In this document: positions 1-25,231 of the stretch, in pieces
How positions within the stretch are numbered: position 1 is the first letter of the stretch
Layout of the letters: every line of letters begins with the position of its first letter
Source: a virus
Strand: one strand, 5' to 3'
IMG/VR virus record: IMGVR_UViG_3300032296_000978
Location: 1-25,231 of that record
DNA: 25,231 nt
Program-made: the position numbers and the translations under genes
Notes under the pieces: generated by a model
Databases searched by the model: none
Told to the model about the DNA's origin: nothing
The model's input: only the letters and a program-made list of their open reading frames with translations

Positions 1-225
1 ACCGCCAAAAACGGCAAGAAGTACATCAAATTGGTTTGTTCAGAACGCAAATCTGAGGGCAAATTTGGCGAAACACACTACATCGCACTGAGCCAAAGCA
101 AAGAAGAACGCGAGGCGAAGAAGCCCACTACCTATGTGGGCGGTGCGAAGGCTTACAAAAGTGTAACTAACAAAGAGGTAACACCTGAACCAGCCTACAA
201 AGGGGGCGATATATTACCATTCTGA
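1..225 (+). CDS. Hypothetical phage protein, 5'-truncated by the window edge
   Basis: The reading frame is open from base 1 (T-A-K-N-G-K-K-Y-I-K-L-V...) to the TGA at 223-225, so the gene starts outside the window; the TTG at 31 lies inside an already open frame and is probably not the start. The visible 74 residues include an N-terminal beta-like stretch (GKKYIKLV, then GETHYIAL) and a hydrophilic tail ending in GGDILPF. That ending resembles the acidic/aromatic tip of single-stranded DNA-binding proteins, but no OB-fold is recognisable in the part seen. The stop overlaps the start of the next gene by one base (TGATG), which suggests one early transcript and translational coupling. I do not recognise the family; an SSB-like or DNA-metabolism accessory role is only a guess from the tail and the neighbours. 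Confidence 0.7.
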   Translation, partial: TAKNGKKYIKLVCSERKSEGKFGETHYIALSQSKEEREAKKPTTYVGGAKAYKSVTNKEVTPEPAYKGGDILPF

Positions 226-458
226 TGAGCAACTTCGACTGGCAAGCACCGACAAAGGACTTGGTAAACCCGAGCCACTACAAAGACACGCCCATTGAAT
301 GTATTGAGGCCATAAAAGCCGCAATGACTGAGCAGCAATTTCAGGGCTATCTCAGGGGTAATGTCATTAAGTACCTATGGCGTTACGAAAACAAGGGTGG
401 TAAAACGGATTTGGAAAAGGCCGAATGGTATTTAAAAAGATTGATTGAAGAACTATGA
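225..458 (+). CDS. DUF3310 domain protein
   Basis: This 77-residue protein matches the small phage family DUF3310. Visible hallmarks are the VNPSHYK motif near residue 14, IECIEAI around residues 24-30, GYLRGNVIKYLWRY at residues 41-54, and a C-terminal helix GGKTDLEKAEWYLKRL. The family is common in tailed phages, where it is sometimes annotated as a nucleotide-kinase-like or SaV-like protein; its biochemical function is not firmly established. The ATG overlaps the previous stop (TGATG) and the end overlaps the next start (ATGA), so it sits in a tightly packed early operon. Length is normal for the single-domain form. The family call is strong; the function is not known from the sequence. 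Confidence 0.88.
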   Translation: MSNFDWQAPTKDLVNPSHYKDTPIECIEAIKAAMTEQQFQGYLRGNVIKYLWRYENKGGKTDLEKAEWYLKRLIEEL

Positions 459-649
459 CCTACGCACAAAAACAAAAACACTTCATAAAACACCGGGCAA
501 AGGGCGACACTGAGATGCTTGTCAAACAACTGGCTGGGAAGGTTAGCCGAAAGACGATTTTCGATGCGCTGAAAAATGACAGCAAGTACCTACCTGCAAA
601 GCATCAACTTGTAATCGACACGGCCTTTGAGATTGTGGCAGAATTTTAA
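455..649 (+). CDS. Small basic hypothetical protein
   Basis: A 64-residue, lysine-rich protein whose ATG overlaps the preceding stop (ATGA), implying translational coupling. Residues 21-45 (LVKQLAGKVSRKTIFDALKND) have the spacing and residue pattern of a helix-turn-helix: a helix, a short turn at GKVS, then a recognition-like helix. This would fit a small phage DNA-binding regulator, but the length is minimal and no family is recognised. No membrane segment or signal peptide is visible. It is the last tightly coupled gene of the first early block; an AT-rich group of genes of different composition follows it. Confidence 0.65.
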   Translation: MTYAQKQKHFIKHRAKGDTEMLVKQLAGKVSRKTIFDALKNDSKYLPAKHQLVIDTAFEIVAEF

Positions 650-660
650 AAGATAAGTAT

Positions 661-873
661 ATGTCAAAAGAAATAAAAAAAATAAGAAGTTTTGTCGAGG
701 AAGAAATACAACAAGCAAAAGATAATAAAAGGATATATGGGTGGATGTGTAAACATTTTAAAAATTACTATGAAGGCAAAATATCATGTTGTGAAAATTT
801 ATTGATGTTTATTGACACTGAATTTAATATGTTGGAAGAAAAAAAAGACACAAATGAAAATACAACAAATTGA
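661..873 (+). CDS. AT-rich small hypothetical protein
   Basis: A 70-residue, lysine- and glutamate-rich protein, predicted mostly helical, with a paired cysteine (SCC) near residue 43. The codons are conspicuously A/T-ending compared with the genes on both sides, and the surrounding DNA is A-rich. It overlaps the next gene start (ATG at 854) by 20 bases. There is no clear Shine-Dalgarno sequence, only an A-rich leader (AAAAGATAAG), which is usual for Bacteroidota. No family is recognised. The composition suggests recent acquisition together with the two genes that follow. It could be an inhibitor of a host function, a common role for small early phage proteins, but nothing in the sequence shows this. 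Confidence 0.55.
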   Translation: MSKEIKKIRSFVEEEIQQAKDNKRIYGWMCKHFKNYYEGKISCCENLLMFIDTEFNMLEEKKDTNENTTN

Positions 874-1117
874 ATTAAAAAAGGATATATCACAATTTAT
901 TAAAATTCCTGAGAAATCTGAGATAATGGACATTCAGATATTAAATGGTAAGTTTGTTATGTGGTATTTAAGCAATCCTAAAAATAAAAAAATTGAAGTA
1001 AAAATCAATATTTATACAACTGGCACGGACATACACGAAAATTCATTAAATAAAGAATATTTATCCTCTATAAAAGAAGGAGAACATGTTTGGCACTTTT
1101 TTATGTCATACGAATAG
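854..1117 (+). CDS. DUF7352-like small phage protein
   Basis: The start chosen is the ATG at 854 rather than the earlier in-frame ATG at 812, because the extra 14 residues are low-complexity lysine codons lying inside the previous gene. The 87-residue product has the order I remember for the phage family DUF7352: an N-terminal strand (IELKKDIS), a proline-containing turn (IKIPEKSEIMDIQ), the ILNGKFVMWYL strand, a charged turn, INIYTTGTDI, and a C-terminal HVWHFFMSYE. In that family the equivalents read roughly vQ..ng.l.lWalvdp, TGh.i and FVWHvfe. Function is unknown. The DNA is AT-rich like its two neighbours. The assignment comes from pattern memory and could be confirmed with an HMM search. 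Confidence 0.68.
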   Translation: MKIQQIELKKDISQFIKIPEKSEIMDIQILNGKFVMWYLSNPKNKKIEVKINIYTTGTDIHENSLNKEYLSSIKEGEHVWHFFMSYE

Positions 1118-1130
1118 TGTAATTCATTTA

Positions 1131-1295
1131 ATGTACATAACCCTCGTTTATTGGAACGCTGCAAATAATGTTAACTATTATCCCGTACCGCCCGAAGAAG
1201 TTGAAAGGACAATCAAACACTACCAGCGCAAAGGGTACAAGTGTGCTATTTACACCCCGGAACTGATTGAACAAATAAAAAATTCTGAAAAATAA
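1131..1295 (+). CDS. Small hypothetical protein
   Basis: The likely start is the ATG at 1131, just after the previous stop at 1117; the in-frame ATG at 1086 would place 10 codons inside that gene. The 54-residue product starts with a short hydrophobic strand (MYITLVYW), followed by an amphipathic, basic C-terminal half (PPEEVERTIKHYQRKGYK) and the IYTPELIEQI motif. This alternation of strand and helix could be a small alpha/beta fold, but no family is recognised. Its composition returns toward that of the flanking genes after about base 1180. A promoter-like sequence lies directly after its stop codon. Confidence 0.55.
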   Translation: MYITLVYWNAANNVNYYPVPPEEVERTIKHYQRKGYKCAIYTPELIEQIKNSEK

Positions 1296-1296
1296 T

Positions 1297-1326
1297 TTGG
1301 AAGTTTAGTTTTTTATACTATATTCG
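1297..1326 (+). promoter_or_regulatory. Putative Bacteroidota-type promoter before the annealase gene
   Basis: TTG at 1297-1299 is followed after 19 bases by TATATTCG at 1319-1326. This fits the Bacteroidota pattern TTG-N19-TAnnTTTG with one mismatch. The start codon at 1334 lies only 7 bases beyond the box, so the transcript would have almost no leader. Inference from sequence only. Confidence 0.55.
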
Positions 1327-1333
1327 CATCATT

Positions 1334-1798
1334 ATGAATGACATACTTAAAAAACCAATCACAGCCTCAGAAATCGAATGGCGTGTGCAACAGCAGACCA
1401 GCACGGGCAAACTCATTGTCGTGCCTTACATCACCAACAGATGCGTAATGGAACGCTTTGATGAAGCCTTTGGGGCATCAAATTGGACATCTGAATTTAG
1501 GGAAATCGGCAACGGGTTTATCTGCCGACTATCCGTAACCATTGACAAAAAATTTGTTTACCGTGAAGACGGAGCAAGCAAGACAAACATAGAACCTGAG
1601 AAGGGCGGCATATCCGATGCGATGAAAAGGGCAGCGGTTCAATTTGGTTTAGGTCGTTGCCTTTATGCTTATCCCCGTGTAATGATTGAAACGGACGACA
1701 AATTCATTCCTCACTGGGCTTTTGCCAAACTTGACAAACTTGTTGAGTGGGTAAACGCTGGGAACTTCAAAGAAATAATAATACTTCAAAACAAATAA
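1334..1798 (+). CDS. Rad52/Rad22-family single-strand annealing protein
   Basis: The 154-residue product has the conserved blocks of the phage Rad52/Rad22 family (PF04098): an RCVMERFDEAFGASNW block near residues 36-51, GNGFICRLSVTID near 58-70, and the diagnostic KGGISDAMKRAAVQFGLGR at about 90-109 followed by LYAYP. Proteins of this family bind single-stranded DNA and promote annealing of complementary strands during phage replication and recombination, usually as oligomeric rings in the cytoplasm. Length is typical of the short phage form that keeps only the annealing domain. A separate promoter precedes it, and three small genes follow in a packed row. A partner exonuclease or SSB is not visible in the window, although the truncated first gene could be the SSB. 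Family call is confident; activity is inferred from family. Confidence 0.88.
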   Translation: MNDILKKPITASEIEWRVQQQTSTGKLIVVPYITNRCVMERFDEAFGASNWTSEFREIGNGFICRLSVTIDKKFVYREDGASKTNIEPEKGGISDAMKRAAVQFGLGRCLYAYPRVMIETDDKFIPHWAFAKLDKLVEWVNAGNFKEIIILQNK

Positions 1799-1800
1799 CT

Positions 1801-2205
1801 ATGATTACACCTGACATTACCGACATGATTTTCGCAGTTGAGGAAGGCAATGCCAACGCCCTCGAAATCTATTGCGCCCTTCACAAATTAGAGGCGCAGG
1901 TCAAAGCGGCCAAAGACCAAATCAAACACCTTGCCATTGACGAAGCCAGTAAGCATGGCAAGACATTCACCTTTATGGGTTTTGAAATTCAGCAGAAGGC
2001 ATTGCCCGGACGCTGGAAGTTTGACCACATCGACGACTGGAATGCTGCAAAATTCAAGTTGCAAAGCATCGAAGACCTTGCAAAGTGGGCGCATAAATCA
2101 CTTGAAAAAGGAGTGCAACCCATTACCGATGACGGAGAAGTGATTACCCCTGCCAACTATACACCCGGTGGCGACACCATAGCATTGAGGGAGGTGGAAG
2201 CATGA
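1801..2205 (+). CDS. Hypothetical protein encoded next to the annealase
   Basis: The ATG at 1801 lies two bases after the annealase stop; an in-frame ATG at 1747 exists but is inside the annealase gene. The 134-residue protein has an N-terminal helical half with a coiled-coil-like stretch (EIYCALHKLEAQVKAAKDQIKHLAIDEAS), then a beta-rich part (FTFMGFEIQQKALPGRWKFD) and a helix (IEDLAKWAHKSLEKG). Similar small proteins often accompany phage recombination genes. I do not recognise a named family. Spacing says it is co-translated with the annealase, so a role in recombination or replication is the reasonable inference. The end overlaps the next start (ATGA). Confidence 0.7.
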   Translation: MITPDITDMIFAVEEGNANALEIYCALHKLEAQVKAAKDQIKHLAIDEASKHGKTFTFMGFEIQQKALPGRWKFDHIDDWNAAKFKLQSIEDLAKWAHKSLEKGVQPITDDGEVITPANYTPGGDTIALREVEA

Positions 2206-2417
2206 CACCCGTACAACTTGTCATTCAAGACCTGCAAAAGGCAGGCTGGCCAGTGTTAAGAGCCGAAGCAGAAAAGTGGCTCAGTAATGAACGCACACGC
2301 ATTGAACAAGCCTACTATGCCGGGCGTGAAGACTTGGACTGCAAACGCAACGACATGGCAGAGGCTTACGAAGATGCGGCAGAATACTATGTTCAAACAT
2401 ACGGAGGTGCAAAATGA
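2202..2417 (+). CDS. Small hypothetical protein
   Basis: A 71-residue, acidic, probably all-helical protein whose ATG overlaps the preceding stop (ATGA) and whose end overlaps the next start in the same way. It contains several aromatic residues in helical spacing (AYYAGRED, AEYYVQTYGG). There is no signal peptide or membrane segment, and no recognisable family. Its place between the annealase partner and a small membrane protein suggests an accessory early gene translated by re-initiation. Codon use resembles that of its neighbours, so there is no sign of recent transfer. Confidence 0.62.
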   Translation: MTPVQLVIQDLQKAGWPVLRAEAEKWLSNERTRIEQAYYAGREDLDCKRNDMAEAYEDAAEYYVQTYGGAK

Positions 2418-2611
2418 TTATCATTGCCGGGGTGCTTACATACTTCCTTTATTGGCTCGTTATCCCCACCAAAACGATTGAACAACCAGAAGCCACACCT
2501 TACACTTTTGAACGCGACAAAGCCGTTGAAAATGCGAATGAAACATTTAACGCTTGGGCGGAATTGCGTAGGCAAATCGACATCGAAAAGAAGGAGGGTC
2601 GGTTAAGCTAA
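2414..2611 (+). CDS. Small single-pass membrane protein
   Basis: The 65-residue product opens with a strongly hydrophobic segment (MIIIAGVLTYFLYWLVI, residues 1-17) that should act as an uncleaved membrane anchor, followed by a charged, helical cytoplasmic tail. The start overlaps the preceding stop (ATGA). It is the last gene before an intrinsic terminator at 2654-2685, so it closes the annealase transcription unit. No family is recognised. Small early membrane proteins in phages can act in superinfection exclusion or host takeover, but there is no direct evidence for either here. A same-strand ORF in another frame at 2424 lacks comparable features and was discarded. Confidence 0.62.
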   Translation: MIIIAGVLTYFLYWLVIPTKTIEQPEATPYTFERDKAVENANETFNAWAELRRQIDIEKKEGRLS

Positions 2612-2653
2612 AGCCTGACAAAACACTTTCAAAAGTAAGACTAAACACTGACA

Positions 2654-2685
2654 AAAAGGGGAGCATTGCGTTCCCCTTTTCTTTT
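2654..2685 (+). terminator. Intrinsic terminator after the annealase unit
   Basis: AAAAGGGGA at 2654-2662 pairs perfectly with TCCCCTTTT at 2672-2680 around a 9-base loop, and the T-run continues to 2685. The 3' part overlaps the promoter of the next gene. Confidence 0.85.
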
Positions 2686-2695
2686 GGTACATTTA
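2666..2695 (+). promoter_or_regulatory. Promoter with the GTACATTT motif, plus strand
   Basis: GTACATTT occupies 2687-2694. Read as a Bacteroidota -7 box it is TACATTTA (2688-2695), with TTG at 2666-2668 exactly 19 bases upstream, inside the terminator loop. The start codon at 2703 is 8 bases after the motif. The same 8-mer precedes four late genes on the other strand. Confidence 0.65.
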
Positions 2696-2702
2696 TACTT
2701 AG

Positions 2703-3704
2703 ATGAACAAAACTCTACTCGTAGAAAAATACATCCGCAAATACTGCGACGAAAACAACCAATTAACCATTCCAAAACAAACCCTTGCTCGTTTGATTTA
2801 CAACGAAAACCACGGGCTTTTCAGCGGAATAGATGCGGTGCGAAACATTGTGAGGTCATTGACTGGCTCAAATAAAACCAACACCAAGGCACTGCCGGGA
2901 TTTTCGCAACCCAGCACAATCGAAGACGGTCTCCGCAAATACAAACTATTCACCAAGCTGCCCGAACCAAAAGAAAAAATCCTTAAACCCGGAGCGTGGC
3001 TGGTGATGTCGGATATTCACTTTCCTGAACATGACCCGACAGCCATTGCCGCATCTTTACAACTGGCAAAAAATGCAAATGTTGACGGGATTGTGTTGAA
3101 TGGCGACATAATCGATATGTACGAAGTGAGCCGGTTTATTAAGGAAGTAGGCAGGCCGTCAATCAAAACCGAACTTGAAATGACACGAAGTTTTTTTCAG
3201 TTACTCAGGGACGAATTTGGGGATATTCCTATCGTTTACAAGTTCGGCAATCACGAAGAAAGAATGCGGAACTACCTGCTCACAAACGCCCGTGCGATTG
3301 CTGAATTAGACGGCATCGGACTTGAAGACCAGTTGCAACTCAAAAAATTTGGTATTGATGTGGTTTACCGGGAACGGATAAGAGCCGGGAAACTTGACAT
3401 ATTGCACGGCCACGAATTGCAGAAGGGAATTTCTGCCCCGGTTAACCCAGCACGGGGGGCGTTTTTAAGGGCTAAAAGTTCACTGCTAATAGGACACCAC
3501 CACCAAACCAGCACACATCACGAAAACAACCTTAAACGCGACCAGATTGTATGTTATTCAATCGGCTGCCATTGTACTTTGACACCGGAATATAACCCGT
3601 TCGGTTATACCCGGCAAAATCACGGGGGCGCAATCGTTGAAATTTTAAAGGGTGGCAATTTCAAAGTGAACAATTACAGAATAATCAACGGGAGTGTGTA
3701 CTAA
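2703..3704 (+). CDS. Calcineurin-like metallophosphoesterase
   Basis: The 333-residue protein carries the complete metal-binding motif set of the calcineurin-like phosphoesterase fold: SDIHFPEH (Asp104, His106), GDIID (Asp135, Asp138), FGNHEER (Asn183, His184), HGHE (His235, His237) and IGHHH (His265-His267). Together these bind two metal ions and hydrolyse phosphodiester or phosphomonoester bonds. The substrate cannot be read from sequence. Residues 1-90 form an additional N-terminal region with a possible helix-turn-helix (IPKQTLARLIYNENHG), so the protein may bind DNA or RNA. It starts its own transcription unit behind a terminator and promoter. Its stop overlaps the next start (TAATG). 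Family assignment is strong. A role in nucleotide recycling, DNA processing or counter-defence remains open. Confidence 0.87.
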   Translation: MNKTLLVEKYIRKYCDENNQLTIPKQTLARLIYNENHGLFSGIDAVRNIVRSLTGSNKTNTKALPGFSQPSTIEDGLRKYKLFTKLPEPKEKILKPGAWLVMSDIHFPEHDPTAIAASLQLAKNANVDGIVLNGDIIDMYEVSRFIKEVGRPSIKTELEMTRSFFQLLRDEFGDIPIVYKFGNHEERMRNYLLTNARAIAELDGIGLEDQLQLKKFGIDVVYRERIRAGKLDILHGHELQKGISAPVNPARGAFLRAKSSLLIGHHHQTSTHHENNLKRDQIVCYSIGCHCTLTPEYNPFGYTRQNHGGAIVEILKGGNFKVNNYRIINGSVY

Positions 3705-3967
3705 TGTTGACAAGGCCATTGATAATTGATGTACTGGCAGCGGACGAAGAAGGGGAACAACTCGAAGATTTGGGGTTGCAACCCGATTTATGGGAAGCCC
3801 CAAGTTTTCAAATTGCCATTTGGAATGTTGAGTATGTTATGGAAGATATCCGGAGCACCAAGTCCACGCCCTTAACAATGATTTGCACTGGCAGCGAAGA
3901 ATGGCTAACTTTGATGACCACAAAACAAGTCAATGAAAAAATCATGCAATGCATGAAATTATATTAG
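3704..3967 (+). CDS. Small acidic hypothetical protein
   Basis: An 87-residue acidic protein whose ATG overlaps the stop of the phosphoesterase gene by one base, so it is probably translated by re-initiation. The sequence suggests a mixed alpha/beta fold (PLIIDVLAA, FQIAIWNVEYVME, PLTMICTGSEEWLTL) with a C-terminal helix (KQVNEKIMQCMKL). There is no signal peptide or membrane segment. No family is recognised. Its TAG stop overlaps the first base of the tRNA-like gene that follows, so both may be cut from one transcript. The close coupling suggests a functional link to the phosphoesterase, but this is inference. Confidence 0.65.
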   Translation: MLTRPLIIDVLAADEEGEQLEDLGLQPDLWEAPSFQIAIWNVEYVMEDIRSTKSTPLTMICTGSEEWLTLMTTKQVNEKIMQCMKLY

Positions 3968-4082
3968 CCCGGTTAGTGTAAATTGGTAACATCACCCTTC
4001 CGGATAACTTGTCAGTAGGTTGCAAGGCTCGACGCGAAAAACAAAAAGAGGGTGGCTGTGAGTTCGAGTCTCACACCGGGAG
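3967..4082 (+). tRNA. tRNA-like gene with an oversized anticodon region
   Basis: The two ends form a tRNA. Acceptor strands GCCCGGT (3967-3973) and ACCGGGA (4075-4081) give six pairs plus a G-A mismatch at the first position. The D-stem is GTGT/ACAT with a GG-containing loop. The T-arm is perfect: GTGAG, TTCGAGT, CTCAC at 4058-4074. The anticodon stem CACCCT/AGGGTG (3993-3998 and 4049-4054) encloses about 50 bases instead of 7, and no standard anticodon with U33 can be assigned confidently. CCA is not encoded. It may carry a small intron-like insert, be a decayed tRNA, or be a tRNA-mimic RNA. It lies between convergent transcripts. Amino-acid identity is not called. Confidence 0.6.
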
Positions 4083-4706
4083 CTAAACTTCAAACAGCGT
4101 GTAATCTATGCGCTGCCCGTTTGAGAATAGTTTGCATACTTCAAACCACATTGCATCTTGCACCACATGACACCCGGCAGACCAGCCGTTGATCGTGGCA
4201 GCAACACCACCGCGATGCAGGTTTATTCCAAACAATCCAAATTGCTTTATGTGGCTATCAATTAAGCGGTTTTTATTGCCGTCCCGGTAGATTGTTATTG
4301 GCAGAACCTGCATAAAGTAAGGGGCGTTCAGCCACAAAAACTTCCAATTTGCAGCCGTTACAAATTGATGCGCCCCGATTATTTGCTGTTCACACGCTAT
4401 GGCAGTGCCCGTAATTCCACCAACGGTCAAAGGATTGAACACATAGTAATCCCCTGCGGTTGTTGAGCAAGGCAAAGCCATAACGGGAAGCCCTGATTTA
4501 TACACCGCCACGAAGTCATCAAAGGTATTTGTGAGGTTTTTGTCCGTTCTTATCCACACCAGCCCGTCTTTTGGCATTAACCACTTGCGTTTTTCTAAAT
4601 TCGTCTTTACATATTGATGCAAAGCGGTCAATGTACGCTGCCCTACTATGCCGTCAACAACTAATTGCGCCCCGTTGGCATTCAAAATCTCTTGTAACTT
4701 TCTCAT
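4083..4706 (-). CDS. Endolysin, L,D-transpeptidase/YkuD-like
   Basis: Residues 1-33 resemble half of a peptidoglycan-binding repeat (LQEILNANGAQLVVDGIVG, TLTALHQYV). The rest ends in the catalytic block FGINLHRGG, then NGWSAGCHVV about a dozen residues later: His164, Ser176, Gly178 and the nucleophile Cys179 fit the His...S-x-G-C pattern of YkuD-type enzymes. RDGNKNRLID (141-150) looks like a calcium-binding loop, a feature I associate with this lysin type. The enzyme would act on peptidoglycan cross-links in the periplasm. There is no signal peptide, so export should depend on the holin-like proteins encoded just upstream. It is the last gene of the late unit, and its start overlaps the spanin-like gene (ATGA). 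Confidence 0.75.
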   Translation of the reverse strand: MRKLQEILNANGAQLVVDGIVGQRTLTALHQYVKTNLEKRKWLMPKDGLVWIRTDKNLTNTFDDFVAVYKSGLPVMALPCSTTAGDYYVFNPLTVGGITGTAIACEQQIIGAHQFVTAANWKFLWLNAPYFMQVLPITIYRDGNKNRLIDSHIKQFGLFGINLHRGGVAATINGWSAGCHVVQDAMWFEVCKLFSNGQRIDYTLFEV

Positions 4707-5242
4707 TTTGCGATGACTCCTATCAACACCCCGGCCAAAAATGACCAGTTACGCTGTCTTTTAACCTTTGTATTAACCCTTTTCAGGTATGAATTTTCAT
4801 TCGATAGGGCTTTTATACCCGATTGTGTACGATTTATGATACTATCTTTCGCACTTATTGCCACTTTTTGCGACAATATAACCTTGTCTTGCTTTTCGAT
4901 TATTTCGCAGTCCAATTCCACAATCCTGAAAAGGCTGTCATTCTCTTGCAGCAGGTAAGTTATTTTGGCAGTATCTTCGAGAGCACCCCAAAAAGTATCA
5001 TTTAAACGCCTTTCGCGCCACTTTGTAACCTCAATAATACTTACAGACCTTTTTTGTTTTAAAGTGTCTGTAATGCGCTGTAATGAATCCGCAACTTTTA
5101 ACGCCCTGCCAGCAACCTGCGCAAAGCTGTCGATTTTCCTATCCGCTAAAACGCCCTGTCCGTACATTTCGACTTTGGTGAAGATGCGGATCACCGCCCA
5201 AGTGAGTATAAGTAGCCCGGCAACGATTACAAAAACCCTCAT
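4703..5242 (-). CDS. Spanin-like (Rz-type) membrane coiled-coil protein
   Basis: The 179-residue product has an N-terminal transmembrane segment (VFVIVAGLLILTWAVIRIF, residues 3-21) and a long charged, heptad-like region (roughly 35-165, including TYLLQENDSLFRIVELDCEI). The C-terminal hydrophobic stretch is WSFLAGVLIGVIAK. Anchor plus periplasmic coiled coil is the layout of inner-membrane spanins, which disrupt the outer membrane at lysis. A second hydrophobic end would fit a two-ended, unimolecular arrangement, but no lipobox is present. It sits between a holin-like gene and the lysin, both joined by ATGA overlaps, which supports a lysis role. Similar proteins in other phages are annotated only as hypothetical. 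Function is inferred from architecture and context. Confidence 0.62.
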   Translation of the reverse strand: MRVFVIVAGLLILTWAVIRIFTKVEMYGQGVLADRKIDSFAQVAGRALKVADSLQRITDTLKQKRSVSIIEVTKWRERRLNDTFWGALEDTAKITYLLQENDSLFRIVELDCEIIEKQDKVILSQKVAISAKDSIINRTQSGIKALSNENSYLKRVNTKVKRQRNWSFLAGVLIGVIAK

Positions 5243-5418
5243 TCTTCTGCAAAAAAGTTGGTTATGAATTTACCGACCGCCCCACATATTCCCGATGCCA
5301 ACATCAACTTTGGATTGTCGATATTTAGCCCGGCAATGAATAACGACATAGCCGCAATGCTATCGCCAAGCACCCTAAACCTTTTGGGAGTAGGTTCAAA
5401 ATAGTTTTTCAGTTTCAT
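5239..5418 (-). CDS. Holin-like small membrane protein
   Basis: I chose the ATG at 5418 over the TTG at 5451, because the extra codons encode a polar stretch and GGGCAG precedes the ATG at Shine-Dalgarno distance. The 59-residue product opens with a basic segment (MKLKNYFEPTPKRFRVLG), then two hydrophobic segments (SIAAMSLFIAGL and LMLASGICGAVGKFITNFF) and a short acidic tail (AEE). Two membrane segments with charged ends is a class II holin layout. Proteins with the pattern NYF.PTPK...GD followed by GKF.TNFF occur next to lysis genes in Bacteroidota phages. Its end overlaps the spanin-like gene (ATGA). It would form the membrane lesion releasing the leaderless lysin. Confidence 0.65.
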   Translation of the reverse strand: MKLKNYFEPTPKRFRVLGDSIAAMSLFIAGLNIDNPKLMLASGICGAVGKFITNFFAEE

Positions 5419-5520
5419 CTGCCCTGCCCTCTGTATTTTTTGGTTCTGCAATGTTTGTTTTCAGACTTCGTGTGCCGCCCTAACTTTGGTTTCGGTTTCG
5501 GCTGCCACTTTACTATCTCT

Positions 5521-5682
5521 TTACTTTTTGCCATTTTTCAATTTTTGATATATGCCTATGCACGACAAAATAAATGCTGCCGTAAATGATAGGTATTGCA
5601 TCAATGGTAGAAGTTTTGATGCAAATCCAGCCAGCCATAACAGCCAACTGCCTATGATGCTGTTATCCAACTGGTCTTTCAT
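5521..5682 (-). CDS. 53-residue membrane protein, possible second holin or antiholin
   Basis: The minus strand encodes ATG AAA GAC CAG TTG at 5682 and stops at TAA (5523-5521). The product starts MKDQLDNSIIGSWLLWLAG, continues FASKLLPLMQYLSFTAAF and ends IYQKLKNGKK. It has two hydrophobic segments (about residues 9-20 and 24-44) and a basic tail. It overlaps the upstream gene by 20 bases and fills an otherwise empty gap of about 200 bases in the lysis cassette. The positive C-terminus and two membrane helices suit a holin or antiholin partner of the protein at 5239-5418. No family is recognised, and the size makes the call moderate. The remaining 100 bases to the next gene contain nothing I can identify. 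Confidence 0.6.
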   Translation of the reverse strand: MKDQLDNSIIGSWLLWLAGFASKLLPLMQYLSFTAAFILSCIGIYQKLKNGKK

Positions 5683-5896
5683 CTTTCGGTTTGTATTCAA
5701 TTCGTGTCATGCCAGCCCAAATTTGCGGGTAATCTTTTTTCAAAAACTGAAATTCGGCCATGCAATATTCTTCATCGCTTACTATCCAATTACCTTCCGC
5801 ATCTTGCACGGGATTTAACCGACTGCCCTCAGTGCCTTGCAGTTGCCTTACATCGTCAATATTAATCCCTTCCGGAAATTTCCAAACTAAAATCAT
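5663..5896 (-). CDS. Small acidic hypothetical protein
   Basis: A 77-residue protein whose ATG overlaps the stop of the upstream fibre-like gene by four bases. It starts with a short strand (MILVWKFP), then an acidic middle with a DAEGNWIVSDEEY turn, and ends in charged residues (EYKPKDERPVG). There is no membrane segment. It may be an accessory or chaperone for the adjacent fibre protein: small genes at the 3' side of fibre genes often encode assembly proteins. There is no motif to prove this. The family is not recognised. Confidence 0.6.
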   Translation of the reverse strand: MILVWKFPEGINIDDVRQLQGTEGSRLNPVQDAEGNWIVSDEEYCMAEFQFLKKDYPQIWAGMTRIEYKPKDERPVG

Positions 5897-6699
5897 ATTT
5901 GCCTCCCTAATGTTGTTTGAAATGCTTGTACAGATGTGTATAAATTAGCCGCTTGTGTGTCTGTTATTCCTTCACCTATTGAAGCAAATGAAACAATATA
6001 AGCCCCATATTCACTAGCTTGTCTTGAAATTAACACCGGAACATTTGCCAATCCAGTTGAAGATGCGCTTTGTGTTCTTAAAGTTGTATTTTGAAAATTT
6101 CGAGTTTCATTTGAAGTTACGCGATTTGCAATAAATAACCCAGTGCTTGATGTATTGCTAATAATTGAAGCAGTTGCAGCACTATTGACACGCATATATA
6201 ATTGGCTTGAAAATGTCGGAAATATATTTAACTGTGGTTGTGCATCATTTGAATTTCCCATAAATGGCTTATCACTTACTAATTGTTTATTAGAATAAAA
6301 TGATATATGCGTGTTATTTTGTGATAAAGTAACATTTGGTGTTAATAAACTATCAGCATATCCATTACTACCGTTAAATTCTGCACCCGTACTGCTATGA
6401 GTAATCCCCCCGTAAAACACTAATCTAAATGCAGCATCCAAATCACGAGGGTCTTTCAAATTCCATTTGTGCAAAGATGCCGTGCCTCCGACAAAAGGAT
6501 AAATGGCTTTCATTTTTGACCAAATTGAATACAATTTTAAATCAATAACAAGTTGTTGAATAGCGGAAATAATAGTGGTGTTAGTTATACCAGCAGCATC
6601 AATAAATGCTGTTGCATCAGGGTCAGTCGCTGGTGTTCCCTCGGTATATGACCGAACCAAACCCGGCCGGGTTCGTAAACCAAACCTTGAATTAGCCAT
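5893..6699 (-). CDS. Putative virion surface/fibre protein (receptor-binding candidate)
   Basis: The 268-residue protein has an N-terminal block (residues 1-60) that could be an attachment or oligomerisation part. It then contains the motif KMKAIYPFVGGTASLHKWN (about 62-80), which I have seen in phage tail and LamG-like surface proteins. The remainder is rich in Ser, Thr, Asn and short beta strands (FNGSNGYADS, SLLTPN, TLSQNNTHISFY), consistent with a jelly-roll or concanavalin-like sugar-binding fold. The DNA is clearly more AT-rich than the genes on both sides. That suggests exchange of the segment between phages, as is common for host-range determinants. It lies between two other fibre-zone genes and the lysis cassette. 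Receptor binding is inference. Confidence 0.62.
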   Translation of the reverse strand: MANSRFGLRTRPGLVRSYTEGTPATDPDATAFIDAAGITNTTIISAIQQLVIDLKLYSIWSKMKAIYPFVGGTASLHKWNLKDPRDLDAAFRLVFYGGITHSSTGAEFNGSNGYADSLLTPNVTLSQNNTHISFYSNKQLVSDKPFMGNSNDAQPQLNIFPTFSSQLYMRVNSAATASIISNTSSTGLFIANRVTSNETRNFQNTTLRTQSASSTGLANVPVLISRQASEYGAYIVSFASIGEGITDTQAANLYTSVQAFQTTLGRQI

Positions 6700-7061
6700 T
6701 ATGAAATCCGGTTAACATACCCAACAATGTTTATATTGTTGGCACTGCCACCAAAAGCCCTTATTGTGCGACCACTTGCCCCATCACCCGTCAAAACACA
6801 ACCGGGTAAAACAAGACTCAATCCTGATTTTGCAGGTATGCCAACAATTATTCGGTCGTCTGCATTTGTTGTGCCACCCATTTCAATAGTCAATTCGATT
6901 GAGGTAGCACTTGTATTGGTTGCATACAGCCATACTTCGTCAATAACTCCGCTACTTGCCTGAGTAGTGTGAATAGTTGTGCCGGGTGTTCCCGATGCAG
7001 CCACTTTTATCGGCCTTCCGCCCGTGCTGCCTGATAGTAATATTTTTGTGAATGTTGCCAT
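6699..7061 (-). CDS. Small beta-rich virion protein
   Basis: A 120-residue protein made almost entirely of Gly, Ser, Thr and short hydrophobic strands (FTKILLSGS, IDEVWLYATNTSATSIELTIEMGG, GLSLVLPGCVLTGDG, INIVGYVNRIS). This is the pattern of a single beta-sandwich domain such as capsid-decoration or tail-knob proteins. Similar small proteins occur in fibre regions of many siphoviruses. The start ATG and the stop of the upstream fibre gene share one base (TAATG), as do its stop and the next start, so all three are translated as a string. The exact site on the particle cannot be told from sequence. Confidence 0.62.
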   Translation of the reverse strand: MATFTKILLSGSTGGRPIKVAASGTPGTTIHTTQASSGVIDEVWLYATNTSATSIELTIEMGGTTNADDRIIVGIPAKSGLSLVLPGCVLTGDGASGRTIRAFGGSANNINIVGYVNRIS

Positions 7062-7822
7062 TATGAGAATACTTGAATTTCTAATATGTCGGCTGCGCCT
7101 GAAATGGTCAAATCACCACTTCCAACAACGCTATTGCCATTAATAGTTTTAATGTTTGTTCCTGATACCAGCGTGTCTTGTTTCGCGTCCACAGCCGTTT
7201 TAACAGCCTTTTGCGATGGATAGAATGTATCGCTGTTATCGGCTAACGATGTCTTCTTATTTGCCACATTTTCGGGCGTAAATCCCAAAGCCGTGATGAC
7301 ATTCGTAATGTAGCCCTGAGATGTTACATAAGCCTCAGTCGCATAGCCGCTTAATGCAGTTGTAATTTGACTTGCCACCGCTGCGGTTGTGGTAAATGTC
7401 GCCATCGCCCAGTCATAAACAGCCTTTACGCTTGGGTATTTTGTATTGCTTGCCTGATCCGTTGTAACGCTTGTAGACTTATTCGCCACATTCTCAGGGG
7501 TAAACCCGAGTGCTGTCGTTACATCGCCACTGCTTATGGTCAAGGTGTAGAACTCCAATCCACTTGCATCTGCTTTAACCCTTACAAGTTTGCCGCCCTG
7601 CCCGGTGTAACTTTGCGGCACATCGGTAAGGTCAGTAAACAAGGTCGCACCGCCACCGCTACCGCCCCAGTATTGCAGACTATTCCACGCCCCTACCCCG
7701 TTACCGATTTTAAACTTTCGAGTGTCGGTTTCAGCACCAAATTCACCTTCGGCCAATACTGGGTTTTGTGCTGTCCATTGTGCGGCTGTTCCGCGCCTTA
7801 ATTTTATAGTTATGTAACTCAC
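7061..7822 (-). CDS. Tail fibre-like protein with Mtd_N-type N-terminus
   Basis: Residues 3-50 (IKLRRGTAAQW, LAEGEFGAETDTRKFKIGNG) match the N-terminal domain of phage major tropism determinants and related fibres, a virion-attachment module. The rest is fibre-like: an LTDVPQSYTG-type repeat near 64-73, two copies of an ALGFTPENVANK unit (101-138 and 175-212), and a C-terminal INGNSVVGSGDLTIS motif frequent in collagen-free fibres. The start is GTG, overlapping the previous stop (GTGA). There is no enzymatic domain. No reverse transcriptase or variable/template repeat pair is visible, so this is not shown to be a diversity-generating target. Likely role: structural fibre or collar linking receptor-binding proteins to the tail. 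Confidence 0.75.
   Translation of the reverse strand: MSYITIKLRRGTAAQWTAQNPVLAEGEFGAETDTRKFKIGNGVGAWNSLQYWGGSGGGATLFTDLTDVPQSYTGQGGKLVRVKADASGLEFYTLTISSGDVTTALGFTPENVANKSTSVTTDQASNTKYPSVKAVYDWAMATFTTTAAVASQITTALSGYATEAYVTSQGYITNVITALGFTPENVANKKTSLADNSDTFYPSQKAVKTAVDAKQDTLVSGTNIKTINGNSVVGSGDLTISGAADILEIQVFS
7187..7522 (-). repeat. Two imperfect coding repeats in the fibre gene
   Basis: Codons 101-138 (7409-7522) and 175-212 (7187-7300) encode near-copies: ALGFTPENVANK, then TS, a short polar linker, and YPS.KAV. The spacing is 74 codons. The DNA is similar but not identical, so the duplication is old. Such repeats let fibres change length by recombination. Confidence 0.75.
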
Positions 7823-8358
7823 GCTATGCCTCCGTTAATTATGTTTGAAAAAGAACTATTATAATACCCCCCGTCAATGACCTGCAAGCCCGATAAATCC
7901 AATCCCGGGAAGTTGTAATCATTGGAAGGAACATCGCAAAAATCACGGGTGTTTGATGCCGTGAATGTGAACACACTTGCAACCCCTGCCACGATGTCTG
8001 TTTTGTCGTCGTAAAAAGGTGTTGCGCTGTCTTCTAACTTCCACATTCCCGAACTATCGTTGCGGTATATATACCTGAGTGTCGCGTAAATGTCCAATAA
8101 CACTTGGTGCATATCGCTAATCCGTTCAACTGCATCGGTGAAGTCTTCGCGGTGTCTATCCATAACGGCCAACGCAAACCTATAAACAACCCTATCCCCG
8201 TCTATTTGGCTGCCGTCGGGGAATATCCGCATAAGTGGGTACAATGTGTCGCCAGTTGTGGCTACATTGTAATCCAAGTTGGTAACGACTGCCTTAATTT
8301 GCCGATGATTTTCCCCGGCTGTTGTAAGGGCGTTTAGCAGTTGGTTTATCGTTACCAT
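7819..8358 (-). CDS. Head-tail joining or tail-terminator candidate
   Basis: The 179-residue protein has an alpha/beta N-terminal part with YPLMRIFPDGSQIDGDRVVYRFALAVMDRHRED (about 41-73) and a helical DAVERISDMHQVLLDIYATLR. A beta-rich C-terminal half includes FTFTASNTRDFCDVPSNDY. The arrangement of strand, charged loop, strand and long helix is seen in tail-terminator and tail-completion proteins (lambda gpU-like fold), and the family is frequent near connector genes of Bacteroidota phages. Its position after the portal and connector-like genes and before the fibre genes supports a neck or tail-end role. The start is ATG; the 51-base gap upstream holds nothing recognisable. Function is inferred. 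Confidence 0.55.
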   Translation of the reverse strand: MVTINQLLNALTTAGENHRQIKAVVTNLDYNVATTGDTLYPLMRIFPDGSQIDGDRVVYRFALAVMDRHREDFTDAVERISDMHQVLLDIYATLRYIYRNDSSGMWKLEDSATPFYDDKTDIVAGVASVFTFTASNTRDFCDVPSNDYNFPGLDLSGLQVIDGGYYNSSFSNIINGGIA

Positions 8359-8409
8359 GTTTTTGAAAATATATTAAAGCTTTTTGTTCGTTTTTCTCGC
8401 GTACTTTAC

Positions 8410-8964
8410 TCATTTGGGGAAATCGTAATTAAGAAAACAATCGTCTTCGCCATATCCTAGGAAGAACCCTCCCAGCATATCCTGAGAATGTGGGTTAATT
8501 ACATCGATGCCGTCGCCCGGATTTAGGTACAACGGGAATTTAGTGTCGTTTTCCAGCAAATAATCGCGCAACCTTTGGGCGTAGTATTCTGCCTTGTGCT
8601 GATATTCCCGTTCAATTCGTGTGAGTTGGTCTAAATCTACGCTGTTTGAATTGTCGCTGCCCCTTGTCATGACGCTTTTATTCATCATTTTAAAGGTCAT
8701 AGGCAGCATACTTTCAGTTACAATGTAGTGGTATAGGCAAGGCGCAATGTATTTGTTTACAAGTGTCAAATAATCACCTGCCAAACCAGCCCCATTTATA
8801 TCGTCGCAAATCTTGTCATAAAGCCCCGAGCCGATTATGTCCCTGATGTAGATGTCCTGCGCTGTCCGCATAGCCGTTTGCAGGATTTTGCTGTCCACAT
8901 TTTCATCTATCGGGGTGTTTTTCTTAACATCCTGCTCACTTACGAAAAAAGCAAAATTAGCCAT
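8410..8964 (-). CDS. Head-tail connector (gp6-like) candidate
   Basis: The 184-residue protein is mostly helical: SKILQTAMRTAQDIYIRDIIGSGLYDKI (25-52), YLTLVNKYIAPCLYHYIVTESMLPM (65-89) and RIEREYQHKAEYYAQRLRDYLLEN (116-139). A loop-rich C-terminus contains PLYLNPGDGIDVINP. Bundles of this kind are typical of the adaptor proteins that sit under the portal (HK97 gp6 and related families). The gene follows the portal directly, its ATG overlapping the portal stop by 8 bases, which is the classical position for an adaptor. I think it belongs to the family often labelled DUF6712 in Bacteroidota phages, but that name is from memory and unverified. Confidence 0.6.
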   Translation of the reverse strand: MANFAFFVSEQDVKKNTPIDENVDSKILQTAMRTAQDIYIRDIIGSGLYDKICDDINGAGLAGDYLTLVNKYIAPCLYHYIVTESMLPMTFKMMNKSVMTRGSDNSNSVDLDQLTRIEREYQHKAEYYAQRLRDYLLENDTKFPLYLNPGDGIDVINPHSQDMLGGFFLGYGEDDCFLNYDFPK

Positions 8965-10864
8965 TGTTGCGCCTCCTTACATATACCTGCTTCCACTCAT
9001 GCCTACAATGCGGCAAGTGTATTGCTGGTTCGCTATCGGGTACGGTATACCAACCTCCCCTGCGCCTCCATACATCATAGCCCAAAATCGCAGTCATTTG
9101 GTCAATATCCTGACGGGTGTATAACCTATTCATCTTTTCCATTTCAATACAAAAGGGGCGTGATTGTGTTTTAAGTGGTTTTGCCTCGGGGCTTACATTA
9201 TATTTATACCTCAACTCTATTCGGGGTGTGCCTCCGCTGTCGCTGATGTCGTTTATCCCGATGTCGGTAATTTTTATGGCTGTGTTTGTCCATTCGATTT
9301 TACCAGCGTCTTGCAGCACACGAAGTATTTTGATAACCTCATCTTCGGCTATGCGTGAAGCGGTCGAAATCTCTTTTATGCTTGCCTTTGGGTTATCATT
9401 AACCGCCCCCATGATTGCAAGTTCCTTTTCACTCAGTTCAGCAAAGTTGAATTTCACCATTTCAAACTGACTTTCGGGCTGTCCAAATTGAGCAAATACT
9501 TTTAGGTCGTCATCATGCCACTTTTCAAAATCATTGAACTTGAACGCTGCCTCTGTTGGTGGTGCTGCTGCTTGTAACACATCTCCACCGGGTATAGGTG
9601 GCAACCCTGCCAACGCCCTTTTTTCGTTTATGGTCATGTTTGACAACACATTGTTTGCCACAAGTGGCGAAAGGCTGTTGATGCTTTCAATAACACGCTG
9701 TGCGCTGTCAACAACTTTCTGCTCTGCCTCACCCAAACCAAGCGCAATACGGGCTTCATCTACTGATATAACTCCGGTGTTAGCCAGTGCCACATAATCA
9801 AGGCCGATAAACTCGCTGTCCTGAGTGCTGATTTGTACGCCCGGATAAACAAAGTCGCAAACATATTCAAGCGAAGCGTCAAGTCTTGCTTGTCGGCTGT
9901 TCACATACGATTTATGGAACATCTCGTAAGCCTCAATCAGTTCGTTTCTCGCGCCAAGTTGCCCGTCTGATTTCTGCCCCATTAAGATAGGAGGGAAGTT
10001 GTGAGCAGTGAAAATCTCTGCGTTAACCGTGTCATTGAGTTGCAGGAATTGTTTGTCAATATCGGACGGCTGTATGTGGTCAACCTCTGCCGGTCTTTCG
10101 TTGCCGTCATTGAATTGAATAATTAAGCCACCAGCATTGTCCGTTCCGGTGGTTCTATCCTTAAACTTCCGTTCAAACTTACGAGCCTGCTCAGGTGTAG
10201 GTTCACCCTTAAACAACTGAACCAGCGTGCCGTTGGCAAACCCGTTGCGGATGTTGTTATTGTGGAAGTTGGCTATCTCAACATCAATTTCGATGTATTG
10301 CAACCCGTGAATGTAAGGTGGTAATGGGTAAACACCCAGCCCTGCATCGTATTCCCGGTAATAATAAAGCTGAACGCTGAACGGCTCGGCTGTGTCCGGG
10401 TTAAATCGGTCGTATGTCCTTACTTCATCTGCCTTGTATTTTTGCCAGTCTTGCAAATACAAATAAGTCCGGTGGTCATTCGTGCGGATTTTGCTAAAAT
10501 CTACATGGTAAAACTTAGCAATCTGCCCCAACTTGTTGTAATGCACCTCAAAGCAATAGCCGTTGAATATCTCATAATCCAATGCCAACTTTGCTTTGAA
10601 GTCATGCAGCCCTTCGTATGGGTTCACAAAATCAATTAACTTCAAAGCAGCCTCATTGCCTTCGATTACACACTCGCTGCCAGCGGTAAACCTTGCTTTT
10701 TGCTTTACGATAGCCCCGTGTTTTGGGCTGCGCTTGTAGAATTCGAGTAATGTATCAGGGAAGTCGTTCTTTTCCCCATAGGTAACGAAGCCTTTTTGTT
10801 TCTGCTCCTTAAATTTGGGCAGCTTAGACTCTGCAAATGTTATCTTTAATAGTTCAAAACTCAT
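8957..10864 (-). CDS. Portal protein with C-terminal winged-helix and Cys/His domain
   Basis: Residues 1-400 show portal features: an N-terminal KGFVTYGEKNDFPDTLLEFYKRSPKHGAIVKQKA region, LALDYEIFNGYCF (93-105), the AEIFTAHNFPPILMG block (282-296), and GARNELIEAYEMFHKSYV, the long stem helix (304-321). Portals form the 12-subunit ring through which DNA enters and leaves the head. Beyond the usual length come two extra parts. Residues 474-545 read like a winged helix (ELAIMGAVNDNPKASIKEIS, then DEVIKILRVLQDAGKIEW). Residues 549-632 form a domain with SRPFCIEM (Cys572), YTRQDIDQM, GGWY and HLPHCRHEW (His616, His619, Cys620, His622), perhaps binding a metal. The start overlaps the previous stop (ATGA). 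Confidence 0.88.
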   Translation of the reverse strand: MSFELLKITFAESKLPKFKEQKQKGFVTYGEKNDFPDTLLEFYKRSPKHGAIVKQKARFTAGSECVIEGNEAALKLIDFVNPYEGLHDFKAKLALDYEIFNGYCFEVHYNKLGQIAKFYHVDFSKIRTNDHRTYLYLQDWQKYKADEVRTYDRFNPDTAEPFSVQLYYYREYDAGLGVYPLPPYIHGLQYIEIDVEIANFHNNNIRNGFANGTLVQLFKGEPTPEQARKFERKFKDRTTGTDNAGGLIIQFNDGNERPAEVDHIQPSDIDKQFLQLNDTVNAEIFTAHNFPPILMGQKSDGQLGARNELIEAYEMFHKSYVNSRQARLDASLEYVCDFVYPGVQISTQDSEFIGLDYVALANTGVISVDEARIALGLGEAEQKVVDSAQRVIESINSLSPLVANNVLSNMTINEKRALAGLPPIPGGDVLQAAAPPTEAAFKFNDFEKWHDDDLKVFAQFGQPESQFEMVKFNFAELSEKELAIMGAVNDNPKASIKEISTASRIAEDEVIKILRVLQDAGKIEWTNTAIKITDIGINDISDSGGTPRIELRYKYNVSPEAKPLKTQSRPFCIEMEKMNRLYTRQDIDQMTAILGYDVWRRRGGWYTVPDSEPAIHLPHCRHEWKQVYVRRRNNG

Positions 10865-11238
10865 CCGATGTGGTGCTGTTTTATGGTTGTGTTGACCTCA
10901 TGGTCATTGAAATTCGTGTGTGATGTGCTTACTTCGGCTATACCCCGGTCGATTTCTTCGTTTGCCAAATCAGGATCTAAATTTGTGGGGCTGGTTTGTG
11001 CAAACAGCCTCCAATAATGTGTGCCAATAGGCAGGGTTTTGGCCGCTGTGCTGCCCTCGGTAAATGTGAACTCCTGATACCTTGCCGGGTGTGTGCTGCT
11101 GTCGGCCACAATAAATGCCTTCTGATCATAGCTTACCTGCGAGTCAAAAACCAACAAATAAACGGGGGCGGATATTGTTACCTTTTCCCGACCAGTTATG
11201 ATTACTGAATTGCTTTGACCCTTAGTAATGTAGAGCAT
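10861..11238 (-). CDS. Hypothetical structural protein upstream of the portal
   Basis: The start taken is the ATG at 11238; the TTG at 11241 is adjacent but less likely. The 125-residue product is beta-rich (YITKGQSNSVIITG, APVYLLVFD, GTHYWRLFAQT), consistent with a small beta-sandwich. It has an acidic, histidine-rich tail (SHTNFNDHEVNTTIKQHH). It is the first gene of a transcription unit that begins with a terminator, a GTACATTT promoter and this start codon 7 bases later, and continues through the portal with an ATGA overlap. It may be a head-tail or decoration protein. The family is not recognised and the function is unknown. Confidence 0.62.
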   Translation of the reverse strand: MLYITKGQSNSVIITGREKVTISAPVYLLVFDSQVSYDQKAFIVADSSTHPARYQEFTFTEGSTAAKTLPIGTHYWRLFAQTSPTNLDPDLANEEIDRGIAEVSTSHTNFNDHEVNTTIKQHHIG

Positions 11239-11245
11239 CAACCCT

Positions 11246-11253
11246 AAATGTAC
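11246..11253 (-). promoter_or_regulatory. GTACATTT promoter motif before the portal unit
   Basis: On the minus strand the sequence reads GGGTACATTTAGGGTTG then ATG. It directly follows a strong terminator, and the start codon is 7 bases beyond the motif. A TTG lies 17 bases upstream of the TA, slightly short for a -33 element. Confidence 0.6.
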
Positions 11254-11270
11254 CCATTTTCAAAGTGTGC

Positions 11271-11301
11271 AAAAAAAAGGGGCGACCGAAGCCACCCCCT
11301 T
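11271..11301 (-). terminator. Intrinsic terminator after the tail-tube gene
   Basis: On the minus strand AAGGGG pairs with CCCCTT and the helix continues imperfectly to a TTCG tetraloop, followed by eight T residues (11278-11271). This is a textbook rho-independent terminator, and it ends the capsid/tail-tube unit. Confidence 0.88.
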
Positions 11302-11322
11302 GCAAATACTATGAACAAATAC

Positions 11323-11835
11323 TTATGAAAGACCCAGCGAAGTTACAACAGCCGACTGAACTTTCAAAGGCAAATCAGTTTCTTTGTGCAAAAAGTTAAG
11401 AACATGACCTTTGAAGTCGCCAAACGCCTGACCGAAGTTGCTTTCTGATTGCTGCAACTGAACGCCATAATCCGCACCAAGCAGCCAATAGTTACCTTCT
11501 GCATCCAACACAATCAACAGCATACGGTTTTGGGCCAGCAGTTTGATTTCGTTGCGCTGTGCGGTGGTTACTTTGTGCAACCTTGCATTTACTTCGGCTT
11601 CGTAAAACACCGTGCCATTTTCAGTTGACGGGATTGTACGCCAAGTCATGGCAGTAGTTTCCTTTTCAAGTTCGTACTTGAAATAAACCTTGGGGTTGGT
11701 CAGGGTGTGGGCTGAAACCTCACCTGATGATTTTGTCAATGTGGCTTTTGCGCCAAATTCAACAAGGTAAATACTCTTAATGCCTGCGGATTGGGTCTTA
11801 CAGTCCAATGTAAAGCCCGTGGTTAGTATACACAT
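11323..11835 (-). CDS. Major tail (tube) protein candidate
   Basis: The 170-residue protein begins MCILTTGFTLDCKTQSAGIKSIYLVEFG, an opening I recognise from tail-tube-like proteins of Bacteroidota phages. It has alternating strands and a central ENGTVFYEAEVNARLHKV, then RNEIKLLAQNRMLLIVLDAEGNYWLLGADYGV and a C-terminal GQAFGDFKGHVLNFLH. The beta-rich pattern with a central helix (TAQRNEIKLLAQN) is that of tube subunits such as lambda gpV-like folds. Gene position directly after the major capsid and between two strong terminators suggests a highly expressed structural protein. A capsid-decoration role is the alternative. The start is ATG, and the leader is A-rich. Confidence 0.66.
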   Translation of the reverse strand: MCILTTGFTLDCKTQSAGIKSIYLVEFGAKATLTKSSGEVSAHTLTNPKVYFKYELEKETTAMTWRTIPSTENGTVFYEAEVNARLHKVTTAQRNEIKLLAQNRMLLIVLDAEGNYWLLGADYGVQLQQSESNFGQAFGDFKGHVLNFLHKETDLPLKVQSAVVTSLGLS

Positions 11836-11849
11836 TTTTCTACTTTTTT

Positions 11850-11884
11850 TAAATTAAAAGGGGGTAGGGTTGTTCCCCACCCCC
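11850..11884 (-). terminator. Strong hairpin terminator/attenuator after the major capsid gene
   Basis: On the minus strand GGGGGTGGGG pairs with CCCTACCCCC over ten positions (one G-T wobble) around the loop AACAA, followed by TTTTAATTT. The next gene has no recognised promoter of its own, so this may be a partial terminator that sets the capsid-to-tube ratio. Confidence 0.82.
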
Positions 11885-11909
11885 CGGGTTTAAATTTCTA
11901 TTTCGTTAA

Positions 11910-12875
11910 TTATGGAAGTTTGAAATAAACTACTTCATCAGGACGGGCAATCTGAGTTCCAAGCTTGAATGAAGCGCGGAACCTTACCTCATTGTTGTCC
12001 TGTGAGAACCACATGGTGTATTCTTCGGTCTCATCCATCATGTCTGTACCAATAAAGAAGTTAGACCAGCGACCTGCAACAATTTTGTTAGTTCCATTCA
12101 TACCATGCAGACCGTAGATTTTAATTCCGCTGATAGGATCAACAATTTCCATTGCGGTAGCTTCGGCAGCATCGTAGTGGAACAAGTTGGCAGACACTAA
12201 CCATGCACGGTAAGTGCGGTAGGTATCTGTACCCATTGCGATAAACACATCAGGCTTACCAAGAACTCCGGCAGGGATAAGGCTGTAAATCTTTGCAATC
12301 GCTTCGTCAATGTTTGAAGAAGTCAAAGAAGTCAACTGAGTGTAACCACCGCCAGTTGTGGGGTTACCTTCGATAGGGTCGCCAGCACCGCCAAATCCGA
12401 GGTCGCCAAGAATGGTAAGGAAGCCGTCATACAAGCCGCTGTTTCCACTTCCGCCAGTAGTGTCACCCTGCCATATAGCAGTTTCGTTGGCTTCGGCAAT
12501 CTTCATTGCTTTTTCGTTGCCAATCTGCTCTTGAAACACGCCAAGGTCAACGGGTGAACCAGCAGCCAAACCGATTTGAGTGTACTTTGTTTCCAAAGTC
12601 TTAGGGCAAAGGGTTTCTTCAACCTTTACTTTACCCACGGTCAGGGTTCTTTTGCTGATTGTGGTTGTACCTGATGCAGTGTAACCGCAAGCATCGGTCT
12701 GAAAATAAACATCGGAGTCAAGCAAAGGCAGGATTTCTGCTGACTTAATTCCGGGAACAACTTGTCCAGCACCCTGCAACAAAGATGCAGTTTTACCGCT
12801 GAACATTGATTTTACGAGTAGGTCGGTTTTTACCTCTTTGGTGTAGTCGGTAAGACCTGAAACAACAAATGCCAT
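11910..12875 (-). CDS. Major capsid protein (HK97-fold candidate)
   Basis: The 321-residue product has the composition and length of a major capsid protein: an N-terminal segment SGLTDYTKEVKTDLLVKS, a region with KVKVEETLCPKTLETKYTQ (82-100), EQIGNEKAMKIAEANETAIWQGD (116-138), a Gly-rich loop, then GKPDVFIAMGTDTYRTYRAWLVS (201-223) and MWFSQDNNEVRFRASFKLGTQIA near the end. The last part resembles the closing P-domain strands of HK97-type capsids. It directly follows a scaffold-like gene and an XkdF-type protease, the normal neighbours of a capsid gene. A very strong hairpin lies just downstream. No lysine-asparagine crosslink pair can be judged by eye. Confidence 0.82.
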   Translation of the reverse strand: MAFVVSGLTDYTKEVKTDLLVKSMFSGKTASLLQGAGQVVPGIKSAEILPLLDSDVYFQTDACGYTASGTTTISKRTLTVGKVKVEETLCPKTLETKYTQIGLAAGSPVDLGVFQEQIGNEKAMKIAEANETAIWQGDTTGGSGNSGLYDGFLTILGDLGFGGAGDPIEGNPTTGGGYTQLTSLTSSNIDEAIAKIYSLIPAGVLGKPDVFIAMGTDTYRTYRAWLVSANLFHYDAAEATAMEIVDPISGIKIYGLHGMNGTNKIVAGRWSNFFIGTDMMDETEEYTMWFSQDNNEVRFRASFKLGTQIARPDEVVYFKLP

Positions 12876-12881
12876 TTTATT

Positions 12882-13439
12882 TTATTTTTTAAGGTTTTTG
12901 AATGAGGATGCGAATGCGCTAAGTGCGCTGTCTTTTTCTACTTTTTTGTGGCCGAACTGGGGTGCAGCAGGCTCGGGAGTTTGGTTTGCGAACTTTTCAA
13001 ACACGCTGAAAGTTTCTTCAACTTTGCCCAGCATTGCAATCAGGTTCTTTTCAATGCTGCTGAGTCTGTCTTCAACGCTTGTGCGGTAGGCTTCGAATAC
13101 TTCAAGGCTTGCAAATTGTGCGGCTGCCTCTTCTTCGACTTCCATTTCTTTGATTTCGATTTCGGTAATGATACCACCCTCGGTTGAAATCAACTGCCCG
13201 TCAGTTGTTTCGTGAGTTCCGTCCGGTGCAGGTACTTCGCCCTCTGGGCTGATAACCATAAGTGCGCCACCCACTGCGGGTGCGTCGCCTTCGAATGCTA
13301 CGATTGTGCCGTCAACCAAAGTGGCTTCGCCAAATGCTTTTGGTTCTGCCGCTGGTTCTGCGTTAAAGCGCATTTTCAGTTCTTCTGTCAATGCCGAAAA
13401 GCTGGTTTTCAATTCGGCCAGTTCTTTTGTGAAGTTCAT
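12882..13439 (-). CDS. Scaffold-like acidic coiled-coil protein
   Basis: The 185-residue protein is very acidic and partly coiled coil: residues 1-27 (FTKELAELKTSFSALTEELKMRF) and about 108-145 (ASLEVFEAYRTSVEDRLSSIEKNLIAMLGKVEE), with Glu/Ala/Pro-rich linkers between. It ends in a basic motif (FASSFKNLKK). Acidic helical proteins with a basic tail, encoded between the prohead protease and the major capsid, are typical scaffolds. The basic tail normally binds the capsid, and the scaffold is cut by the protease during maturation. Two short Gly/Val beta-like stretches (EATLVDGTIVAFEGDAPAVG, GALMVISPEGEVP) are unusual and may form a small folded module. The role is inferred from context and composition. 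Confidence 0.72.
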   Translation of the reverse strand: MNFTKELAELKTSFSALTEELKMRFNAEPAAEPKAFGEATLVDGTIVAFEGDAPAVGGALMVISPEGEVPAPDGTHETTDGQLISTEGGIITEIEIKEMEVEEEAAAQFASLEVFEAYRTSVEDRLSSIEKNLIAMLGKVEETFSVFEKFANQTPEPAAPQFGHKKVEKDSALSAFASSFKNLKK

Positions 13440-13444
13440 TTTCT

Positions 13445-14470
13445 TTAAATATTATTGTTGTTAAATTGGTGCAAAATTTTACTTAGTTCAGATGCCATTG
13501 CCCTGAGTTCGGCAGCAACACTGCCCTCATATTCGACATTGAAAAGCCCTTCCACTGAAAAGCCCTTCCATTCCCCTGCCTTTACTTTTTCCCATACTTC
13601 TTCATTGTCCACTAAATAGGTAACGAACATTGAGCCGTCCTCGGCATCTTCAAAACCAACGGGCGGCATTATACCCCTTGCCCGGTCAATGAAGTACATC
13701 TCAATCATATACACCCCCTCATTCACGGGTGTGGCATGGTCGGTGTTGACTGCATTATACATGGCTTTGCGTGCCATTTTCTTTGCTATCGTCCAAATGG
13801 TTTCGGCATCGAATACGACATAATACTCACCTCTTGCATCGTCGAACCGATAAATTGGTTTGTTTGCCAGCATTGCCGGGCCAGTGATTATCCGCTTTTC
13901 TTCGGACTGAATAGAAAACTTTTGTTTGTCGATTTGGTTTAACTTACGCTGCGCCCACTCAATACCTTCATCACCACCCCAAGCCAGCCACATAAGCCTT
14001 CCACAACCGTCGCCTAATTCCTTGTCGCTGTTCTGCCTATGCCTTTCAAACGCTGCCATTCGTGCAATGGTGTCGCGGCTTATGGATTCACCATTGGCCA
14101 GTTGGTTTGCTCTTATTTTGCCAACATCAGTGCCGCAGTCGCCCCAGCCGTTTTCTTCTGCCCAACGAAGAGCAACCTTTGCATTTTCTTTGGCCGCCTC
14201 GGGATAGTCGCTGTAACTTTCAAACTTTTGTCTGCCAGCCCATTTGTCATAACATACAGCAGCCGCTTGGTCTTGTTCCATTCCTTCGCCTATCATGTAC
14301 GGAATGCAACGCCCGATAAATTCATCTTCGCTTTCTTTTGCGCCCGGCTCAACAAATTCCTGAAACAAGAGGAAGTCTTTTTTTATAGCTGGTTTGTCAA
14401 CAAGGCTCACGAACTCAACGCCCGTGTCGTCATCCTCATTGACTACTATTTTGTACAATGGTAACTCCAT
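13445..14470 (-). CDS. XkdF-like prohead serine protease with inserted domain
   Basis: The protein begins LPLYKIVVNEDDDTGVEFVSLVDKPAI, as in XkdF-like phage proteases. The catalytic part is near the C-terminus: NTDHATPVNEGVYMIEMYFID (His245) and GEWKGFSVEGLF (Ser305), the His and Ser blocks of this family. Between them and the N-terminus is a long insert (about 43-182). Its first piece, EFIGRCIPYMIGEGMEQDQAA, and second piece, with KIRANQLANGESISRDTIAR and GCGRLMWLAWGG, recur in Bacteroidota phage head proteins. The function of the insert is unknown. The protease should process scaffold and capsid during prohead maturation. It starts a transcription unit with a GTACATTT motif 6 bases upstream and lies beside scaffold and capsid genes. 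Confidence 0.8.
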   Translation of the reverse strand: MELPLYKIVVNEDDDTGVEFVSLVDKPAIKKDFLLFQEFVEPGAKESEDEFIGRCIPYMIGEGMEQDQAAAVCYDKWAGRQKFESYSDYPEAAKENAKVALRWAEENGWGDCGTDVGKIRANQLANGESISRDTIARMAAFERHRQNSDKELGDGCGRLMWLAWGGDEGIEWAQRKLNQIDKQKFSIQSEEKRIITGPAMLANKPIYRFDDARGEYYVVFDAETIWTIAKKMARKAMYNAVNTDHATPVNEGVYMIEMYFIDRARGIMPPVGFEDAEDGSMFVTYLVDNEEVWEKVKAGEWKGFSVEGLFNVEYEGSVAAELRAMASELSKILHQFNNNNI

Positions 14471-14476
14471 GCCCTT

Positions 14477-14484
14477 AAATGTAC
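14477..14484 (-). promoter_or_regulatory. GTACATTT promoter motif before the head unit
   Basis: Minus strand: AAGTACATTTAAGGGC, then ATG 6 bases after the motif. The motif lies just beyond the tape-measure stop codon (14490-14488). No TTG at -33 spacing is seen, so the motif may rely on a phage or alternative factor. Confidence 0.6.
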
Positions 14485-14487
14485 TTA

Positions 14488-16650
14488 TCAGACAACCGAT
14501 ACATTTCGCACCCTGCGCACCCTTGTTTGGGTTTTCGTAATGTCGCCTTCGAGTACATAAACACGCCCCATTCCGGCAAAGCCACCGGGCTGTTCCATAT
14601 CCGGCAACAAGCCCCCGGTTACGGGTGTAGTGTTTGGTGCGGAAGGATTATTGCCACCTCCACCGCCCCCACCTGCCGCGCCACTTTTGCTTTCAAACTT
14701 TGTCTGCTCAATTTTCTTCACCCTTCCAATACCTGCCGCAACGGCCAACGCTGCTGCAATAGTTGCACGAATAGGCGCATCCGGTGTTGGTATTGCCATT
14801 TGTGAGGCGTAGGCCGACTGAGCTGCCATAAGTGTTTCAACAATCGCCTGAGCAATCGAAGCCTTTTTCTTGATTTCAAATGCCTTTTTCTGCTGCTCTT
14901 CGGATTTACCTGAAAATGAGTCCGCAAGTTCAGCAATGGCTGCAAATCCCTGAGCCGTTAGTTGCAAACTTGCCTGTTCTGCTGCCCGTTTATCAGCTAA
15001 ATCTTTGTCTCGGATTTCTTTTTTCTTTGCTGCAAGTGCTGCCTCCGCTGCTATTGCCTCTGCTGAATTTTCACCATTTATGGCGCGCATTGCCTCTAAA
15101 TTGGTTTGCAGCCTTTCAAGTTCTAAATTGTTAAACTCTTCTTGCGTTGCGCCCCTTTGAACAAGTTGCAGTTCCTGATATTTGTAGTAATCGTCATTTG
15201 CCTTTAAAAGGCTGTCTTGCTGCGACTTTTGAAATTCCTTTAATTTCTTTTGGTGTTCTTCTTCTCTTTTCAGTGCCTCCGCTTTGGCCTTTTCGTCCGC
15301 ATCTTTAAGTTTTTGCAGGTGTTCTTCGCGTATCTTTTCAAGTGCCGCATCACGCTGCATTGCGATTTCTAATTCGCTGAAACCTTGTTTGCGTAGGTTT
15401 GCCACCGTTGTTTGAAATGCAGCATCGGCAGCCGCGATTTTCTTTTCGATTGTTGACTGGTCAAGGCCGAGCATAGTGGCCTGCCGTTCCAATGCCTTTT
15501 GTTTTTCTTCTTCTGCCCGTTGTGCCCCCTCTTGTGCAGCCTGCTGGTCTGCTTGTTTTATGGCAAGTATTAACCCATCCCTTTTGCTTACAAGTTCTGC
15601 GCCCGTTTTTTCGGCTGCCTTTACCGCTTTATCGCCCTCTTTGGCAACTTCATCAGGATTGAAAATAAATTTAGCACCTATCTCGCTGCCCTTTTCAATC
15701 ATTTTGTCGATTTCTTCATTGAAACTGAATGCGGTTATTTTACCAAATCCAAGCGTTTCAGATACGGCATTGGCAGTCTTAATCAACAAGTCAAGTGGAG
15801 TAACCAAAAGGCGCACACCTGCTGCTGCAACTTCAAGTGCAAAGCGAATTGCACCCTTTGCAAATTCCTTATTCCTTTTGGCAGCAGCTACCTCTAAATC
15901 ACGGGTGGTTTTGGCATTGGCAATTACAACCTTTTGCTTTTCAATTTCCGTGTTTATCTGGTCAATTTTCAGTTTCTGAATATCGCGTTCGGACTTGCCT
16001 TGTAATTTTAGGGTGTTTTCGGATAGTTCAAGAAGTTCCGTTTTTTGCTTTTCGGCCTCAACATTTTCAGTGGCTTTTTTGTTGAGTTTTTCTTGCTCTG
16101 CTGTAACCCCACCAATCGCCCCTTTGATGTCGTCCCAATATGCAGCAACCGTACCGAGTGCCACCAATAGCAATCCTATACCCGTGGCAGCGATTGCACC
16201 TTTAATCCCTTTGAAACCTTGAATAGATGCTTGAACAAAACCTTTCATGCCTTTGGTCATGTCCATAACGCCCTGCACCCCCTCGGCAAATGCGGATGCC
16301 GCTTGTACTTTTGCCAGTGCTTTTTGTGCGGTTTCGCTTTCGATGCCAAATAACTGCATTGCACCCGTTGCACCTTGTATGCCTCTTGCAACTCCTAAAC
16401 CTATGTTGGCAATGACTTGAAATTTATCGGGATTTAAACCAGCCACACGCTGCCCAAAATCCTCCATTTGGTCTTTGAGTTCGGCCACCTTTTTTGCCGC
16501 GTTCTGCGCCTCGGGGGAGAACTCTCCAAATTGTTGCGATAACCTAATCGCTTCCTGAGTTGCCTCTCTTATTTGGGTTTTTAATGATTTGACGCTTTCC
16601 GTCCCTTTGGTTTCCGCTTGTAAGGTTGCGGTTACTGTGGTTTTTGCCAT
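14488..16650 (-). CDS. Tape measure protein
   Basis: The 720-residue protein has the tape-measure layout: an N-terminal coiled coil (SVKSLKTQIREATQEAIRL), an Ala/Gly-rich hydrophobic region with GFKGIKGAIAATGIGLLLVALGTVAAYW (about 145-175), and another around RFALEVAAAGVRLLVTPLDLL. Long Glu/Lys/Ala coiled coils follow (EKQKALERQ, EEHQKKLKEFQKSQQDSL). The C-terminal zone has a third hydrophobic stretch and a run of glycines (SGAAGGGGGGGNNP). Tape measures set tail length, occupy the tail lumen and enter the host membrane at infection. At 720 residues it would predict a short to medium tail of very roughly 100 nm, using the usual 0.15 nm per residue. It precedes the head genes rather than following them. 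Confidence 0.85.
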   Translation of the reverse strand: MAKTTVTATLQAETKGTESVKSLKTQIREATQEAIRLSQQFGEFSPEAQNAAKKVAELKDQMEDFGQRVAGLNPDKFQVIANIGLGVARGIQGATGAMQLFGIESETAQKALAKVQAASAFAEGVQGVMDMTKGMKGFVQASIQGFKGIKGAIAATGIGLLLVALGTVAAYWDDIKGAIGGVTAEQEKLNKKATENVEAEKQKTELLELSENTLKLQGKSERDIQKLKIDQINTEIEKQKVVIANAKTTRDLEVAAAKRNKEFAKGAIRFALEVAAAGVRLLVTPLDLLIKTANAVSETLGFGKITAFSFNEEIDKMIEKGSEIGAKFIFNPDEVAKEGDKAVKAAEKTGAELVSKRDGLILAIKQADQQAAQEGAQRAEEEKQKALERQATMLGLDQSTIEKKIAAADAAFQTTVANLRKQGFSELEIAMQRDAALEKIREEHLQKLKDADEKAKAEALKREEEHQKKLKEFQKSQQDSLLKANDDYYKYQELQLVQRGATQEEFNNLELERLQTNLEAMRAINGENSAEAIAAEAALAAKKKEIRDKDLADKRAAEQASLQLTAQGFAAIAELADSFSGKSEEQQKKAFEIKKKASIAQAIVETLMAAQSAYASQMAIPTPDAPIRATIAAALAVAAGIGRVKKIEQTKFESKSGAAGGGGGGGNNPSAPNTTPVTGGLLPDMEQPGGFAGMGRVYVLEGDITKTQTRVRRVRNVSVV

Positions 16651-16651
16651 T

Positions 16652-19390
16652 TTATTTTTTACTGATTACATACCAAGAAGTGCCGTCGCAAACGACCTGA
16701 ACACATTCATAGTGATTTTGAATTATATAATTTGCACCCCCGTCGATTGTTTCATCTCCACTGGGTTCTATTGTCAACTGATGCGCCCCAGTGTTCTTAT
16801 ACACATAGTAAGCCTTGCCCGTTGCCGTTGCTGCCGCAGGTAGGTTTAGCGTGGTGTTTGCGGTCAACTCCATAATGTAAATGTCCTTATACAAATCTGC
16901 CGTTACACTCGTTGCCGTTGTCGTTGCTATCCGGTTTGTGCTGAAATTTAACTGAGTCATTGAATGACCTTGCAGCCATACCTCACTATCTACAACCGGG
17001 TTTGCTGGGGCTTCACCTATGACAATCGCATCGTTTCCAATGAATGTAACTCCGCTGGTGGCAAATGCCGCATTCCGCAGCCCTAAGTTCGTGATTGCAT
17101 TGCCTACGCCTATGCCGTCCCCTACCGTGTTATACTCGCCTATGCTTACGCCTTTACTTTGAATGACCTTGCCGTTGGTTCTGCCACCACCGGGATTGTA
17201 TTCCGTTTCTTCGCCCGTACCTTGTTCACCGCCACCGCCTACGCTGCCCGTGGTTGCCGTGAATGTTTGTCCAGTTTTTAAGAAAAGAAACTCACAAATG
17301 TTTACCGAGGGGTTTATCGGGTCATAATCTTCTACCTTGTTCAGTCTGAAATAATTGCCGTCGAAGAAATACAAGTCCCGGAATGACAATTTTTCCATAT
17401 CTGCCGGGGTAAGGTGAAAATGACCGCGAACTATTTTGCTATCCTTATCCGTAATCTCCTGAATGTACTTTGACCAGTAGGCGTTGTAGAGGTTGTTATT
17501 AGTTACGGGTGTTTTGCCGGGCAGCTCGATAAATCGAGGCAACCCGAAATTTATATCGGTATTGGATTGCAATGGGGTGTCCAAATGACCCATAAAGGGG
17601 TAATTGGTTTTTGTCGTTGTTGTTGTTGTCGTTGTGGCAGTTGCTTTTCCGTAGTGAATAGTGTATGTTTTACAAGACAGATATTTGTATTGTAAAATTC
17701 TGAGTTTTCCGGCCTTGCCGTCTTGATTGTCGGTTGAGTTACCCGGCAAATATTTGTCATCAAACCCCACGCTTATCATTGTAGTGGGCTGAAATCCTAT
17801 CTCAATTTTCTTTTCTTCTTTTACAAAGTCATTGTTGATTACAATTTGCCTATCCCCATAAGTGCGGTCGTAGTCTTGTTTGTATGTTTTATTATCGTCA
17901 TCGTCTCCCTCCGCGTATGTGAATAGATATTTACCTGCATCGAGTTCGCCCATGGGTGTTATTTCAAGGGGCTGCAACAAGTCCCTTTTCATTGTCCAAT
18001 CTTTGACGCTGCTTTGATAAAATTCTTCGCGTGGAAGAATAGTCAAAGTGTTCACCATTTCGGTAGGCTCAATGTACAAATTGAACATGGTAAAAATCCA
18101 TTTCAAAAACTCACGCTGCTTTGTTTCGCCTTGGAAGAAGCCGCCAAAATCTATTGTTTGATCATAGCCCCATGTCGTTGGTTTTACATCGTTGTAAATT
18201 GCACTTCCCGTATTTTGGGTATATGTCCACCCGGTCAATGGTGCTGTTAATGTGCTGTTGTAAATGTTATACAGCCTGATTTCAACTTCATCATTGCGGT
18301 TTAAATACACATTGTGAAAATCTATCGATTGAGTTATAGTGCCAACACCTGAGCCATTTGCAATACCTCTTTCACTTAGGCCGTCATAAACCAACTTGCC
18401 ATTGATATAAAGCCCGTAAATGGCAAAAAACACCTGATTTGAATTTAATCCAGAAACCGTTGCATTATTGTCAATGAAAATGTTGTAATCGCCTGAGTAT
18501 TGGCAAGTGTAAACCCCGGTCGTTGTGTTGTATTGGTTTGAAATGTCGTTTATTTCGTTGTTGAAAATCAGTTTATTCCCAGCCGTTATCGTTACATCGC
18601 TTGACCTTTCCGCATCGAATTGCCTGTCTGCCACATCATCACTGCCCAAAATAGGGTAACGGGTAGGACAAGGGACTACAAGGCGTTTAAATTGTGCTGA
18701 ATTAAAGAATGAGCCGCTGCTGTAATTGTACCCTGCGCCACTGAATATCTTATCTACTATTGTTTTGGCATACAAATAAACGGTTAAATTGTCCGTGTTT
18801 AGGCTTTTGTAATTGGCATAAGTGCCGTTGTCCATCCACCCATAAACATACCCTTCGCCCGTGGGCGCACCACCGCTAAAATTGACATATCCACTGCTGC
18901 CGTTTTTTACGATTGAAGTATCCCAAGAGTTAAAAATATTGGTGGCATTTAGCGTGTGATTGTACTCCGTGAAATTAAGGTCTGCAAGTTTGGCATCTGA
19001 AATGTTTGCAAACAAGTCGGCCAACTGCCCGTGCATAGTACACTCATATTGGATTTCGTGCCTATCCGTTACATTGATATTCAGCAGCCGTATAAAGCCC
19101 TCAATTTGCGTTACCTCGTCCACATATAGCGAGGCACTGGCTTTTAGGTTTGGATTGAAATCGGGGTTGAAATTTGTTGCTGTGGTGTTGCGGATTGACA
19201 AGTTGAGGTCAAACAAATGACTGAACAATTTATTATTCCGCTTCGTGCCGGGCAGGGTAAATGTCTTACTCCAATCTGATGACCTGCTTTCGGGTTCGCG
19301 TATGTCCGCAATAGACTTGTTTATCAATATGCCAAAATCAGTTGGCAAGTCAACTATCTGATTGCCGCAAACCAGCCTTACATTGTTCAT
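16652..19390 (-). CDS. Large tail/baseplate protein with C-terminal adhesin-like domain
   Basis: The 912-residue protein begins MNNVRLVCGNQIVDLPTDFGILINKS and continues SSDWSKTFTLPGTKRNNKLF, an N-terminal block I associate with large tail proteins of Bacteroidota phages. Residues 1-700 are beta-rich. A Gly/Glu linker (about 715-740) leads to a repeat-like C-terminus (SKGVSIGEYNTVGDGIGVG, NLPAAATATGKAYYVYKNTGAHQLTIEPSGDETIDGG), the type of domain found at fibre tips. A run of eight threonines sits near residue 590. The protein probably forms the tail tip or baseplate hub with an exposed binding region. The start overlaps the previous stop (ATGA), and one base separates its stop from the tape-measure gene. 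Confidence 0.68.
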   Translation of the reverse strand: MNNVRLVCGNQIVDLPTDFGILINKSIADIREPESRSSDWSKTFTLPGTKRNNKLFSHLFDLNLSIRNTTATNFNPDFNPNLKASASLYVDEVTQIEGFIRLLNINVTDRHEIQYECTMHGQLADLFANISDAKLADLNFTEYNHTLNATNIFNSWDTSIVKNGSSGYVNFSGGAPTGEGYVYGWMDNGTYANYKSLNTDNLTVYLYAKTIVDKIFSGAGYNYSSGSFFNSAQFKRLVVPCPTRYPILGSDDVADRQFDAERSSDVTITAGNKLIFNNEINDISNQYNTTTGVYTCQYSGDYNIFIDNNATVSGLNSNQVFFAIYGLYINGKLVYDGLSERGIANGSGVGTITQSIDFHNVYLNRNDEVEIRLYNIYNSTLTAPLTGWTYTQNTGSAIYNDVKPTTWGYDQTIDFGGFFQGETKQREFLKWIFTMFNLYIEPTEMVNTLTILPREEFYQSSVKDWTMKRDLLQPLEITPMGELDAGKYLFTYAEGDDDDNKTYKQDYDRTYGDRQIVINNDFVKEEKKIEIGFQPTTMISVGFDDKYLPGNSTDNQDGKAGKLRILQYKYLSCKTYTIHYGKATATTTTTTTTKTNYPFMGHLDTPLQSNTDINFGLPRFIELPGKTPVTNNNLYNAYWSKYIQEITDKDSKIVRGHFHLTPADMEKLSFRDLYFFDGNYFRLNKVEDYDPINPSVNICEFLFLKTGQTFTATTGSVGGGGEQGTGEETEYNPGGGRTNGKVIQSKGVSIGEYNTVGDGIGVGNAITNLGLRNAAFATSGVTFIGNDAIVIGEAPANPVVDSEVWLQGHSMTQLNFSTNRIATTTATSVTADLYKDIYIMELTANTTLNLPAAATATGKAYYVYKNTGAHQLTIEPSGDETIDGGANYIIQNHYECVQVVCDGTSWYVISKK
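17611..17636 (-). repeat. Trinucleotide repeat encoding a threonine run
   Basis: The plus strand shows GTCGTTGTTGTTGTTGTCGTTG, i.e. ACN codons on the minus strand giving eight consecutive Thr in the large tail protein. Such runs can change length by slippage. Confidence 0.8.
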
Positions 19391-20580
19391 ATATTTTGCA
19401 GGATTTCGGGTTCGGTATATTCAACTTCAATTCGCAACTGCTGAGGCCCGTCATTCAGGTCAAACACTTCCATTGAGGTGTTCGTGATGTTAACGGGTAT
19501 AGTGCCGTCCAAATAGACAATAGGGCTGCTCAGTAAATCGTCCACCCATTGCCACTCAGTTGCGTTGAGAAAGTCAGTGTTTAGGATTACTTTCCGCGTT
19601 TTGGTTGTGGAGTAGTTTGCGATGCCGTGGGCTGCGGTGTCGCGTCCGTATTGCGTCCCGGTGAACTCATAAGTATTGCGTTTTAATTGTTTGCGTTGTA
19701 CTTCATAAATGTCGCGGTTCAGCATACCACATCGCAGCGTTTCAAAGCCGCCAAGGCGATTGAGAAAATACAATACACGGGGCGTGTACTTAGAGCACTC
19801 CTCAATCACATCAAACCGATATGCCTCACTGCAAGGGTCATTCCCGATACTTTGTTTCAGCTGTATGGTATAATAGACAGTCCCAACGGGAACAACCGAA
19901 CCTGCCGTGCCACTAATTAAACTTGCCGAAGGTATTTGATTAAGATTTACAACCCCGGCTGCCATACGGAGTAAGTATTCATCCTTTGCCGATGTGTTAA
20001 AGCTTTGGTCAATTACCGATGTGGTGGCGTTACCTGCCGCATCGTAGGCTTTCACTTCCACTTCATCAACACCCGTGGCCGCACCCCTGAGAAAATAAAG
20101 GTAATCGTACTGAGTCCTTGTAACCCTGCGACTGCGAACGGTGGTTAAAAACTTTCTGCTGCTGGGTATTGCTATTTCGTAATCACTAACGGCTTCACTT
20201 TCCCATTTAGAAAATAATCCGTTCCAAGTGTACTTACCCGTGTCGCTGGTCAGGTTAAGATATTCTGCGCCTCCGTATTCTTCGCCAAACTCAACTGAGT
20301 ATGCAAGAAATGAGTTGCTGCATTTGGCCGGAATTGTCGTCGCCTGATTGAAGTCAAAGGTTACATAGTTTTGCAATATCCGGGATAGGTTAAACACCCC
20401 GTAACTGGTGCCAGTGTAAACGGGGGCTTTGAGTTTGGCAAGGATAGTGCCAGCCGCATTTTTTACAACGGCAACAAATTTAAAATTGCTTTGCCCTGAG
20501 TTTGTGCTGCTCAGTGTGTAGGTTATGTCGGAATAAACGGGGGTGATGTCGCCCGGTTCGTTTTCAATGGTAATCGCCAC
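19387..20580 (-). CDS. Tail protein (distal-tail/hub candidate)
   Basis: The GTG start at 20580 is chosen because a GTACATTT motif ends 7 bases upstream of it and the frame is closed soon after. The 397-residue product is beta-rich: ITPVYSDITYTLSSTNSGQSNFKFVAVVKNAAGTILAKLK at the N-terminus, a YGVFNLSRILQNYVTFDFN segment, and a central TTVRSRRVTRTQYDYLYFLRGA. A second conserved part around RVLYFLNRLGGFETLRCGM is followed by VILNTDFLNATEWQWVDDLLSSP. I have seen this protein type paired with the large tail protein that follows in Bacteroidota phages, where it is annotated as a tail or virion protein. A distal-tail role is an inference from size and position. Confidence 0.66.
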   Translation of the reverse strand: MAITIENEPGDITPVYSDITYTLSSTNSGQSNFKFVAVVKNAAGTILAKLKAPVYTGTSYGVFNLSRILQNYVTFDFNQATTIPAKCSNSFLAYSVEFGEEYGGAEYLNLTSDTGKYTWNGLFSKWESEAVSDYEIAIPSSRKFLTTVRSRRVTRTQYDYLYFLRGAATGVDEVEVKAYDAAGNATTSVIDQSFNTSAKDEYLLRMAAGVVNLNQIPSASLISGTAGSVVPVGTVYYTIQLKQSIGNDPCSEAYRFDVIEECSKYTPRVLYFLNRLGGFETLRCGMLNRDIYEVQRKQLKRNTYEFTGTQYGRDTAAHGIANYSTTKTRKVILNTDFLNATEWQWVDDLLSSPIVYLDGTIPVNITNTSMEVFDLNDGPQQLRIEVEYTEPEILQNI

Positions 20581-20586
20581 GCCTTA

Positions 20587-20594
20587 AAATGTAC
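20587..20594 (-). promoter_or_regulatory. GTACATTT promoter motif before the tail unit
   Basis: Minus strand: GGGTACATTTTAAGGC, then GTG at 20580, 6 bases after the motif. It lies in the 36-base gap after the tail-completion-like gene. No -33 TTG is visible. Confidence 0.58.
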
Positions 20595-20616
20595 CCGGTG
20601 GCTTTTCGGTGTAAGG

Positions 20617-21213
20617 TTAAGCAGGTTTGCGTTCTTCCAGTTTTACCGAAATCAAAATCCGCTGCCCGAAAGCGTCTGATAAATGCTGCGCGATTGCATC
20701 AATGTTTTGGGGGTTGATTACATCTTTGACAAAGAACTTCCCCTTAAATCCTTTGCGGTGAATTTTGTTTGCAATAGCCACCGCCATTGAACGCCTGCGT
20801 TCCAAAACACTTTGACCGCTTTCTTCTTTTGATTGTCGTACCTGAATACCCTTTGCGCTAATCCATTCTTCAATGTGCTGCCAAAGGAATTTGCCCCCGT
20901 CGTTGCCTTTTTTAGTCTTGCCCCTGCCTTGGTCTACGGCCTCCCAATAATCGGCCATAACAATATCAACAGACACCCCGTTTTCAATCTTCACGGTTTG
21001 GGTTAAATCTACCGAACTGCGAAGATTTTTTGTTGCTACTGCGCCCTTGTCGGTTATGGCCTTGCGTAATTCGTCTGTAATCTTTTGCGCCACCCCGGTC
21101 AATAAATCGTCAAGCAAACTGCCCGACTTTAAATCCGGGTCGTTTGCGTTCTTGCCGATGTTGGCCAACGCCCCCCGGTTGATTGCATCTAATTGCGCCT
21201 TTGATATGCTCAC
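20617..21213 (-). CDS. Tail-completion-like protein (HK97 gp10 type candidate)
   Basis: The start is GTG at 21213, supported by a GTACATTT motif 6 bases upstream and a terminator before that. The 198-residue protein has a helical N-terminal region (SLLDDLLTGVAQKITDELRKAI), a beta strand pair (SVDLTQTVKIENGVSVDIVMADYWEAVDQGRGKTK) and a helical C-terminus ending in a basic tail. The arrangement helix, strands with a Y-W-E-x-V-D-x-G-R-G motif, helix is characteristic of HK97 gp10-like tail-completion proteins, which join tail tube and head. It lies just after the tail-assembly chaperone region, which agrees. Family placement is by eye only. Confidence 0.6.
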   Translation of the reverse strand: MSISKAQLDAINRGALANIGKNANDPDLKSGSLLDDLLTGVAQKITDELRKAITDKGAVATKNLRSSVDLTQTVKIENGVSVDIVMADYWEAVDQGRGKTKKGNDGGKFLWQHIEEWISAKGIQVRQSKEESGQSVLERRRSMAVAIANKIHRKGFKGKFFVKDVINPQNIDAIAQHLSDAFGQRILISVKLEERKPA

Positions 21214-21219
21214 GCTAAT

Positions 21220-21227
21220 AAATGTAC
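21220..21227 (-). promoter_or_regulatory. GTACATTT promoter motif after the inserted cassette
   Basis: Minus strand: TTTGGTACATTTATTAGC, then GTG at 21213, 6 bases after the motif. It restarts late transcription just downstream of the terminator at 21231-21260. The core TTTGGTACATTTAT is identical to the plus-strand copy at 2684-2696. Confidence 0.62.
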
Positions 21228-21230
21228 CAA

Positions 21231-21260
21231 AGAGAAACCCGGCTCATTGCTGAAACCGGG
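21231..21260 (-). terminator. Intrinsic terminator closing the inserted cassette
   Basis: Minus strand: ACCCGG (21260-21255) pairs with CCGGGT around a 13-base loop and is followed by TTTCTCTTT. The T-run is interrupted by one C, so efficiency is uncertain. Confidence 0.72.
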
Positions 21261-21265
21261 TCGGT

Positions 21266-21284
21266 CTGCCGATGCTATCGGCAG
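21266..21284 (-). other. Perfect hairpin between tRNA-like gene and terminator
   Basis: CTGCCGAT and ATCGGCAG pair over eight bases with a 3-base loop. No T-run follows, so it is not itself a terminator. It may protect or process the 3' end of the tRNA-like RNA just upstream. Confidence 0.7.
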
Positions 21285-21290
21285 GGAGGG

Positions 21291-21398
21291 TAGTCAGGAC
21301 AGGACTCGAACCTGTTATTGAATATAGAGGTTGTAGTTTTCGTACTGGTTATACAACATGATACTCCATTTAAGCGTCTACCATTCCGCCACCTGACT
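21291..21398 (-). tRNA. tRNA-like gene (Leu-type 5' half) with atypical anticodon/variable region
   Basis: On the minus strand AGTCAGG (21398-21392) pairs perfectly over seven bases with CCTGACT (21298-21292). The 5' half (TGGCGGAATGGTAGACGC) has the leucine-type three-pair D-stem and GG loop. The T-arm ACAGG, TTCGAGT, CCTGT is perfect. The middle of about 58 bases does not form a normal five-pair, seven-base anticodon arm. It can form a long helix instead: ATGGAGTAT with ATATTCAAT, then GTTGTA with TACAAC, around a 16-base loop. CCA is not encoded. It is therefore a tRNA-like RNA, possibly a class II tRNA with an insert or a decayed tRNA-Leu. The anticodon is not called. Confidence 0.65.
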
Positions 21399-21404
21399 AT
21401 GTTT

Positions 21405-21497
21405 TTATTTCTTTTTAGAATTTTCGTAGATACCACTTAAAATACTAATCATTATTACTTGTAGAAATGTGGACACCAAATAATACATATGTTCCAT
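21405..21497 (-). CDS. 30-residue putative membrane peptide
   Basis: The frame ATG GAA CAT ATG TAT TAT ... AAG AAA TAA encodes 30 residues: MEHM, a hydrophobic segment YYLVSTFLQVIMISILSGIY (residues 5-24), then ENSKKK. One membrane helix with an acidic outer end and a basic inner tail is clear. It sits 21 bases after a consensus Bacteroidota promoter and directly before the tRNA-like gene, so it would be expressed independently of the late genes. The DNA is very AT-rich. No family is recognised. A superinfection-exclusion or toxin-like peptide is possible, but there is no direct evidence. The gene could also be a chance ORF in a transcribed leader. Confidence 0.5.
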   Translation of the reverse strand: MEHMYYLVSTFLQVIMISILSGIYENSKKK

Positions 21498-21518
21498 AGT
21501 TTTTTAATTTTATGCATG

Positions 21519-21549
21519 CAAATATACAAAACTATATTTAAAAAACAAA
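21519..21549 (-). promoter_or_regulatory. Consensus Bacteroidota housekeeping-type promoter
   Basis: Minus strand: TTTG (21549-21546), 19 bases, then TATATTTG (21526-21519), a perfect match to TTTG-N19-TAnnTTTG. The palindrome TGCATGCA (21513-21520) overlaps the downstream edge and could be an operator. Confidence 0.78.
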
Positions 21550-21550
21550 T

Positions 21551-21865
21551 TTAATCCAAAAGTTCCTGCAAAAGTGCCACCACATAAACATTGATGTCCT
21601 TTGCCCTTTTCGCATCGCTGCTGGCTTGGTTAAGTCGTTCGCCCCTTGCCCTGCCTCTTTCGTGTTCAAAGCTGCAAGAGTTCAGAAATTCGATTATACC
21701 CATTTTTAAAAAGTAATCGTACTTCGCCCGGTCGCCCCGTGCCAACTTGTCAACGGTCTTTAACCATATTAAACCTGCTCGGTCTTGTCTTCGAGTGTCG
21801 CCTTCATCATCTCCGCCTCCTGCTTTAAATAATGAAGGATAGCGTCTTGTAATGCCGGCCAGCAA
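21551..21865 (-). CDS. Frameshift extension of the tail-assembly chaperone (gpGT-type)
   Basis: The frame is open from at least 21865 (an ATG) to the stop at 21551, overlapping the chaperone gene by 97 bases in the -1 frame. An independent start is unlikely: the ATG lies deep inside the upstream gene with no ribosome-binding site. TTTAAAG at 21829-21823 sits exactly in slippery phase (T TTA AAG) in the upstream frame. A -1 shift there would join 176 residues of the upstream protein to about 89 residues from this frame, beginning AGGGDDEGDTRRQDRAG. The helical, charged extension (RAKYDYFLKMGIIEFLN, ERLNQASSDAKRAKDINVYVVALLQELL) fits the T part of lambda-type gpGT, which recruits tail-tube protein to the tape measure. 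Confidence 0.68.
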   Translation of the reverse strand: MLAGITRRYPSLFKAGGGDDEGDTRRQDRAGLIWLKTVDKLARGDRAKYDYFLKMGIIEFLNSCSFEHERGRARGERLNQASSDAKRAKDINVYVVALLQELLD

Positions 21866-22350
21866 GTCGAAAAAAAAAGCGTGTAAGCGTATGCCAATGA
21901 AATAGGCATTTTGTTTTTGAAGAGTTCCGATACCCGTTCAAAGTCTTCTGCCTTCAATTCGCACCGCTTCGGCCACATAACGCGATAGGGAACGCAAAGG
22001 GCTGCCATAATCTTATGCAGGTTGTCTATCCAATTCCCGGACTGAATTAAATCCTGAATAGTTATGAATTGCCCAGCCGTTAACTGATGCTGGTTTGCCG
22101 CGAATTTATATACATAATTTCCGCACCAAAATCCGGTGATGTGTTTTGGCTTGGGTAACTCTGCCATAAATGACAATTTAGCCACCGCATCCGCCACCTT
22201 GTACACGGGCAAGTCCTCGATTTGTTCTTGGGTGTAATTGCTCAAAACGGCAAGCGTCTTGATTTGGTTATCAAAGGTCGGCTCAGTCAACTTTTGCAGC
22301 TGCTGAAATTGACCGATTGTTATGCTATCCCAGTTTTTTGGTAGTTTCAT
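21769..22350 (-). CDS. Tail-assembly chaperone (gpG-type)
   Basis: The 193-residue protein begins MKLPKNWDSITIGQFQQLQKL, then contains IKTLAVLSNYTQEQIEDLPVYKVADAV (31-57) and a helical rest ending EAEMMKATLEDKTEQV. Proteins opening with a LPK.W..ITIGQ motif occur in Bacteroidota phages at the tail-chaperone position. The stronger argument is structural: a second ORF overlaps its 3' end in the -1 frame with an in-phase slippery heptamer, the hallmark of gpG/gpGT pairs. The chaperone would coat the tape measure during tail assembly and be absent from the mature particle. Unusually, three tail genes lie between it and the tape-measure gene. Its start overlaps the preceding gene by 26 bases. Confidence 0.68.
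   Translation of the reverse strand: MKLPKNWDSITIGQFQQLQKLTEPTFDNQIKTLAVLSNYTQEQIEDLPVYKVADAVAKLSFMAELPKPKHITGFWCGNYVYKFAANQHQLTAGQFITIQDLIQSGNWIDNLHKIMAALCVPYRVMWPKRCELKAEDFERVSELFKNKMPISLAYAYTLFFSTCWPALQDAILHYLKQEAEMMKATLEDKTEQV
21823..21829 (-). promoter_or_regulatory. Predicted -1 ribosomal frameshift site TTTAAAG
   Basis: Minus strand heptamer T TTA AAG, codon-phased as X XXY YYZ in the chaperone frame, inside the open overlap. After slippage the next codon begins at 21823 in the extension frame. A stimulatory structure could lie in the GC-richer CAGGAGGCGGAG that follows, which also resembles a Shine-Dalgarno stimulator. Confidence 0.65.
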
Positions 22351-22705
22351 TTATTTGTAATTCTTCGCCAGTCAATGCAAAGTAAAGGTTTTGCAGTTGG
22401 TGTACATAATTTATTGAAATTGATTGCGGTAATTGCTCACACCATAATTCAAGATACCCTCTCATTTTATTGCATTCTATATGCAATACACCTTTTTCAT
22501 ATCTATCCATATAAGGGTTTGAAATAAACCCAAATTTTACCAGCCATTCTTCTGTAATTGGAATTGGTTGATAGTAATGGTTATCTAATGTTTGCAAATC
22601 TATTGCATCCACTTGGCTTAAATCAAAGTATTCTTGTGGGTTATCCAGTTTGTCGTAAATTCTGTAATTTACCCAATTCCCTATTCTTAATTCGTTTGCT
22701 TTCAT
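22325..22705 (-). CDS. Conserved hypothetical protein of Bacteroidota (moron-like)
   Basis: The 126-residue protein starts MKANELRIGNWVNYRIYD and contains PIPITEEWLVKFGF (about 47-60) and INYVHQLQNLYFALTGEEL (about 98-116). This pattern is very common in Bacteroidota genomes and their phages, always of unknown function. Its DNA is visibly more AT-rich than the terminase gene before it and the chaperone after it. A TAnnTTTG box lies immediately upstream, so it may be separately expressed: an accessory cargo gene inserted into the late unit. It overlaps the chaperone start by 26 bases, so the insertion is well adapted. It is unlikely to be a structural protein. Confidence 0.75.
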   Translation of the reverse strand: MKANELRIGNWVNYRIYDKLDNPQEYFDLSQVDAIDLQTLDNHYYQPIPITEEWLVKFGFISNPYMDRYEKGVLHIECNKMRGYLELWCEQLPQSISINYVHQLQNLYFALTGEELQINETTKKLG

Positions 22706-22709
22706 GCCA

Positions 22710-22717
22710 CAAATATA
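22710..22717 (-). promoter_or_regulatory. TATATTTG promoter box before the moron-like gene
   Basis: Minus strand: TATATTTG, then TGGC and ATG at 22705, an exact TAnnTTTG match with near-leaderless spacing. It lies 5 bases after the terminase stop. No -33 TTG at the right distance is seen. Confidence 0.5.
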
Positions 22718-22722
22718 ATAAA

Positions 22723-23910
22723 TTATATTACATAAAAAACGCCCTTTTTATTTTTTTGGCAGCAATGTCGTGCGAGTGCCAAGGCGCATACCGCATCATC
22801 GTGCAATCCAGCCGGGGCAGAATACCGCATCCCCGTTGCCGTGTGTTCAAATTCAAAGTTCCGCATTTCGTCCGCGATTACCCCCTCAGGGAAACCTATT
22901 GCAGCAGCGTGAACATCTGCGGTCAACTGCTCAATCATTTGCTGCTTTGATTGCGATGTGAACTTCACCCCGATAACCCGAGGGCAGCGTTTTTGTATCT
23001 TCTCCACAATGGGGTCGCCTACGCCCGTGCTGTCAATGGCGCAGGGTGTTGTGCCTATCAACTCAATGATGTGTTGCTCAGTTTGCGCCCAGTCCTTTTG
23101 GAAGCGTTCAAAGTGGCATACATTGTAATCTTTGTCCAATCCGATTATGACCGTCCAGTCGGTGTATTTTGCAAGGTCTATCCCGTACCATTCAGCAGGG
23201 TTGGCTGATAGTGGTTTGATACATCTGTCAATATAGGACAGTCCGAACGGATTGCTTCCGTCTTCGGTAGGCTCTGCAAGGTACAATTCGCTAAATATAT
23301 GCTGTGGCAGGTCGCGTTTTGCCTGCTCAATTTCTGCCAAGTCTAATATCCCAGCGTCCACCCCGTCATAAGCCGTAATTTTGTAAAACTGATACCCCGG
23401 TTCACCTGCCTTTGCCCGTTCACTTAACTTGTATCCCCAGTTCTTTTTACCCTTTACATTGCCTATCAGTTTACATTTGCCCTGAGTTTTGGTTAATGTG
23501 GAACGGAGTGCGAACCACGCCTCTTCCCTTGCCCTTGTAAATTCGTCAAACACGGCTGCGAATACATCGTCGCCATATAGGTTGTCCGGCTTTTCTGCGG
23601 ACTTGAATTGAATTATACCCCCCGTTGGTGTGGTCAATCTCAACTTGCTTTCATTCACTTTAAAAAAGCCCTTATCCGTTACCTGCGTGCGCATACGATT
23701 AAATGCGATTTCTGCCTGCTGATACACCGGGGCTACCCACCACACGGATTGATTTTCTTTTAGCGTCAACGCCTGCTCAAACAGCCAAATAATATGGCTT
23801 GCTGTCTTGCCTACCTTTGTCGCGGCAGCGGTTACGGTGTACCTTGCCGGGCTGTCGAGTATCGCCCGTTGGTAATCCGTTACGAACGGGCGTGTGTACC
23901 TGATATGCAC
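22723..23910 (-). CDS. terL: Terminase large subunit (TerL)
   Basis: All motor and nuclease hallmarks are visible: a Walker A-like AAATKVGKT (28-36), Walker B VFAAVFDE (Asp122, Glu123), coupling motif CKLIGNVK (146-153), and the nuclease aspartates GIDLAKYTDW (Asp245), CAIDSTGVGD (Asp293) and LHDDAVCALA (Asp371/372). TerL pumps DNA into the prohead through the portal and cuts the concatemer. The 395-residue length is compact, near the lower end for the family. The start overlaps the glycosyltransferase gene by 31 bases; the TTT/GTG-free stretch before the first motif supports this ATG. A small terminase subunit is not seen here and may lie beyond the right edge. Terminase call is firm. Confidence 0.93.
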   Translation of the reverse strand: MHIRYTRPFVTDYQRAILDSPARYTVTAAATKVGKTASHIIWLFEQALTLKENQSVWWVAPVYQQAEIAFNRMRTQVTDKGFFKVNESKLRLTTPTGGIIQFKSAEKPDNLYGDDVFAAVFDEFTRAREEAWFALRSTLTKTQGKCKLIGNVKGKKNWGYKLSERAKAGEPGYQFYKITAYDGVDAGILDLAEIEQAKRDLPQHIFSELYLAEPTEDGSNPFGLSYIDRCIKPLSANPAEWYGIDLAKYTDWTVIIGLDKDYNVCHFERFQKDWAQTEQHIIELIGTTPCAIDSTGVGDPIVEKIQKRCPRVIGVKFTSQSKQQMIEQLTADVHAAAIGFPEGVIADEMRNFEFEHTATGMRYSAPAGLHDDAVCALALARHCCQKNKKGVFYVI

Positions 23911-24929
23911 TGCTTATAAAATTCTAATCGGTTCAGGTTTATGGCCTCAAAGTTATGGTGTGTGTTGCAGTAGATGCGGTTCGCTTCGCCCCGTGCCGCT
24001 TTGAGTGTGTCCATTGATTTAGTCATTGCTTTCACCCAGCTTTCGGTTGTGTTTTCTGCATACATTATACCGGGGTTGCCTTCCATTGTGCTGTAAGGTT
24101 TGACATAAGAGGCAATCACTGGCAAGGCATACGCCCCGGCTTCAATGACTTTCAACTCTGATTTGCAGTTATTCCACTTAATATCTTCGAGGGGTGCGAG
24201 TGCAATGTCGAATAATCGGTAAAACAAGCCGTATTCATTCACCTGCTGCGCACCGCTAACCTTCACCTGCTCCCGTACCTTATCAGCACTCCCGTTAAAT
24301 CGGTAGAGAATAGACTGCCACAAATGGTGCGGTTGGTATCCGCATAGGTAGAACTCTACTTCGTTGGGGTAAGTGTCGCACATATGCGCTATTGCATCGC
24401 TGATAATCTGAATATCGTTTGCGTGGGTAAGCCCACCCACCCAGCCGAACCGCACCTTATCCGATTGCGTTTTCTCGCCCAGCCATTGTTCGTCGGTAAG
24501 GTTCAAAGCATTTGGCAGCACACACACATTTGAGTTGATTTGCCGCACTTCATTTGCCAGTGTGTCTGTGGTTACAGTAACCCCAGCAGCGTAATGTATG
24601 GCATCCTGAACCGCCCCTTTGAGGTCGTTTGTTTTCGCCCACCTGTAAGCGTGGTGAAACTTAGGCAGCCGCCAATAATCGTCAACATCTATAATGTACG
24701 GGATATTGTGCTTTGCAAGGTGAACCAAAACATCATAGTGCCGTTTCCCGATGTAGCGGTTGAAAACCACCAAATCGTATTGCGTAAGGTTCGGAGTGCC
24801 TTTGTCGTTTATGTCCGTGCAAATATCCACTTCCAATTCAGGGTGAGTTATTTGCAGGTATTTTAAGGGTGAGTACAAGCGGTGGTATTCCACGCCCCCC
24901 ATGCCTTCCCAAAGTGCAAGTATTTTCAT
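23880..24929 (-). CDS. Glycosyltransferase (GT4-like, GT-B fold)
   Basis: The 349-residue protein has a GT-B layout. The N-terminal half contains MKILALWEGMGGVEYHRLY and PYIIDVDDYWRLPK. A linker with VTVTTDTLANEVRQ, VCVLPNAL and KVRFGWVGGLTHANDIQ (158-174) starts the C-terminal nucleotide-sugar domain. KSELKVIEAGAYALPVIAS (256-274), with Glu258 and Glu263, corresponds to the E-x-x-x-x-E-type donor loop of family 4 enzymes, where the canonical spacing is E-x7-E. The DVDD motif near 81-84 is noteworthy and could bind metal or be coincidental. The enzyme could modify phage DNA, a virion protein or host surface glycans. Cotranscription with terminase, with a 31-base overlap, suggests the virion or DNA-packaging stage. 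The acceptor is unknown. Confidence 0.83.
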   Translation of the reverse strand: MKILALWEGMGGVEYHRLYSPLKYLQITHPELEVDICTDINDKGTPNLTQYDLVVFNRYIGKRHYDVLVHLAKHNIPYIIDVDDYWRLPKFHHAYRWAKTNDLKGAVQDAIHYAAGVTVTTDTLANEVRQINSNVCVLPNALNLTDEQWLGEKTQSDKVRFGWVGGLTHANDIQIISDAIAHMCDTYPNEVEFYLCGYQPHHLWQSILYRFNGSADKVREQVKVSGAQQVNEYGLFYRLFDIALAPLEDIKWNNCKSELKVIEAGAYALPVIASYVKPYSTMEGNPGIMYAENTTESWVKAMTKSMDTLKAARGEANRIYCNTHHNFEAINLNRLEFYKQCISGTHARS

Positions 24930-25063
24930 TTTTTCATTTGCTTAATGTCGGCCATAATCATGCGAATAAGGGGGCTAACTATTTGCACATATTGAAACCT
25001 GAGTTTTAGTTTCACATTTGCCCGGTGGCGTGTGAGGTGTCTATGCTGCGTCCGTACTTTCAT
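24926..25063 (-). CDS. Small very basic hypothetical protein
   Basis: The end overlaps the glycosyltransferase start (ATGA), evidence for a genuine coupled gene. Of several in-frame starts (GTG 25114, TTG 25093, ATG 25063) I prefer the ATG, because upstream codons overlap another plausible ORF. The 45-residue product is strongly basic (VRTQHRHLTRHRANVKLKLRF) with a short hydrophobic patch (VQIVSPLIRMIM) and a lysine-rich end. It may bind nucleic acid. A longer product from the TTG would add a hydrophobic N-terminus (YWLLGNIC). No family is recognised. Confidence 0.5.
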   Translation of the reverse strand: MKVRTQHRHLTRHRANVKLKLRFQYVQIVSPLIRMIMADIKQMKK

Positions 25064-25202
25064 GTGGCATATATTCCCAAGTAACCAATACAATGGGTGT
25101 CCAAATGTACCCACGCAAATAAAATCTGCGATAAATTCTTCTTAAATGACCACCAGTTGCGCCAGCTGACCATTTGCCAAAATTGATTGTTATTGTTTTC
25201 AT
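25041..25202 (-). CDS. 53-residue basic hypothetical protein
   Basis: ATG AAA ACA ATA ACA ATC AAT TTT GGC at 25202 runs to TAG at 25043-25041. The product starts MKTITINFGKWSAGATGG, continues HLRRIYRRFYLRGYIW and ends MPHESTDAA. Codon use is ordinary for this region, and the last 23 bases overlap the next gene. TAGATTTA (25212-25205) lies just before the start and could be a -7 box. The GTACATTT 8-mer at 25110-25103 is inside this frame (codons GGG TAC ATT TGG), so either this ORF or that motif copy may be fortuitous. No family is recognised. Confidence 0.42.
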   Translation of the reverse strand: MKTITINFGKWSAGATGGHLRRIYRRFYLRGYIWTPIVLVTWEYMPHESTDAA

Positions 25203-25231
25203 CCTAAATCTAATGTGATTTTAATTTCGCC

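Follow-up and report, generated by a model that had tools for sequence, protein, structure and literature searches.

A short box before late-gene starts in a phage lineage of presumed Bacteroidota hosts: probable late promoters, presumably read by a phage ECF-like sigma factor and predicted to give nearly leaderless mRNAs

INTRODUCTION

Why does one 8-mer, GTACATTT, stand a few nucleotides before five start codons of an uncultured phage and, if it is a promoter, which polymerase reads it? The stretch analysed, called here the window, has 25 231 nt and is the entire IMG/VR virus record IMGVR_UViG_3300032296_000978, yet the genome is incomplete. Among its genes are those for terminase, portal, head protease, tape measure, a Rad52-like protein and a metallophosphoesterase; Rfam and tRNA searches of the window found none.

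An initial annotation had described the 8-mer as a phage promoter family giving near-leaderless transcripts. We consider it likely that GTACATTT serves a lineage of Bacteroidota phages as late-promoter box, that it is read by a phage ECF-like sigma factor, and that the late mRNAs are nearly leaderless.

RESULTS

Box copies in the window

We observed seven copies of GTACATTT on the two strands of the window, all exactly where the initial annotation had placed them; five of the seven end 6–8 nt before start codons (gaps of 8, 7, 6, 6 and 6 nt), as had also been claimed. The features concerned are as follows (class L is described in the next section).

2687..2694, + strand: class-L box GTACATTT, 8 nt before ATG 2703 of the metallophosphoesterase gene
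2655..2685, + strand: terminator-like hairpin with T-run, abutting this box; -14.7 kcal/mol, z -4.05
2703..3704, + strand: metallophosphoesterase gene, predicted near-leaderless
21220..21227, - strand: class-L box GTACATTT, 6 nt before GTG 21213
21228..21262, - strand: terminator-like hairpin with T-rich tail, abutting this box; -14.8 kcal/mol, z -3.75
20617..21213, - strand: putative late gene with no assigned function, behind the box at 21220..21227
20587..20594, - strand: class-L box GTACATTT, 6 nt before GTG 20580
19387..20580, - strand: late (tail-region) gene, behind the box at 20587..20594
14477..14484, - strand: class-L box GTACATTT, 6 nt before ATG 14470
13445..14470, - strand: head protease (XkdF-like) gene, first of the capsid operon, behind the box at 14477..14484
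11246..11253, - strand: class-L box GTACATTT, 7 nt before ATG 11238
11266..11300, - strand: terminator-like hairpin with T-run, 17 nt before this box; -16.4 kcal/mol, z -2.79
10861..11238, - strand: small gene preceding the portal gene, behind the box at 11246..11253
5162..5169, + strand: copy of GTACATTT, antisense within a gene; probably no promoter
25103..25110, - strand: copy of GTACATTT near the contig edge with no adjacent called start; probably no promoter

The last two copies had been assigned to coding sequence, which is right for the antisense copy at 5162; at 25103 the reading frame was uncalled and its status is unsure. For the small gene before the portal gene, an alternative TTG start at 11241 would shrink the gap to 4 nt.

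Three of the five boxes trail terminator-like hairpins by 0–17 nt, and at these sites the ∼18–32 nt from the T-run to the start codon are the sole room for any promoter. The TTG at 2666, put forward earlier as a host -33 element, sits in the loop of the terminator hairpin (2655–2679) and was rejected as such an element.

Dinucleotide-preserving shuffles of the window contained 1.58 copies of GTACATTT on average, making the earlier expectation of ∼0.8 copies about twice too low; none of 100 shuffles reached seven. Since the 8-mer had originally been picked after the fact, we ranked all 8-mers within 20 nt upstream of the 32 called starts. GTACATTT was the commonest of them, present at five starts, a number reached in neither null model (maximum of 4 in 3000 simulated sets and of 3 in 3000 random-position sets).

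Two classes of putative promoter boxes in related phages

Terminase relatives numbered at least about 600 among the IMG/VR matches listed, and were also found in one Mucilaginibacter and one Flammeovirgaceae record; thus, the hosts of these phages are presumably Bacteroidota. Terminase matches to INPHARED phage records were only remote (below 60%), so there is no cultured relative to serve as a source of transcript data. We compared the window with 22 relatives (G001–G022), several of which have matching ends and a size of about 31–34 kb, and observed two classes of boxes, H and L.

Class H is TATATTTG at a distance of exactly 4 nt from the ATG downstream; TTG-N19 often accompanies it, and most sites precede early or DNA-metabolism genes. 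Of 93 TAHHTTTG matches found within 60 nt before called starts, 51 were exactly 4 nt away from the start; the TTG spacer was exactly 19 in 11 of 24 distinct sites and 17–21 in 13 of them, and the AT fraction upstream was 0.79 (versus 0.53 for class L). Judged by these features, TAHHTTTG with TTG-N19, class H is the sigma-A promoter of the Bacteroidota host, which consists of a -33 TTG and a -7 TAnnTTTG (PMC6847099, PMC7366714). The window has one such site and one that resembles it.

22710..22717, - strand: class-H host-type box TATATTTG, 4 nt before ATG 22705
1319..1326, + strand: class-H-like box TATATTCG, 7 nt before ATG 1334 of the Rad52-like gene; TTTG at 1296–1299 upstream, spacer 19

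The class-L box differs from clade to clade: it is GTACATTT in the clade of the window and [CG]TAC[CT]TTT or GTACTATT in others; the boxes of distant clades are probably GCTATTTT and TTATTTA, which were spotted by eye, without statistics. It stands before structural operons and, in several clades, before the metallophosphoesterase gene; in the structural region it was seen upstream of the gene group that comes first after terL, of the next tail gene, of the head protease gene, sometimes of the scaffold gene, and of the gene before the portal gene. The box marks the first genes of late units, and operon-internal genes are without it. Within 60 nt of called starts GTACATTT occurred only at gaps of 6, 7 and 8 nt (8, 3 and 2 cases), GTACTATT at gaps of 6 and 8 nt (5 and 2), and [CG]TAC[CT]TTT at gaps of 6, 7 and 8 nt (20, 9 and 11) with three cases elsewhere.

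The same two classes came up in the unbiased 8-mer ranking: in the window's clade GTACATTT ranked first and TATATTTG third, in the main clade the top two were CTACTTTT and TATATTTG, in this order, and in G015/G016 GTACTATT led, with TATATTTG also enriched. At orthologous genes the position of the box is kept and its sequence differs between clades. The box at 2687..2694 is found in the same place in G001 and G003, and the orthologue in G008 has CTACTTTT; orthologues of the 14477..14484 site in other clades carry CTACTTTT or GTACTATT. The enrichment before starts that the initial annotation would predict for related phages is seen in the window's clade, but other clades use different boxes at the same genes, so GTACATTT is not fixed. 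Restriction-site avoidance was considered for the rarity of GTACATTT in relatives, where GTAC is under-represented (4204 observed versus 5796 expected); as the same genes carry another box there, a changed box fits better.

The box thus keeps its place in diverged relatives, with gaps of 6–8 nt and at the host -7 position relative to the start, and these sequence features argue strongly for promoters, as first proposed. Class L has the make-up of a single-box phage late promoter: a short conserved box before structural operons with no -35.

It is unlikely, in our estimation, that these promoters serve the host polymerase carrying sigma-A, or an alternative sigma of the host that tolerates TACnTTT, perhaps aided by a phage activator, while the sigma-like protein described below does another job. 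TACATTT does agree with the host TAnnTTT at a nearly equal distance to the start, and variant boxes such as TAnnTTGY are read by other sigmas in Flavobacterium psychrophilum (PMC9723704). However, a clean host-type class (TATATTTG-N4-ATG) with both TTTG and -33 TTG exists in these very phages, and class L departs from it: GTACATTT, GTACTATT and [CG]TAC[CT]TTT are usually without the following G of TAHHTTTG; TTG at a spacer of 17–21 was present in 10 of 34 sites, eight of these at spacer 18 and mainly in scaffold-gene orthologues; the upstream region is not AT-rich. These features do not support the view of the initial annotation that class L is a version of the host -7 box. Moreover, at the same genes the sequence of the box varies from clade to clade, a change for which a conserved host sigma would give no reason.

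We regard it as improbable that a phage repressor or activator uses the box as its DNA operator, with an unseen promoter overlapping it. GTAC is palindromic, and the clade-wise change of the box resembles that of regulator sites; yet the box overall is not palindromic, its distance to the start is fixed, as in a -10 box, no other conserved promoter-like element is seen upstream, and two boxes are immediately preceded by a terminator. The inverted repeat CTAC...GTAG, which would suit an operator, is present only at some sites of one clade and was rejected as a general feature. A translation signal in the mRNA leader, suggested by the constant 6–8 nt to the start codon as in ribosome-binding signals, is very improbable for a box that is confined to the first genes of late units and absent within operons, follows terminators, has no pairing with the 16S tail, and varies by clade though the host translation system would be shared.

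Distance from box to start codon

In Flavobacterium the -7 box spans positions -12 to -5 (PMC6847099, PMC9723704). We found the T of the class-H box at -12 from ATG in all 24 distinct sites, and the T of the class-L box at -13, -14 and -15 in 21, 5 and 8 of 34 distinct sites; these sites were selected by gap, and the unselected 60-nt histogram shows the same peaks. The published geometry would place class-H transcription starts on the A of ATG and class-L starts 1–3 nt before the start codon. Both classes are close to the ∼12 nt between box T and start codon that is characteristic of leaderless genes. Near-leaderless late mRNAs, as predicted in the initial annotation, are therefore likely. What counts against them is the presence of GTG starts, unusual for leaderless mRNAs, at 12 of the 34 distinct class-L sites. 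For comparison, 3.7% of 5′ leaders are under 10 nt in Bacteroides thetaiotaomicron (PMC7366714) and 5.5% of mRNAs are leaderless in F. psychrophilum (PMC9723704).

A divergent ECF-like sigma factor

Every relative from G001 to G021 encodes a divergent ECF-like sigma protein of about 175–190 aa (the G020 copy is cut by the contig end). The gene lies in the part of the genome beyond the contig end of the window, and is known from the relatives alone. In HHalign comparison with 16 ECF sigmas of a Bacteroidota host, the family profile matched with a probability of 96% (E-value 4.7e-9), colinearly over sigma2 and sigma4 (143 columns); 11 other phage families, six shuffles and one reversal, used as controls, gave at most 0.7%. 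Homology to sigma2 and sigma4 in this order, with no sigma3, is the ECF arrangement.

Nine of 15 members matched the NCBIfam sigma70-ECF model TIGR02937 (best E-value 4.2e-7), the best score among the matches listed being 27.7 bits versus a curated cut-off of 42.9; the clade D match (1.8e-6, residues 17–169) is likewise below the cut-off. In sister clades the TIGR02937 matches span almost the whole protein. No sigma match was obtained for the family in Pfam, and no significant one for single members of the window's clade in Pfam, PHROGs and NCBIfam; for these members the proposed homology is based on the family profile and on matches in the sister clades. The full-length structural model matched predicted phage proteins in BFVD with a probability of about 1, several of them named sigma factors; in PDB, ECF sigmas were on top but weak (E-value 0.13). 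A Foldseek search with the model of the sigma2 domain alone (pLDDT 93) gave no sigma match, which we count against the assignment. Sequence search of the family against PDB chains returned unrelated matches only, and the profile found in a Mucilaginibacter genome only the prophage copy, missing the host ECF sigmas.

The sigma gene follows an HNH gene, usually overlapping it by a few bases. At the start of this operon TTTG is mostly found 4 nt upstream, a degenerate class-H pattern, which suggests that the operon would be read early by the host polymerase. Class L is probably read by the phage-encoded ECF-like sigma on the host polymerase; no -35 partner for its sigma4 domain was seen at class-L sites. 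Such a reader would agree with the phage-modified host polymerase raised as a possibility in the initial annotation.

Co-variation of sigma factors and boxes

The boxes found before starts were GTACATTT in sigma clades A and A2 (20 boxes), [CG]TAC[CT]TTT in clades B, C and E (74) and GTACTATT in clade D (10), with off-diagonal counts of 0–2 in the table of sigma clade versus box. At terminase identity of 82–88%, pairs of clades with the same box (A–A2, B–C) had sigma identity of 67–69%, whereas pairs with different boxes (A or A2 versus B, C or D; B or C versus D) had 32–40%. Clade E has the CTACTTTT box like B and C, with sigma identity of only 40–42%.

In the sigma tree the GTACATTT type forms one clade (99/99), as does each box type with several members, whereas in the terL tree neither the GTACATTT nor the CTACTTTT type is a single clade. 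By these trees, box type agrees more closely with the sigma phylogeny than with that of the terminase. Still, box and sigma are both inherited, and the capsid and tail genes also group A with A2, so common descent alone could explain the match.

DISCUSSION

The mechanism we propose is the following. Host RNA polymerase with host sigma-A would read the early genes, probably with the HNH-sigma operon among them, from class-H promoters TTG-N19-TATATTTG-N4-ATG, giving fully leaderless mRNAs. The two-domain ECF-like phage sigma would then replace host sigma-A on the host core enzyme, and the new holoenzyme would recognize one -10-type box, which in the window's clade is GTACATTT, just before the structural operons and the metallophosphoesterase gene. 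Because the box stands 6–8 nt before the start codon, the late mRNA would start about 1–3 nt before this codon and be nearly leaderless. In other clades, sigma and box would have changed together while the box places stayed. Boxes, spacing, conservation, sigma homology and the agreement by clade are read directly from the sequences, whereas transcription from the boxes, its dependence on this sigma and the order of early and late genes are inferred.

For a wider statement we see the chances as evenly divided: that in one Bacteroidota phage lineage of about 31–34 kb at least three, and probably five, sigma/box pairs have switched together with gene order, box positions and terminase remaining much the same, and that essentially all regulated mRNAs, both early and late, start no more than 3 nt from the start codon, mRNAs of a kind that is rare in this phylum.

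As far as the literature searched shows, three things are new: the combination itself, the phylum of the hosts, and a series of boxes that co-vary. The analysis predicts an early–late switch and a probable switch protein for a widespread group of uncultured Bacteroidota phages, and offers a natural series of sigma–promoter pairs for studying change of promoter specificity; such pairs could also serve as orthogonal expression parts for Bacteroidota. It suggests that these phages, whose hosts make mRNAs free of Shine-Dalgarno signals, dispense with 5′ leaders, and makes leaderless translation in Bacteroidota directly testable.

Among known systems, the T4 late promoter TATAAATA, read by gp55, resembles class L as a single -10 box without -35 that serves structural genes and is read by a phage sigma on the host core. 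Unlike class L, T4 late transcription needs the sliding clamp and gp33, and T4 late mRNAs have leaders. The Bacteroidota sigma-A promoter is fully matched by class H; class L lies at almost the same distance from the start but has neither the G nor the -33 element nor AT-rich sequence upstream. Leaderless genes are known in which a -10-type box precedes the start by about 12 nt (PMC3160421); leaderless genes with an ORF-adjacent box have likewise been described in Deinococcus-Thermus (PMC12340547), and the latter paper cites the Thermus phage YS40 as a case. In these systems, too, the promoter box adjoins the ORF and the leader is very short or absent; in the bacterial cases, however, the box is read by a host sigma, and in Bacteroidota such mRNAs are rare.

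The enterobacterial phages phiEco32 and 7-11 have a phage-encoded sigma and the short late promoters TAATGTATA and TGTGATGTTATA (PMC4331800), the sigma being termed ECF in PMC7881722. They differ from the present lineage as podophages with larger genomes, their box sequence is unrelated, boxes abutting start codons were not reported there, and the sigma sequences found here are remote and unannotated. The two have in common a small ECF-type phage sigma, early genes served by host-type promoters, specificity that shifts between related phages, and a short box of fixed sequence that is found before structural genes in few copies.

Start of the sigma factor gene and its surroundings

In the relatives of the window phage that carry the HNH-sigma operon (an HNH gene followed by the gene for the phage ECF-like sigma factor), the sigma gene starts mostly with TTG or GTG, and its start usually shares a few bases with the end of the HNH gene (12225-12761 in relative G001, and other relatives). 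This type of start, together with the short overlap, suggests that the two genes are translationally coupled. A perfect DnaA box, TTATCCACA, is situated ∼40-50 nt 5′ of the operon, in the divergent early/late region, in relatives G005, G006, G008-G012, G015, G016 and G018; this region could possibly be a replication origin or a DnaA-controlled switch. The phages also encode a small DnaA domain IV-like protein (G001, 7708-8193).

Other observations

Two further features were seen in the window:

21519-21526 and 21546-21553, minus strand: boxes of the host type (Bacteroidota sigma-A -7 box), TATATTTG and TAAATTTG, preceding a short unannotated ORF that begins ∼20 nt past them

23880-24929, minus strand: glycosyltransferase gene, conserved among relatives, overlapping the start of the terminase gene

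The tetramer GTAC is hardly depleted in the clade that includes the window phage (574 observed versus 600 expected); outside it GTAC is under-represented (4204 versus 5796), as if restricted by some hosts.

A protein distantly homologous to the sigma factor, at ∼25% identity, is encoded by a prophage relative in Mucilaginibacter pedocola (L088, 7840-8331).

Follow-up and report, generated by a model that had tools for sequence, protein, structure and literature searches.

The window (the whole stretch of viral DNA analysed here, 25,231 nucleotides) carries at 3967-4083 on the + strand a gene for a tRNA-shaped RNA, and comparison with its relatives shows that selection has maintained the full tRNA shell, in which a conserved hairpin (AGUA/GAA, GGCY) takes the place of the anticodon loop. 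The element is probably a non-decoding, tRNA-shaped stable phage RNA, in which the shell would act as a scaffold that displays the hairpin and engages the host tRNA machinery. The initial annotation had placed a tRNA-like gene at 3967-4082; these coordinates were correct, and the conserved element, counted from G1, extends to C74 at 4083. Its parts are as follows.

3967..4083 (+): whole tRNA-shaped RNA, G1 to C74 (RF00005 26.7 bits, covariance model matches, covariation)
3967..3973 (+): 5' strand of the acceptor stem, base 1 mismatched to base 72 (pair counts in relatives)
3976..3992 (+): D arm GTGT/ACAT with GG in the loop (stem covaries, GC to CG at 12-24)
3993..3998 (+): 5' strand of the anticodon stem, six pairs (two-sided changes in five of the six)
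3999..4048 (+): 50-nt insert replacing the 7-nt anticodon loop (Rfam alignment)
4049..4054 (+): 3' strand of the anticodon stem (pair covariation)
4058..4074 (+): T arm GTGAG TTCGAGT CTCAC (three compensatory pairs)
4075..4083 (+): 3' strand of the acceptor stem, ACCGGGA, then G73 and C74 (sequence; a gene inserted in one relative abuts the same end)

The cloverleaf of the window element comprises an acceptor stem (GCCCGGT/ACCGGGA, six of seven pairs formed), a D arm (GTGT/ACAT) and a T arm (GTGAG/CTCAC), followed by G73 and C74, and the shell also keeps the D- and T-loop contact bases and the variable loop. As described earlier, the anticodon stem (CACCCT/AGGGTG) has six pairs, from C3993-G4054 to T3998-A4049, and encloses 50 nt, the loop length given by Rfam as well, and not a 7-nt loop carrying U33 and a definite anticodon. 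The G-A mismatch that had been noted at the first acceptor pair is present, and is conserved as a mismatch, bases 1 and 72 being G.A, A.A or A.G in all relatives. CCA is not encoded at the 3' end of the element; the CTA present there is the stop codon of the downstream gene in reverse complement. The RNA was assigned to the + strand because its G-U pairs would turn into C-A on the opposite strand.

When the short stretch was searched with cmscan, RF00005 was the sole Rfam match, covering the full length at 26.7 bits (E 5.7e-4) with a 50-nt anticodon loop. This score lies slightly below the curated cut-off of 29 bits, which was exceeded by two relatives (35.0 and 32.3 bits). The whole-window Rfam scan gave no entries at E<=1, and default ARAGORN returned 0 tRNA genes in the window. 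With introns allowed, ARAGORN called Arg(CCG), placing a 45-nt intron at 37/38 and reading the loop as TTCCGGA. The covariance model search, proposed earlier as a check that might yield a standard fold, left the anomaly standing. Folding of the single sequence was uninformative (z -0.63), the cloverleaf lying 7 kcal/mol above the minimum free energy, a distance that spans 0-17 among 52 ARAGORN-called tRNAs.

Relatives were gathered via neighbouring proteins (19 and 79 IMG/VR loci). With BLAST and a covariance model, the element was found in IMG/VR in 18 phage contigs including the window, as 14 distinct sequences, the model itself giving 33 matches to 14 distinct sequences, and in the loci examined it always lay 3' of an 87-aa ORF. 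The acceptor stems of three sequences, CCCGGT, CCCCGT and CCCCTT, each occurred with a matching partner, and the T and D stems also covaried among the relatives. Over 30 pairs and 14 distinct sequences, 95.2% of pair cells were formed, as against 40-57% in slid controls; two-sided changes were seen in 15 of the 30 pairs (3-4 pairs in slid controls), and the covariation score was 0.434, compared with 0.164 for shuffled and no more than 0.108 for slid controls. RNAalifold, applied to an alignment that was not fitted to any structure, recovered the four cloverleaf helices and paired the insert differently from our model. By these measures the cloverleaf fold exceeds chance expectation, and the acceptor, D and T arms described as easily recognised are borne out both by the full-length RF00005 match and by covariation over the 14 distinct sequences. 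The family model of the element also matched ordinary bacterial Trp and Glu tRNAs (E ~1e-6 per genome), which independently confirms the tRNA fold.

The exact element was confined to one phage lineage, its sister clade being without it. A pattern scan of cellular genome contigs gave 18 loci, none of which was confirmed by the model as insert-bearing, and no match to an insert-bearing copy was obtained at 1e-8 in 395 Bacteroidota genomes, in a scan run without a positive control. No instance of this element's shell with other cores was found, its 3' half being confined to 13 contigs already known.

One option offered earlier was an unusual small intron, by which the gene would be a genuine tRNA whose insert at 37/38 is excised by unusual or protein-based splicing, so that decoding is restored. 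The ARAGORN call, with its 45-nt intron at the canonical position, fits this account. However, the anticodon that it implies differs by relative (CCG, TAA, CCA, ACG or no call), and neither a constant U33 nor a constant splice junction was found in the aligned relatives, the bases beside the supposed junctions being variable. The insert is itself a conserved, covarying structured hairpin. A group I intron had been set aside on the ground of length, correctly so, as the insert measures 45-50 nt, far below group I length, and gave no Rfam intron match at E<=10. Nor was an RNA ligase or splicing gene found among the scanned genes of the relatives. A spliced tRNA was rejected because the anticodon is unconserved among relatives; this account is thus highly improbable, and the element is very probably not an intron-bearing tRNA. 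We take it to be non-decoding since it has no constant anticodon, U33 or junction, and since the 1-72 pair is always mismatched.

The other option, a decayed tRNA turned into some other RNA, stood in one part only. That the RNA has ceased to decode is supported, since selection acts on the shell and none of the relatives has an anticodon loop; that it has decayed is contradicted by the covariation of its stems and insert. A functionless tRNA pseudogene in decay would account for the mismatched first acceptor pair, for the lack of an encoded CCA and for a score just below the tRNA cut-off, but hardly for compensatory changes in every stem (14 distinct sequences, acceptor stems of three sequences) or for an insert core that is invariant over the 14 distinct sequences. 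We give a pseudogene next to no credence: judged by these alignments, the element is not a decayed tRNA.

The core of the insert has the order Pa, one variable base, AGTA, the Pb hairpin, GAAA and Pa', with the following features in the window.

4009..4012 (+): insert helix Pa, TTGT, pairing with ACAA at 4041-4044 (pair 44-78 is AU, GC or UA)
4014..4017 (+): AGTA half of the predicted bulged-G module, partner GAAA at 4036-4039 (both strands invariant)
4018..4035 (+): helix Pb of the insert, closed by the apical loop CAAGGCT (97% of its cells paired; pair 53-67 is GC, AU or CG)

AGTA, GAAA and GGCY were invariant across alignments of the relatives, in which the apical loop of Pb carries GGCT or GGCC and Pa is GGT/ACC, its outermost pair holding in only two sequences. 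Under our model, the insert covaried on its own (score 0.386 vs 0.134), in a fold that rests on few changes. AGUA opposite GAA is the consensus of the sarcin-ricin/loop E (bulged-G) module, and AGTA and GAAA lie invariant between Pa and Pb, as this consensus has it; the internal loop of the insert is therefore predicted to form such a module. No Rfam family, including any ribozyme, matched the insert. A search for antisense targets in the same genome fragment gave a longest complement of 11 nt and no more complementarity than shuffled copies. Pairing of the GGCY loop with the 3' end in a pseudoknot, inspected by eye, had just one change behind it, and we do not claim it.

The window belongs to a ~34-kb phage that encodes a terminase, a portal, a Rad52/Erf-like annealing protein and a peptidoglycan-binding enzyme; its relatives additionally encode a DnaB-like primase/helicase, a DnaD-like loader and DNA methylases. 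ARAGORN found no tRNA genes in the window or in the carrier contigs. TRNA-handling genes were found neither among ten Pfam-scanned proteins of a 34-kb relative nor among ten scanned against PHROG, and gene content gave no clear candidate for a phage protein partner among carrier-only genes. The element is located between convergent genes, as listed below.

3704..3967 (+): upstream 87-aa ORF, whose stop codon TAG overlaps G1 (no Pfam or PHROG match)
3883..3913 (+): possible promoter TTG ... TAACTTTG within the upstream ORF (uncertain; one of two full -33/-7 matches on this strand)
4083..4706 (-): convergent gene with a peptidoglycan-binding domain (PF09374 2.2e-5, phrog_3000 2.7e-15), its product a probable lysis or cell-wall enzyme

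The upstream gene overlaps the element by one base, as first described, the TAG at 3965-3967 sharing its last base with G1. The -7 box of the TTG..TAACTTTG pattern lies 61 nt upstream of the element and was absent in four of the eight homologues checked. TAnnTTTG is a Bacteroidota promoter consensus, and promoter boxes of this type suggest that the host of the phage belongs to the Bacteroidota.

This setting bears on the main alternative to the scaffold or decoy proposal, namely a cis-acting processing or 3'-end element, in which the tRNA shape would end the rightward operon by drawing RNase P and so replace a terminator. The position between two convergent genes fits such a role, and AT-rich, terminator-like hairpins occupy exactly the same site in the sister clade. 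The lack of a conserved promoter for the element points the same way, as does one carrier phage (L023) that gained a 159-aa gene directly after C74 (L023:4439-4918). For a cleavage signal, however, a 50-nt insert that is conserved and holds an invariant internal loop would be superfluous, and a related second RNA in the window (below), which has its own promoter box and terminator-like hairpin, is not at the end of an operon. On balance, a cis-acting role seems unlikely. The gene inserted in L023 has its own Bacteroidota-type promoter and belongs to a family without assignment.

A second tRNA-shaped RNA is encoded on the opposite strand, with the following features.

21288..21399 (-): second tRNA-shaped RNA, its shell TAGTCAGG..CCTGACTA Leu-like and its middle extended (RF00005 36.1 bits, above the cut-off)
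21519..21526 (-): -7-type promoter box TATATTTG, 5' of the second RNA (promoter pattern)
21230..21261 (-): terminator-like hairpin CCCGG..CCGGG with a T-rich tail, 3' of the second RNA (sequence)

The second RNA (c21399-21288) was 99% identical in two related genomes. In L147 and L150, the end of a TAnnTTTG box lies 4 nt upstream of it. A 30-aa ORF separates the box from the second RNA in the window, and this ORF is not there in two relatives. At the same site, sister phages carry tRNA-shaped RNAs that have a D-loop hairpin (loop GAATGAATA), and in these the hairpin forming the anticodon arm closes on a loop of a few bases. The GAATGAATA type was seen in L152, L154, L156, L177, L179, L181, L186, L189, L191 and L194, and the D-loop-hairpin pattern in 71 IMG/VR scan hits. 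One sister phage has at this site a minimal RNA of ~55 nt without an anticodon arm, another a 142-nt version of the second RNA's shell, and one carrier no tRNA-shaped RNA at all. Separately, a 72-nt gene resembling tRNA-Gly(TCC), which carries A33 and whose T stem is mismatched, was seen at 19676-19747 of the sister phage L152.

A 25-base stretch, the 3' half of the second RNA, recurred in no fewer than 119 IMG/VR scan hits, whose middles vary strongly, and the same pattern was absent from 395 Bacteroidota genomes. Among the matches listed, shells of this type reached 12 copies in 5 kb, often amid genuine tRNAs; copies with a recognisable 5' half (n=126) measured 56 to 195 nt, and default ARAGORN called just 34 of these 126, with scattered or impossible anticodons. 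The search pattern fixed the T-arm side, which in part accounts for the constancy seen there; beyond AGTCAGGT, the D-arm side was left free. In L395 and L396 (G465 and G461), as in the at least 119 scan hits, tRNA-shaped RNAs whose shell TAGTCAGGTGGCGGAA..ACAGGTTCGAATCCTGTCCTGACTA is near-constant and whose middles vary greatly form arrays, with normal tRNA genes and other RNAs of structured appearance between them. The loop TAATGAAT/GAATGAAT recurs in hairpins of otherwise unlike array copies, as in L305 and L279. We tentatively propose, at somewhat less than even confidence, a widespread and largely unannotated class of phage RNAs with a near-constant tRNA shell and exchanged cores, often arrayed, that may serve as scaffolds acting on host tRNA handling or defence; the element at 3967-4083 would be one lineage-specific family of this class.

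The preferred reading, a non-decoding stable RNA with a scaffold shell, draws its support from several sides. All four cloverleaf stems and the insert helices covary, RF00005 recognises the window element and, more strongly, the two relatives, the family model in turn recognises ordinary Trp and Glu tRNAs, and the relatives share no consistent anticodon. The same window encodes a second RNA of this build, flanked by a promoter box and a terminator-like hairpin, the RNAs of sister phages at that second site have a reduced or missing anticodon arm, the 3' half of the second RNA recurs widely with variable middles, and T5 RNA1 gives the same Rfam picture. Counted against it are the unconserved upstream promoter, the occurrence of the exact element in one lineage only, with AT-rich hairpins in its place in the sister clade, an insert fold that depends on few changes, and complementarity of the insert to the rest of the window at the shuffled level.

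As to mechanism, we infer that host RNase P and tRNA 3'-end enzymes would cut the RNA from a phage transcript, and that it would then be as stable as a tRNA, unspliced and non-decoding. The shell would be a scaffold matured and protected by host enzymes, with the hairpin arm as the active part. In the weakest step of the proposal, the RNA may engage host factors that recognise the tRNA elbow or acceptor (processing, modification or tRNA-targeting defence) as a decoy or for docking, and a decoy for host tRNA-acting factors is our leading guess. A more specific version would have the element as an anti-defence decoy, a tRNA look-alike without the loop that binds tRNA-targeting toxins or nucleases and is itself immune to anticodon cleavage. 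Phage tRNAs are known as targets of, and escape routes from, tRNA-cleaving defences (PMC13096335). The constancy of the acceptor and T-arm halves, beside an anticodon arm that is repeatedly replaced or lost, would agree with such a role, and variable middles are what an arms race would give. No partner was found, however, and no defence system is tied to these phages, which leaves the anti-defence version conceivable and rather doubtful.

With a covarying family in hand and shells in at least 119 scan hits, the role of phage tRNA-shaped RNAs becomes directly testable. The results also carry a warning, in that tRNA finders label such genes odd tRNAs or intron tRNAs, or miss them. In the literature consulted, where older T4/T5 work is thinly covered, we found no description of the class, the element's family, the loop-E-like arm, a tRNA-less carrier or the breadth of occurrence.

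Compared with known systems, the element is like a canonical bacterial or phage tRNA (RF00005) in its shell, its D- and T-loop bases, its variable loop and the cross-recognition of the models, and unlike one in having no 7-nt anticodon loop, no U33 and a 1-72 mismatch in all relatives. Canonical tRNA introns lie at 37/38 (PMC4090602). The intron-containing pre-tRNAs of archaea and eukaryotes resemble the element in an insert within the anticodon loop near this position, and differ from it in that its anticodon and splice junction are unconserved and its insert is a conserved module. Transfer-messenger RNA (tmRNA) is a tRNA-like RNA without an anticodon, but the element has a D stem and gave no tmRNA match in the Rfam scans. 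T4 encodes beside its tRNAs two small stable RNAs annotated without function, rnaC and rnaD (139 and 119 nt); rnaC shares with the element a tRNA-like T arm at its end, but was not recovered as a tRNA by Rfam and has no clear D arm or cloverleaf.

The closest parallel lies in T5, in which a phage tRNA-like stable RNA of unexplained function is already known: the genome record (AY543070) labels both RNA1 and RNA2 'tRNA-like stable RNA with unknown functions'. Like the element, RNA1 matched RF00005, at 24.0 bits and with a loop of 47 nt (26.7 bits and 50 nt in the window), and its acceptor, D and T arms surround an anticodon region that is enlarged and non-decoding. RNA2 gave a weak tRNA match over its T-arm/acceptor part. 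T5-like genomes have a 21-base T-arm/acceptor stretch in common with the second RNA of the window, and this stretch falls inside the region corresponding to T5 RNA2. A counterpart of T5 RNA2 that is unannotated, together with structured RNAs, was seen between tRNA-Asp and tRNA-Pro in T5-like genomes (L402 380-640, T5_ev212). As far as seen, the sequence and structure of the T5 insert are unrelated to those of the element. The T5 RNAs also stand within a large cluster of decoding tRNAs, a trait that does not clearly define this kind of RNA, whereas the 34-kb lineage has none by ARAGORN; the architecture is thus not a by-product of a tRNA cluster, since it is present, and strongly covarying, in small phages without decoding tRNAs. 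The stable RNAs of T5 and T4 have been recorded in genome entries with tRNA-like features and without a function, and the element described here has the same architecture as T5 RNA1.
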